Shown here: positions 1-64,000 of the stretch, piece after piece
How positions within the stretch are numbered: the first letter of the stretch is position 1
Layout: the number at the start of each line of letters is the position of its first letter
NCBI GenBank assembly: GCA_029582155.1
Contig: CM055894.1
Span: 29,443,707-29,507,706 of the forward strand
Direction: 5' to 3'
DNA: 64,000 nt
Origin: Panopea generosa
Taxonomy: Eukaryota > Mollusca > Bivalvia > Adapedonta > Hiatellidae
Position numbers and translations under genes: made by a program
The notes under the pieces: generated by a model
Told to the model about the DNA's origin: nothing
Database searches by the model: none
What the model saw: the letters and a program-made list of their open reading frames with translations, nothing else

Positions 1-660
1 GTGAGAACTGTTAATTTTGAATGGGACCGTCAGATTATGATTCCATTCCTCCTTTTTATTTCCTTTGGATTTTTTTTATTATAATATCTTTTACGTCTGA
101 GTGATCTTAGGAGATCGGCACATGATGGATGATATATAGTATTGAATAAAATATACACAAAGCACACGCGACCCCTTATATACAGTTCCAATTTACCGCC
201 TAACTCTTAATTGAAACAATACATGAATGCGCCCGCTATTATGGGATTAATATGCATATCTTATCATATGACTCAATAAGTTTTGCTAAAATGTGTATAT
301 ATAAAATGTATATACATATCCAACGAAAGCTAGATTTACATATGATCTAAGATATATAATGCAAACGAGAACAATGAAATAATACATAAAATTCACTCGC
401 ATGAAATGCATGATACATAATCAAATGAAACACAATTATTTCAGACAAATCACAGTTGATTTGTAAACTTTATGGTTATATCTTTTATACATACCTTATT
501 AACTTTGACAAGTAATCTAAATCCAATTTCAATACTACTCTTATACACACTTTGTATAAACTACCTCTGCAGTCCGTTCTTGACTGGTTTTGGGACGATT
601 ATGTGTCTTTCATACACACGTACTATATGTAATGTTATATTTTTATAACAACTTTATATC
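1..660. other. AT-rich sequence without a recognisable gene
   Basis: No open frame with recognisable protein similarity, RNA gene or clear repeat is visible. The sequence is AT-rich with short TA runs and appears to be ordinary non-coding DNA. Confidence 0.5.
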
Positions 661-830
661 CATTGGCCAATGGCATCACGTGGTGTCACGTTGTGTCACG
701 TGATTGTTAAAGCTATATATTGGACAAAGCTTGTGTTTCCGATAACAAAATGGAGCGGATTACACAATTGGAGTTATTATTGCGACAATGTTCTCAAATA
801 TCTCTAATGAAAGTTAATTATTTTATCTAA
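661..830 (+). promoter_or_regulatory. Candidate promoter: CCAAT palindrome, three phased E-box-like motifs, TATA
   Basis: An inverted CCAAT motif (attggccaat, from 662) is followed by three TCACGT cores. Their CACGTG/CACGTT/CACGTG hexamers start at 677, 687 and 697, exactly 10 bp apart. A TATA-like ctatatat lies near 712-719. The first ATG downstream, at 750, opens a 26-codon frame that stops before 835. It has no recognisable homology and could be a short first exon or a chance frame. CACGTG is the bHLH (Myc/USF/MITF/TFEB type) site. No transcript evidence is available. Confidence 0.35.
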
Positions 831-1320
831 TAGGGCCACCGAAACTATTGGACCAAATTAAATACAGTAACCTTTATACATCCATAATGCTAGATATGCA
901 ACATATGTTAGTAATTGTTGATATAAACATATTTTAAAGTGTACTGAAATACGTTTGTTTGACTATAAAGCATTACCACCATTCTTAGACCTCTATTTAT
1001 ACCTACGTCTGCAATAGACACAATATATGCAACACATTTCCTATTTTAATAAAAAAACATACACTATAGAGTGGATTCGAATGATACATTGCCACATATA
1101 CTTTCTAAAGAACACGGACCAAATGGATTTGAATAAATGCATGAAATCGTCACCACCAGATACACACGCGTCTAGAGTTTGCACCACACACACCCTGACT
1201 ATAATAATCTGCACATACCTCGTATAACGTTTGTCTATTTATAGAAGAAGCCGATATTAAACAGTAGACATTAGATAAGACACCTCTGATTTGTATCAAG
1301 CCGATTTACCGATACATTAC
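831..1320. other. AT-rich sequence without a recognisable gene
   Basis: Only short unconvincing open frames are present. No family similarity was recognised. Confidence 0.45.
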
Positions 1321-1350
1321 AAAGTGTGTATATATATATATATATATAAA

Positions 1351-2325
1351 TATATATGGAGATGATTATTTGTGAATAACCAAGATATAAATGTACAGAC
1401 CAGTCTACGGCGAGTGCGCCTAGCTACAATGCAAACCATAGATACAATATCAAGGCCTCTGCCAAACCAATAAATTTGGTGTCGATCATGATTTATATAC
1501 TATGGAATTACATGCAACACATCTGGACAGGACGGACAAATTTACATACATGAACTAATAGCTTTATATGAGTAGGATCCAGTTAAGGATTCATGACTAC
1601 TCACATGCTATATAAAGGACAGATTTATTAACCTGTTGCATCATATAGATACAGTGAATTCATATATATTTAATTTTATAAAGGGATATAATTAAATTCA
1701 CAACAACGGAATTTACGATTTTTGGAATCTTTTCAGGTGCTCATTCACAATACATGATATATATATATAGAGATAATTTTTTTGAATAACCAAGACATAA
1801 ATGTACAGACCAGAATACGGCCAGTGCGACTAGCTACAATACAAACCATAGATGCAATATCAAGGCCTCAGCCAAATCAATAAATTTGGTGTCGACCATG
1901 ACTTATATACTATGGAATTACATGCAACACATTTGGACAGGGTGGACAAATTTACATACATGAACTAATAGCTTTATATGAGTACGATCTAGTTAAGGAT
2001 GCATGACTACTCACATGCTATATAAAGGACATATTTATAAACCCGTTGGATCATATAGATACAGTGAGTTCATATATATTTAATTTCATAAAGGGAGATA
2101 ATTAAATTTACATCAACAGAATTTACGGTTTTGGGGATCTTTTCAGATGCTCATTCGTAATGAATGATATATATATGGAGATAATTATTTGTGAATAACT
2201 AAGACATAAAGGTACAGACCAGACTACGGTGAGTGCGCTTAGCTACAATGCAAACCATAGATACAATATCAAGGCCTCTGCCAATTCCATAGTATATAAG
2301 TCATGGTCGACACCAAATTTATTAA
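1351..2325 (+). repeat. ~410 bp tandem repeat, 2.4 copies, with an inverted block in the last copy
   Basis: Unit 1 starts near 1351, unit 2 near 1761 and unit 3 near 2171, and the first two align over their whole length at high identity. Each unit starts next to a TA-rich run. In unit 3 the first ~110 bp match, but the block containing the words 'aataaatttggtgtcga' (1469-1509 in unit 1, 1879-1919 in unit 2) is present as its reverse complement at about 2284-2325. A partial fourth copy lies at 34738-34812. No coding capacity is recognised. Confidence 0.85.
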
Positions 2326-3440
2326 GAAGTGAACCGTCCTGACAGGCATGTTGTTAGAGTAAAATCTCAGTTGCTGATTGGTAATGAACTGTGAGTTTAT
2401 TTGTGTGATATCAAGCGGTGGTTAAACAACAAACAATTGCGCTAAAACAGGGAAAACGCATCTGGCCAGATTTCTCAAGGATAAGTAGACATATTGAATT
2501 AAAAGCAATGACAATGCAGAAACTTCATCAGAATCCCATGACATTATATTTTTAAGTAGTAATTATTAAGACGTTCTCTTTTAGAACGGCAAGCGTCGAA
2601 GATGATTAAGACTACTGTTTAGGTACTACATAGGGATGCAAACAAGTTGGTCACCAAGCATTCGTTAGCCATGACTAGTTTCAGTTGAGGTCGTGGGTCG
2701 AGCTTTCGATGCAAAATATTTTTATAGAAAGTTTACAAAATGACTACCAAAGAGGGTTGTATTGAAATCCATTAATCGACGGAACTGGCAATGCCATATG
2801 TTACCTGAAATGTGTCGATGTTGGCGTTAAATTCCATTAAAACAAAACAAACTTTGCTCAAATTCAAACAGATATTCATTTGAACAGCTTGCCGTTCAGT
2901 ATACATATAAAACAGATGTATGTTTTGTTTCATTTTGATGTCACTTTTAGGTCAGATATTAAATATATGTCCGTACGAATTCAATACAATAATTCAGAAG
3001 GTAAATAGAACTTACTAGAAGCTCAACATTAATTTGACGACATAATCTTATTCTAAAGACCATAATTTGATATCTTAAAATGTAGAGATATTTTGTCAAA
3101 CTACTTTATTACATTCCTTTTTATTATTTTGCGTTATATTTAAAATGGAACGCGATCGATCAATCGAGTGCATTTCGTATTCAAGCTATATCCATATGTA
3201 CACATACATAATCCATATTCAATTAATGCATATCTTATTACAATCTTCCAATATCTAACATGTGATCAGGGTGTTGAGGCCATCTTATTTGGCTTCATGT
3301 GTGTGTGCTATAGTTTAAATTTATCCAAAGATCATTGGTGGCAGCACACGTACACCAGGATGGAATGTGACTTATAAGTGACTGGTATAATTAATACCAA
3401 AACTACTTAAAATATATTTTCTATATTTGATGAATATCTT
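2326..3440. other. Intergenic sequence upstream of receptor copy 1
   Basis: No gene or repeat is recognised. Earlier exons of receptor copy 1 (signal peptide, first Ig domains) are not visible here and may lie to the left of the window. Confidence 0.4.
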
Positions 3441-3444
3441 CCAG

Positions 3445-3650
3445 TATCTCCAAAGATCCTCCCTGTACAAGTTAACTTTGCGGGTGCCCCAGGAGATACA
3501 GTAGACATAAATATACCGTTCTACAGCTATCCCGCTGCAATCGGAGTGACCTTCGCCAAGCAAGGAGGTGGTCAAATCCAGAATGGTGACAGACACACTG
3601 AGCACATTAACAATGCTTCTGAAAGTGCATTGTTTCCATAAAATCATGTG
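3445..3650 (+). pseudogene. Receptor copy 1: Ig-like domain exon with internal deletion
   Basis: A splice acceptor (ttccag, ending 3444) opens a phase-1 frame containing PFYSYPAAIGVTFAKQGGG and then DRHT. This matches the copy 2 exon at 31449 (QFYSFPTADDVVFTKQGGG ... DRHT). After DRHTEHI the frame reaches a stop. In another frame the sequence gives LKVHCFHK, which corresponds to LELKCFHS about 50 residues further on in copy 2. The middle of the domain therefore appears to be deleted with a frame change. The domain would be extracellular. The exon is recognised by comparison between the two copies. Assigning it to the Ig fold is inference, supported by flanking Ig and FN3 exons. Confidence 0.6.
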
Positions 3651-3944
3651 TTGGTCCAATTATGCAGAAAAAAACATGGGGTTGGATCGATTGTTTTGAG
3701 ATCGATGGTGTGATGACACATTTTCATTTTTGACAATTATGCCCGTTTATTGCAATATATCACTACGCATCTTAAAACTTTCATATCTTCATTAAATAGT
3801 ACCAAATGTTTATCTAGGTTTTCATGACAGTTACATATTTTTCCAACCAAAACTGTAAAATATTGAGAGGAGAACTCAACATTGCTTTTTATTTAAGGGT
3901 CAAAACTCCGATATTGTGTATCTATTGTTGCCATTTTGACACTG

Positions 3945-3945
<1 letters not shown>

Positions 3946-4028
<83 letters not shown>
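3946..4028. repeat. (TA)n microsatellite
   Basis: Uninterrupted TA dinucleotides for about 83 bp inside the intron between the Ig-like and FN3 exons of receptor copy 1. The open frames across it on both strands are artefacts of the repeat. Confidence 0.97.
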
Positions 4029-4031
<3 letters not shown>

Positions 4032-4816
4032 GGATATATAACACCTTTATATGGTAAGATGCAGTAACTGTGCGGGTGCGAAAGTGTACACAATGTGAAA
4101 TAACGCATTTTTGACGATTCACTGACCAAAACTCCGACATGACTTTATATTTAATCAGTAATAATTTTAAAGCAGCTTAACCAATTTAGTTCAATAAAAA
4201 AACCTAGTACAATTTTGATAATTACAAACAGTATGATATCGAGCTTTCGGTGTTCATTGTATTTTAGACATGGCATAGATAATATATGCTTCCTACGCTC
4301 GTGAAAAAAACAGAAATCAATTATAAAAATGTATCAACTTCTCCATTTGTCTCATTCATAGTGTTAAAACTTATAATTTACCTGATCTTGTATTCAGCCT
4401 AACCTGTTGATACGCCGGGAGAGCCCTGAACTAGTATGACAATGTGTACTTTAGTTGAAAAGGCAAATAAACTTCGCATTTGAATAAACAATGACACATC
4501 CTGCAACCTCGTATGCCAATACGAAAAAATTTGGATAACGTGAAATAAGCAACATTTTTGGTTGACTATACGCATTAGTTGTATTATGTCATTTGACTTA
4601 AAATGAGGTAAAAAAACGCAACTGGACCAATCATCTCCTCTTGCAGTCAGATATGCTACATTTCACTTGTTTTAATATCAATGTTAATTTAATAAAATAT
4701 GTATATTGAATTGAATAATAAAAAGGGATATTTGGTAACATGTCCTCCTTCTCATAATATACAATTAATCCAATAGAACATACATGACCTCATGGCTAAC
4801 TTGTTTCAAATCACAG

Positions 4817-5131
4817 CTATACCACTTCCACCAAAGACATTTGTCTACCTTGGATTATTTGATGGTGTTCCGTGGCTTTACTGGGAACCGGGCTTTAATG
4901 GTGGACATGAACAGTTTTTCGTGATAGAATCAGCAATTATAGGGACTGACAATTGCATAGAACAAGAAGTGGTTGAAGATAAAGATCAGCGTCACCAACA
5001 AATCAACAATGCATACATCGCTAACATAACGGGATTAGCACCAGGAAAATACAGTGTCAGACTTACAGCTGAGAATAAAATAAGGCCAGTTGAAGTGTCT
5101 GACAGACCTACAGTTTATTTCACTATTCCAG
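4817..5131 (+). CDS. Receptor copy 1: fibronectin type III domain exon
   Basis: The exon lies between an acceptor (aatcacag, ending 4816) and a donor (gtatag, from 5132). It is 315 nt, phase 1 at both ends, the symmetric class typical of shuffled FN3/Ig exons. The protein has FN3 hallmarks: a proline-rich start (IPLPPK), a strand-B tryptophan (PWLYWEPG), the NITGLAPGKYSVRLTAEN block (strands E-F, with Leu and Tyr in the usual places) and a final YFTIPG. There is no internal stop. The copy 2 exon at 32139 has the same ends and a similar YFTI ending. It would be an extracellular domain next to the membrane. The ATG at 4792 lies upstream of the acceptor and is probably not used. Confidence 0.78.
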
Positions 5132-5178
5132 GTATAGTTTATAAAAGAAACAATAATATATAGACAACTGATTAAACT

Positions 5179-5222
<44 letters not shown>
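5179..5222. repeat. (CA)n microsatellite
   Basis: About 21 CA units directly downstream of the FN3 exon of receptor copy 1, within the next intron. Confidence 0.97.
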
Positions 5223-5225
<3 letters not shown>

Positions 5226-6449
5226 CATTTGCGATAACTATTCGTTCTTTTTTGTAAACAGATCAACGAAATATAATATGCATATTCTAATAAGATTGAC
5301 AATAATAGTTTAACGCCGGGTAGCCAGAGTTCATGCAGATCGACCACTCTGAATCCTCTACTGACTTAATCGTACAGATTATCGCCTAAATGATAACTGA
5401 AGTGGGACAATTTCCATGCTTTATGCTCATCATCAGCTTTCTGAATATAGTCAATACGCCATATTATTTGTTATTATCGAGGTAATATCAATGGAAATTC
5501 AAATTTGGTGAGAACGTTTCTGATGTACACGGACTGACTGCATATCACATCGATATTTCCGTGTTCAAAATTTCTGACTTTCGCAGCTACACAGTGTTAG
5601 TACACTATTATAACTCTCTTGACTGTGTGCCAGCTGAAAGCGAATGAAAGGAGCACGAATGGCATAGTTGTTTATAGCCTATTTTGCATTCCGAATGACC
5701 TATTAAAAAAATAATATCAATATGATCGTTGCGAATTCGCAGTCCTTGGAATCATAACGCTACCAATACCACTAACGCTTGTATTCACCACGATAGAATA
5801 CGAAAAAATGCTCTCTGGAATGGTTTATTGTACTTTTTGTAATCGTACCCGTGATCTCGTTACCATTATATCAAAGCAAAATTATGTTAATCAATTGAGT
5901 GGTTTGGTCAAGAATAAGTTTATCTTAGGATTAAAATGAGTATAAATCCGTTAATATAAAACATGAAGCAACGATGTAAAGACTTCATTATTTGAAACAC
6001 CTAACACATGTATTTGTATGTTTATTATATTTGAAAATGCCTACACTTCAAGTCAATTAAAAAAAAATAGTTCTATTAAAAAAGTCATGGCATCATTATA
6101 AACCTTTTTTTTAAAGTTATATGAACATTTTTTTATCAATTGCTCGTTTAATATCAACACATCGACTTTCATTTAATAAGACATTGAAACAAAATCAAGT
6201 CATACGCAGTTTTTTGCTTTAAATCATCGTATACGTTGAAATGATATTCAAGCCCGGGTAATAATTGTATATAACATTACGTTCGAAAATTGTTTTTTTA
6301 AACATCAATTAAACGCAAACTTAATAATCTTGGTGATAAAATGCTAATTACATGATCTTGACCAAATTAAATAGTATAATTGGAGAGTACATTAGTATTT
6401 TTATGTGTGGTCCGCTTTCTTTCTTTTTTATCTTTTATTATGTTTTCAG
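5223..6449. other. Intron of receptor copy 1
   Basis: This stretch separates the FN3 exon from the degenerate transmembrane exon. No exon or repeat is recognised inside it. Confidence 0.45.
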
Positions 6450-6524
6450 TAACTAACATACCTTCGTCGGCGGTATAGCATGTGCTGTAATATTTATTGT
6501 TAGACGACAAAGAAAACTCAGTAG
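6450..6524 (+). pseudogene. Receptor copy 1: degenerate transmembrane exon with paired donors
   Basis: After the acceptor (tgttttcag, ending 6449) phase 1 gives VTNIPSSAV and then a stop. A shifted frame continues as GGIACAVIFIVRRQRKLS, a hydrophobic stretch with a basic stop-transfer sequence. Compared with the copy 2 transmembrane exon (HPESLSGAAIGG ... FLTRN), about ten residues and one reading frame are missing. The exon end has two GT donors four bases apart (6521 and 6525). The same spacing occurs in copy 2 (33421 and 33425). The second donor gives phase 2, which fits the tail exon at 9364. Confidence 0.55.
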
Positions 6525-7318
6525 GTATGGAGTAGAATATACACTTTGACCGTATATGGAGTTATACATTTAACAATAGGTAAACAAGTAGTGATAAAAC
6601 TATATATAGCACTATGATAAATGTATACTGAAATATTTTCCAAATATCAATTTAAATAGCACATAAAAGGAACCTAGAGTAATAGCATCGCGTATAGTTG
6701 ATTGTGTAGTCTATTTGCATAAGCAGCTGTACCATGAGGATGTGCTCAACGATGATTTGATGGTACTATGTCTGTACTTGTTTGTTCACATTTTCAAGAA
6801 AATGTACGTGTTCAAACGTATTAAACACAAATAATCAACATGTGGAAGACAAATCAATAGATCAGCATGTGAACTTTAACATGTCTTCTACAGATAAGAT
6901 GTAGAAAACCGACGCATACCTCAAATATTCGAAAATTGCAAACTTTTGGTGCAAGATTACTTACATCGCACCTCTGCGGTCGTACGCATAACCTCGAGTC
7001 TAGCTCGGAAATGTCAGATATTATTTAATGGGACTTAAAGTCCTGTTACAAGTTATATATGCACTATTCTGTATTAGATACAGAAATACCCCATGCGGTT
7101 TAATATAGAATAGGGAACACATACCAATAACACTGGATATAGTATGACATGCAGCAGTAATGTGTGAATAAGTATAAAGAATATATACAATGTGAGCAGA
7201 GTTAAATTGTAAATTAGGTAAATAAGCATTTAGCGGCTCCCAATCGATTGTTTTACATCTGGCGTAAATTAATACAATTCTGTACACATATATTACATGT
7301 ATAAGGAGGCTTTCGTTT
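6525..7318. other. Intron sequence of receptor copy 1
   Basis: No exon, RNA gene or repeat is recognised. The open frames present are short and resemble nothing known. Confidence 0.4.
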
Positions 7319-8187
7319 TAGCTTTTTTTATTTAATATAGTTCCGCAGAATCTCATTAACAGCGCCCTCTAGCGGTACGTTTTTTTCGGACGATTTTCAC
7401 CAGTTTTTCCTTATAAAAAGGTCAATATTCAATGAAAAATTTTTTTAATAATAATTTTATAATACTTATTTTATTTCCTGTAATACTATAAATTTTTAAC
7501 ATTCACGCTTGATTGCGTAAAAATGCTCAGGAACAAGTTCTTGAAATTTACACATATTAAGATGTTAAGTCTATTCATTTCACTACAATATCATTGAATA
7601 AAAAAATTGGGTGTTCACGCTAGTTCTTTTCATAAATTCGAAGTCAAATGAAATATTTAAAAACACATGACGTTTATCTATTTCGGACGACGTCGTATTT
7701 TGGGTTAGTATTATTTGGCGTTGACGTCAAGAGTCTCCCGAAATTACAAGCAAACGTCGTGTTTTTTAAGTGTTTCATTTTAACTTAAATTCAAATTCAT
7801 GAAGCCACTAGCGTGAACACCCCCTCATTTTATTCGATCATATTTTAGTGAAATTAATAAAGATTAACATAAATATTATGTGAATTTCAAGAACCTGTAC
7901 CAGTGCTTTTACGCGCAATGAGTCGTAAATACATTATGTTTTTAAACATGCGTTTATATCAACCCCGGCGTAATGATTAGATGTAATGGTAACACAAATT
8001 GTATCTTATCTGAATGAATGGTTTACTCTTATCACTAGAAATAAAATAAGTAAATACAAATTTGAATAAATATTGATTGTTTTACAAGGAAAATACAACG
8101 AAACTCGTCCGAAAAATACGTACCACCAGGGGGTGGGGGCGCTGTTAACGAGCAACTGAGATACTATATTAAAATAATGAAAAAAGT
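7319..8187. mobile_element. Fold-back (long inverted repeat) element, ~0.87 kb
   Basis: The left end reads ...ttaatatagt ... ctcattaacagcgccc ... ggtacgt..ttttcggacga. The right end, reverse complemented, reads ttaatatagt ... gctcgttaacagcgccc ... ggtacgt..ttttcggacga. The match continues inward through 'gttcttgaaattt', 'gtgttcacgctag' and 'cacgacgttt' to a centre near 7715, so nearly the whole element is one imperfect palindrome with arms of roughly 370-430 bp. No transposase frame is present, so it is non-autonomous. It sits in the intron between the transmembrane and micro-exon of receptor copy 1. The superfamily is not determined, and flanking target duplications are not clear. Confidence 0.8.
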
Positions 8188-8525
8188 TTTCATAGATCAA
8201 TTTTACAGATTGTTGATAAATTACGCGAGATGTAAAATATCCGATAGGAACGCCGCGAACTACCTTAATGAAACGTATGCATTTTCTATACTACTGTTAA
8301 TTATGTAATGTTCACGCCCTCATCTAAATGCTTAATAACATTATCTACGTCAACTTATTAATTTGCATTCTTCAAATTTAGAAACGAAATTCGATATGAA
8401 GTAAATATGTTGAGCGTGCTTATAAACACTTGGTATATTATACATTACAAAGAGCGTGATGTTAGATAATATGTCAATTTGTTACTCATTTGTCTTACTC
8501 TTATCGAACAGTTACTGTCTTTTAG

Positions 8526-8565
8526 AGCAAACTGCAGAAGGCGTCACCTAAAAAGTATCTGACAG
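8526..8565 (+). other. Receptor copy 1: candidate 40-nt micro-exon with in-frame stop
   Basis: An acceptor (tgtcttttag) and donor (gtaatc) bracket 40 nt. Entered in phase 1 it reads KQTAEGVT and then TAA, and would leave in phase 2, which fits the next exon. The copy 2 micro-exon (36986-37019) behaves the same way, with eight codons then TAG. Inclusion would give a short cytoplasmic tail lacking the YxxL motifs. It is too short to be certain without transcripts. Confidence 0.4.
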
Positions 8566-9363
8566 GTAATCATATTTTACACTTACTTTATAATGTCATG
8601 ATTATGTATTATATAAAAACTGCATCCCCGGCTGAATGTCAGACTTATTATTTAAACGCATATTAATGGTTTTATTTGCTTATATAGTTAGTATCTTTTA
8701 CAAGATGTGTTTTTGTTTCAAATACGTTTGTCTTATAATATCTTGCAAATTTTGATATTTAACTTTATAGAAACAAACGATCATATTCGTTTAGTACACG
8801 GTGCAATTGCAACCATGAACGTGTGTATTTGTCGCTGACGCTGTCGCTGTTAAACAACTATATTAGGAAATAAATAACCTTTATTTAATTATAAGTTTTT
8901 AAGGAGTTAACCTTCAAGAAACAAGCAATTTCGCATTTGAAATGGATTACATATGGTGGTTATTTGTAACTCTCTATATTGTTTTTTACAATGCAATTCA
9001 GCAGGTATATTGTTTTTAATTAGATTAAACTTTTTTTTTAAATAAGAACGTTTTAATTCAAATAAAACGAGAACGTATGTAAAACTAAATGTATATATAA
9101 ATAAAAAAACATAACACCATGCGTTTAAAAAAGTAAAAAGCACTTACTGATTATATCCATAAGCAATGGTGCTAATTTTACAATTCGTGTTGAATTTATT
9201 TGTAAAGTAAAGACTTGTAAATTTGGAAGTTAACTACTGCCAAACAAGGGTATATTCTCGCTTTATCAAAGGTGTCAAATCATTCTTTATTTTACAGCAT
9301 ACTTTTACGATAATACTTTGATGCAGTGCTTATCTAAAAAAAAAATAATGTATACCTTTTCAG

Positions 9364-9449
9364 TGATACCAATGCAGCCACTTATAAAACTACCATGTCC
9401 AGTAATCGTAGCGAACATCTGTATACAGATCTTAAGGCTACCCCACAAG
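9364..9449 (+). CDS. Receptor copy 1: cytoplasmic tail exon with YTDL motif
   Basis: The exon lies between a strong acceptor (ccttttcag, ending 9363) and a donor (gtatct, from 9450). It is 86 nt, phase 2 at the start and phase 1 at the end, identical in phase to the copy 2 exon at 37880. It encodes 28 residues starting DTNAATYKTT and containing SEHLYTDLKATPQ. YTDL is a YxxL tyrosine motif of the kind bound by SH2 domains when phosphorylated, and it pairs with YGNL in the next exon. It would lie in the cytoplasm. The call rests on phase agreement and motif parallel with copy 2; the exon alone would not be recognisable. Confidence 0.62.
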
Positions 9450-9966
9450 GTATCTGATTTTCTGTGTGTTTTTTACTTTATCAAAATCATGTTTATATAT
9501 ACAAGTACATATGTATATATTCTTTTGAAATCTAAATAGGATTTTGACATTTCATTTACGCTTTAAATTGATATATCTTTCTTATAATTAGCCCTTTTTA
9601 TTATTTATTTTTACCGATCAAATCAAATGAAACTATTTATCACATTACTACAGTGACTTCTACTTCTACTGACACAACTACTGCTAGTAAAATGATAATA
9701 CGTGTATCAATGATATAAATAGTAACAATAAAAATAATAATAACAATGATACTTAATGTATCACCAGTAACTTTATTTCAAGTATTACTAATACACTATT
9801 GCATCAGCTATATTCACATGGTCGTGATTCGATAACCACTTAAGGTGAGGTTTGTCTTTAAGCAAAACACTTTAACGTATCAATTCTACATAGGAATATT
9901 TCAATCGTGTAAAGCATTTATATGCAGTCAATGTAGAATAAATAGTTTTCCATTTAAAGTCGGGCA

Positions 9967-10140
9967 GAAGTGATTTGTGTAATGTGTTAACTGATCCCTT
10001 CGGAGGTTGCGGGTACGATCCCAGGATCGACCAGATAGCCTCTCAAATATCAATACTCAGTACTGGTTCTACTCTAGAAACGGACTCATGAGGCGGTTCA
10101 TTTATGCTCTAAGTTTCATTTTGCAATCAAACAAAAATAA
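9967..10140 (+). mobile_element. tRNA-derived SINE fragment
   Basis: A B-box-like segment (gttgcgggtacgatccc, near 10007) is followed by a body with 'ctcagtactggttctactctagaaacggactc'-type words, similar in style to other tRNA-headed repeats in this window. The A-box half is weak. It lies in the last intron of receptor copy 1. Read as an old SINE; the family is not assigned. Confidence 0.5.
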
Positions 10141-10824
10141 AACAGTATAAGTTTACCTTCCAATATCATTGCTAGATTTAATTCAGCTATTTAATTTTAC
10201 TATAATTATTATTTAAAACTATTATTTAAATAAGCACTTTTATCGTAGACTTCGTGGAAACCCTTTATAAAATCTTTATCATTAGCATTGTCATATTTAT
10301 AAATGGATACCTAAATATTAACTATTATGTTCTCATGTAGCTATATACACAATAGTATGTGCGGGACAGGTGCCGACGTCATGTCGTGCATTTCTAGTTC
10401 CATGTCACTCGTGATGCCAAAGCTTCATACAATTGAGCATCAAACATTTTGACAATTTGTTGTAAGGGTGTTATGCATAAATTGCTATTGTCATGGCTGG
10501 GTCAGTTATTGAAGTTATTCTAGTCATTTTCCATGGAGATTGTACACCAAAAAATTCGTCGGTGCTATTTCTAAACAAAAAAAAAACAAGTCATTCTTGG
10601 GTTTCCATTGCAGACTAGGTAATTGTAATAGCTTTCACAGATGATTTTCGAATTGAATCGCACTGTTTGATAATTGTCCTCTCTTCTGTGACGTCAAAAT
10701 GACACATTTTGTTTTGTCTGCACAAATGCAAATAGTTATGAAAACAGCTTGCGAATTTTAGACAATGTCATAACCATAACTCTTTAAAATAGTCTGTATA
10801 AATATCATTTTTGTTTAATTTCAG

Positions 10825-10889
10825 GCGCGAATAAACCACATACAAATATGGAAATGTATGGAAATTTAAAACTCCAGACGAGCCGTTAA
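10825..10889 (+). CDS. Receptor copy 1: last coding exon with YGNL motif
   Basis: The acceptor (taatttcag) ends at 10824. Entered in phase 1, as the previous exon requires, it reads 21 residues ending EMYGNLKLQTSR and a TAA stop at 10887-10889. The matching copy 2 exon (38199-38251) ends KAYENLKI and stop. The shared YxNLK near the C-terminus supports the frame. Tyr-x-Asn is the Grb2-type SH2 binding pattern. With YTDL in the previous exon it forms a YxxL-x16-YxxL pair, longer than a classical ITAM spacer of 6-12. Confidence 0.65.
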
Positions 10890-13800
10890 ATATAGATGAA
10901 TGTGTGCCTGACGAATACAATATCATTGGCTTGCATTTCTTGAAGAAATCTGTTCATATATAAATGTTGTATTTCTAGTTTCGACATATATGTCTTATAT
11001 GTATGTACACTGTCTAAAAACGAGTGAATATACCGAATGAAGTTTAACAAATAAGACTGTTATTGCATTATCAACAATTCGGCAGTATCATTGTTATATA
11101 ATCAAGCGGACGCTTATGTTGCATTTTGGTGTCAAAATGAAATGAATAATGAATGATCCATTTCTATGCCATATGTTTTATGATGTGGTTTCGATCAAAA
11201 CATATGTTAATAAACTAATCATACTTTTAATATTCGACTAAATCATACTTTTTATATTAGTGTAAGTACAGTTACCGAATACACAGTTGCTTTTATTACA
11301 AAAGTGATGTATTATAAATATATATGACAAAGTGATATTATTAGAACAACCTCGTACATGTAGCTTGTCTTATCGTTTAATGAAAAATAGTTATTCATCT
11401 GATATTTACATGTCAATATTTTTTTACTATTCTAACTGTAGCGCTGTCATTCTTTAAAGTGCTAAATGTAACTGAACTATTAATTTCAGTGCAAATATCT
11501 AAAGGTTACTAGCTGATACCAGTGACCTTGCACAAAATGCTGGAATTGGCAGTAGTTTAAATATAAAGCACAACTGTAATTAAATTGAATGAAAGAAATA
11601 TGACATGAACATAAGTAAAGACAAAACAACGCCTGTTATAAAGTCAAAAGCAAACAAAGTCCATAACTGCGTGATACCAGCCAATTTGGTTGCATTGCAT
11701 TTTCCCTTATTAAAACATTTGGTTATCAATTAGTAACAACACTAATGCAAACATATCCAGACAAGATGCTGTTGGAGTATTTGATGACGAATTAAGATTG
11801 TAAATACCACGACTGATTAACGGGAATATATCAGGATTTTTCCAAAATTTTAAATTGCCATTTTTTCCCAATATTCCATACCTATTTGTAGTCACTGTCA
11901 AAATAAATATATTTAAACATGCCAACATAATATATTGAAAAGAGCTTTCCTAACTTGGGCTCGAATCTGGGTTAGACAAAAATAGATTTAAAATGGCAAC
12001 ATATTTTGTGACGTACTAAATGAGTCACGTGATTTCATTTTGATTTCAACTAGATCCGATTTACAGGTTTACAGTTTGTAAAATATTTATCCTAGAAAGA
12101 GCCAGAATGGCAATGCATAGGTAAACAAACAGTATTTAAGTGCTGTCTACTTTAAGAGTTGGTATTTCGATTGTGTTTCGCTTCTGTAGATTTAACTAAT
12201 TTTACTATTCGGGTTATATTCACTAATGATAATGAGATGCTTTTTATCCATTTTTTTAAATATTTTATTTCATTTATAGCGTTATCATCATTTACTCCCT
12301 TTAAGTGTTAATTAACTTGTATTATCATATTTCATACATAATATTTGTGTTCATGTGTATACTTACGTTGCTGCTTTGTCATTTTTCTTGTAATTATACT
12401 TTATGTTGCCGACTTACCGATAAACTTGAGTTGATTTTTTTTTCTTCTTATTTTTAAAATTATTCTTCTAGTACACCGTATGTAAACTATCTATATCTTC
12501 AGTTCGCTCAATGTATTGCATGTTGCGTTTCTCATCATTCATATCACATATTTTAGGTATAAAATTATCCATGACACATAATTTAAATAGGCAATCTGGT
12601 AATAATGTCTGATATACTATATATATCTGGTTTGTATGTTTACTGTATTACTCGATTGATTTTATGATTCACTAAACTATTAAAAGGACTTGGTACCGTA
12701 TTCTTATTGTACTGCTTTTTTTGTGAATTATTAGCATTTGTCAATGAATTTTGATTAGTAAACTATTTAGAACAGTGAAATAAACACAACAATTATTGTT
12801 GTCAATCATTAACATTAATAAATATTTTAGTGAAATATCAATTACACTTCACTCTCTATACTGAAACAACCGTGATAGCTGGTCATTGCTTTTATTGAAT
12901 AAAGTTAACAGCATATAGTATCTAGCATATTCGATTTGATACATTTTCCTTAATTTAACTTGCTATTCAGACGTAGACTTTGCCTATAATTGGAAAAACA
13001 GACTTTTGGGACTTTTCCCGTGCTGTATATATATATTTAGTATAAGTTTTTATCAATAACTGACTACATAATAATGTATTTAGTTTGCACACTACCTTAT
13101 ACCTTATTTTAGAAGAAAAATACATGTACACGTTTTTTCAATATTCATGTTATTTATATAATCATTGTGTTTTCTTTTTAAAAAAAATCACTGTATCTAA
13201 TAACTTTATGACTGGTGATAAATCTAAATCAAGAAGATCTGCATAATATAATCTTTAACGACGTCCTTTTTTATCTTTGTTTTAATACTTTTGTAGAACA
13301 ATATTGTAAATAAATAATGTTATTTAAACGAATTTACCGTGACTGATATTCGGCTTTCATGATATCATGCACATATTTGAGGGATAAGGTTTTGTATACA
13401 GATAGATAGACCATTTATAATAAGGCAAAATGATCAATTTGATTACTTTTATACAAATTTTGGCTGTTAGTGTATTACATATGATGTGAATATCAATATT
13501 GATCGAGGTGATCTACATCCATACTGGCATAGTACATAACGCAGGTATGGCGCCAACGGTTAAGGGTGTCGTTATACAGCCGACGAATACTATGTCTTAC
13601 GTCGTATATGCCATTGAACAATAAATCTATAAAATGTAAATACATGTAGTTCAATAAAAACTGGGTGAAACATGGAAAAACCTGCTGGTCTGTCTTTCTT
13701 TAAAAACATCTTTGTTAAGTACTGTTTAAATTGTTAAGCGAGTTACTTCCCTTAGACCGTTGTTAGCGAATTTACGGCAAAAGAAGTGTCGACATTGTAC

Positions 13801-14213
13801 AGAGAAATTCACCTCGAGAACTCTTCTGTAAAACAAAAACGTTTGATGTTCCGACGTGAGGATTTTACGTTTGTGTTCCACAGATAATCTTTAAAATCGC
13901 GTAGCTACACAATGGATGTTACTTAAATAGTTATATTATTGTAAAATAATGACTCTAATGTATAATGTAAACTCTATGTTTGTCATAATTTAACTGAAAC
14001 ATACGAGATTATTGAAATGGCTTCGTACTAGAATGTATTCGAAATCGTAGTGTATTTTTATGTAATAGGTTTCATACTCAAATAGCTAATTGTTCTTATT
14101 GCGTTTTCTTTAAGCGTTGTACCAGGTTCACTACCATCACATCACTTGAATAAAGCATTGAAAGTTCAACCATGTGTTGTGTGTGATATCAGTTACGCCA
14201 TTTTTATACCAGA
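10890..14213. other. AT-rich intergenic sequence
   Basis: No gene is recognised. The segment near 11940-12010 shares words (for example 'gcaacatattttgtgac') with 21560-21635 and may be an old dispersed repeat. The remainder is low-complexity AT-rich DNA. Confidence 0.45.
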
Positions 14214-14332
14214 CAGACTTACCTATAAATACATCCTTATTCACCGAGCTATACAGACTTGCCTATAAATACATCCTTATTCACCGAGCTATACAGACTT
14301 ACCTATTAATACATCCTTATTCACCGAACTAT
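14214..14332. repeat. 40-bp tandem repeat, three copies
   Basis: The units begin with 'cagactt' at 14214, 14254 and 14294 and contain 'aatacatccttattcaccga'. They differ at only a few positions. No coding role is evident. Confidence 0.93.
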
Positions 14333-14929
14333 GTATAAGCATGCTCATCATTGGTCGTTATTAGTTTGCTTTGCACACATTCCAACCAAACGTTGTCACC
14401 CAAACACATATCATGGACTATTTATGTTTTCATTCATAGTCGAAAATATAAAAAGCTTCGAAGTTCTTTGTTCTAATCAATATAAACATTAACAACGTAC
14501 ATTTAGAAATAAACCCACTACAAATAGTATTAACTATCACAGTTTCTGATTAAAGCGCTAACGAAAATGTTTGGTATGTATTTAAATATTTTATTTCTCA
14601 TTATACGCATGCATACATGTACATAGCAACACATTGTTCATAATATAATAGAAACAGATTAGTGTGCGTGTTGTATATAGGCTCGCAAATATTAACAAAT
14701 ATATTCAGACTCTGTTTTATATATTCTAGCAATAAACATTGAAACTGTTCACAATAATGAACTTTCTTTATAAATGTTAAAGGGTACCGCATGTCAGAAT
14801 ATAAATGTATATTTATCGTTAAATAGACATGTAAAAATAACACATTTTAATTGAACGAAATTTATCAAATGAGAAAAATGATATTAAATAATTTTATTAT
14901 CATGATTTCAAGCGTTTTCTTAATATTAT

Positions 14930-15010
14930 AGGCGCCGCCCTTTTATAGCTCTTTTATGTTGGAGGTATTCGGTGACGTCATAGCAGCACTTCCGTTCTAG
15001 TTCTCGTGCA
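14930..15010 (+). promoter_or_regulatory. Promoter-like edge upstream of the THAP/transposase gene
   Basis: This contains a GC-rich 'ggcgccgccc', a CRE core (tgacgtca, near 14972) and an ETS-type 'acttccg' (near 14989), about 250 bp upstream of the THAP coding start. The stretch from about 14959 resembles the reverse complement of 23285-23330 (atgttgga ... acgtcatagcagcacttccg against atattgga ... gcgtcacaactgcacttccg). The two may be terminal inverted repeats of one element, or only two promoters with similar sites. Confidence 0.45.
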
Positions 15011-15263
15011 AATTATATTGTGTCGTTAGTGACTGCTCTCAACTGAAACTCTTATGTATATACACTAGTTTGCGTAAACAGTTAATAGATAGATATACAT
15101 TGCATTAGTAAAAATCAAAGGAAGACATTTAAACGCGATAAAGATTCTGAATTGAAGGGTTCACCCATAAACATTGTTTTTTTCAGCGGAATAAATGGGT
15201 GGAGTTATGCGATATGTTTTGTGGGCAACGTTGTGTTTAGTTTTCCTAGTATGTGATTTCACA

Positions 15264-15637
15264 ATGTCTCAGTGTCAAGTTTTTGGTTGTACTAATAAGT
15301 CTGGAAAAGACATAAAAATTTTGTTTATAATACCGGACCCGGAAAAATTTAAGGATAGTAGAAAACTGTGCAAAAAATGGATCGAAATCATCAAAAATGG
15401 AAAACTACGTTTTGAAACATTCAAGGCATCTAAATCTTTAGTTGTTTGTGAGGATCACTTTACAAAGGATTGTTTTAGTGGTTGTTTTGCTATTTCTGTG
15501 GCAGAGTCACTTGACTTTAAGCACAAGAGAAAAACATGCCAAAAAGCTCTGCCGACCATCATTACTACTCTCCAGAAAGGAGGAAGTGTCAGAATGTCCA
15601 CCGTCAAACTGTTAGAAAAAAGACGCAAATTACACAG
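15264..15637 (+). CDS. THAP-type zinc-finger exon, probable N-terminus of a Kolobok-like transposase
   Basis: The protein starts MSQCQVFGC and continues with a THAP-length spacing to VVCEDHF, giving the C2CH zinc ligands of a THAP DNA-binding domain (first ~80 residues). After this comes a basic segment, and the exon ends at a donor (acacag|gtatta, after 15637). The ATG at 15264 is preferred because the zinc finger follows at once. The in-frame upstream ATG at 15195 would add a hydrophobic leader unsuited to a nuclear protein. THAP fingers are found in host factors and at the N-terminus of P and Kolobok transposases. The DDE-type sequence at 20.2-21.4 kb on the same strand favours the latter. 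Phase 2 at the donor does not join cleanly to 19128, so an exon may be missing. Confidence 0.72.
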
Positions 15638-15809
15638 GTATTATTTTTTAATATTTAGATGATCTTTAACTGACATGCGAGAAGTTTATCATTTATTATT
15701 GCCCATGATGTGTATCCTCGATTTACAGTCAAAACAGCCCCAGACCAAAACAATAATTGACCATGTTGACATTGAATCTTGATAATAATTGAACCTTTGT
15801 GTTTGCTTG

Positions 15810-15870
15810 CTCGCGCATGAGTGATACCGCCATGATGGCGGCCATTTGAACTGGTGACGTCACGCACAAA
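15810..15870. promoter_or_regulatory. YY1/CRE promoter-like cluster inside the THAP gene intron
   Basis: This contains 'gccatgatggcggccat' (YY1-like on both strands) and a full CRE palindrome 'tgacgtca' at about 15853-15860, followed by 'cctatata'. No coding start can be assigned to it. Confidence 0.35.
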
Positions 15871-16287
15871 ACGCCTATATACTTTGGGGTAGGACCTAAG
15901 ATTGCAGAATGAAGCGTACCAATGCCTTGCCGTACCACTACCCAAGCATACAATTTCTGATGATTTCAGGACGAAGATTACTATATATAACATATATATA
16001 TACTAAGTGTATATTATCCAGTGGGAAGCTCTTTAAAATGTGCTAATAACACGTAATAGCTCAACTGATTTCTAAAAATTTAATTTGTAATCGTATATTC
16101 TCTTCCAAAATATTGCGAAATTAATAAAGCAAACTTTCACAATGTTTTAATTGCATGCTGATAAAACAGGTGCAATAATCCAATAAACACTAAAAAGAAG
16201 AGGTTAACGCAAAACATAAAATATGAAAACGACATGGTATCTAAAATTTGTTATTAAAATTAAAAAAAAGCCATTTAATTGAGATAG

Positions 16288-16530
16288 GTTCGATTAGCTC
16301 AGTCAGTTACGTGTCTGATTATCAATCCAGGTGTAGCGAGTTCGAATCCCCACCAGGCAACAGTCTCTGTGGTGATTGACATACAACATTGTGTCTCATT
16401 ATCATTTGTCTCTCACCGCTAATTCAAGTGGGAAAGTTATCAGTTACTTGCGGTTATGGGGTGTGCTCGAGTACTGGTTAACTTTTCAGTGTACAAGGAA
16501 ACAGTGATTAGGTTAACTGAACATTTGTAT
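16288..16530 (+). mobile_element. tRNA-derived SINE (family 1), + strand
   Basis: The head has A-box-like 'ttagctcagtcagttacg' and B-box 'gagttcgaatccc' in tRNA spacing. It is followed by a body with 'gtctctgtggtgattgac', 'catttgtctctcaccgc', 'aattcaagtgg' and 'cagttacttgcgg ... gtgctcgagtactgg'. The same body occurs in reverse at 22650-22840 and 27850-28022, so this is a family and not a tRNA gene. Confidence 0.85.
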
Positions 16531-17649
16531 TAAGCCCACGATGGCAAAAAAAAAGGACGCTAAATATTCAGTCAACCATAAATTGTTCATAAACTCATTT
16601 TATTAATTTTATAATCAATAGGCAATTAAGTTTATTGATATATGGCTTGTCACAGTTAGCTAGGTCATTATTCTTGAACTACCTCTACTTCGTAATGAAA
16701 AAAAGATAAATTAAAACCTTTGTTCCTTTATTAATTCATAAATATATGAAAATATACGTTTGTTTTCCTTCTTATGCTTTGCTATTGTATGTTATTCAAA
16801 AGCAGAGTTTTTTTTACTGTTAAAATTGTGTACTGGTATATAATTTATGAAAATATACATATAATCATAATACATATTTTTTTTACTTGTAAGTTTGCAT
16901 TGATATTGAACCCCTAATTAACTGAAAATGTTTAAATTAGTAATAAGCCATAATACTATGTGATATTACATCTTGTCATAAACCCTGGGGTCATAAAACC
17001 TTTATGCTAATTATGGTACAATATGCACACTGTGGCAGGGTATTTCTCATTACCACATGGTGTGAATGTGGTGTTGGTGAATTATGAAAACTCAGCATGG
17101 TGCCAGTAAATGGACAGTAACATACACTTTGTGCAATATGCCATTAGACATTATATTCCATATGACACTCCCTATAAGGAAAAACATTCATATATGTCCA
17201 GGGAACTGGTAGAATAGATAATCATCATATATCAAATTGGGTAGTAACACAATTCGAATAAACAAACTGACAGTGCCAGTTATGTAAAACAACAACAAAA
17301 AAACTCATCCATGCTTCATCTAATTTTACTAAAAAGGGTATGAAATCAAAATTTTATTAGCCATTTCTCATTGTGCAACAATGGCCGCACCAGCTAAACA
17401 CGATAAGAAAAGAGATATAAAATTATTTCTTATTCTCTCTTAGGCAGATATATGTAACAGACCATTTTCCCTTTAATTCCTTTCCTGGTCTAAATAGATT
17501 TTTTTTGATAATTTATTGACTGAGTAGCAAACAGTATATGCCTTGATAGTACAGAATAACCGTGCTCACCTGGATCTACATCAAAACTGACCGCAAAAAT
17601 TACTTTTTTTCTTTATTAAGCTAAGTGTAATTATACTATTTTAAAATTC

Positions 17650-17800
17650 AATTATCAATGTCAGGCTACATGATAAGATGTCAGACTCGTGATTCATGGG
17701 TTTCGGGTTTGATCTCTGGTTCATGATCGGTGTGACTGTTATCATCTTTTTGGGTTAAAGCTTCGTAAGACATTGCTGTGTTTCTCTATTATTTTGTACT
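17650..17800 (+). mobile_element. tRNA-like SINE fragment
   Basis: A B-box-like 'gggtttcgggtttgatctc' (near 17698) is preceded by a tRNA-like 'gtcagactcgtgattcat' and followed by a non-tRNA body. It is degraded and the family is not assigned. Confidence 0.4.
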
Positions 17801-17829
17801 CATATTATGAAAGTGTATGGAAATTATAC

Positions 17830-18090
17830 AAAGAATAACATTTTGCACTAGGTCTGAAAATGATATTACACTTTTTGAAAACAACAATGTCACTGTGTCT
17901 GAAATTTACAATACTGTATTAAAATGTCTGAAACTTGTTAACACCATGATATATAATCACTGTTTTTGAATAAGATATACATTTCCACTGTATCTGATAA
18001 TTATAATATTGTGTCTGATAATGTAAATGTCTAAATCAGTATAGTAATATACTAGCAAATGTGTCAGACACTATGTCTGAGAATGCCTTG
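17830..18090. repeat. Degenerate 'tgtctga' repeat
   Basis: The word tgtctga/tatctga and its reverse complement recur at irregular 30-60 bp spacing. This may be a decayed minisatellite; no coding role is seen. Confidence 0.35.
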
Positions 18091-18654
18091 CTCCAAAACT
18101 ATTTCCCTTTGCCCCTATGAAGAAACTGACAATCATTACGTGCACTGAAAACTGGGAGTTCAGTAGTTTTTTAGGATCACTTTTTATTTTGTTGGTCTAT
18201 TTATAGACTTTAAGTCTTATCTATGCACATTATTCATGTTGTTTATTACAGTTATTCTAATACAGTCTTTCTTTATGTTATTGTGTTAGTAATACTAGGT
18301 TTCCTAGTATCACATTACAAGCCAAACGAACTAAAAATAACATTTTTGATTGTTATTGATTATTTAATTTCACAATCGAAAATCGAATTTGATGAGTATT
18401 TTCAATAAGCTATTCATCTATTTGATAAATCGTTAAATCGCTACAATTCCGACTGAAATTGTTATTTTAATGATTTTTTAGAATCCCTATGGCTGAAAAT
18501 AAAAAGTTTACCCCTGGCATGTGCTCTTTTATGTTTTACGACACATTTATCTACATATTGTCTTTTGAATCATGAATTATGAAAGAGTTTTTTTTTGGTT
18601 TAAACTTATTTATTTTACATCAATTGTGAAACAAGTTCTTACAACTTAAACAAA

Positions 18655-18806
18655 TCACGCTCGAAGTCTTCCTGAGTTAAAACCAGTACAAGCATATGCG
18701 GAAAAAGTGTCTTGCTCAAGGACATCGCACATAGCCATGGCGGTGGATCGAACCCACGACCCTCTGATCATAGGTTCGGTGCTCTATCGCTTGACCACGC
18801 GCTCCA
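18655..18806 (-). mobile_element. tRNA-derived SINE (family 2), - strand
   Basis: On the - strand the head reads 'gtggtcaagcgatagagca' (A box) and 'gggttcgatccaccgcc' (B box), then 'tgtccttgagcaagacactt'. The last is a core widely shared by animal SINEs. It ends in a degraded body near 18655. Confidence 0.8.
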
Positions 18807-18863
18807 CACTAGGTTTAATTGCTTGGATTTTTTTTTGCGATAAAAATGTATTATCTTCACAAG

Positions 18864-19015
18864 CGTAATATATTATTTATACGCACTACGAAATAATGGG
18901 AACCCAGTTCTAGTTTGGTCCATGTAATATTTGTCCAGGATCCGCTATCGCGTGTACACTGTCGCACAAGCTAATGCGTCTCGAATCATTTGCTCTGCAA
19001 TATTAAGAGGCTACC
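18864..19015 (+). repeat. Dispersed repeat, copy 1 of 2
   Basis: This resembles 50575-50745. Shared words include 'atattatttatacgcact', the 'gcgcgata/cgctatcgcg ... atcgcac' region and a terminal 'caatattaagagg.tacca'. The nature is unknown; it could be a MITE or a gene fragment. Confidence 0.6.
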
Positions 19016-19127
19016 AAAAAAAAATACTCCTAATATCCTTGAGGTGACTATCAGATGTATCTACAATTTGTTGTTTTTGTGTCATTAAGAGTTATTTTGA
19101 CTCTACAAAAATATTAATTTTTTACAG

Positions 19128-19289
19128 TTGAAAGAGAGACTTACAAATGACAGAGGAAAGACTTCCAGTAAAGAAAATGAGATCCACTTATGTACTGATG
19201 ATACACTGGAAGACACAATCTTATACTGTGAGGAGGATCCAGTTACACCTAACATCATAGATTATTTTTCAATAATTGAGAATGAACAA
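19128..19289 (+). CDS. Probable middle exon of the THAP/transposase gene
   Basis: The exon lies between a good acceptor (aattttttacag, ending 19127) and a donor (gtatgt, from 19290). It is 162 nt, open in phase 0, encoding an acidic linker (KERLTNDRGKTSSKENEIH ... YCEEDPVTPNII). Such low-complexity acidic linkers are usual between a THAP finger and a catalytic domain, but nothing specific identifies it. The following exon at about 19927 also opens in phase 0. Confidence 0.45.
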
Positions 19290-19926
19290 GTATGTATTAG
19301 AAAAACAGTTTTCGCACTTTAAATCTTTCGTGTGCCAGAACTGTACAAAAAAACAAAAATACTCGCTGTCGATAATATGAGAATCATAAAAATTCATAAA
19401 AAATACAAATTATTATCCTGATAAAAACTAATGAAAATTTCCCAAATCAGTGAAACAATCTATGTTAAGATATATCGATCAGGGACAGTGTTTTTTTTTT
19501 ACTTTTAGTGGAAGTCATAAGTATATATATTTAAAACAGTGAACAGGTCAGTATTTCAGGAATGGGGACAAACTTTGCCGAGTATTTGGGGTAAAAAACA
19601 CTGAGCAAATTGGCTTGTTCTTTTTAATACTGTGATCATACCATGTGCAGTGTATTCATGGCTAAATACACTCTTGTAAAATGTGCTTATTAGTTTTTGG
19701 CTTCCCTCCATAAATTATTTTATTGTTTTGCTATCAAATAACTAGGTATATCAAAGTATTACAATATTTATTACACTTAATACTGTTACCTATATATATG
19801 ACACGGTACCTCTAAATCGCTGGCAAGTCATTACTTTAAAAAATATTTTCTTTGAAATTATAATTGTTTATAAATTGTATGAAAGTCTTTTTTCAACGTA
19901 ATAAATGTATGCTTTTCTTATCTCAG

Positions 19927-20160
19927 GAACATACACCCATAGTAGTGGATATAGAGACAGACATAACTGCTACACACTACATTGTGGCCACGCATGCATA
20001 TTATGCAATGAGAATGAGACCAGCTCAATCATACAATAGGACCATGCTTCTGTGAATGAGAGAAAGACTATGGTGACAGTATCGACTCAAACTTGCGAAG
20101 CTGATATAGATACATGAGCAATAGAATTAACAGACAGTAAACTGTGTTCAATTCCTAAGC
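19927..20160 (+). pseudogene. Degraded exon of the THAP/transposase gene
   Basis: After an acceptor (ttcttatctcag, ending 19926) phase 0 is open for 42 codons and then stops. A second frame gives CGHACILCNENETSS, a stop, and then KTMVTVSTQTCEADIDT and another stop. The frame switch and stops indicate decay of a linker region. Confidence 0.4.
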
Positions 20161-21428
20161 GAACTGCTTTATATTTCCCCAAGAGGTATGCGTAAGTTTA
20201 GGAGAATCTGATCTTGTTAATCTTGCCGATTTGAGTGCATCCTTTAGAGACGATTCTGGTGACATTACTTTCCAATCAATAAACAGTGATTTTGAAACTG
20301 ACTGAGACGGATTTAGTCGAGAACAAACAAAATACCATTGTGGAACATAAGTATATTGTGTTTGAAGCCTGTCTTCGTGAACTATTTGTAAGACTTAGGT
20401 GCTCAGAGGCTACTTATAGTAGTCCTGTTGATCCTGATGACATAGAATTCAACCGATCAGAGGGTAGTCTGTTGAAAACCACACTTTTCTGTACCAGTTG
20501 ACATACAATTATGAAATGGTCATCACAGCCTATGCTTGGGAAAATGCCAGCTGGTAATCTTCTACTCAGTGCAGCCGTTATATTCAGTGTACAGACATAT
20601 ACCAGAATCGCACACTTCTTTAAGTTGACAAACTTGAATTTCTTGTCTCACACAACATATAACAGAATTCAACGCAAGCAGCTTATGCCAGTGTCAAGAC
20701 TCCAAGATAGCATATTTGAGAAAGTGAAAGCGATCAACAGACCATTAAGACTAGCAGGGGATGGCCGTTGTGATAGTCCGGGCTTTAGTGCAAAGTATCT
20801 TACATACTCTTTAATGGACTTGGAAGATGGTAATATTGTGATATTTGTGGTCATCAAAGTAACTCAAACTGGTAACTCGGGAAAAATGGAAGATTTTGGA
20901 TTCCGTCAGTGTATGGAATATCTAATCGAGAGAGGTTTCAGAATCAGTATGTTAGCTATGGACAGACATGTCCAGGTAAGGAGTGTGATATCTCTAGCAT
21001 TTATGGAAACCAATCACCAGTTTGATGTCTGGCACTTGGCGAAAAGTGTTAAAAAGAAACTTGCGGCCAAAGCAAAATATAAAGGTGCTGAGGAACTTGC
21101 TGATTGGATTAAGGCAGTCACAAAACATTTGTGGTGGTGTGCAAGTATGTGCAATGGAGACAAGGCGTGGTTAGACGAGTGCTGGGTTTCGTTAGTTAGT
21201 CATGTTTTAAACGAACATATATTTACTGGTGACCATGTAACCGAATGTCATCATGGACCCCTTGATCCCGACGTGGTAAGAAATAAGAAGTGGTTGAAGA
21301 AGAACACAAAGGAACACAGCACGCCAATAACTATTAAAAAAGAGGAACATATTGCTCCAACACCAGCACCATCAAAATTCGAACTGATCAGAAAAATGAA
21401 ATCACGATTCACGACTAATGCCTCGTAA
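20161..21428 (+). pseudogene. Kolobok-like transposase catalytic region, one in-frame stop and truncated end
   Basis: From 20286 one frame runs to 21428 with a single TGA at 20499-20501. Features in order: KYIVFEACLRELFVR, then (after the stop) WSSQPM, GNLLLSAAVIFS, the block GDGRCDSPGFSAKY (first putative catalytic Asp), MEDFGF, AMDRH (second Asp), HQFDVWHLAKSVKKKL, KHLWWC and CHHGPLD. This order is that of a THAP-associated transposase-like family I attribute to Kolobok. The usual C-terminal part, where I would expect the third acidic residue, is replaced by an unrelated tail (KEEHIAPTPAPSK) and a stop, so the protein is probably inactive. TGA falls where a Cys or Trp codon would be expected. 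Family assignment is from memory of motif order. Confidence 0.72.
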
Positions 21429-21828
21429 AACAGTGACCAATGCCTCCTTTTAAAACATATATTTATGTCATTTATGTATGTTTTTTTTCTTTTAAGATAG
21501 AATAACAGAATTGTAAAAAAATTGCCATATTAAAGGATAGATTCAAATATTCCACTTTCCCAATTTAGCCCATGGTTCTGGTTTAGGGACAAATATGTTT
21601 TCGGCTCAAAATTGCAACATATTTTGTGACTATATTAAAAAAAATCAAGTTTTAAAGTCAATAAAAAATTAGGTAGCTGCAGTTGTGAGTGTCAGTGTAG
21701 ATAGGAGCATGGCAAACATTTTATTTGTTTGGGACCGCCTTACATAATTTTCATCCTTCATACTGGTTAAGTTTATGCATTATACATATATAATGTTTGA
21801 AAAATAATCATGAGGGTCGTCAGTGTTT

Positions 21829-22000
21829 GAATGGTCTGTGGTGTTATCTCAAGATAACTTCACTGCTAAGATTGTAGGTTCAAATCCCACTTGCTCGAAA
21901 AACTTTATGTGATACAGTTTTCCAATTACTTGCAGAAGGACTGTGGTTCTACTCAGATTCATTTGATGTCTTTCTCCACCAGTAAAATTGGATATGCTTA
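21829..22000 (+). mobile_element. tRNA-derived SINE fragment
   Basis: The B box 'taggttcaaatccca' (near 21875) is preceded by a tRNA-like arm and followed by 'aattacttgcagaaggactgtggttctactcag', like other SINE bodies in the window. The head is weak, so it is an old copy. Confidence 0.55.
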
Positions 22001-22649
22001 TGTAAAAAAGTATAAATATTTTATTCATCATGTGTAATATAAAACTCTTCATATCTATCTAGTTCAGTTCAGTTTCTAGTCCATTTATGATTTTTTTGAC
22101 TGCAAATATAGCTTTGCCACTTATAATAATTATGCTGAATTCACTTTCTCATTTTATTAAAGTTGAAAGGTCACATTTCACATTTCATGGAAAAATATCA
22201 TGGATATTGCCCATAGCTGATCAAAATCCGCAGTATTCACTATCTGTTGAAGGAAATCTGTCTCTGACTCGTTCTACAACACACGCGGGTAGAACAAGTC
22301 TGTTGCCCTTTCCCAGTCATTCCCCTTTTCATCACCCAGCAAACGAATTGTCTGTATGCAGTTAGACGGGACTGACTGGAAACAAATATGACATATATTA
22401 TTATTGTATTATAGGAAAATATTTTTTAATATTTACGAAAGTATACTATAGTTTGACAATAAAAGAGACGTATATCTTTATCATGTATGTCTATTGATCA
22501 TCTATGTGCGTAAAATATTGCTCATGCTGATTGTATATGTTGATTGTTTTTATTATTGCATACATGTGTATAAAACTTCATTAAAACAAATATAAAACAC
22601 ATTTCAAGTTGTTCATTTATTCTTTTGTTCGTTTGTATGATCATTTATT
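22001..22649. other. No gene recognised
   Basis: The 92-codon open frame at 22087-22365 has no recognisable similarity or splice context. AT-rich sequence follows. Confidence 0.4.
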
Positions 22650-22840
22650 TTGGTGTTATACCAGTATTCGAGCACAACCAATCTCCGCAAGTAACTGATA
22701 ACTTTTCTACTTGAATCGGCGTTGAGAGACAAATGACAATGAGACGCAATGTCACATCTCAATTATCACGAAGATTGTGGCCAGAAAAGGATTCGAACTC
22801 CCGACCCAATGATTGGTATGCAGTCTGCCCTTAATTATTT
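22650..22840 (-). mobile_element. tRNA-derived SINE (family 1), - strand
   Basis: On the - strand it has 'gggtcgggagttcgaatcc' (B box), 'catttgtctctcaacgc', 'gattcaagtag', 'cagttacttgcggagattgg' and 'gtgctcgaatactgg', matching 16288-16530. It lies just downstream of the P2X7-like pseudogene on the same strand. Confidence 0.85.
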
Positions 22841-22859
22841 TTTAAAAATTGGGGGAAAA

Positions 22860-23204
22860 AACAACACCACGAACCATAACGTACGTGTTGCTTAATGCAT
22901 CTGGTGCTCTTCCACGACTCCCTTTATAGGCCATTATCTGTATGAAGGCAACATCGAGAACTACTGTGATACATTCTAAATCTTCTAAATTTTTAAATAG
23001 TAAGGTCTTTGCATCTGCAGCACGTATTTTCGTCAGACGAAGGCATCATTACACATTTTTCGCAACTGCAAAAATCTTTCACATGTCTAAATGACTGTAC
23101 CGTTGTCTCACCTTTTCTCTCGTTTTCTAATTCATTTAACTCTGCTTCCGAAATTCTGGTTCAAAGTTGTAGGCCACAAATTCTTCTCCGTTATTAAAAT
23201 CCAT
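22860..23204 (-). pseudogene. P2X7-like C-terminal cysteine-rich domain gene, frameshifted
   Basis: On the - strand an ATG at 23204 starts MDFNNGEEFVAYNFEP. The frame then shifts to ISEAELNELENERKG ... FCSCEKCVMMPSSDENTCC and shifts again to LEDLECITVVLDVAFIQ. The pattern C-x-C-x2-C-x2-MP-x3-E-x2-CC followed by ECIT is the cysteine-rich signature shared with the cytoplasmic C-terminus of vertebrate P2X7. In invertebrates it is common in multi-copy genes, some tied to transposons. The usual C-terminal YRQF-type part is missing after 22860, where A-rich sequence and a SINE follow. At least two frameshifts make it a pseudogene. It converges on the transposase. Confidence 0.65.
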
Positions 23205-23279
23205 TTTATTTTTCTTACGAGTACATTTGCCGGTGATTGTAATTGCACGTTTCTATATCTGCTGTAGCGTATAAATTAA

Positions 23280-23345
23280 TTTCGTGTTAAACCGGAAGTG
23301 CAGTTGTGACGCCATGCAGGTGTCCAATATGGCGACTTCCACCAC
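23280..23345 (-). promoter_or_regulatory. ETS/YY1 promoter-like edge upstream of the P2X7-like pseudogene
   Basis: On the - strand it reads 'cgccatattgg' (YY1-like), 'tggcgtcac' and 'cacttccggtttaa' (ETS), about 80-130 bp upstream of the ATG at 23204. It resembles the left edge at about 14959-15000 in reverse orientation. Confidence 0.45.
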
Positions 23346-25808
23346 AACGTCGATGTGCGGAAATGACCGTTACAAAACGAGCTGATATATCTTCATGGAC
23401 TCGAATTTATGCATATTGATACTATTAATAGAAAGCTGAACTCATAACTATTCATATTATCCTGTTTTATACACATGGTTGCGTTTCCCTTTATCATCAG
23501 ACAGACGACGGAAGAACGGGCCGACGAAAGATGAAAAGATCATCAAAAATCACATTGGACATTCACTTAAGTACAATACAAATAGAAGTATAGCAAGGCT
23601 TTATCTCCCATTATATATGCACCATTAGCTAGATATATATTTACTGTAAACACTCAACAGCAAATTAACCCAGTACCACTGTTAGAGTATTTCCATTTTC
23701 CAACATCCTCGTCTCTTGTAACAGTATAAATGTCAACAAAACTGCTGCTCTCAGCAGATTAATTGTATTTTACAGCACTTGGAACACTGACACTGGATAC
23801 TTGTTACAAGAAAGCCATTTGAAACTATATTGACACCTGCAGCCTAACCTGTTACATAAATGCTAAATGTCAACGTAAGATTATTACCTTTCTCTGTCTT
23901 ACTCTTCCCTAGTACAGTGTTAAAAACTTGCTCAAATAGAAATTTTAAAGATCTAAACCAATGATGAATGGTATTTATCATTTAGTTTGTATATTAATCT
24001 GATAATTTGTATACATACATGTACAATGAAAATATAATGTGAATTTGAAATGTTTCTTATGTGCGTCAGTTCATCATGTCTTGTTGATCACTTGTGCGAG
24101 GTAGTTAACAATCCCTCAATAAATTACAAAGGATAAGTTTTTACGATTCCTTATATGTTTGACTTCTACGTGTGATCATTTTCATTGATCTACCGTCATG
24201 GATCTTAACCTTGAGCGCCACACGTCGTCATGCCATGGTTGCTTTTTGTGCATATTATTTCAAAATCGTTCTATTTATGATATGACATAACTTATCTAAA
24301 TGTTGAGCATTTGTTTGAAATGCAGTGTTTTGAAAGGCTACGTGCTTCTCGTCTCTGAAATTAATTGTAGTTCATTTTATAATGCAGAGGGGGTGGGTGG
24401 GTTGGTAAATACTAATTATAATAATGGTATGATGTTCTTTTTGCAATAATACAAGGGTTAAATACTGTTCAATTATGCTATGTTGTTCTTATTGCAAATA
24501 ATAGAGGTAGTAAAATACTAATGCTTTATGTATATATTTTATTTTATAGTTTATTACAGCGAGATATTTAGTTGATTAAACACATTTTGAAACATAATTT
24601 ATCGTTACATCATTTTTGTACATGTATGCATTCTCTTCATAGCTACATGTAACATATGTATGTTGATTGCAGACTATATATTGCGCCTCGGTATACAGAT
24701 TGGTCTGTGATTATTTTCATTTGCTATGAGATGTACATATAGGAATAGGTTTGACATTGGGTGCCTGTATTGTGTGATAGAATAAATATATAAACGTTTA
24801 AGCAATGTGCAAATCCCATAACAATGCCCAAGAGTTATGAATGGCTTGTCGGCTTGACTGGCATTTAAAATATCATTGAATCAGTGATTGCAGATGATCA
24901 TATTGATTCTTTAAACATAATTGATCGAAATGTTTTTACATTTTGATTAATTCCAGTCTTCAGTGAGGTGTGTATTTTAACTTAGCATCATATATGACAG
25001 ACTTTGTGGCTATGATATCTACGGTAGTAGATCACCAAGTTTATGCCTAGACTTACTAAGGTTTGGTCTTGACTAATAGATCATTTTGGTTAAATTTCTT
25101 TATATGGTTACATAACTGTAAATGGTTGTAATAATTAAAATATATAATCTCCTCAATGGGTTAACCCAATGGACGTATGGGTGATCTACTGCAAAAATTG
25201 TAGATCTATTTGAATGTAGCAATTGTATATACGGTACCTTTTAATGCTTGAACGCTCTCTGATCTTGCGTCTGACTGTCGTAGAACGCCACTTACAGAAC
25301 AGACATATACGTTCTGTGAAAAAAAAATGTTCAAAAAACATTTTTTTAATGAAAAATTGCAACCCCAGAACAAAACGATTTACAAATGCTCACTTTGTAG
25401 TGGTATTTAGTATTTTATCAAACTAACGAATTTATTAATTAAATCATTGTATTTACCGTTTGAGCATGATATGTAATATGTCATACAAATATATATTTCA
25501 ATATTAACATACTATAGCAGCAAAATATTTAAGTCGACAAGACTTGATAAAACACGAAGGAAATAAATTTTAAAATTAGGGAAAATACACTATACGGTGG
25601 CAAATTGTTGTTCATTGAAAACACAGTGCTAAACATTTGGTAAAAAGTCTTTGTTTAATAACTCCACAAGTAGCAACATAATATTTAAACTGACACATGT
25701 ACCTCCGTCTCATCTACTTAAACATTTACATGTAACTTAAAATAAACTGTTCTTCTTTCTGTATCTAATACGCATATTTATAATTAATCACACTCTGTCT
25801 TCATTTAG
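23346..25808. other. Intergenic sequence
   Basis: No gene is recognised. A weak two-copy tandem of ~55 bp is visible at 24405-24525 (each copy with 'aatact' and 'gttctt.ttgcaa'). Upstream exons of receptor copy 2 could lie here, but none was identified. Confidence 0.4.
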
Positions 25809-26120
25809 TACTCGCTACTACACCAATATTGTCAAACCAGACAACAGGAAATCTGGTTCTACTATCTGGTGACGAAGTAAAACTAGTATGTACAACATCT
25901 GCTACGAAACATAAAGCTACAGTTACATGGAAGAAAGGAACGTAAGCATTTGGTACTGTACAGCATACGGAAAATACAGCATCAGAAAGTCTGGTGTCTG
26001 TAACAAGTGTATTAACATTCATTTCTGGGAACAGTGACGATAACAAAGTTGTCAATTGTGAAGCAATGGTTAGTGGTCAAGTAAATAAACCAAGTGCTTA
26101 CCAGGCTGTCACTGTGTGGT
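25809..26120 (+). pseudogene. Receptor copy 2: Ig domain exon with a premature TAA
   Basis: The exon lies between an acceptor (tcatttag, ending 25808) and a strong donor (gtaagt, from 26121). It is 312 nt, phase 1-1, the usual class for an Ig exon. The protein has Ig V/I-type landmarks: VKLVCTTSATKHKATVTWKK (first Cys, then Trp), and DDNKVVNCEAMV (second Cys), ending in AVTVW. The frame is open except for TAA at 25943-25945, shortly after the Trp. That stop lies inside 'gtaagcatttggtactgtacag', which looks like a miniature intron of 22 nt from 25942 but is too short for normal splicing. It is either a nonsense mutation or a sequence error. Confidence 0.72.
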
Positions 26121-27849
26121 GTAAGTAGAAATTCACATAATGAAATGCATTATATAACTGTCTTCTTATTAGATAGTGTAACAAAATAGTTAGGTTGTTG
26201 TGGCCTAATTTAGTAGTGTCAGCTAGTACATGTCCATTGTGATGATATAGGCTATATTTAGAACAGGTAGCGTGGAATTGTTCAAACGTATCGAAAGCTC
26301 GATAGGAGTAACGTTTTTTTAGATCTTTTTACATTTTCATTCTTTGATTAAAGAATAAATCATTTTGAAGTTAATTAATCAAATTCCATTAAGTATTAAG
26401 AAAGTTAAAATAATTAAACTGGTTTATTTGTCATAAAACTAATTTAGGTTTACATTGGCCTACTTGCGTAATATCCACATCGGACACTATCGTGCGATAG
26501 TCGAAAGTTTGTTGTTTCATAATTTGCACGAAATTCACTAAGGTATGTGGACTGTTTTGCTATATATTCTGACTGTATTATGGAAGCACTGTCCAGTATT
26601 AGCAAAAGTTGTGACGAAAAAGATTGAGCATGTCACTGTTCCAGTACTTAACGGCAGATGGGTATGTGAATTTTTTATTAAGTTGTATTTCATGTCTGAT
26701 AGATATATTTTGTTGTAATTAAATCTAAGTAAAGTTGTATAATGTGTTCATATCTATTCCGACGATAATGCCTGTAATTTAATACACATCCACGGCATTG
26801 AGAGACGTTTTGTAAGAATATAGGCCGATGAATCTAAGAACGTATTTTGAGCTGTTGATATAGTGTTTACGATAAAGTATTGAAATTCATTATGTTAGAA
26901 TTGATTGATATGTGTAATTAAATTTTGTTGATGCTTATTCTGATATTCACAATGTGAATAGATACAGAATTGGTCGGTAATTTTTATTATGAATGCGAAA
27001 TTATGTAAAGATATAATTGCTACTTTGAGATTGACGGAAGGTCATAATTGATATGTTGTTTAAACTGTTTACACAAGTGTTATTCCATCAAAGAACAGTT
27101 TAAACCAGCTGTGTTTTTTATTGAGTAATGATCCTTGTATTGTATATATTGTATAATTGTATAGTCGTCAATTTATTCATGTAAAATTAAAATTGTAAAC
27201 ATTTTTTTAAGTATACTTGTATTCTACCCTCGTGAATTGTCAGCCCTAGGTCATTTTGCTACATATAGTGGTGACTGAAAAAAGGTATATGCATGTTACC
27301 GCTAAAACAACGTCAGTAAATATTTTAGATACGACACACGGTAAAACTATTACCATTACCTTGTCCATTTGAAGCAAAAAAACACGACAGTAGAATCATG
27401 AGGATTTCTAACATTTATTTACCTCATTGGATATATGGTTCAATGGAAACGGCAGATCTTTTAACTGGTTCAGAACCTACATATTAAGCAAAGCAATTAA
27501 TACTTATACATATCGAACGTAATCAACCGGTAAGGGATTTAACTCGTACATTTCCTTTAATGCCACATTGTACCAATTCATAACTTAGTCGACTGGCAAT
27601 AAAAAAAAATAAAAACGTTGGATATATTTCAATTAAATCTAAATTAAAAAATGCCAAGATTAAATAACAAAATTCGAAATAGACTTTAAGGACTCTCATT
27701 AGGAACTTTGAAACACTTTTAAAATAACAACATATGGAATGATTGGCCTTAAACGAGCTTACTCCATACTAACAAGGTCTAATAACATAAAATGAAATGC
27801 GCTAACTGAGATATTACAAGTCCGTCTTATAAGACCGTAAATACAAGTA
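26121..27849. other. Intron sequence of receptor copy 2
   Basis: No further Ig exon, RNA gene or clear repeat is recognised. Confidence 0.4.
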
Positions 27850-28022
27850 ATTTTACTGATAATTTTCTCACTTGAATCAACTGTGAGAGACGAATGAATT
27901 TGCGAAACAATACCGTATATCAAACATCACGGAGACTGCGGCCGAGCGAAGATTCGAACTCGAATTGGAACCACTGGATTGATAGTCAGAGGCGCTATCG
28001 ACTGAACTAACAGGTCCCGACT
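27850..28022 (-). mobile_element. tRNA-derived SINE (family 1), - strand
   Basis: On the - strand it has 'ttagttcagtcgatagcg' (A box), 'tgactatcaatccagtgg', 'cgagttcgaatcttcg' (B box), 'gtctccgtgatgtttgat' and 'cgtctctcacagttgattcaag', aligning with 16288-16530. Confidence 0.85.
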
Positions 28023-28854
28023 CTAAATTAGTGTAGTGTAATAGTATTATAACAAAACTACAAATATTAATGATATAAACTTTACGTAGAAAACTTAACA
28101 AATAATGCAAAGGAGGCAAACATATCTCTTCTATAAAATATTTATTTTATTTTATTGTATTTGCTTTAAATGGGAAAAAGAAAATAATCACACACAAATA
28201 ATTCGAACAATAATATGACTTCATTCGTTTTAAATTTCCATATTATAGATCTAGGATTTATTTCAACACCATTTCTAAACGGAACTGCATATAAAGTGAC
28301 AAAATGATATTAAATGAATTTAATAAATGATCTATTTTGTCACTGCTATTGCACCATGGATTTGGTTTATGGTAAATTACAGACAGTATGCAGATTAAAG
28401 GTAATTGGTTTATCATACCTTATTTAATATGACTCTTATGACAATTTTAATCTCGTCAGAAGATCATCACAACTTATAGAATGTGACAATCGTGTCTTAA
28501 AGAATTGATCAAAAATAAATTAATTCAAAACATACATGTACAAATTTAATTAGTTGTAAAGCAATTTATCGACAATAAATACGCATAATATCAAGATTGA
28601 TAGTTGATTGGTCAAATATATGAAAACGAAGATATTATAGATTTTATAGACAGTGGTGCACCCATTATGCAAAAATTTATCAATATAAAATAAATTAACA
28701 AAACTATTAAATCATAATAAATAGAAGAAAAAATTGAATAAGGATTTTCCAATTAAGTACTGTTTTTAGGTACCGTTTTGTGGATTCATATATCAACTGT
28801 ACATTAAAGTTGACTCCTGACCCACTAAATTAGAAAAAAGGAAGGATATATATA
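28023..28854. other. AT-rich intron sequence
   Basis: No exon or recognised repeat is visible. Confidence 0.4.
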
Positions 28855-29315
28855 CAATCCCACTCTGCCAGAGAAGGAATAATCCTTACCGATATCGAGC
28901 TTGGGACTATCTTAATTGATATTTTTAAAAACACAAAATATGAAAACCCCTACTCTGCCAAAGAAGTATAAATCCATGCCGACTTGGAAGCAGCTAAATT
29001 CATGAAACACACAACATGCCACCCCTACTCTGGCAGAAAAGGAGTAATACTTGTCGATATCGGACTTGCGGCTATATTTATTGATACAACGCAAAATGTG
29101 GATCCCCTACTCTGCCAGACAGGGAGTATTATTCCTTGGCGATATTTGATTAGGCAGTATCTAAATTAGAATAGCACAAAATATACAACACCTACTCTGG
29201 TAGAGAAGGAGTAATCCTTGCCGGTATTGAACCTGGAAGTATTCTTATTGATAAAACACAAAGTATGCAACACCTACTCTGGTAGAGAAGGATTAATCTT
29301 TTCTATACCAGATCT
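28855..29315. repeat. Tandem repeat, ~73-88 bp unit, six copies
   Basis: Units start with 'c(c)tactctg(c/g)(c/t)a' near 28860, 28948, 29021, 29105, 29190 and 29271. They continue 'gagaaggagtaatccttgccgatat ... cttg ... tatcttaattgat ... acacaaaatatg'. They diverge by perhaps 15-25%. The array lies in an intron of receptor copy 2; open frames across it are incidental. Confidence 0.9.
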
Positions 29316-29389
29316 AATTATGTTTTAATTGAATAAATAACTCTGATTAACGGGACAAATTAGAATTACGTTATTCCACATTACCTCAG

Positions 29390-29610
29390 CGTGGTCTAGC
29401 AGTACAACATGTGCCTCGCATGCGGACGAAGATCTTGGGTTCTACCTCCGGCCGGGTCATACCAAATATTCGAGCAATGGTACTAGAAACTTCTTCGCTT
29501 AGCACTCAGTATTAAGAGAATAGTTCTAGGTATGGTCGGCCCGGTGTCAGTATAACGTGGCTGGGTTAGGTATCATACTATGCGCCTGTATGAATGAAAA
29601 GGAATAAAAA
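29390..29610 (+). mobile_element. tRNA-derived SINE (family 3)
   Basis: The head has 'gcgtggtctagcagtacaac' and 'cttgggttctacctccgg' (A- and B-box-like). The body has 'gtatggtcggcccggtgtcagtataacgtggctggg' with paired blocks and a 'ggtatcatactatgcgcctg' end. A distinct body sets it apart from families 1 and 2. Confidence 0.75.
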
Positions 29611-29639
29611 ACGAACATCTGTTTTAAGGATTTCACGGA

Positions 29640-29850
29640 ATATTTCGATGTTTTTATTGGTTATTGGCATTGCAGGACGACCAGGGCTACACTCATCTTT
29701 CATCTGCTGTTGTCTGGATTAAAATTTGGCCATTCACGAATAGTACTATACGACATTTGATCCTCGCCATAATAGTCCAAAACCTCTTGGCTTATGTCTT
29801 TCAACGTCAACACACGTTAGGTCACCTCGAATATAGGCTCTAATTACAAA
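29640..29850 (-). pseudogene. Mariner transposase N-terminal fragment
   Basis: On the - strand, pieces in different frames read VIRAYIRGDLTCVDV, YYGEDQMSYSTIREW and ECSPGRPAMP. In order these match the helix-turn-helix half of a mariner transposase (the Y-G-(D/E)-x-x-(M/L)-S-x-x-T(V/I)-x-x-W and GRP linker blocks). It has several frameshifts, is short and has no catalytic part. Confidence 0.65.
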
Positions 29851-30370
29851 TACATTTTCAGCTCGTTTGCCAGGTATTTTACATACAGTCTAATGAATAC
29901 GATATAAAGCAACGCACATTGCAGCGAGCCAGGCAAAGTTTACCTGTGACACAAACTAGTGATCACTCAATCTTTACTTACTTGAATTTATATTGTGTGT
30001 GATTGTCATAAGTTAATACTATAGTAGGAACACCTTTCGTATAGTATCTGTTGATTAACTTTTTTTTTCTCCAAAATTGGGTTTTTCATGTGTATTTGTA
30101 CTTAAAATTAGTATCGTGCGACGGTTACTTCTATGTTATTGTCTTTATAAATGTATCATAATAGAAACGTTTACAAAACGTCTGACGTGTTAGAATAATT
30201 TCACATCGTTGCCGAAGAGACGTCTTTGATACATTTTAAGTTGTATATAGGTACGTGATATAATCGCCGCTTGTTGTCATAATGATATTAAATGTCAACA
30301 AACATTCAACACTAAATGTATAACATTGTTGAAAGCGCGTTGAAATTAAAACTGTATCTATACAATACAG

Positions 30371-30599
30371 GGGGAGCATATTCAACGCCGTTCAGTCAAG
30401 TTCCCCATTCCCATGGCGTGAAAATCAGACAGGAAAATACGTGTTATGCTCATCAAGTGACTACGGTAATCCAAGTTATACAGTAAAACTGACATCTCCG
30501 TACGGTACACCAGACGGTGTAAACAGAAAACTTTCGTTCCGGGAGTTATTTTACATCCGCAACAACAAAAACATAACATGCGAACTTAGTAATGAATAA
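30371..30599 (+). pseudogene. Receptor copy 2: second Ig-like domain exon, frame broken
   Basis: After an acceptor (ctatacaatacag, ending 30370) one frame reads PFPWRENQTGKYVLCSSSDY, then YTVKLTSPYGTPDG and FYIRNNKNITCEL, and stops with TAA at 30597-30599. Two cysteines about 45 residues apart with GKYVLC and NITCEL are Ig-like. The acceptor phase (2) does not agree with the preceding phase-1 exon, so a one-base change upstream is likely. No donor is obvious. Probably extracellular. Confidence 0.5.
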
Positions 30600-31448
30600 A
30601 CACGACTCTTGCCTTTCCGCTCAATTATTCTAAAAACAATCATTGCGCCTAGAGTGGAGCCCCAGCATTGGGTCTAACTCTTATATAACCAAGTTCTTTT
30701 AGAGCTATACATGTAATTGATTCCTTTCCTTGTCACAGATACATATGTATATGGTGAAGTCGTACTAACCAAATAAGGAAGACAGCAGAAAAACATATAT
30801 ATTACAACTGGAGATCGAACCTGCGACCATTCCGTCTAAAACAGTTCATCGCTATATATTAGAATTGAGACATTTTCATACCTATTATTCAGTGCTGGTT
30901 CAGGAACAGCCGTATCTGCCGATAATGTCGAATACGTCCAAGTACTTCAATGCCATATCAACATAAAATCGTCAATAAACTATCACCTGGTATATTGAGG
31001 GGTAAGGTTTTACAAAGGTGAAAATAATGTGGCATTTCAGTATCAATTACATATATAATAATCATACTAAGTATAATACACACATAGATAGGTGGCAAAG
31101 GAATCATCGCATTGAATCTGCCGGTACCACAACCGAGACTGACTCCGTTACTGCGTTTAACGAGGTTAAATAAAAATAGTGTCGCCATAGTGTTTCAGCA
31201 TGTATATGTAGTAAAATATATCTTAGTTAATTCACGATAACATGCATTAAGTAAACAATTTACATACAACATTACCAAATAAATATTTCTGGGTTATAAG
31301 GTTAATATTTTATCTAGTTTCTTTTAATGTGTGTTGCATAAATACTTTTATTTCTTATTGGTATCAATACATTATAGTATTAAAAAATATATTTTTATGA
31401 TTTTTTATGATACAGTATAATTGTTTGTGACAACTCTTTTTGTTTTAG
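30600..31448. other. Intron sequence of receptor copy 2
   Basis: A degraded tRNA-like piece (30810-30850, reverse orientation, 'gatcgaacctgcgacc') suggests an old SINE remnant. Nothing else is recognised. Confidence 0.4.
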
Positions 31449-31770
31449 TTTCTTTCACTTTTTTCAAAGATTTTTCCTATACGAATACATTTTTTGAGTA
31501 CCAAAGGAGATTCCTCAAATATGAGTATACAATTCTACAGCTTCCCCACCGCAGATGACGTCGTCTTCACCAAACAAGGTGGCGGTCTCATCCAGGATGA
31601 CGACAGACATACTGTGTCATATCCTCAAGCACAAATATTGAACAAGTACTATGGCCAAGATGTTACACTAGATGGAAATACAGCCATTCTACAAATAGCT
31701 TACGTACACGAGGAAGAAACAACAAGGGTACTGGAACTCAAATGTTTTCACTCAAATCGAAGAATAAGTT
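31449..31770 (+). CDS. Receptor copy 2: Ig-like domain exon homologous to 3445-3650
   Basis: Acceptor candidates are tgttttag (ending 31448) or ttcaaag (ending 31469). The frame reads KIFPIRIHF ... NMSIQFYSFPTADDVVFTKQGGG ... DRHT ... DGNTAILQIAYVHEE ... LELKCFHS and stays open to 31833. It aligns with copy 1 over the first 50 residues and again at LELKCFHS/LKVHCFHK. Only one clear Cys is visible, so this is an atypical Ig-like or related beta-sandwich domain. The phase-1 entry seen in other exons would need a one-base change in the T-run near 31458. No donor was identified and the exon end is approximate. Confidence 0.55.
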
Positions 31771-32138
31771 TTATAGCCATGTTTAGATTTCATAATCATG
31801 TTAACTGTTCTTGGAAGCTATATATAGACTTATAAGTCAATTGGGTAATTCATATTTAAATCATTACCTAACTCTCTCTTAAATAAAACAATAACCGCAA
31901 CAAAAAACCATAGAAAATAACGTTTATACACTCCATCAGCATATTTCTATTGTTTTCATCTGGAAAACGAAATGTGAGTGTTGTGATTTAGTTAAAACGA
32001 TATAAGGTTAAGAACACTGATTGGTTTTGATACTTTTTATATACATTTCAATTTAATTGCCTTGAAATAATTCATGATATACTCCTTCACAACGACTTGA
32101 TAACATTTTATATCACTTTTTATAACGACGTATTTTAG

Positions 32139-32434
32139 GAATACCAGAAACACCTAAAAAATATCTGAGACAACGGCAGTTGTATTCTGGGAACATGTCT
32201 TCTATGGAACTGATAACCACACTAATGTTATACAGTTAAGCAAAGATCTTAAAATATGGACGGATTATGTCTCTATATACGGTGCAGAAGAAAACAATTC
32301 AACATATCCGAATGCGAAAATTGACCTCTTAAATAAAACCACACAATACTTTGTGAGGATGTTCGCATACAATACAATTGGAAAGAGTCAGGTGACCCAA
32401 ATAGTGTATTTTACTATTCTAGAACAACAGAAAG
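32139..32434 (+). pseudogene. Receptor copy 2: fibronectin III exon, one base short
   Basis: The exon lies between an acceptor (gtattttag, ending 32138) and a donor (gtaatt, from 32435). It begins GIPETPKK in phase 1, and the rest (TTAVVFWEHVFYGTDNHT ... LNKTTQYFVRMFAYNTIGKS ... YFTILEQQK) is in the next frame. The switch falls at the A-run 32156-32161. The length is 296 nt, one less than a phase 1-1 exon of 99 codons, so a single-base deletion explains it. FN3 landmarks are the Trp (VVFWE) and the TTQYFVRMFAYN block. It is the counterpart of 4817-5131. A homopolymer sequencing error is possible. Confidence 0.75.
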
Positions 32435-33288
32435 GTAATTTATACTACAGCAGCATATACTGAGTTTAATTCAATTGCTCATTTTATTAAAGCCAATGAT
32501 ACTAGCCGACTTTGAATTTTATTCCTTTCGATTTATTGACTCGATTATCATTATATATATTACACGATTGTATAAAGTATATTTGCTTACATTGCTAGAG
32601 AAATGAAGAGATTAGCTCTTGCATATCTCGTAAATCGATGAAATTAATTCGAGTCTGATGTGTTCTTTTCGAGGACGCGATATGTCTGTTCTATCAAATA
32701 TTGCATTAAGGTGCATGTGGCAATGTCCAAAATTTCAACTATATATATATAGTCAAATAGTATATGCATGAATTTAAGCAATGTTTATGTTCAAAATGTA
32801 CTATGAGATATCTCGCTAATTTCTGTTATACTTCTATATTATATGTAGCGTTTGGCGCATTTCAGCTGACTGATGACATATGATAAATGAGGGAGGATTG
32901 CTTTTATAAGTTCATACCTCCTACTTAAGGAAAGAAGTTGCGATAATTCAAGACGATATTTCCAATGAATATACGGAATTACAGTTATGAAATATATTTA
33001 CAATGTTTTACATCTGATTCGTTAGCCTTAATGTACTAAGTAAATCGCGCGTATTTGTCACAGAGCAGGGTTAGGCCCACCAAGGTCGACCGTTTTAAGT
33101 GTTTTAGTGTTTTTCATTACTTTTGTTTAAATGTCTAGAACAAACCACCATTATATGGCAAAATATATTAAGTCTGCTCTTAATCATATTGTCAGTAAAC
33201 GTGTGTGTTTTATACAGATATACACAACGCTGGAACTCATTATCTTATATAAGTAAAGAAATAATAAAAAGTAATTTATGCTTTGCAG
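32435..33288. other. Intron of receptor copy 2
   Basis: This lies between the FN3 and transmembrane exons. No exon or recognised repeat is present. Confidence 0.45.
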
Positions 33289-33420
33289 AATCGATCCACC
33301 CGGAGTCATTATCTGGGGCGGCAATAGGTGGAATTGTTGCTGGATGTATAGCCCTTGTATGTTGTGACATTTTTGTTTTCTTAACAAGAAATTGCAAAGT
33401 CCATTGTGAGAAGAAATCTG
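33289..33420 (+). CDS. Receptor copy 2: transmembrane exon
   Basis: The exon lies between an acceptor (atgctttgcag, ending 33288) and a donor (gtcagt, from 33421), with a second GT donor at 33425. Joined in phase 1 to the FN3 exon it reads E-SIHPESLSGAAIGG followed by the hydrophobic segment IVAGCIALVCCDIFVFL and then TRNCKVHCEKKS. This is a small-residue linker, one membrane span of about 20 residues and a cysteine/basic stop-transfer sequence: a type I single-pass receptor. Donor 1 leaves phase 1 and donor 2 leaves phase 2. Confidence 0.72.
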
Positions 33421-33425
33421 GTCAG

Positions 33426-34737
33426 TAAAAAAACAAAACTATGCAAATATTTTACTGGAATGTATTTGTTTCTTGCTTTGTAACCGTGTTAATCAAAATT
33501 ATTTTGCTCATAAAATTAGAACTAACATAATTGATAAAAGTATAGCAATGTTCTGACTATGAAATACAATTAAGTGAATAATGATATGTTGTTTTTTTAA
33601 ATATTGAATATTGTTTGCACGAAATATCGAATAACTGTCGTAAGCTTGGAAATTTCAAATATGATTTGATGATGTTTTTTTTTAAATTAATGTTCTTTAC
33701 AAAAACAAAGTAGAATTTCAATATTAATATACACAACACTTGTTCAAGGAAAAGTAATTCATACATAATTTTGATTTGATGAATAGGAATTCCAGACACT
33801 ATCGCATCTGCCAGTTATGTTGACTTGTATTGTATTGTATTTCAATTATATAGCTATAATATAGTAATTTAACGTGTATAGTATAATGCAGTGCTTTCGA
33901 TACCGAATATATTATATGATCAGCTAAAGTTGTATTGTCATATTTAACACTCAATATTAGTCAGATCTGGTATTCTTGTTTATCTTCTTAGCAGTACTTG
34001 TCAATTTCACAGAATGATCAACAATGTGTTATCCAAGGCAGTAAACAGAGGATCAAACACGAATCTTTTCTGTTATTAAATTTATCAAACGAATTGGTTA
34101 AACATATTTATAAGAATCTGAGAGCAGAATATATTATATTTTTACCAAACATTTTAATAAATGTTACAACAAATCAGTACTAATTTGACATCTTTTTATC
34201 ACATAATACAATATATATATATATGCCGTTTAGTATTTAAACTCTCATTATCAGGGACGACAATAAAATCAGTTGTCCAAAGTGCTATGAATAACTTGAG
34301 AGGATATTTTGTTCTAACAAAACTTCAAATTACATACGTACCCCTCCCATTATGTATCGGAGGGATATCCATCAATTGTGTAGGGTCATACATACTGTTT
34401 TATTAATCACGATACGATATGACGTCAGCGTCCCATGATGATGCTATTTCCAGTGATTACTTATAACGTCAATTAAATCTGAAAGTAGCTTGAAATGTTA
34501 TTTACGAGAGTTGTGTTACATAAATTATTATGTACACCACTTAGCGATGAGTATGTCGTGATTTAACTAGGCTATTATAATTAAACTATATCACGGATTT
34601 ATTACACTTTCTCATCCTAAATAATCCTAGTTTTATGTTAGTTTTCTATCATATTTGTTGTACTATAAATTTGAACTACTTGTGCAAATTACTTTCTTCA
34701 TTATATCGTACTACTTAACTATACAAGGAATATATAT
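33426..34737. other. Intron of receptor copy 2
   Basis: The open frames near 33998 and 34161 are AT-rich and show no similarity. No exon is assigned. Confidence 0.4.
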
Positions 34738-34812
34738 TTATATGGAGATTATTTTTTGTGAATAACGAGACATAAATGTACATACCGGACTACGGTGAAC
34801 GCGCCTAACTTG
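34738..34812 (+). repeat. Partial fourth copy of the ~410 bp repeat
   Basis: The words 'tatggagattattttttgtg', 'aataacgagacataaatgtac' and 'cggactacggtga.cgcgcc' match the starts of the units at 1351, 1761 and 2171. It ends abruptly at 'cgcgcctaact'. The repeat is therefore dispersed as well as tandem. Confidence 0.8.
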
Positions 34813-36040
34813 TGCTATCACTTTAAAGCGTTTTATTTCTTTTACAAATTTTTGAACATATTACAGTGTTGAAATATTTATTTCTTAACCCTTGTCTTAA
34901 AGGGATCCAACATTCACAAGAAACAGAAGTAACAGAGGTAATCTCTTTTAGTTATTTGTTAAAAAAGACCATAAATCCATTACTTCACAAAACATAATAT
35001 TCCAAAATATACTGAATTTACATGTTGGAAGAAAAATGAAAATATCCCGTTTGAATGTCAAATATACTGTAGAACATAAACGAAAAGTAAGATAAAAAGT
35101 ATTTATTTCAGTGTTTGTTAAACTGTCATTTGCAGATACACATTTGTTTTGTTCGTGGCGGTAAATGAGCTCACGGAATCTCAAAATTGATTTACAATAT
35201 GACATGCATTAAGAGTAACCTAGCAATGTTTCCAGGTTTTTCCTTCTGTATCATCTTCATTGTGTTGTGTGCAAGTGAATAACCAACATTTATGCTGTAA
35301 TGTACGTACATATAATGTATATTCAATCAAGTTTTAAACTCTAAATATTAGGATTCTAAAATTAGCAATGCATTTTTTTCAAAAATATATGTATTTAGGT
35401 TAGACTTGTTTTTAAGTATTAACAAAGCAAGCCATTGACACATTCGAAAAACAACGGCACATATATAAGTTTAATTCAATATCTATTGAAAATTAATTTA
35501 GATTATATTTAATGAACAAATGAACGTTTGAATATATTGCCAATTTATATATGCAAAGCCAATGAAAATAATACTTTTTTTGTTGAGTAACGATGGTATG
35601 TAAAAAGTAAGTGATACAATACAAATATTTTGTGTACTATTTCTTGCATTTCCATTACGTTGTTTTTGTGGGGTTTTTTTTGGTTTCATTATTATATGCT
35701 CCACATTGCAATCAACATATCACAAAATAACCGCAGTAGAGTAGGCATTTTCACATTGTAAGGGGCAATCGGATATTTTAGACAAACGCGTTTCAGTAGA
35801 AACTATACCAGGACTGTCGAAACGTTTATATCACAATAGCTACAAAATGCATGAAATAAGGTTTATCATGTACACTAATCGTTTTTTTTGTTATCATTGT
35901 GAATAATAATTTAAATTGTAAAATAAGAGGTTATATTAAAACGCGTTAAGCTATATTTTCTGAATTGTGTGATGTACATTGGTCATCTATTGTCTCCAGC
36001 GCAACGTTTTACAGGTTGAACTAGAGACAATCTGACATTA
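34813..36040. other. Intron of receptor copy 2
   Basis: A 35-nt acceptor/donor-bounded open segment at 34902-34936 (GIQHSQETEVTE in phase 1) is a possible but unsupported exon. A short hydrophobic reading follows an acceptor at 35235. Neither has a counterpart in copy 1. Confidence 0.3.
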
Positions 36041-36625
36041 AAGATGATCTTCACAAATCAGCTGGTATTGCTGCAAACATATCTTCAGTACATGCATGCA
36101 TCAAAGAAGATACTAGATAAACCTAAAATTATCCTTTTCATATATTTGGCATCTTGTCGGCAACTGATCACGAGATTCTGACAAAATATAAACATCTAAC
36201 GGTAAACTTTGTTCTAAACGAGTACCTCATCTCTTAGCTGAATCCCAAAATGCTACGAGAATACAAAATTGCTTCAGATATAAAAATATGTTGAAAAAAA
36301 AAACACAAATATGTGAATTGCTTACTGGTGACGAAACATGGTTTCTCGATATTCGTCAATTCAAGCAATTATGTCTTTCAAATTTCTATCCTTAAAGGTC
36401 GATCAATAACTGGTAACTTTAACTACTCTTAAAAGCGGTCAAACATGTACATAAAAAAGAAAACCAGCAACTGATGTGTAGGACATAAGCCTCTTGCGTG
36501 ATAATGCAGCTGCCCACAATAGCCAAATTGTCTAGGAGAAGAAATGGTCGTGCAGTTACCACACCACCACGCTTTCCAGACATGAGTTCTTGTGATTTCT
36601 TCCTTTTTCTTCAACTGAAAAAAAT
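36041..36625 (+). pseudogene. Mariner transposase remnant
   Basis: Pieces in several frames read, in order, HKSAGIAANISSVHACIKED, CSKRVPHLLAESQ, LLTGDETWF, LARDNAAAHNSQIV and SCDFFLFLQLKK. These are the HTH-linker, the PHxL linker motif, the first catalytic Asp block (TGDETW), the second (RDNAAAH) and the third-Asp region of mariner. Many stops and shifts make it long dead. It lies in an intron of receptor copy 2. Confidence 0.75.
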
Positions 36626-36985
36626 CTGACCGATGTTATATCACAAAATGTGTTATTGGTTCCGCCATTATTCAGTGTCTGCAGAGTATATCAGTGTATT
36701 TCCGTAAATGGAGTTCTCGTTTTGAAAAATGCGTTTAGGTCATTGGAGAATACAAATCAAAATCAAACTGAAAGAAAACGAACAGATTTAACGTTAGGAG
36801 CTGTCTCAATTTTATTTTTCGATTGCCTCTCGTATTGCGTCTCAGTATTATTTTAAACTAGTTTTCACTTGAACGTTTAAAACAAGAATGTTTTTTGGTA
36901 AAACAACTTTATTATACATGCATATAGTGTATCGTAAACATCCGTTTATACAGTCGTGCATTTATATGTTATTTTGTCATTTCAG

Positions 36986-37019
36986 ATTCGGCCACGTTAT
37001 ATAACACATAGGACCTTAG
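36986..37019 (+). other. Receptor copy 2: candidate 34-nt micro-exon with in-frame stop
   Basis: A strong acceptor (attttgtcatttcag) and donor (gtaagt) bracket 34 nt. Entered in phase 1 from donor 33421 it reads DSATLYNT then TAG (37009-37011) and would leave in phase 2, fitting 37880. The copy 1 micro-exon also has eight codons and then a stop. Inclusion would yield a short tail. Confidence 0.5.
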
Positions 37020-37879
37020 GTAAGTTATAATTGTTGTGTGTTACGTAAAAAGTAACTAACATCGTTTTTGTACGGTTTTAATACTTCGATTTGTTGTTTA
37101 TGTTTATATCTTGAACGCGACTCATTTCTAGCCAAAAAGCGTTCATAAAAAGTGTCGACTGAAATTTTTTGGTGTTTTTCATAACTCTAAATCAAGCATA
37201 ATCTTTTAGGTATGTGATGTTCATATAATCCGAAAAGAAGACATTTCAAAACAACGAAAAATAACCAGATATACATGTACATGTATTACTGTTACCCAAG
37301 GTGATTGTACCGGCAAAATGATTTTTAACACAATTATTTTTAAAAGAAACAATAACAAACCATGAATCAACTCAACAGTATTTTTCAGTTGTAAATAAAA
37401 ATACATTCTTTTATGATGACATACTGGAAGTTCAATTACATAAGTAAACGTCCATCAGCATTTTAACAGGTTGCAGTTTTGACTAAACTTAAGTTCTAAG
37501 TTGATTTTGTTCATTCCAACATTTGTTTTTTCCGTAAATGTTTTTGAACATAATTAGTTTCTAAAAGCTGATTATATGCCACTGCTTGTATTTAGGACTG
37601 TTAAAATACATTTGACTGACATATGCGCCCTGAACGATAGTACATGTTTTTTTCCTAGCTATTCCTTTGATTCCGTTTCATTGATATGCCTATTGAATAT
37701 AGTGTGAATTCAATAGAAACCACACATCAAATGCAGTTTAGGTTATATAGCTACAAATGGAATTAATCACGAGGAAGACGTCTATAAAACATAATAAGAA
37801 ATGTGTTACATGTACGTAAGTCTTATACAATATGTTGAGTGTGCTGATACTGATACTATATTACTTTGTTCTTTTTCAG
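37020..37879. other. Intron of receptor copy 2
   Basis: Nothing coding is recognised. Confidence 0.4.
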
Positions 37880-37953
37880 CGACATGTCTCAATGCAGTAC
37901 ACTCACCGATAGAAACTCTATCGCAGATGCTTATGACAATTTATATACCAGAG
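37880..37953 (+). CDS. Receptor copy 2: cytoplasmic tail exon with YDNL motif
   Basis: The exon lies between a strong acceptor (ttctttttcag, ending 37879) and a donor (gtacag, from 37954). It is 74 nt, phase 2 to phase 1 as in copy 1. It reads DMSQCSTLTDRNSIADAYDN and LYTR. YDNL is a YxxL motif and also fits the Tyr-x-Asn Grb2-SH2 pattern. The exon is reached in frame from the second donor (33425) with the micro-exon skipped, giving a His at the junction. Confidence 0.65.
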
Positions 37954-38198
37954 GTACAGTATGCTAATAATTAGTGTTGTTATCCAATAAACTGTGTATT
38001 TATGTACTTTTGTTATAAATCTATATGCCCTATATTATTTGTGTCTGTTATAAGATAAGTAATACCATAAGTGAACTTTAAACACTTGTTTCAAATGTGA
38101 AACTGTGAACTGTAGGCATTTTTTATTTAAACAAATAATTATACATATGCGCAGATGTCAATATACATTACACGAAAATGTTTTCGTTTTATTTTCAG

Positions 38199-38251
38199 AA
38201 TCAAGTGGAACAGTGCCTACAGCAAAAGCATATGAAAACCTTAAAATCTAA
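38199..38251 (+). CDS. Receptor copy 2: last coding exon with YENL motif
   Basis: The acceptor (tttattttcag) ends at 38198. Phase 1 reads ESSGTVPTAKAYENLKI and TAA at 38249-38251. The spacing to YDNL is 14 residues, so the pair is YxxL-x14-YxxL, close to but longer than a canonical ITAM. The ending parallels YGNLKL in copy 1. Untranslated 3' sequence follows; a polyadenylation-type aataaa is at about 39106. Confidence 0.68.
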
Positions 38252-40048
38252 TTCATTTGTCTAAGTTTACATCCGGTTAAAGTAATGTACAGTTAAAAAC
38301 ACTCTCTGTCATCTGTCACACTGTTGTATGTACAAGTCTTTATCTACATCTACCATATCATTGTTAGTATGTTTATTGCAAGATATTAACATTTAAATTA
38401 AGAATTAAAGACATGCTACAATGTATCATATTCTATGTTTCTTTTTATTGCTGTTCTAGTAAATTCCTGAATTGATATCATTGTTAATGTATGCTCTTTC
38501 GCTATCTTAAGCCTCCATTTTCACATGGAAATTGTTTAATTTATTTCTTATTGTTAAAAAAAATACTATCATAAACAGTAATATAAAATTTACGAATTCA
38601 GTGTTAAATCATTATGTTCAACTGTTCTTATAAAATGAAAAACATATTGTCATAATACTGATATGACATTATCTCTCGTTGATATGTAAATGCATGGAGT
38701 TCATATACACAACACATCGTTATCGACAAATAATAAATGAACACAATTATATTCTTAAAATAGTATACATAAAACAATATGGTTACGAACGACTATAAAG
38801 TGGTTAATTTCTTCATTCATCGAATCTAAAATACAATGGAACGGACGATGATACTTTACCATTGTCTCAAAAATCGTGAATATGCTAAGAATATGTGATA
38901 TAATAATCCCTGTGAACACAGTCAGCAACCAAGAGAATACCACTTAAACTTCGTTCATTGAAAGTGAAGTATGAACTATGCTTTTTTTAATTTTATACAT
39001 TAATATGGTTGATAGTTGTAAAATTACCTTTTACTAGTTTATCTAATTTTTATTTGCAATTGAGTATGCATATTTTATGTAACCTGTATATGTGTGTTTT
39101 AACCTGAATAAAAATCAATCATCAATCATTATTTTCTCTTCCGACTTTCCGTTGATTGTACATTTGGTTTATAGGTGCCTACCAATATGTTAACTACATT
39201 ACTAAGCATGAAACAAATACATGTATAAATATAAATGTTAAATTTCCATACCATCTCTGATATTTACAACATTTTAAAGTGTGTCTCCTTCATTGTTAAT
39301 ACTATGCATATATTACGTATATATAGATAATTAGCATTTGGAGTATAGGTATCTTTTGCACGGAATGCATTTAATATAATTAATCATTTAATCAATTTAT
39401 CAAGAGATCAATTTCAATTAAATATGATGTGTATAATGCACAGTTATATATACATATTGGTTTGAATATTTAATGCTCCTAAATTATAGGGATAGTATAT
39501 TATATATTCACGTTTTTACAATGAATTTCGAATTCAAGTTTGTACCTCATTTGATTATATTTGCGAGTTTGTCTAACTTAAATACCTATGTAAAGTTTTA
39601 AAGTTTAAGTGACAAAATCAAAAGTAGGTAACTATGTATGTGTTGCTATTGGATAGTTTCACTTAACCTAATGTATAGTTTATGAGTTGCTAGGCACCAT
39701 TATTTTTCTAAAAAAAGAAGTCATATTAGACAATATGTGTTATAGTATTTGTTGTTATTGTTAATACTAAAATAGTCTTGATATAGATACAATAAATTTA
39801 AACATATTTCGTCTTTGTCGCTATTTTACAGAAACTACAGTGGCGAACTATTAATCATAAATACATCTAAACCGGAATGTATAAACGTATTCCCCGTATA
39901 TACAGCCCTCTAATAAATACCCCCACCAATTTGTTCCGAGAATATTGAAAATGATAAATAATAATAAATAAATGTTAAAGCCTCATTAAACTTCCGAAAA
40001 GCACACCTTTTGACAATAACAAAAATGATTGTGATTAAATGTGTTTTG
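38252..40048. other. Probable 3' UTR and intergenic sequence
   Basis: No gene is recognised. AT-rich sequence includes the 'aataaaaatcaatcatcaatc' region near 39106-39130, a possible 3' end signal. Confidence 0.4.
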
Positions 40049-40391
40049 TGTCAGCTTAAACAATATTGAATATAATTGATCACTGAGCTACATCATTGAA
40101 GCTAGTTTTGATATGGGAATTAATTAATGCACAACTCCAGTATAGGTGAATATGTCATTTTATTTCATTTTTATAAAATGACGCAACATTATAATCATTA
40201 AAATAACACCTAATTATAATGTATCATGTAATTTGTGAATGTCATACTGAAAATGCAATAGAAAACCCGGTGATATCTTATACCGGATCAATACAAAAAT
40301 CTGAGACCATTTAACAAATAGGTCACTAACATCTTTTGAACTATTCTATATACTTTTCCCATTTAAAAAGGTGGGCGACTTTCTGCCAAAC
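40049..40391 (-). repeat. Direct repeat B2 of the DIRS/Ngaro-like element
   Basis: About 340 bp that align almost base for base with 40800-41136, from 'agcttaaacaatattgaata' to 'gactttctgcca', with a few substitutions and short indels. Read on the - strand it is the outermost repeat at the 3' side of the element. Confidence 0.9.
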
Positions 40392-40702
40392 AATAATAAA
40401 GCAAATCATGCAAATAACATAACATAACGAAAATATATACAAAGCAGATGAGTTTCAAAGTCATTGGGTTTTTGCATATGAAATTATAAATAACCCAAAG
40501 TTACAAACAACAATCATGAATTCAAACAGGTTGACATTCCTGAAATCTTGAAAAACAGCAATCCAGCCGAATGTAGAATTATATTGGAAGGCTTAAGGGG
40601 TGGCGGTGGGTCTTTAAAATTAGTGTCTATCTTTTATTGCGTAGTAAACAAATATATAAATATGGCTGACGAATGATTACGTGATACATCTCAGTCATGT
40701 GA
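40392..40702. other. Unique segment between repeats B2 and A2
   Basis: About 310 bp with no recognised gene and no second copy in the window. In a textbook A2-B2 arrangement the two would be adjacent, so this may be an insertion or part of an extended A repeat missing elsewhere. Confidence 0.4.
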
Positions 40703-40797
40703 TACCTAGTTAGTATGTATTGCACGCAATGGAATTTAATTACCCACATGGATTGCTGTTTAACAACACAAACACAATTATATACAATAAGCATCCT
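40703..40797 (-). repeat. Direct repeat A2
   Basis: About 95 bp matching 50306-50402 ('acctagttagtatgtattgc', 'ttaattacccacatggattg', 'caacacaaacacaatta'). It abuts repeat B1. The distance between the A copies is 9.6 kb. Confidence 0.9.
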
Positions 40798-40799
40798 TT

Positions 40800-41136
40800 G
40801 TGTTAGCTTAAACAATATTGAATATAATTGATCACTGAGCTACATCATTGAAGCTAGTTTTGATATGGGAATTAATTAATGCACAACTCCAGTATATGTG
40901 AATATGTCATTTTATTTCATTTTTATAAAATGACGCAAAAATATAATCATTAAAAAACACCTAATTATAATGTATCATGTAATATGTGAATGTCATACTG
41001 AAAATGCAATAGACATCCCGGTGACATCTTATACCAGATCAATACAAAAGACCATTTAACAAATAGGTCACTAACATCTTTTGAACTATTCTATATACTA
41101 TTCCCATTGAAAATGGTGGGCAACTTTCTGCCACTC
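40800..41136 (-). repeat. Direct repeat B1
   Basis: Second copy of the ~340 bp repeat at 40049-40391. It lies directly beside A2 on one side and the ~610 bp higher-order repeat on the other. Confidence 0.9.
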
Positions 41137-41140
41137 CATG

Positions 41141-43000
41141 GCCACCCAAGAATGATGTAGGAAGGAACCAGCTTCAATAATGTATTAAAATACAGCATGT
41201 AACGTAACCAACTGTATGCAATAAATAATATGTATACAAATATATATAATCATATATATCTAATTCATAGTATTGGAACTGAAATCAGTTCGGCTTTTAT
41301 ATGCTACGGAGAAGCACATCAATGAATGTGCATCAACGGTCAATATAGTCTAAAAGCCAAGTAATAATAATTGCCAGCAGACAGAAACCAGCATATGCTA
41401 ACCTTGAGGGAAAAAAAAAATGTAGAATGTTTGCCAGCAGACACAAACTAGCACATGTTAACTCTGTGTACCCAAGACACATAAAACATGTAGAAAATAT
41501 GTACATTAAGACAATCGTATCAATGAAATTTCAATCATTCTCTCACTTTAACATGCTACAAAGAAGCACAAAAATAAATGTTCAATGAATCATACAACAT
41601 GCATAATACCTGCTCACAGGCACCAACTAGCCTACGCTAACATTGTGTACCACGGACAGGTAAAACAACATGTTAAAAATATGTACAGCAAGTCTTGTAA
41701 AAACAATCGTATAATTGAAATTTTGCAAACATTTTGCTTTTAACATGCTGCAGAGCATCACCTCCCAAGAATGATGTAGAAATGAAACCAGCTTCAATAA
41801 TGCATTAAAATACAGCATGTAACCTAACCAACTGTATGCAATAAATAAAATGTATAAATATATATATAATCATATATATATCTAATTCATAGTATTGGAA
41901 CTGAAATCAGTTCGGCTTTTATATGCTACGGAGAAGCACATCAATGAATGTGCATCAACGGTCAATATAGTCTAAAAGCCAAGTAATAATAATTGCCAGC
42001 AGACACAAACCAGCATATGCTAACCTTGAAAAATAAAATCAAAAATTTAGAATGCTTGTCAGAACATGCTAACTCTGTGTACCCTAGACACATAAAACAT
42101 GTAGAAAATATGTACATTTAGACAATCGTATCAATGAAATTTCAATCATTCTCACTTTAACATGCTACAAAGAAGCACAGAAATAATATTCAATGAATCA
42201 TACAACATGCATAATACCTGCTCGCAGGCACCAACTAGCCTACGCTAACATTGTGTACCACGGACAGGTAAAACAACATGTTAAAAATATGTACAGCAAG
42301 TCTTGTAAAAACAATCGTATAATTGAAATTTTGCAAACATTTTGCTTTTAACATGCTGCAGAGCATCACCACCCAAGAATGATGTAGGAAGGAACCAGCT
42401 TCAATAATGCATTAAAATACAGCATGTAACCTAACCAACTGTATGCAATAAATAATATGTATGAAAATATATATAATCATATATATCTAATTCATAGTAT
42501 TGGAACTGAAATCAGTTCGGCTTTTATATGCTACGGAGAAGCACATCAATGAATGTGTATGAACGGTCAATATAGCCTAAAAGCCAAGTAATAATAATTG
42601 CCTTCAGACACAAACTAACATATGCTAACCTTGAAGAATAAAATAAAAAATGTAGAATGTTTGCCAGCAGACACAAACTAGCACATGCTAACTCTGTGTA
42701 CCCAAGACACATAAAACGTGTAGAAATTATGTACATTAAGACAATCGTATCAATGAAATTTCAATCATTCTAACTTTAACATGCTACAAAGAAGCACAGA
42801 AATAAATGTTCAATGAATCATACAACATGCATAATACATGTTGCAGGCACCAACTAGCCTACGCTAACATTGTGTACCACAGACAGGTAAAACAACATGT
42901 TAAAACTATGTACACCAAGTCTTGTAAAAACAATCGTATAATTGAAAATTTGCAAACAGTTTGCTTTCAACATGTTGCACAGCATCACATAAGTGGACGG
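41141..43000. repeat. ~610 bp higher-order tandem repeat, three copies
   Basis: The units start near 41148, 41763 and 42371 with 'cccaagaatgatgtag'. Each unit contains an ancestral half-repeat twice: the blocks '(ca)caaactagcacatgctaac ... tgtgtaccc ... acatgtagaaaatatgtac ... caatcgtatcaatgaaattt' and 'caccaactagcctacgctaac ... tgtgtaccac ... acatgttaaaaatatgtac ... caatcgtataattgaaattt' are diverged copies about 150 bp long. The whole ~610 bp unit is far better conserved between copies than the halves are to each other, which is higher-order repeat structure. A further single block continues to about 43105 at the end of the RNase H region. Confidence 0.88.
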
Positions 43001-43240
43001 TCAAGAATCATAAAAAAAATGTATCATGCTCGCCAGCATACACAAACCAGCCTAACGCTAACATTATGTACGCTGGACTCTTGAAAACATGTAGCAAATA
43101 TGAAGTGCATTTGGCTGACGTTTTGTTGATGACTGCTACAGTGCAGGTAGTGTCGGTGAGGAAAAGAATTTGTTGATTAACCAAGTGTTGACCCCATAAA
43201 TCTATGGCGATAACAATAGAAAAAAGCTCCATAACACTGA
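43000..43240 (-). pseudogene. DIRS/Ngaro-like RNase H fragment
   Basis: On the - strand, from 43232, it reads MELFSIVIAIDLWGQHLVNQ, ILFLTDTTCTVAVINKTSAK and then a tail that runs into the higher-order repeat. E-L-(F)-x-I-V-x-A-x-x-x-W-G and the (T/S)D-x2-x-V-x2-INK block are the RNase H signature of tyrosine-recombinase retrotransposons: Glu, Asp and the following Asn/Lys context. It continues the RT at 43430-44430 on the same strand. Confidence 0.7.
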
Positions 43241-43429
43241 TACTACAGGAAGCGAGCGCATTTGACCATTCACCGTAAAACCACTATTTCCCCAGAACAC
43301 CAGTAAACCCTTTAGTAGTAGCAGCATCTGATTCTAACTTCAATGTCTCAGGTGAGAGCCATGTGTCATTCAAACACATATATCTACCCTTGAAACCCGT
43401 CATAATTAAGTGCCAAGCTTCAAGACTCT

Positions 43430-44430
43430 AGCTGCAGTATTTAAACAAATTTTATGGTGTGGTATTGAAACACCAATAGTAAGAACATAAAGTCGACGCA
43501 GGAAAGTACGACCAGGAGCAACGACGTAAGTTGCAAAGTTTAACAAACCGATATTGCAGTTGACGTAAAGTAACCTTTCGTTTAAAATTAAAAAACATCA
43601 AAAGACAATTGATCTTTAGAAGCTTATCCTGTGGTAAACGATAAATCAAGGCCACTGAATCTTCCTTAATACCATAAATTGTTATGGTTGTTGTCTGTAG
43701 TACAGTTTTTTCTTCCTTAATGGGGACACCTATACTTTTGCACAGATCAATAAACTGCTCCGAGTCAAACACTGAATCGAACCCGCCCGACCTACAAAGA
43801 AGAAATCGTCAATACCGTTGCTCATGAAAGCATTATGTTTAAATTCCATATACCATTGGAATGCAGTACTGAATCTTGCAAAAGTTTTACACGACGTACT
43901 CAAGCCCTTAGAAAAGCTTTATCGAAGAAAAATTTTGTTTGACCACAACCGTTTACGGAGAACCCAAGAAACCCATAATCATCTGGATGTATGGGGAGTA
44001 TACGGGGAAAGCATCCTGAATATCGGTATTGGCCTTGAGAGCGCCTTTACCAAATTGTTTAACCAAAGAAACTATTGTGTCAATGGAGTCATAGGATACT
44101 GTCGTAAACTCAGAGCTAATACCAGTATTTACAGACTGACCACGAAGAAAGGATAATCATGTATAAGTCATGTATTTAGGCACTAAACCAAGTGATGAAC
44201 ACACCATATCTGCTAACGGAATTGAAAGGCCCAGCAACACGCTCTAGTTGAATTTCTTTATCAATCTTCCCACACATGATTGACAAGATTATCTTTGCAG
44301 GCGGTATGATTGTCGACAAGGCAAGTTGACATTGCCCCTGTAAATGGAATCCGAAAACCATATTAAAAAACATATTTAAAACCATTAGAGAGATATATCC
44401 TTTCCTCAGAATCATATTCAGTCAAAATAA
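43430..44430 (-). pseudogene. DIRS/Ngaro-like reverse transcriptase, frameshifted
   Basis: On the - strand, pieces in several frames read, in order: GFHLQGQCQ, IDKEIQLERVAGPFNS, SLGLVPK, GKGALKANTDIQDAF (the RT motif with its first Asp), then FDSEQFIDLCKSIGVPIKEEKTV and ITIYGIKEDSVALIYRLPQD followed by KVTLRQLQ. The last three are the C-terminal RT/thumb blocks distinctive of DIRS-order elements. In the middle a region reading DDFFFVG-like sequence holds the place of the DD catalytic box. Several stops and shifts make it inactive. It lies between the gag-like piece and RNase H, in normal order. Confidence 0.78.
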
Positions 44431-44441
44431 GAGTTAACATG

Positions 44442-45130
44442 TCATGTTAAATTGGAGTTGGTAGCGGGCCGCCTTTGAGGTTGCCCACGAAAGGGCTGAT
44501 TTGACTGCTTAGTTACTAAAGCGTCGGGATGAACAAGATATTGAGGTTGTACCTCAGTGACATGGACCGTCATTGTCTCACTTGTCTGACCTGGCAGTAG
44601 TGCTGCTAATTCAATGACTTGATCTGACCAAATAGCTGAACTCAGTTTTTCTGACACATGTTTAGACACGGTAGATAAGCACCTGGAGAGTTACAGGTAC
44701 TGAATTGTTCCAATGCAGTTGATGCCTAAACAACACTGGTGGAAGACCCTGCCGAGAAGACAGGAGTCGCAGCCGAAAGTGGACCAGAGACCGTGTCCAC
44801 AGAAATCACCGTGGCAGATGAGTGTGGAAATGTATCCGACGTAACCGAACTGCCTACTGATGCAACATCAACAGCATGACTGGTAGATATATCATTGGAG
44901 GCAGGCAACACTAGGCCCTGTTCCTGCATCTGCTGAAGTACCTCGTCTATGAATGAGTCAATACGGTCCTCCCAGTTTTTGGATTTTCTTCCTGAGGCTT
45001 TCGCTGACTGTCGTTTTGGGCATTTGAACATGTCGACCTGTGACGGAAAATGGCCAATTAGACAAAGCCTTATCAGCCATGTATTCAGGTGTCCGCCATC
45101 AGTACAGCGGCAACAATACAACACTCGCAT
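44442..45130 (-). pseudogene. DIRS/Ngaro-like gag region
   Basis: On the - strand, 45130-44726 reads as a Ser/Thr-rich, low-complexity protein with NWEDRIDSFIDEVLQQMQEQ. From 44669 it continues SKHVSEKLSSAIWSDQVIEL followed by AALLPGQTSE, then a Gln/Arg-rich tail (RGQPQRRP). K-L-x2-x-I-W-x2-x-(F/Y/V)-x-(E/D)-(F/L) followed by LL is the pattern seen upstream of RT in DIRS-type elements. A stop separates the two pieces. Confidence 0.6.
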
Positions 45131-45449
45131 TAAAACTAAACTTCACAGCATTTGTGAAGGCTGCATCAATAACCACCTATATGCATGACAAGATGAATTT
45201 TAAAAGAGTATTTATAACAGCATATCCTAAACACGGTGACTTGTACAAATTATAACAGTATGCATCAATAGGCACCATCACCATCAATTGAAGCTGTAAC
45301 AAAAACACCCACCTAGATATGTACCAAGGTGGTGATACATATTTAACTAGCATCATAACCTTGTGTATTGCGAAATTGTCAGCACACACAATGGCAGAAA
45401 CAAACAAGACAGCTATTCATAGGGTGGTAAGAGATGCACACATATATTA

Positions 45450-48400
45450 CAATGGAGTACACCATTGATATCCCATATCGGGCTTATACCGAGGCTGTAT
45501 GCAGCAACCACATCAACCAATGTGGATATAATGATTTAAAAGTATTGCTACTCATATAACTATATCATGTAAATGACAGTCTATACTAAGGCTGTCACAC
45601 CAATCACCTATACGAAAGTGGTGATAAATATTTAAGAGTGTGCTATTATGTAATGGAAAGTCTAAACCAAGGCTGGCACACCACTCACCTATACTAAGGT
45701 GATGATAAATATGTAAAACTGTTGCTACCCATGTAATGAACAGCGATACCAAGGTTGCCACACCACTCACCTATACCAACGTGTGATAAATATTTTCAAA
45801 AAGTGTGCTATTATGTAATGGACAGTCTATACCGAGGCCGGCACACCACTCACCTATACCAAGGTGATGATAAATATTTTAAAGTGTTGCTACCCATGTA
45901 ATGAACAGCCCTTACCGAGGCTGCCACACCACTCACCTATACCAACGTGTTGATAAATATTTTCAAAAAGTGTGCTATTATGTAATGAACAGTCTATACC
46001 GAGGCCGGCACACCACTCACTTATACCAAGGAGATGATAAATATTTTAAAGTGTTGCTACCATGTAATGAACAGCCGTTACCGAAGCTGCAACACCAATC
46101 ACCTATACCAAGGTGGTGATCAATATTTAAAAGTGTTGCTACCCATGTAATGAACAGCCTTTACCGAGGCTGCCACGCCAATCACCTATACCAAGGTGGT
46201 GATAAGTATTTAGAAGTGTGCTATTATGTAATTGACAGTCTATTTCGAGACCAGCACACCACTCACCTATACCAAGGTGATGACAAATATTTAAAAGTGT
46301 TGTTACTCATGTAATGAACAGCCTTTACCGAAGCTGCCACACCAATCAGCTATACCAAGGTGATGACAAATATTTAAAAGTGTTGCTACCCATGTAATGA
46401 ACAGCCTTTACCGAGACTGCCACGCCAATCACCTATACCAGATGGTGATAAATATTTAAAAGTGTGCTATTTTGTAATTGACAGTCTATTTCGAGACCAG
46501 CACACCACTCACCTATATCAAGGTGATGACAAATTTTTAAAAGTGTTGCTACTCATTATAATGGACAGCATTTACCGAGGCTGCCATACCACTCATCTTT
46601 ACCAAGGTGGTGATAAATATTTAAAAGTGTGCTATTATGCAATTGAAAGTCTATACCGAGGCCGGCACATCACTCACCTATACCAAGGTGATGATAAAAA
46701 TCTAAAAGTGTTGCTACATGTACCCATGTAATGGACAGCCTTTACCGAGGCTGCCACACCACTCACCTATACCAAGGTGATGATAAATATTTTAAAGTGT
46801 TGCTTCCAATGTAATGAACAGCCGTTACCGAGGCTGCCACACCACTCACCTATACCAAGGTGGTGATTAATATTTAAAAGTGTTGATACCTATGTAATGA
46901 AAAGCCTTTACAGAGGCTGCCACGCCAATCACCTATACTAAGTTGGTGATACATATTTAGAAGTGTGCTATTATGTTATTGACAATCTATATTGAGGCCA
47001 GCACACCACTCACCTATACCAAGGTGATAATACATATCTAATAGTGTTGCTACATGTACCAATGTAATGAACAGCCCTTACCGAGGCTGTCACACCACTC
47101 GCTTATACCAAGGTGATGATAAATATCTAATAGTGTTGCTACATGTACCAATGTAATGAACAGCCCTTACCGAGGCTGTCACACCACTCACCTATACCAA
47201 GGTGGTGATCAATATTTAAAAGTGTTGATACCTATGTAACGAACAGCCTTTACAGAGGCTGCCACGCCAATCACCTATACCAAGTTGGTGATCAATATTT
47301 AAAAGTGTTGCTACCCATGTAATGAACAGCCTTTACCGAGGCTGCCACGCCAATCACCTATACAAAGATGGTGATCAATATTTAAAAGTGTTGCTACCCA
47401 TGTAATGAACAGCCTTTACAGAGGCTGCCACGCCAATCACCTATACCAAGGTGGTGATAAGTATTTAGAAGTGTGCTATTATGTAATTGACAGTCTATTT
47501 CGAGACCAGCACACCACTCACCTATACTAAGGTGATGACAAATATTTAAAAGTGTTGCTTCTCATGTAATAAACAGCCTTTACCGAGACTGCCACGCCAA
47601 TCACCTATACCAAGGTGGTGATAAATATTTAAAAGTGTGCTATTTTGTAATTGACAGTCTATTTCGAGACCAGCACACCTCTCACCTATACCAAGGTGAT
47701 GACAAATATTTAAAAGTGCTGCTTCTCATTTTAATGGACAGCATTTACCGAGGCTGCCATACCACTCATCTTTACCAAGGTGGTGATACATATTTAAAAG
47801 TGTGCTATTATGCAATTGAAAGTCTATACCGAGGCCGGCACAACACTCACCTATACCAAGGTGATGGTCAAAATCTAAAAGTGTTGCTACATGTACCCAT
47901 GTCATGGACAGCCTTTACCAAGGCTGCCTCACCACTCACCTATACCAAGGTGATGATAAATATTTTAAAGTGTTGCTTCCCATGTAATGAACAGCCGTTA
48001 CCGAGGCTGCCACACCACTCACCTATACCAAGGTGGTGATAAATATTTAAAAGTGTGCTATTATGCAATTGACAGTCTATACCGAGGCCGGCACACCACT
48101 CCCTTATACCAAAGTGATGATAAAAATCTAAAAGTGTTGCTACATGTACCCATGTAATTGAAAGCCCTTACCGAGGCTGCCAAACCACTCACCTATACCA
48201 AGTTGGCGATTAATATTTAAAAGTGTTGCTACCTATGTAACGAACAGCCTTTACAGAGGCTGCCAAACCACTCACCTATACCAAGGTGGTGATCAATATT
48301 TAAAAGTGTCGCTACCCATGTAATGAACAGCCTTTACCGAGGCTGCCACGCCAATCACCTATACCAAGGTGGTGATAAGTATTTAGAAGTGCGCTATTAT

Positions 48401-49360
48401 GTAATTGACAGTCTATTTCGAGACCAACACACCACTCACCTATACTAAGGTGATGACAAATATTTAAAAGTGTTGCTACTCATTTAATGGACAGCCTTTA
48501 CCGAGGCTGCCACACCACTCACCTTTACCAAGGTGGTGATAAATATTTAAAAGTGTGCTATTATGCAATTGACAGTCTATACCGAGGCCAGCACACCACT
48601 CATCTATCCAAAGGTGATGATAAAAATCTAAAAGTGTTGCTACATGTACCTATGTAATGGACAGCCCTTACCGAGGCTGCCACACCACTCACCTATACCA
48701 AGTTGGTGATCAATATTTAAAAGTGTTGCTACCTATGTAATGAACAGCCTTTACAGAGGCTGCCACGCCAATCACCTATACCAAGGTGGTGATAAATATT
48801 TTGAAGTGTGTTATTATGTTATTGACAATCTATATTGAGGCCAGCACACTACTCACATATACCAAGGTGATGATAAATATCTAAAAGTGTTGCTACTCAA
48901 GTAATGAACAGCCTTTACCGATGCTGCCACACCACTCACCTATACCAAGGTGGTGATAGATACCTAAAAGTGTTGCTACATGTACTCATGTAATGGACAG
49001 CCTTTACCGAAATTTGCCACACCACTCACCTTTACCAAGGTGGTGATAGATATCTAAAAGTGTTGCTACATGTACCCATGTAATGGACAGCCTTTACCGA
49101 GGCTGCCACACAACTCACCTATACCAAGGTGGTGATAGATATCTAAAAGTGTTGCTACATGTACCCATGTAATGGACAGCCTTTACCGAGGCTGCCACAC
49201 CACTCACCTATACCAAGGTGGTGATAAATATCTAAAAGTGTTGCTACATGTACCCATGTAATGGACAGCCTTTACCGAGGCTGCTACACCACTCACCTAT
49301 ACCAAGGTGGTGATAAGTATGTAAAAGTATTGCTACCAAGATCATTGTGTAACCACTCAC
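45450..49360. repeat. Satellite array, ~81-88 bp unit, roughly 45 copies
   Basis: The unit consensus contains 'aacagcctttaccgaggctg', 'ccacaccactcacctatacc', 'aaggtggtgataaatattta' and 'aaagtgttgctacccatgta'. Two main variants alternate irregularly: one with 'gttgctacccatgtaatgaacag' (~83 bp), one with 'gtgctattatgtaattgacag' (~81 bp). A third has an extra 'catgta' (~88 bp), concentrated at the right end. Units become degenerate at both edges (to about 45160 and 49620), as expected for an old array homogenised in its centre. Several open frames reading SLYRGCHTTHLYQGGDKYLK arise from the repeat and are probably not genes. Confidence 0.95.
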
Positions 49361-49739
49361 CTATACCATACAGATATATTTTTTCCAAAGAAATGCTACC
49401 AAGATGAATATATAATGCCAATTGACGACAGCTTATACTCAGGCTGCCACACCAGTCACCTAAACCAAGGTGGAGCTAATTCTCCTTCATAGACCGCCAC
49501 ACTGCACGCACCTCTACCAAGGTGAAGATATGGATGTTCTCACCTGGCATTGATAAAAATATAAAATGGATAATCTATTACATGCGCAGCCCATAAATAC
49601 AGCAAGTATTGATAAAGTGTGGCTACCAAAGTAACATGGTAGAGATGAAAATGTAATGCATTATCACTCAAAAAGAAATGATATTATACCAATATCCTAT
49701 CTTGTCAACCAGCAATACAAATATTAAAAACATACTTCT

Positions 49740-50290
49740 TTAACTGGCGTAAAATGCAGTCACGAATTCTATGAAAATAGCGTGGATAGCCAATAGCCCA
49801 ATACCGTGGATAGCCAATACCGTCGGAAAGGTAGACACCATCAGCTGCATAGATATCTGCAGAGGAGTTTCACAACCCAGATCGATGCTTCCAGAAGTAT
49901 ATTCTGTCATTTGTAGCAGTCTCACGCGCCATCAACAGGTTGGCCATAACAACATGCAAGTTATAAGTTGAAAAAGGTCGACAGATTACCACTGACTTGA
50001 CCTCTAAACCATGCAGTAAGAAGTTGGCATATGCTAAATAGTCCCGCACAAAAACATCGTAATACTTGTCCCACAAATCATATCAGTGGAACACAAGTCG
50101 ACTACCAAAAATGTCCATAGACGCCAATTGACTGTCAAATTGCATGCGACAATGTTCATCATTTTTTTCAGCCGTAATCCACCAAACCCAAACATGACAA
50201 CAGAGGCGTTTGATTCATGCAAGTCAAAACTGAGCTCCGTATGTTCATAAAATCCATTAGTCGTTTAACAAAGCTATGACCGAACAAAGC
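49740..50290 (-). pseudogene. SGNH-hydrolase-like ORF of a DIRS/Ngaro-type element
   Basis: On the - strand the sequence starts FGHSFVKRLMDFMN (the G-(D/H)-S block I of SGNH hydrolases). It continues in shifted frames with ELSFDLHESNASVVMFGFGG (block II Gly region), DSQLASMDIF and DYLAYANFLLHGLEVKSVVI. SGNH hydrolase-like domains are carried by Ngaro retrotransposons. At least three frameshifts or stops are present. It lies just inside repeat A1, separated from the gag-like piece by the satellite array. Confidence 0.6.
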
Positions 50291-50305
50291 AATCTGTATT
50301 AGTTC

Positions 50306-50402
50306 AATACCTAGTTAGTATGTATTGCACGCAATGACATTTAATTACCCACATGGATTGCTGTTCAACAACACAAACACAATTATTTAGAATAATTATC
50401 CT
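50306..50402 (-). repeat. Direct repeat A1
   Basis: About 95 bp matching 40703-40797. On the - strand it lies at the 5' edge of the element, before the SGNH-like region. Confidence 0.9.
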
Positions 50403-50499
50403 ATAGTATTGCTTAAACCATTCCTGTAGACCCCTTAGTGACTGTTTTTAAAAAAGCGAGAAAATAAATTACTTCGATCGAAATGTGCATTTCTTAGAT

Positions 50500-50750
50500 G
50501 AGCGAACCGAGTTTTCCGACTGTACCTCCTTTCTTAAATTTATTGATGTCTGCAATAAAACTACGTATCGAACGTATTACGCATGATATTATTTATACGC
50601 ACTGGAAAACAATGAGTACGGAATACTTGTTTGATCTAGTAACTCTTGCTAAGGATCCTCCTCTCTTGCATATACGCGCGATACTATCGCACGCGCTTTT
50701 ACGTTACAAATCACTTTATCGCAGTCAATATTAAGAGGATACCAAGGGTG
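50500..50750 (+). repeat. Dispersed repeat, copy 2 of 2, with a 78-codon open frame
   Basis: The right two thirds (from about 50575) match 18864-19015. An open frame (MSEPSFPTVPPFLNLLMSAI onward, 50498-50734) is longer than expected by chance in AT-rich DNA. The other copy does not keep it open, so a gene is doubtful. Confidence 0.5.
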
Positions 50751-51545
50751 GTTTGTTTAGTACAGTAATTTTGTTTTTAATTTTATATGAACGTCTCTCG
50801 CTTGTAAACGTGATATAAATTAGCTCGTGGGTTCCAGTTCATTAATACACTGAGGGGAATAAAAGGGATATTCTTAAAAACTATTTAACCGCATCCCCTT
50901 CAGTTCCCCATACTATGTTTCTCTCTGAAGTGAATTGTGCGTTTTCTGGCGAATGTGTTTATCGAAAAGAGAAGAACATTAATTTGTAAACAAAACTCGT
51001 TCTTAATTATGTACTAATAATGTGCTTTATATTTAATTTGTCGTTTGCAAAGTCTCTCTGTGATAAAAAAACATGTAATCTATTATCTGGAAAGTAAAAC
51101 TGACTTAAATTAAAACTTAAAATGACCGTTTCGGAAGTTTAATGAGCCTTTAAGTGTTATTAATAAAACAAATCTAATTGTAACGTGTATTTAATTGTGA
51201 GACAATTATCAAGCACACTATTGTTAGTAATCTCTTCAAATATATTTTGGACCCACATAAATGTTTATTTAGGGGAACATGGTCTATTAAAGGCAGTGTG
51301 TTTTCCCCCCAAAGTTTAGAATTACAAATTACAATTATTCGAATATATCATACAATGTACTAATATCTATTCATAGTACTTGTATTGTCAACTTGAGAAA
51401 ATGCCAATCTGCTGTATTAAAAAAGGATAACCTCACTAACGCATCCAAGTTAGAACAAAATAAAATTCTCAATTATATTTATTACTTATCAAATGATCCA
51501 ATTGACAATTTGATTTCAGTTGGTTATTGTTAAATATATATTTCA

Positions 51546-51547
<2 letters not shown>
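50751..51547. other. Intergenic sequence
   Basis: AT-rich; no gene or repeat is recognised. Confidence 0.4.

Positions 51548-51585
<38 letters not shown>
51548..51585. repeat. (GA)n microsatellite
   Basis: About 18 GA units without interruption. Confidence 0.97.
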
Positions 51586-51587
<2 letters not shown>

Positions 51588-52919
51588 CGAATTACAAGGG
51601 AAGATAATTAATGGAATTGCCGAAACTTCATAATTTATGTACACGCATTTGCATAAATCAAAGCATTCACAAATAAACAGAAATAGATATTCAGATCAAA
51701 TATCCAATTATTACGGTTAGTTATAGCACAAATCCAATCTTATATTGTAATCGCTACAAATACAGTTAAAATTCGATATAATATTATTCATCAATTTACA
51801 AAGGGAATATTTTTTTTCAAATTATAACAGTCCTACTTTGATACAGCCGGTGAAAATTTAGATGACGTTATAGTCACTTATATGTCTCAATTAATAATTA
51901 CCTCCTTTATATGACGGTAGCAACAATCTTGCGCACAAGAAATTAGAACTGTCAATCGGTTGGGCATTATTTGTATTGAAAATGTATCAAATAGTTCTTC
52001 ATACACATGAGCACTTTGTGACATTTTCATGAGTTCCGTCAAGTTTGGATGATATTGTGTACTGTTTGATGAAGTTATGACAGTCTTAAGATGCATAACG
52101 ATACATTGCAACAAATGGGCAGAATCATCAAAAGCTGAAGGGATGTTATCAAACCATCGAAATTGTGGAAAAGCGATTTGGTCAATCTCATGTTTTTTTC
52201 TTTGCATATTTGAACCAACAGAGGTCTATCTACTGAAACAAGGCTCTTTTAGAACCACTGGTAATATTTTCAGTGTTCAAGAAGTCCATTTCTCTATATG
52301 TAGAACAGTTGTAAGAAACGTAATAACGATAAACAATGATCTGTTAATACAAACCTGTTACATGTATCTCCCTTTTAACTATTTACTAGTTTTGCTATAA
52401 TCATTTAAATGAAATCACTAGGCATGTTGAAATAAAATTTACATGGATTTTTTACTGGATGTACACCATATTCTTTCGATCTAAAATTCAAGAGTGCCGC
52501 CGTTACTTAAAGTAGTAAAACACTTAAAAATTACCCCGTCTTACAAACCACCGAACAAATTTGATAAATATCTATGCAGCAATCTAGATCACCTACTATA
52601 TTCTATTATTATATTTGGATGTGTATAAATGTTGTCACTAGGAATAAAACTGACCCCGCCAAAGGGTTCAATTTGGTGATACATGAGATTATAATTCACA
52701 TTAATATGTTTGTGAAATGTGTGATTATTACGCAAAACCGCTTTAAGAGCATTTATAAAATCCATGTCACAAGATATAAAAACAAATTGAAATAGATTAA
52801 TATTATTTTTGAAAATAATAAAGTTGTCCCTGTTACAAAATACTGTATAAAGCAAAATACCATCCTTAATTTTAACAAAAACGTTACACTGAAAATGACG
52901 TCTCGTTTAACAGTGACAG
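51586..52919. other. Intergenic sequence
   Basis: Open frames of 90-110 codons at 51887-52207 (-) and 52077-52400 (+) overlap each other on opposite strands and show no recognisable similarity or splice context. Confidence 0.35.
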
Positions 52920-53900
52920 TGCGACAGTACGTTCATGCTAACGAGCAAAGAAAACATAGCATATATTAAAGAAGAAACTAGCGTGGAAAAGCCGCTTGAA
53001 TTATTCAAAGCACTACAAAAGGTAAGTCCAGAGCGTACACTTCCATACAGTAGAGTTTGTAAATGGGGATCGCAATTCAAAACAGGGCAAGAGGGCATCG
53101 CACATCTGCCTATACCGGGGCGAAAAATTAACACAATTTTAATGTGTCAGTTTATAAAATTCTGACGGATCATTTAGGAATGCGAAATATACCGACTAGG
53201 TTGGTGTCAACAATGAGAAAGATCACAGTATGGGTAAATGCCGACAGCTTCTCAGAAGGTATGATTCCGAGCAAGATAGCATGCTAAATAGAATAGTAGC
53301 GATTGACGAGACCTGGAGCAGTTTATTTGAACCCGAATTAAAGAGGTAATCACACCCCAAACTCAACCAGACTAGTAAAATTCCAAAGAAGTATGAACTG
53401 TCCCAAAATGTTGATGATATTTGCATATGTTTCGGTCGGAGTTCTGACACCATTTCGGGTACAAAATGGTAAAACAGTGAATAAAGAATGTAACCAAAGT
53501 AGTCTTCGTTCAGCTATACGGCGCAAGCGCCCAGTGTTGATTTTACACGTAAGGCTTCCTGTCATAAAACCCGACTTCGATCTATTCCTAAAATTTAAAG
53601 AGACGCTCATGGGAGTTCGCTACAGTGACTTACATGAGTTGCATGCGGCCATGAACGCTGATGTGCGATTAATAACCAAAACACTGCTTATCGGGAATTG
53701 CCTTTAATGCTGGGACAAAATGTTAAGGGCCTTGTCAGTGAATATTCTGTTGTATCTAAATATACCTGACATTTCATGGACGCGGCTGTCACGATCTCCT
53801 CTACTTGGGCGTAAGTTAGATACTGAAGAATGTCATATACAGTTGAAACATTCCTCTCAACCTAGTTTAGATTACACGATATTTAAACTATTACATAATA
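52920..53900 (+). pseudogene. Mariner transposase pseudogene with catalytic-core deletion
   Basis: From 52935 it reads LELFKALQKV ... VCKWGSQFKTGQEGI ... PIPGRK, the helix-turn-helix part of a mariner transposase. Later frames give SMNCPKMLMIFAYVSVGVLT, QNGKTVNKE, LRSAIRRKRP and DFDLFLKFKETLMGVRYSD. These are the central and C-terminal blocks in the correct order. The HDNAPAH-type block with the second catalytic Asp and most of the YSPDLAP block are absent: after RKRP the sequence passes directly to ILHVRLPVIKPDFDLF. Stops near 53163 and 53285-53345 also break the first half. Confidence 0.82.
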
Positions 53901-56900
53901 GTCCTTTCTAGCATCAAATTAAAAAATGTATTGAGAAGCACAGAACTGTTTATTGAATATGAAATCCATTGTCAATATTTTGGTTCAAAATGCCGGTGAA
54001 AATGCTATTGCGTTTTCCTGTAGTCCGTGCATGAACATACATGTGTACATTTCATAACCAGAGTAACAAGAGCTTTCCAGTATAAATATGACTTTATGAC
54101 GTCTTTTTCTGTTGACATCCACTTCTTCTCATTGTAAACGTTCATACCTTCCGTAAATATATGATTTGACCTACTTAAGAACAATTATTTTCATCTTCAG
54201 CTTTTAGGTTCGAAACCTTATTTGTTTCTGTTTTCTGTTAAATCTAAATTCATTTGTTAAGATAATACCTACGGCACTGAAAATATCATAGCTTACTTTC
54301 TAGTAAAGTCAATGTAGTCTCCTCTTCGTATGAAATATAAATATAGCCCATTCTTGCATAAAGTTATGTCCATACTGATACAGTTAACGACACATACGTG
54401 TCCAGACGGGTAAAATTTTGAATAGATCACATATATGACATACCTTATGTTCTACTGATTAACCATATATTCCAAAGTCAAAAACCGCCAGAAAGCCTGG
54501 CAACTTTAAAAGGTTTATTTTACACTCTATTGTTTGACATCCGGCCTCAAACTAACACGAGCTCCATACATTATGAAGTCTGGTTGAGTGATTAGGTTTG
54601 CCCTTTATGGTAATTGTGAAATGTCACGAATCAAAAAGATTTGTGTATTTCAATACTGGTTAAGAGCCATTTGTGAGCTAGACGTTGAGACATCGAAAGC
54701 TACTTTTTAATTTTATTTGCATTCAATATTATATTTATATAAATGTTTTTTTCCCCAATTTATTTTGGTAGTTACGGCACATTGTCACTAAAACGTATTC
54801 TTCTAAGGCTGCGGACCTGACTGTTAATATCCGCAACCACGCCCTTGGTCGAATATGCATGTCACCTCTGTATACTTTTGAGACTTAAAACATTTGACTC
54901 CATATTTCTTTTAAAATACACTGAAATAAACAATAGGATCCTAGGCTTAAAATACTTAATTGGGATATTGAAGGGAACTGACTGGTGTTGTTTATTATGA
55001 CAATGAGATTCTAACGGGGACTCTGTCTTGCTGTCTCTTTTCAACTAAAACGGTATCCATTCGACATGTGTTTTATGAGCTCCTGAAAAATGAAGAAATA
55101 ACTTCAGATAACTTAAGATGCATAGAGTGAAGTTAGTAGTTATAATTCAATAAATCGAATGTGTTTTCTAGATAAACTTTTCGTGATTGCACAATTGTAA
55201 TCCATAGTAGCCAAACTTGATTCTGTTATGTACACTTATTGCTTATTGTTTATGACAGCAAAGTTGTTGAATTTACTGTTAAGTATTATGTAAAACTCTA
55301 TTTTATCTTGAAGCAATGGCAAATTTTATGACAATAAATATAAACTATTCAATTAATTATGTCATTATTATAACCCATCTTCAATAATATTCTTTGAAAT
55401 ATAGATTACAATATGTCCGTAGCGCATACACAATGATAAACTTTGCATATATGCAACTGCGTTATTATATTTAAAATCCACGTTTGCCACCGCAAATGCG
55501 AAGTCGTCATGCAGTACTGGCCCATATACTACTTGCCATATATAATGTGTTATGTGTTAAAATGGTGCTAAATCTCTACCCCACCTAAATACAATAAAAA
55601 TATGTTTATGCCATATATAACATATCGTATCAGCTATCTAAATATTATCTAAGTACTTTCTAAAATTCCTGTTAAATTCGTATAGCAAACAACTGAAAAC
55701 ACAACATAAATATATCGACGGTGAAACACAGTTTAAATGATTCTACGTCCAGAGTTAGCTCAACATTTCGGATTTCGGCATTGAATGTTTGTTCAAAATT
55801 AAAACGAGAATTTGGCATGTAGTTTTCTTGTGTTATTAACATGTGTGTATTCAAAATAAACTAACATATTTTGGAATAATTTGTTGATGGAAGCCGAAGA
55901 AACGCTTATTTTGGGTGTGCCAATCGCTATGAAAATGGGGTAATGAGCAGAAGTCCTCAAACCAAATCACAAGTATTCGCGACAAATATGACGAGGCGTT
56001 ATATGTACTCTGTTATGTTTAAAAAGTGCATGTATCCTGTCATGTTTGAAAAAATGAGGCCAATTAAGTTTATTCTATATAAACTAGAAAAATAACACTG
56101 GAATGGACATGATTAAAATTTTGGTTGAATATGATTTATAAAATAGAACACACAATTGTTACGTTGTATTGTTTTAAAACTCCAATTAATAAAGTGAAAT
56201 AATCCATAGATTGTGACAGTTTACACCAGATTATGTATGGCGGTTCAATGTACATATTTCATATGAATTGTATATGTAACTGCTTGCTGGTTACTGGGGA
56301 ATCCCTTCTACTTTCTACAAGAGTGGAGCTATATTAAAGTATCATTTTACATATACATAACCAGAACCGTCAAAATAGTAATACTTTACGTTTGTTTCAT
56401 TTGGAGAATTATGAGAGTTTAGTAACACTGATGAACCCGTGATTCACAACACATAATTGGATCAGTATGAATTTATATAAAACGTACTTGTTAACACAGT
56501 TTATACTCTGTTAAAACCTGTACTAGTGATTTCTTCCTCAGCCGTAACATATGCCATAAATAGTACCGCATTATAGGACCACGGTAGGAGTCTTGATGAG
56601 TCTTGACTTTACATTTTCTAAGACATAGTTACTATTACATCAAAGCAAGGACATATACAAAGTAGGAAAAGCAACTCATTGATATTTTGTGAAAACTCGT
56701 GTATTTAAAACAAACGCAGAGTGTTTCGTTAAATTGTTTTAATCCAATTGCCTACAACATTTGAATTATTAATTTGCCAAATAATTAATATGCGCATGCT
56801 ATTTAATCAATATTTTATCAGGCGATGCGTGCTCTCCCATTGTTCACCTTATAAGTCCTTGATCGAAGCTGGTATTATGACACTGATAAGATCCATTTTG

Positions 56901-57120
56901 TTTTCGCGTTAAGGCAAATATATCGGTCGATTCTATTTTCAAATAATCGATTGTTTAAGTTAACATGTAAGTAAACTGATCAAATGTGTTTTTATTTTTA
57001 AGTGTATTAACATCTTATCACAAACTTTTTTTTTGCATGTCATTTATCTTAAACCTAATTGTATCGTGTTGTCGTTTGTTATTTTAATTGCTTCGTGCAT
57101 GTCGCATACTTCAAGGTATT
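53901..57120. other. AT-rich intergenic sequence
   Basis: No gene, RNA or recognised repeat. Open frames at 54862 and 55672 are short and featureless. Confidence 0.4.
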
Positions 57121-57340
57121 TCAAGGGCCTGCGTATTGCAGAAGATGAATATTTTTGTTTAATCCCATTGTTAGTAGTATAGTAGGAGCTAAAATAGGAG
57201 GTAAATCATTCCACATATTTGGAGTAAATGCCACATTTTTGGAGCAAACCGAATACGAAGAAAATCGATAATCGTCGAAGACGAACGAACGAGGTATATT
57301 AGTTGTAGTTATCACAAACGATCTTAAACGGAAACGGCCG
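57121..57340 (-). pseudogene. Possible LINE RT 3'-end fragment
   Basis: On the - strand it reads NIPRSFVFDDYRFSSYS, CSKNVAFTPNMWNDLPPIL and LNKNIHLLQ. The A-x2-x-WN-x-LP block followed by a short leucine-containing stretch resembles the last residues of CR1/L2/Jockey-type reverse transcriptase ORFs. No RT core is present, so the call is weak. Confidence 0.35.
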
Positions 57341-57846
57341 AGCGAGTACCGGCTTTTACTTTACTTCGTAGGTTAAAGAAGGAAATAGCTCCAAGTTTTA
57401 TTTGTTTACATTAGGTATAGAGACTAACATAAAACAGTAAATTGTTTTATTAGATTTTACAAAATAGTATTCTCATCATACGTTCGTTATTTAAAATTTA
57501 CCCGTATACTTGTTAAGGTTCTTAAAAGCTATTAAATGATTGTCTTAATTGAATGAAGCTTAATTACAGTTACACTCTTTTAACGGCGTAACAATAATAA
57601 TTAGATGAAGTTGGGAATATATGACCAAATTAACTTTAAGAGTAATCGTCGAAGTAAATTTTGTGGCTAAACTTATAGCCTACATAAATAATTGGTATAA
57701 ATATTCCAATTTGTATATACTGAAAGTATCGTATAGATCAGTTTGCTTAAGGCAAACATGTGTATAAGACAACAGATGCGGGTATTTGATAAAGAAATAT
57801 AAGCGCACTGATGATATTTCGACCAGTATATTAGGTAATCTGTCAA
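57341..57846. other. Intergenic sequence
   Basis: Nothing is recognised. Confidence 0.4.
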
Positions 57847-58530
57847 CATTGAGGATTTAGTTTTAACTCCTCATTTAAATGAGTTTACTCTACACTTCTA
57901 ATGCACAGACTTTAAAAACAAGGAGCAACAAAAAGTGGTTGAAGAGTTACAAAACATAACACATTATTTTAAACTTATTTGATAACATTAAAAAGCGTTA
58001 CTAAAGCGAAATGTATGCAACCAACAAAATAAAATGTGATGTGCACATTATATGCCCTTATAAAACGTTTGCGGTAACTGGGAGTATACTAGTATGTAAC
58101 ACTCATTTCTTTCAAATTTAACTCTTACATGCCTCCTCATACCTCATTGAGGATTTAGTTTTAACTCCTCATTTAAATGAGTTAACTCTACACTTCTAAT
58201 ACATAGACTTTAGAAACAAGGATTCAACAAAAAGTGGTTGAAGATTTACAAAACGTAACACATTATTTTAAACTTATTTGATAACATTAAATAGTGTAAC
58301 TAAAGCGATATGTATGCAACAAACAAAATAAAATGTGATGTTCACATTATATGTCCATATAAAAAGTTTGCGGTAACTCGGAGTATACTAGTATGTAACA
58401 CTTATGTCTTTTAAATTTAACTCTTGCGTGCCTCCTCAAACCTCACCGAGGGTTTAGTTTAACTCCTTTTTTTAAATGAGTTAACTCCTCCCTGGTCATA
58501 CCGATACTTTATATATATAAGGAGTTAATT
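57847..58530. repeat. ~298 bp tandem repeat, 2.3 copies
   Basis: Copies begin with 'catt/caccgagg(a/g)tttagtt' at 57847, 58145 and 58444. Each has 'aactcctcatttaaatgag', 'acaaaaagtggttgaag', 'cacattattttaaacttatt' and 'gtatactagtatgtaacac'. The third copy is cut after about 85 bp, close to the start of the zinc-finger gene. It may supply upstream sequence for that gene. Confidence 0.92.
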
Positions 58531-58570
58531 AAAAGTGAACAAATCATTCAGTAGTTTGCTGTCGCCGAGG

Positions 58571-59119
58571 ATGTTCGCCTGTGATGTTTGTAAAAAGGAG
58601 TATAAACGTAAAGATAATATGCTTCGGCACAAGAAAATAATACACGGAGACAATAGTTCCGAGGAAGAGCTGGAGAAAGAAGAACTTACCGACGAATATA
58701 ATACCGACGATTCAGATATGGAATCAGACTCGGATGAAAAGGAATAAACAATAGACCCTTGGTACGACATGGTTGGTTATGCATTAAAATCGCTTCAGCC
58801 CGAGTTCGACAAAATATCATCAGATTTTGTGAACGACGATGAACTGAATGAAAAGCAAGCCAGAAAAAAAGGCATTCAACGAACTATTGCCGAAATACAG
58901 AAAGCTTTTTATCGATAAATATTTATTCAGGGTTTTATGGTTCGATTCGATAAGAAAAGATACCATTCATACTGCTATCAAACGGACAACTAGACAACTG
59001 AAAGAAGAAGACGATTTCGAGAGTGAAGAGTCCTGGAAATACGCAACTAAGAAACGGAAATATCTCTTTGACAAAGTGCTTAAGGAATATAATCCGCCTG
59101 ACATTACCACCAATCGCTA
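58571..59119 (+). pseudogene. C2H2 zinc-finger protein with acidic linker, one stop and one frameshift
   Basis: The start ATG at 58571 gives MFACDVCKKEYKRKDNMLRH then KKIIHG, a single C2H2 finger (C-x2-C-x12-H-x4-H). A Glu/Asp/Ser-rich stretch follows to DSDEKE and TAA at 58745. The same frame continues TIDPWYDMVGYALKSL ... DELNEKQARKK. A one-base change at the A-run near 58862-58868 leads to the next frame (KAFNELLPKYRKLF ... ESWKYATKKRKYLFDKVL), ending with TAA at 59117-59119. Together this would be a protein of ~180 residues. Finger plus acidic linker plus a helical C-terminal region looks like a small multi-copy protein family of invertebrate mobile elements, but I cannot name it. A GTG 12 codons upstream (58535) is an unlikely start. 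Confidence 0.6.
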
Positions 59120-59534
59120 AATTCGTATATAAACATTTGGTATGATGATATTTTCTGTAGGAAAACATAATATTTTTGATGTTTGTTGTTTGTAATTAGT
59201 AGTTATAGCATGAGTTGTCTGAGATTATTTGCATATACATATAAAACGTTCAACTACATCTAATAGATTTGATGATAATTTAATAAAAAAAAAAAAAAAT
59301 AGCAATAATGTGTATTGTATAGTAGTTCATTCATAAGGTAAATTTGTTATTAGCTTTCAAAACACGATACTGTTCAATCAATATGTGTCATATTCAAATA
59401 AAGAATAAAAACTTCAGCACATGTTAGTTGAAATGAAAATTCCGATAAAGTACAAACGACCCACGCACGGACAATTCAAATGTATACTGTGAGGCAAAAG
59501 ATACGCACAGGTATTTATAAAAGCAATGTGAAAA
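59120..59534. other. Sequence between zinc-finger gene and LINE ORF1
   Basis: AT-rich with a poly-A run at about 59285-59299. It may include the 5' UTR of the LINE. Confidence 0.4.
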
Positions 59535-60560
59535 ATGTCTACTAAAGACAAGCGTAAGAGATTAGATGATTCCAGCATTAGTAGCATTAGTGATTGGGAC
59601 AATAGTCTGGAAACAATAGTAGAAAACATAAACTAAGTTGGGAAGAAGCTTAATAAGAAAACTAAAAACAAAAACAAGAATAAAAAGCAGAAAAAAATTG
59701 AACAGATAGAAACTCAAGAAGACAAAATGGCAGAACGACATGAAAGTATGTCTATTGAAAAAAAACTCGATGAAATGAACGAAAAATTAAGTAAAATGCT
59801 GACAAAAGACGATAAAGCCATTTTTAGAGAAATAATAAAAGACATCTTTAGAGAAATGAAAGATCAATTTCTCGAGTCAATCACCAAAAGAGTAGACGTT
59901 CTAGAAGGTGACCTACATGATAAAGTTGTGGAAAATAAAAAGTTAAAAGTCGAACTCGATAAGATGAAAAATGAAATAAACAGTAAAAATGAAGAAATAC
60001 AGAAGGTTAAAGAAGAAGTGAAAGTAGAGTCAGAAAAAAGTAAAGAAAGGCTAAACGACATTGAGCAATACGGACGAAGAAACAACATGCGTATAACGGG
60101 CCTTCAGAACGACGGGCCATATCAAAGTTCACAAGAAACAGCATGGCACGTAACCAATTTTCTAAATGAGAAAATGCAACTTGGGATATCTGTGCACCAA
60201 ATAGATATAGCTCACCGGCTTGGAAAACACACTCCAGGTAAAAATAGACCGATAATTATAAAGTTTGTGTCGCGTCAAGTACAAAGTAACATCTTCTCAC
60301 ATGCAAAACTCCTAAAAAATTCAAAAGTCTACATAAATGAAGACCTGATGCGTCTTAACCAAGAAGTGTTGTCATCAATGCGATTAAAATGTAACGATAA
60401 GATAGAAAGAGCATGGTCTTTTGAGGGCAAACTATACAAAAAAACAAAAGAAGGAAACAAACCAGAAATCGTTTCATACAGTCAGTATGCCACGTGGTTA
60501 AATCTCCCATGGCCGGCAAAGAAGACCTCAGCCGAAGTATTACAAAAGAAGCAAAAGTAA
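59535..60560 (+). pseudogene. L1/Tx1-like LINE ORF1 protein, one in-frame stop
   Basis: The frame starts at ATG 59535 (MSTKDKRKRLDDSSISSISD), has a TAA at about 59634-59636, continues through a Lys-rich segment and is open from 59637 to the stop after KKQK at 60560. The part from ATG 59727 alone encodes 277 residues. Order: a long coiled coil with heptad Leu/Ile/Val and KEEVKVESEKSKERLNDIEQ, then YGRRNNMRITGLQNDGP (start of the RRM-like domain), then DIAHRLG, RPIIIKFVSR, KVYINEDL and WSFEGKLYKK in the C-terminal domain. These are the blocks of the RNA-binding, trimerising ORF1p of L1-related LINEs. Apart from one stop it is intact, so the insertion is fairly young. Confidence 0.82.
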
Positions 60561-60919
60561 ACTTTTCGATACAGTGTAGTATGTGATATAATTATTTTAC
60601 AGTGTCACGCTTTAGGCAAAATATCGGAGGAAAATACCGATTCGGTAACATTTAAACACTTCAAACGGTGTTGTCACAATCTTGATGGACCACCTGTGTT
60701 AAAAATATTGATAGAAAAGTCATTACGGTCAGATACATTTTACAAAGAAAAGGGACATAAATCGTGTATGAGTGTGGTTTAAATACATATGAAGCAACCA
60801 TTATTTTAAATGGTATAAAAACAGCACTATCATAATAAATATAAAAAAAAAAAACACATACCATAATAGACAAAATTTTACGTGGCTTATAAAATAAATG
60901 TAAGCGATGTTTGTATACG

Positions 60920-60924
60920 CTTGG

Positions 60925-60965
<41 letters not shown>
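60920..60965. repeat. (TA)n microsatellite
   Basis: TA dinucleotides with one interruption, between LINE ORF1 and the endonuclease region. Confidence 0.93.
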
Positions 60966-61255
60966 TTATGATAAACAATTTTAAAAATCCGTTTGCTTAT
61001 TTAAACAATGTTGTTAAAAGTATAAACGTAATATTCACAAATATAAATCTTGCGTTTTGTTTTCTGCAAGATTTGTAAAGATGAATATACGTTAGAATGT
61101 GTGTACGATATATGTAATTAATTTCCCCTTTGCAACTCTTTTTATTTCGTTTCGCTAAGAGAAAAAAAGCGGGGAAGATTAAGGAGGACTAAACCAATAA
61201 TTAAGTCAATAGGTTGATACTTTATTTCTGTGCTTGTAATATGGGTGATATCATA

Positions 61256-61435
61256 TTAGTATATGTATGTGTGTATATGTATATGTATGTGTATGTGTAT
61301 AAGTGTATGTATATGTATGTGTATGTATAAGTGTATGTATATGTATATGTGTATATGTATATATATATATATGTCTGTATATATGTATGTGTATGTGTAT
61401 ATGTGTGTATGTATGTATGTGTATGTGTATGTATA

Positions 61436-61478
<43 letters not shown>

Positions 61479-61490
61479 GTTTTAGCCGAT
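61256..61490. repeat. (TATG)n/(TG)n/(TA)n compound microsatellite
   Basis: Interleaved tatgtg, tatg, tg and ta units over ~235 bp, ending in a pure TA run. The frames full of Met-Tyr-Val-Cys across it are low-complexity artefacts. Confidence 0.95.
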
Positions 61491-61539
61491 TATGTGATTG
61501 AAAAACACAGGTACGGCCTAACTACTGAGTAAGTACAAA

Positions 61540-62530
61540 AAAAAAAATAATTATGATTTTGTAACATAATAATTACAAAAAACAGAATAATTATGATTTT
61601 GTAACGTAATAATATGACGACCAGGTAATAAATGTTCATTTACGGGTGCGTGGTAAAATTATGGTTACATGTGTACATGGTTTTATATTATGTAATACAG
61701 ATTAACAATGGTTCTTTGAAATAAAAATTATTTTGTTATGTATCAGCAAATATGGAATGTGACTATCAAAATATTAAAATATAATTACGTGTGTATATGA
61801 GTGTTAGCAAGATAAAGTATGACTATCAATACAATAATGTATAGTCACACATGTGTAATAAGACTTTAGTTATGTAATTATATGTGTTGATAATATATGA
61901 CAATGAACACATATGTAAAATATGGTACGGTTTCATCTGTTAGGGTTTTAAAACAGGTATGTGACAATATAAACATAAGTAAAAATAGGATAAGGTGTAT
62001 CTATTAGACATTTAAAAAATGAAAGGGGACAATTTTGTTAATATGTGTAAGCAAAGATTAAATATGATTATTAATATAATACCCTATGTGTAGAAAATAA
62101 TTTGTTAAGTGGGTATACATGTATGTGCTGATACATGTATTCAAAAAAAGGAGAAATTTTTTTGGTATGTGTAAAAATATGAAACAGGTTATTGATACAG
62201 TTTTTAAAATGTATAAGCACATGAATTTACCATAAAAGAAGATGGAGCTACTATACAATACAAACATAAGTAATTATATGATTCAATTTAACTATTAGAC
62301 ATTTAAAATAACAAAGGAGAAAATATTGGTGAATGTAGGCAAGGTAAAATGTGAACATCAATATAATAATGTATATTCACATATGTACAAACATTTTGTT
62401 ATGTGGGTATACTTTTTGATGTTATGTGACAGTATAAACATATGTAAAATATGATATGGTTTATATACTACGGTTTCTAAACAGAATAACTTTTTGATGT
62501 ACCTTTTGTTATGTGGAAAAAACATATGAC
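61540..62530. repeat. Degenerate tandem repeat between LINE ORF1 and ORF2
   Basis: Diverged copies of a block 'gcaa.at..aatgtgactatcaa.at.ataa' occur near 61746, 61807, 62050 and 62335. A second block, 'acataagtaaa...ctattagacatttaaa', occurs near 61972 and 62265 with a weaker third near 62438. The period is about 290 bp but irregular. No coding capacity is recognised. Confidence 0.6.
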
Positions 62531-63086
62531 ATATGCTGGGTTCTTTTGATAAAATTTTGTTACTGAAAAAAGTATGAAGTCTTTTAAAATGTTTTAGTCC
62601 AAGACTCTATACGAATGTAGAGGGATTTTTGTTAGTAACACAACTTTGTTGTACGTTGTTCATTAAAATGTTTACATATTTATTTGTATACGTATTAATA
62701 CAGACATGGAGTTGGAACCTAAATGATTATCTAAAGTGGGAAAAGGTGTTATATACACAATTAAATAATTATACAATATGAAAATAATTTTAAAGGATTT
62801 AAAAAAAAAAATGTAATAAATTATTTTAAAAACATTATTGCAAATGTCGGACTAAAATTATACGTGGATAAAAAAAAGTAACTGTTATGGAAAAGGCTTA
62901 ACTGTAGCTATAGTTTTATCTCTGTAAAAATATGTTAATCTTATTCACACTAAAACTATATATGACGCTATTATCTTTACTTGTTGACCTACTCCTTTAC
63001 TCGACTTATCTGTTCCTACTGTTTGAATGCTGCAGAAATGCACATAGTGCTGTTGTGAACCGCTTTCTCTTCCTGCTCATGTATAA
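62531..63086. other. AT-rich sequence before the LINE endonuclease
   Basis: Low-complexity A/T-rich sequence; no gene is recognised. Confidence 0.4.
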
Positions 63087-64000
63087 ATGGCTATGGATAT
63101 AAAAGTTTGCACCTTTAACGTGAATGGTGCAGGTGAATATAGGAAAAGACATTAGATTTTCGAATGGTTAAAGCATAATAAATATGACATATGTTTTTTG
63201 CAAGAACTACATTATAAAGAAGAATTTATGGACAAATGGAAACAATAATGGGGAAGCAATGCTTACTTTAGTGGCAATAGTTCAAACAGTACTGGTATAG
63301 GTATCGTATTTAGTTCTAAGATAGTTTTCACTGTTTTAGAATACAAGGAAGTTATTTCTGGGCGAATGCAAGTTTTAAAAAATCACATTAATGAAATGGA
63401 AATAGTTTTAATTAATATTTACGGACCAAATAATGACGACACAGAATTTTTTTTAAGTTTAGAAGATATAATTAAACAATATGAGAATCAGACACTTATA
63501 ATAGGGGGCGATTTCAATACCATAATTGATAATGAAAAAGATAAGAAAAATGGACGAACAAACACTAACAAAAAAAAACAGAGAAAAAATAAATGCTTTA
63601 ATAAATGAATATGATTTAAATGATATTTGGAGAGTTTTTAATACAAACTCGAATCATTATACATGGCATTCAAATCATAAACCGCCAATATTTTGTAGGC
63701 TTGATTATTTTTTAACGTCATCAAACATAATAAACAAAACAACAAAATATAAAATTTCCTCAGGAATCAGATCAGTTCACTCACTAGTATATTTCACGTT
63801 TAGTCCTTTAAATGAACAAAGAGGTCCGGGTTATTTCAAAATCAATAATAGCATTCTTTTAGATAACAACTACCAAAAAAAAATCCGAGATAGTATTATA
63901 TAGCTGAAATAAATAAAGAAGCAAATGCAAATACAAAATGGGAAATTATAAAAGGATCAATAAGAAACGAAACAATAAAATACTCCACTAAATTAAAGAA
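63087..64000 (+). pseudogene. LINE ORF2, APE-type endonuclease, frameshifted and running off the window
   Basis: From ATG 63087 it reads MAMDIKVCTFNVNGAGEYRK and then a stop (63153). It continues CFLQELHYKE, another stop, then GIGIVFSSK, INIYGPNNDD and IIGGDFNTIIDN. A shift near the A-run at 63570-63578 moves to the frame with WRVFNTNSNHYTWHSNHKPP, FCRLDYFLTS and SVHSLVYFTF. These are the APE endonuclease blocks in order: N (FNVNG), QE (FLQE), GDFN, RLDYF and the last His block (usually S-D-H, here SVHS). After a stop at 63901 a further frame continues to the window end, where the reverse transcriptase should follow. It belongs with ORF1 at 59.5 kb by strand, order and type. Confidence 0.82.

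Follow-up and report, generated by a model that had tools for sequence, protein, structure and literature searches.

Two probably inactivated members of a putative Ig/FN3 receptor family with tyrosine-motif tails in Panopea generosa

The window (the whole stretch of 64,000 nucleotides that was analysed) very probably holds two inactivated members, from two subfamilies, of an Ig/FN3 receptor family that is concentrated on contig C1 and whose tails would signal through SH2-type interactions. The + strand carries Ig-like, FN3-like, transmembrane (TM), micro-exon, tail 1 and tail 2 pieces in the same order twice (Table 1), as the first-pass annotation had described, and the phases that it gave for the tail exons (2-1 and 1) are found in both copies. 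The proximal Ig pieces of the two copies have 51% identity over 49 residues and their FN3 pieces have 28% identity across 86 columns. A tail exon relic and the first tyrosine of tail exon 1 in copy 1, and a distal Ig exon in copy 2, had been overlooked earlier.

Table 1. Exons and exon remnants of the two copies in the window, with the state of each.
Feature	Position	Strand	Remarks
Copy 1 membrane-proximal Ig exon	3445..3640	+	5' half alone, then a stop; the intact paralog L030 has the 3' half
Copy 1 FN3-like exon	4817..5131	+	Open, phases 1-1
Copy 1 TM exon	6450..6524	+	Broken and out of frame, with its 5' part replaced and 15 nt deleted (versus L030 and sister L034)
Copy 1 tail exon relic	~6798..6893	+	VNFNM here; VYYNM or VYYNV in intact paralogs
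Copy 1 micro-exon	8526..8565	+	40 nt, phase 1-2; in-frame TAA, TTA in paralog L032
Copy 1 tail exon 1	9364..9449	+	TYKT ... YTDL, phase 2-1
Copy 1 tail exon 2	10825..10889	+	YGNL, terminal, phase 1
Copy 2 distal Ig exon	~30370..30599 (start approximate)	+	Cut off by TAA (versus L029)
Copy 2 membrane-proximal Ig exon	31449..31835	+	28-nt deletion, frameshift, no good donor
Copy 2 FN3 exon	32139..32434	+	17-nt deletion and 1-nt difference; no in-frame acceptor
Copy 2 TM exon	33289..33420	+	Open, phase 1-1
Copy 2 micro-exon	36986..37019	+	34 nt, phase 1-2; in-frame TAG, TTG in paralog L029 (LYNTLDL)
Copy 2 tail exon 1	37880..37953	+	YDNL; first tyrosine of the motif pair missing
Copy 2 tail exon 2	38199..38251	+	YENL, terminal

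Matches in the genome number at least 116 for the proximal Ig exon (134 scored; at least 105 on C1), at least 51 for tail exon 1 (54 scored; at least 46 on C1; a stop in two of the 51) and at least 24 for the FN3 exon of copy 1 (52 scored; 20 of the 24 on C1); the counts per contig were made by eye and the family sizes are lower bounds. Homologous proximal Ig, FN3, TM and tail exons occur in this order, with phases 1-2 for the micro-exon, 2-1 for tail exon 1 and 1 for tail exon 2, and by descent the window copies are, as their sequences indicate, members of this family. Stop-free and phase-consistent Ig-FN3-TM-tail chains with GT-AG sites lie at three other places: L030/L032 (452 residues counting the stop) and L029/L033 (410 residues), in both of which the 5' end is absent, and L020/L073 (310 residues, starting at the proximal Ig). 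These chains bear out the earlier proposal of an Ig/FN3 single-pass family with tyrosine-motif tails, each being a further Ig-FN3-TM member with paired YxxL. The dN/dS values for six exons were 0.35-0.51, pooled over pairs that are not independent and with members containing stops included.

According to Pfam, the L030 chain has an Ig_3 domain (5.7e-13), and fn3 is recognised in the L029 chain (27.8 bits) and in an exon of L021 (46 bits; cut-off 25); there was no fn3 match at E <= 0.1 in the L030 chain, and no family matched the L021 proximal Ig exon. Among the window exons fn3 was seen in copy 2 only, under the cut-off, with no fn3 match to the FN3-like exon of copy 1 and no Ig match to any window exon, though Pfam does see Ig in relatives. 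Searches of the PDB by sequence gave no useful match. The AlphaFold models, built from two sequences, were poor (mean pLDDT of 57 for FN3 and 41 for Ig): the low-confidence FN3 model of copy 1 has a weak likeness to FN3-type sandwiches (best E 0.023, with unrelated folds mixed in), and the Ig model, with lipocalins and thioesterases as its best structural matches, is not interpretable. No homolog outside this genome came up when mainly microbial collections were searched at the protein level with the two-copy profile, the Ig profile and the FN3 exon, and scans of viral and prokaryote contigs found none in collections where animal genes would not be expected.

Tail exon 1 is homologous between members and carries two tyrosines at a fixed spacing. 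Tyr7 and Tyr20 are each present in 35/35 full-length rows of a table that took 22 of 38 short fetched stretches; the remaining 16 were read by eye and included three exceptions, L049 and L053 (first tyrosine lost, together with a stop) and L050 (second tyrosine lost). Across all 51 tail-1 matches, again by eye, 49 retain Tyr7 and 50 retain Tyr20. The motifs given by the first-pass annotation, YTDL-16-YGNL and YDNL-14-YENL, have the spacing that it stated (counted by eye), but its description of them as an ITAM-like pair does not hold, as they are instead the second and third tyrosine motifs. ITAM-like tails do exist in some members: the fetched loci L020 and L028 have a canonical ITAM within tail exon 1 (the two sequences being YTSL-x8-YDSL and YTAL-x9-YTSL). 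Both window tails lack one; YxxL/I-x(6-12)-YxxL/I had no match in them, nor in the A-, copy1- or copy2-type tails. The first tail-1 motif is degraded in the window subfamilies (YETA, YSAF), and most of the members read have YENL at the end of tail exon 2. A detector for the tail pair, with criteria set after both copies had been seen, fired at both copies and at 0/267 overlapping background stretches of the window. It was insensitive on 24 fetched loci, where it found a real pair in L013, L020, L028, L030 and L034 and false pairs in L017 and in L029 (a false first exon).

The intact members would be type I single-pass proteins with Ig domains, a membrane-proximal Ig, one FN3 and a TM helix, and with a tail assembled from small exons that carry the tyrosine motifs; tail exon 1 would be an ITAM-type exon (Y-x2-X, 8-9 residues, Y-x2-L). 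SH2-based receptor signalling is the likeliest mechanism suggested by these motifs. Ligand binding or clustering via the Ig domains may lead to phosphorylation of the tail by a Src-type kinase, and members with YxxL-x8/9-YxxL may bind a tandem-SH2 kinase of the Syk type. A Grb2-type adaptor could bind the C-terminal YENL, which would suit a site of this kind, members with VYYNM could bind PI3K, and the subfamilies without leucine in the first motif (YEST, YETA) would signal mainly via single SH2 sites. It is from sequence that we infer the phosphorylation, the partners, the activating or inhibitory direction and an immune role.

YxxL doubles as an endocytic signal. The family could be adhesive or neuronal (Dscam/CAM-like), or its YxxL motifs could be endocytic sorting signals and not SH2 docking sites; we regard this as rather unlikely, since a second tyrosine at fixed spacing and the asparagine at +2 of YENL would be unneeded for sorting and expansion with many pseudogenes would be typical of immune receptor families, although YxxL fits the YxxPhi sorting motif and the FN3 of L021 matches the DSCAM FN3 model (40.6 bits; cut-off 39). 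The chances are a little lower again that the tails are inhibitory (ITIM-type), or that some members of the family activate and others inhibit. The ITIM consensus [SIVL]xYxx[ILV] is matched in L020 (SHYNTV, SQYTSL) and L028 (STYENL) but in none of five other tails (A-, copy1- and copy2-type and the two window tails), and one oyster IgSF receptor is called inhibitory in the title of a work cited by a review (PMC11999971).

The preferred reading, SH2-type signalling by the family, concerns its intact members; neither window copy is intact. The first-pass annotation had described two receptor genes with exons that join, and both copies proved to be pseudogenes with several lesions each. The reading frame is not open across all exons in either copy, the FN3 exon of copy 2 and the TM exon of copy 1 lack an in-frame acceptor, and both micro-exons contain stops. 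The Ig exons of copy 2 are truncated by a stop (distal) or frameshifted (proximal), and its FN3 exon is frameshifted. In the micro-exons that precede the tails, the nonsense codon falls at the same position, a leucine codon (TTA to TAA in copy 1, TTG to TAG in copy 2). A duplicate of the window copies at C1:43.37-43.42 Mb is 95-98% identical, with L034 as the 43.37-Mb sister of copy 1; nearly all of the lesions are common to both, among them the TAA/TAG stops, the 17-nt FN3 deletion and the TM lesion, and sequencing error is thus unlikely. A full receptor is probably made by neither window copy. It is very improbable that truncated or decoy receptors arise from the copies, with the micro-exon stop giving a TM protein that lacks the tyrosine motifs: the coincidence of the two stops would suit such a product, but the intact paralogs L029 and L030/L032 keep the leucine at this position and the exons upstream are also broken (half of an Ig exon gone, FN3 and TM frames lost). 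That the copies are functional and their breaks are assembly errors is scarcely credible: the stops, deletion and TM lesion named above recur at this separate locus, one Ig exon has lost half of its length and each copy has several lesions, although one difference in the copy 2 FN3 exon does sit in an A run and is absent from the duplicate.

The window would document gene death in the family, with members of two subfamilies inactivated and then duplicated together. A wider reading, which we offer tentatively as possible, is a chromosome-scale invertebrate complex of at least dozens of Ig/FN3 receptors, in which one ancestral ITAM exon has split into canonical (YxxL) and weakened (YxxF, YxxT/A) forms; this might constitute an activating/modulating paired-receptor system, laid out like the mammalian leukocyte receptor complex and subject to fast birth and death, with the window holding two dead members. 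Should immune cells express the intact members, with signalling through the tail, the family would represent a large, fast-turnover ITAM-type Ig repertoire outside vertebrates and, if true, a defined gene set for testing Syk/Grb2-type wiring.

Vertebrate ITAM receptors have the arrangement YxxL-x8/9-YxxL that is also seen in tail 1 of L020 and L028, whereas the other sampled tails of the family have no leucine after the first tyrosine. Arthropod Dscam likewise combines Ig, FN3 and TM with a tail of small exons, and in the part of the source consulted (PMC6851185) this tail has predicted SH2-binding sites and an ITAM. Dscam is there a single 9Ig-4FN3-Ig-2FN3-TM gene with alternative exons, whereas the C1 family occupies many loci and has an Ig directly before a single FN3; two FN3 before the TM, preceded by an Ig and four FN3, were not found in the chain models or the fetched 10 kb. 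By description only, the nearest described kinds would be oyster Ig receptors with an ITAM and snail clusters of single-pass Ig/FN3 receptors. The oyster IgSF receptors (CgIgIT2 and its relatives) share extracellular Ig, one TM and a cytoplasmic tyrosine motif with the family; in the excerpted review CgIgIT2 has five Ig, a TM and an ITAM, and titles that it cites speak of inhibitory and of BCR-like signalling (PMC11999971). Compared by description only, CgIgIT2 differs in that this excerpt describes it without FN3, and in the few genes involved as against a C1-wide family. The polymorphic transmembrane clusters of Biomphalaria differ in that the main text, as far as consulted, is without ITAM or tyrosine and the domain mixes include C-type lectin and TMEM154 (PMC10875847). 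Set side by side by description, these clusters resemble the C1 family in being clustered single-pass receptors with Ig and FN3; in the parts of that source consulted, they are diverse, extend over megabases and include an FN3 exon that has nonsense variants (PMC10875847).

The tail motifs, exon phases and 16- and 14-residue spacers recorded in the first-pass annotation for the two plus-strand series of Ig, FN3, transmembrane (TM) and tail exons (YTDL/YGNL in copy 1, YDNL/YENL in copy 2) were all correct when both series were checked again, by eye as well as with a script. The window is AT-rich, with a GC content of 28-41% per 4-kb block over its 64 kb, and lies at G000:C1:29443707-29507706 in an assembly of 1.47 Gb and 39 contigs. 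A simple tail-pair detector, with criteria set after the two cases had been found, fired at both copies and in 0 of 267 overlapping background stretches of the window; on 24 fetched loci it overlooked many tails and reported some false ones.

The receptor family is real, large and located mostly on contig C1. With the membrane-proximal Ig exon of copy 2 as the query, 116 of 134 scored rows matched at E ≤ 0.01, and 105 of these matches lie on C1; the 116 include the window's own two exons and one locus counted twice. The FN3 exon of copy 1 matched 24 of 52 scored rows (20 on C1), and the first tail exon (tail 1) of a relative matched 51 of 54 (E ≤ 1; 46 on C1), the four weakest at E values of 0.25-0.35 and two of the 51 with a stop codon. 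Such genome counts are lower bounds where the family is large. From 612 fn3 candidates 150 rows were scored, and about 54 of those sit on C1. A dense tandem cluster of FN3 exons on C18 (G000:C18:4196575-4257666), with several identical scores, is separate from the C1 family.

Neither of the two copies in the window is an intact receptor gene. Splice sites (AG acceptors, GT donors) compatible with an open frame in each domain were listed exon by exon: no in-frame acceptor was found for the copy 2 FN3 or the copy 1 TM exon, the copy 2 distal (upstream) Ig exon lacks a good donor before its frame reaches a stop, and only poor donors are available to the copy 2 proximal Ig exon. The lesions in the table were identified by alignment to intact paralogs. 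The micro-exons, from two different subfamilies, are stopped at the homologous Leu codon; this is odd at first sight, and is treated as coincidence because both copies carry other lesions.

Lesions, tail 1 motifs and other features (window positions unless C1 is stated)
Feature	Position	Observation
Copy 1 proximal Ig		ends after about 50 residues
Copy 1 TM exon		5' part replaced, 15 nt missing
Copy 1 VYYNM exon		decayed to VNFNM
Copy 1 micro-exon	8526-8565	Leu codon TTA to TAA
Copy 2 distal Ig		ends in TAA
Copy 2 proximal Ig		28-nt deletion
Copy 2 FN3		17-nt deletion and 1-nt difference
Copy 2 micro-exon	36986-37019	Leu codon TTG to TAG
Segmental duplication	2836-13312 and 27479-37321	duplicate at C1:43.37-43.42 Mb
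L020 tail 1	C1:44.24 Mb	YTSL-x8-YDSL; ITAM-spaced
L028 tail 1	C1:99.60 Mb	YTAL-x9-YTSL; ITAM-spaced
L033 tail 1		YSAF-x9-YDSL
L032 tail 1		YETA-x9-YTDL
A type tail 1		YEST-x9-YTDL
THAP-domain reading frame	15195-15662	PF05485, 5.7e-10
Minisatellite	45563-49335	83-base unit, about 45 copies
Possible LINE pieces	59637-63903	LINE label by eye; coiled-coil-like ORF, no Pfam match; endonuclease fragment, PF14529 at 0.00017, under its cut-off

Both dead copies are duplicated 14 Mb away, with 95-98% identity across six aligned blocks. Of the listed lesions, only the 28-nt deletion and 1-nt difference of copy 2 are absent from the duplicate, which also carries some of its own. As most lesions are common to the window and the duplicate, both copies were already dead when they were duplicated, and sequencing error is unlikely to account for the damage.

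Intact chains are found at other loci of the same genome. The L030/L032 chain runs through distal Ig, proximal Ig, FN3, TM, VYYNM exon, micro-exon, tail 1 and tail 2, and the L029/L033 chain joins the same exons without the VYYNM exon; both have GT-AG sites throughout and no internal stop. The L020/L073 chain runs from proximal Ig through the tail, and L021 and L026 have extra Ig exons upstream. A Pfam scan covering the L030 and L029 chains, L021 and L028 detected Ig in three of them (the L030 chain, exons of L021 and exons of L028) and fn3 in two (the L029 chain and L021); the L030 chain gave no fn3 match, and the L021 proximal Ig exon was assigned to no family. Stops in further members (L018, L024, L025, L049 and L053) indicate that birth and death are general in the family.

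Across subfamilies tail 1 aligns as Y-x2-X, 8-9 residues, Y-x2-L. L020 and L028 fit the ITAM pattern, canonically spaced within one exon, and the L033, L032 and A-type tails depart from it at the first +3 position. The ITIM consensus, too, is matched by L020 and L028, so signalling need not be activating. Among members of the A and copy-1 types both tyrosines are invariant across 35 full-length rows, two of which are window copy 1 and its sister, with L in 31, I in three and V in one at +3 of the second. Pooled NG86 counts put dN/dS at 0.44 in 33 tail 1 rows that exclude the window copies, at 0.42 in 10 FN3 rows and at 0.35-0.45 in sets of 5-9 rows of Ig exons; ratios under 1 are consistent with coding constraint, in rows that are related and include pseudogenes. 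The C-terminal motif of tail 2 is YENL in most members read, with YQNL in L010-L012 and YVNL in L025.

The binding preferences of Syk, Grb2 and PI3K underlie the predicted partners. Members with canonical motifs would signal through SH2 domains via tail 1, and the YENL of tail 2 may dock adaptors, a reading of the sequence that best explains the tail features. YxxPhi offers an endocytic alternative; SH2 and adaptor binding is preferred because the spacing is fixed and the tyrosines are invariant.

No description of this family with ITAM-type tails was found in the portions consulted of the open-licence papers PMC11999971, PMC9505182, PMC5877582, PMC4346834, PMC6851185 and PMC10875847, and the words immunoglobulin, fibronectin and tyrosine are absent from the abstract and opening of PMC8382680. 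A putative immune role rests on the expansion pattern and on analogy with the oyster and snail families.
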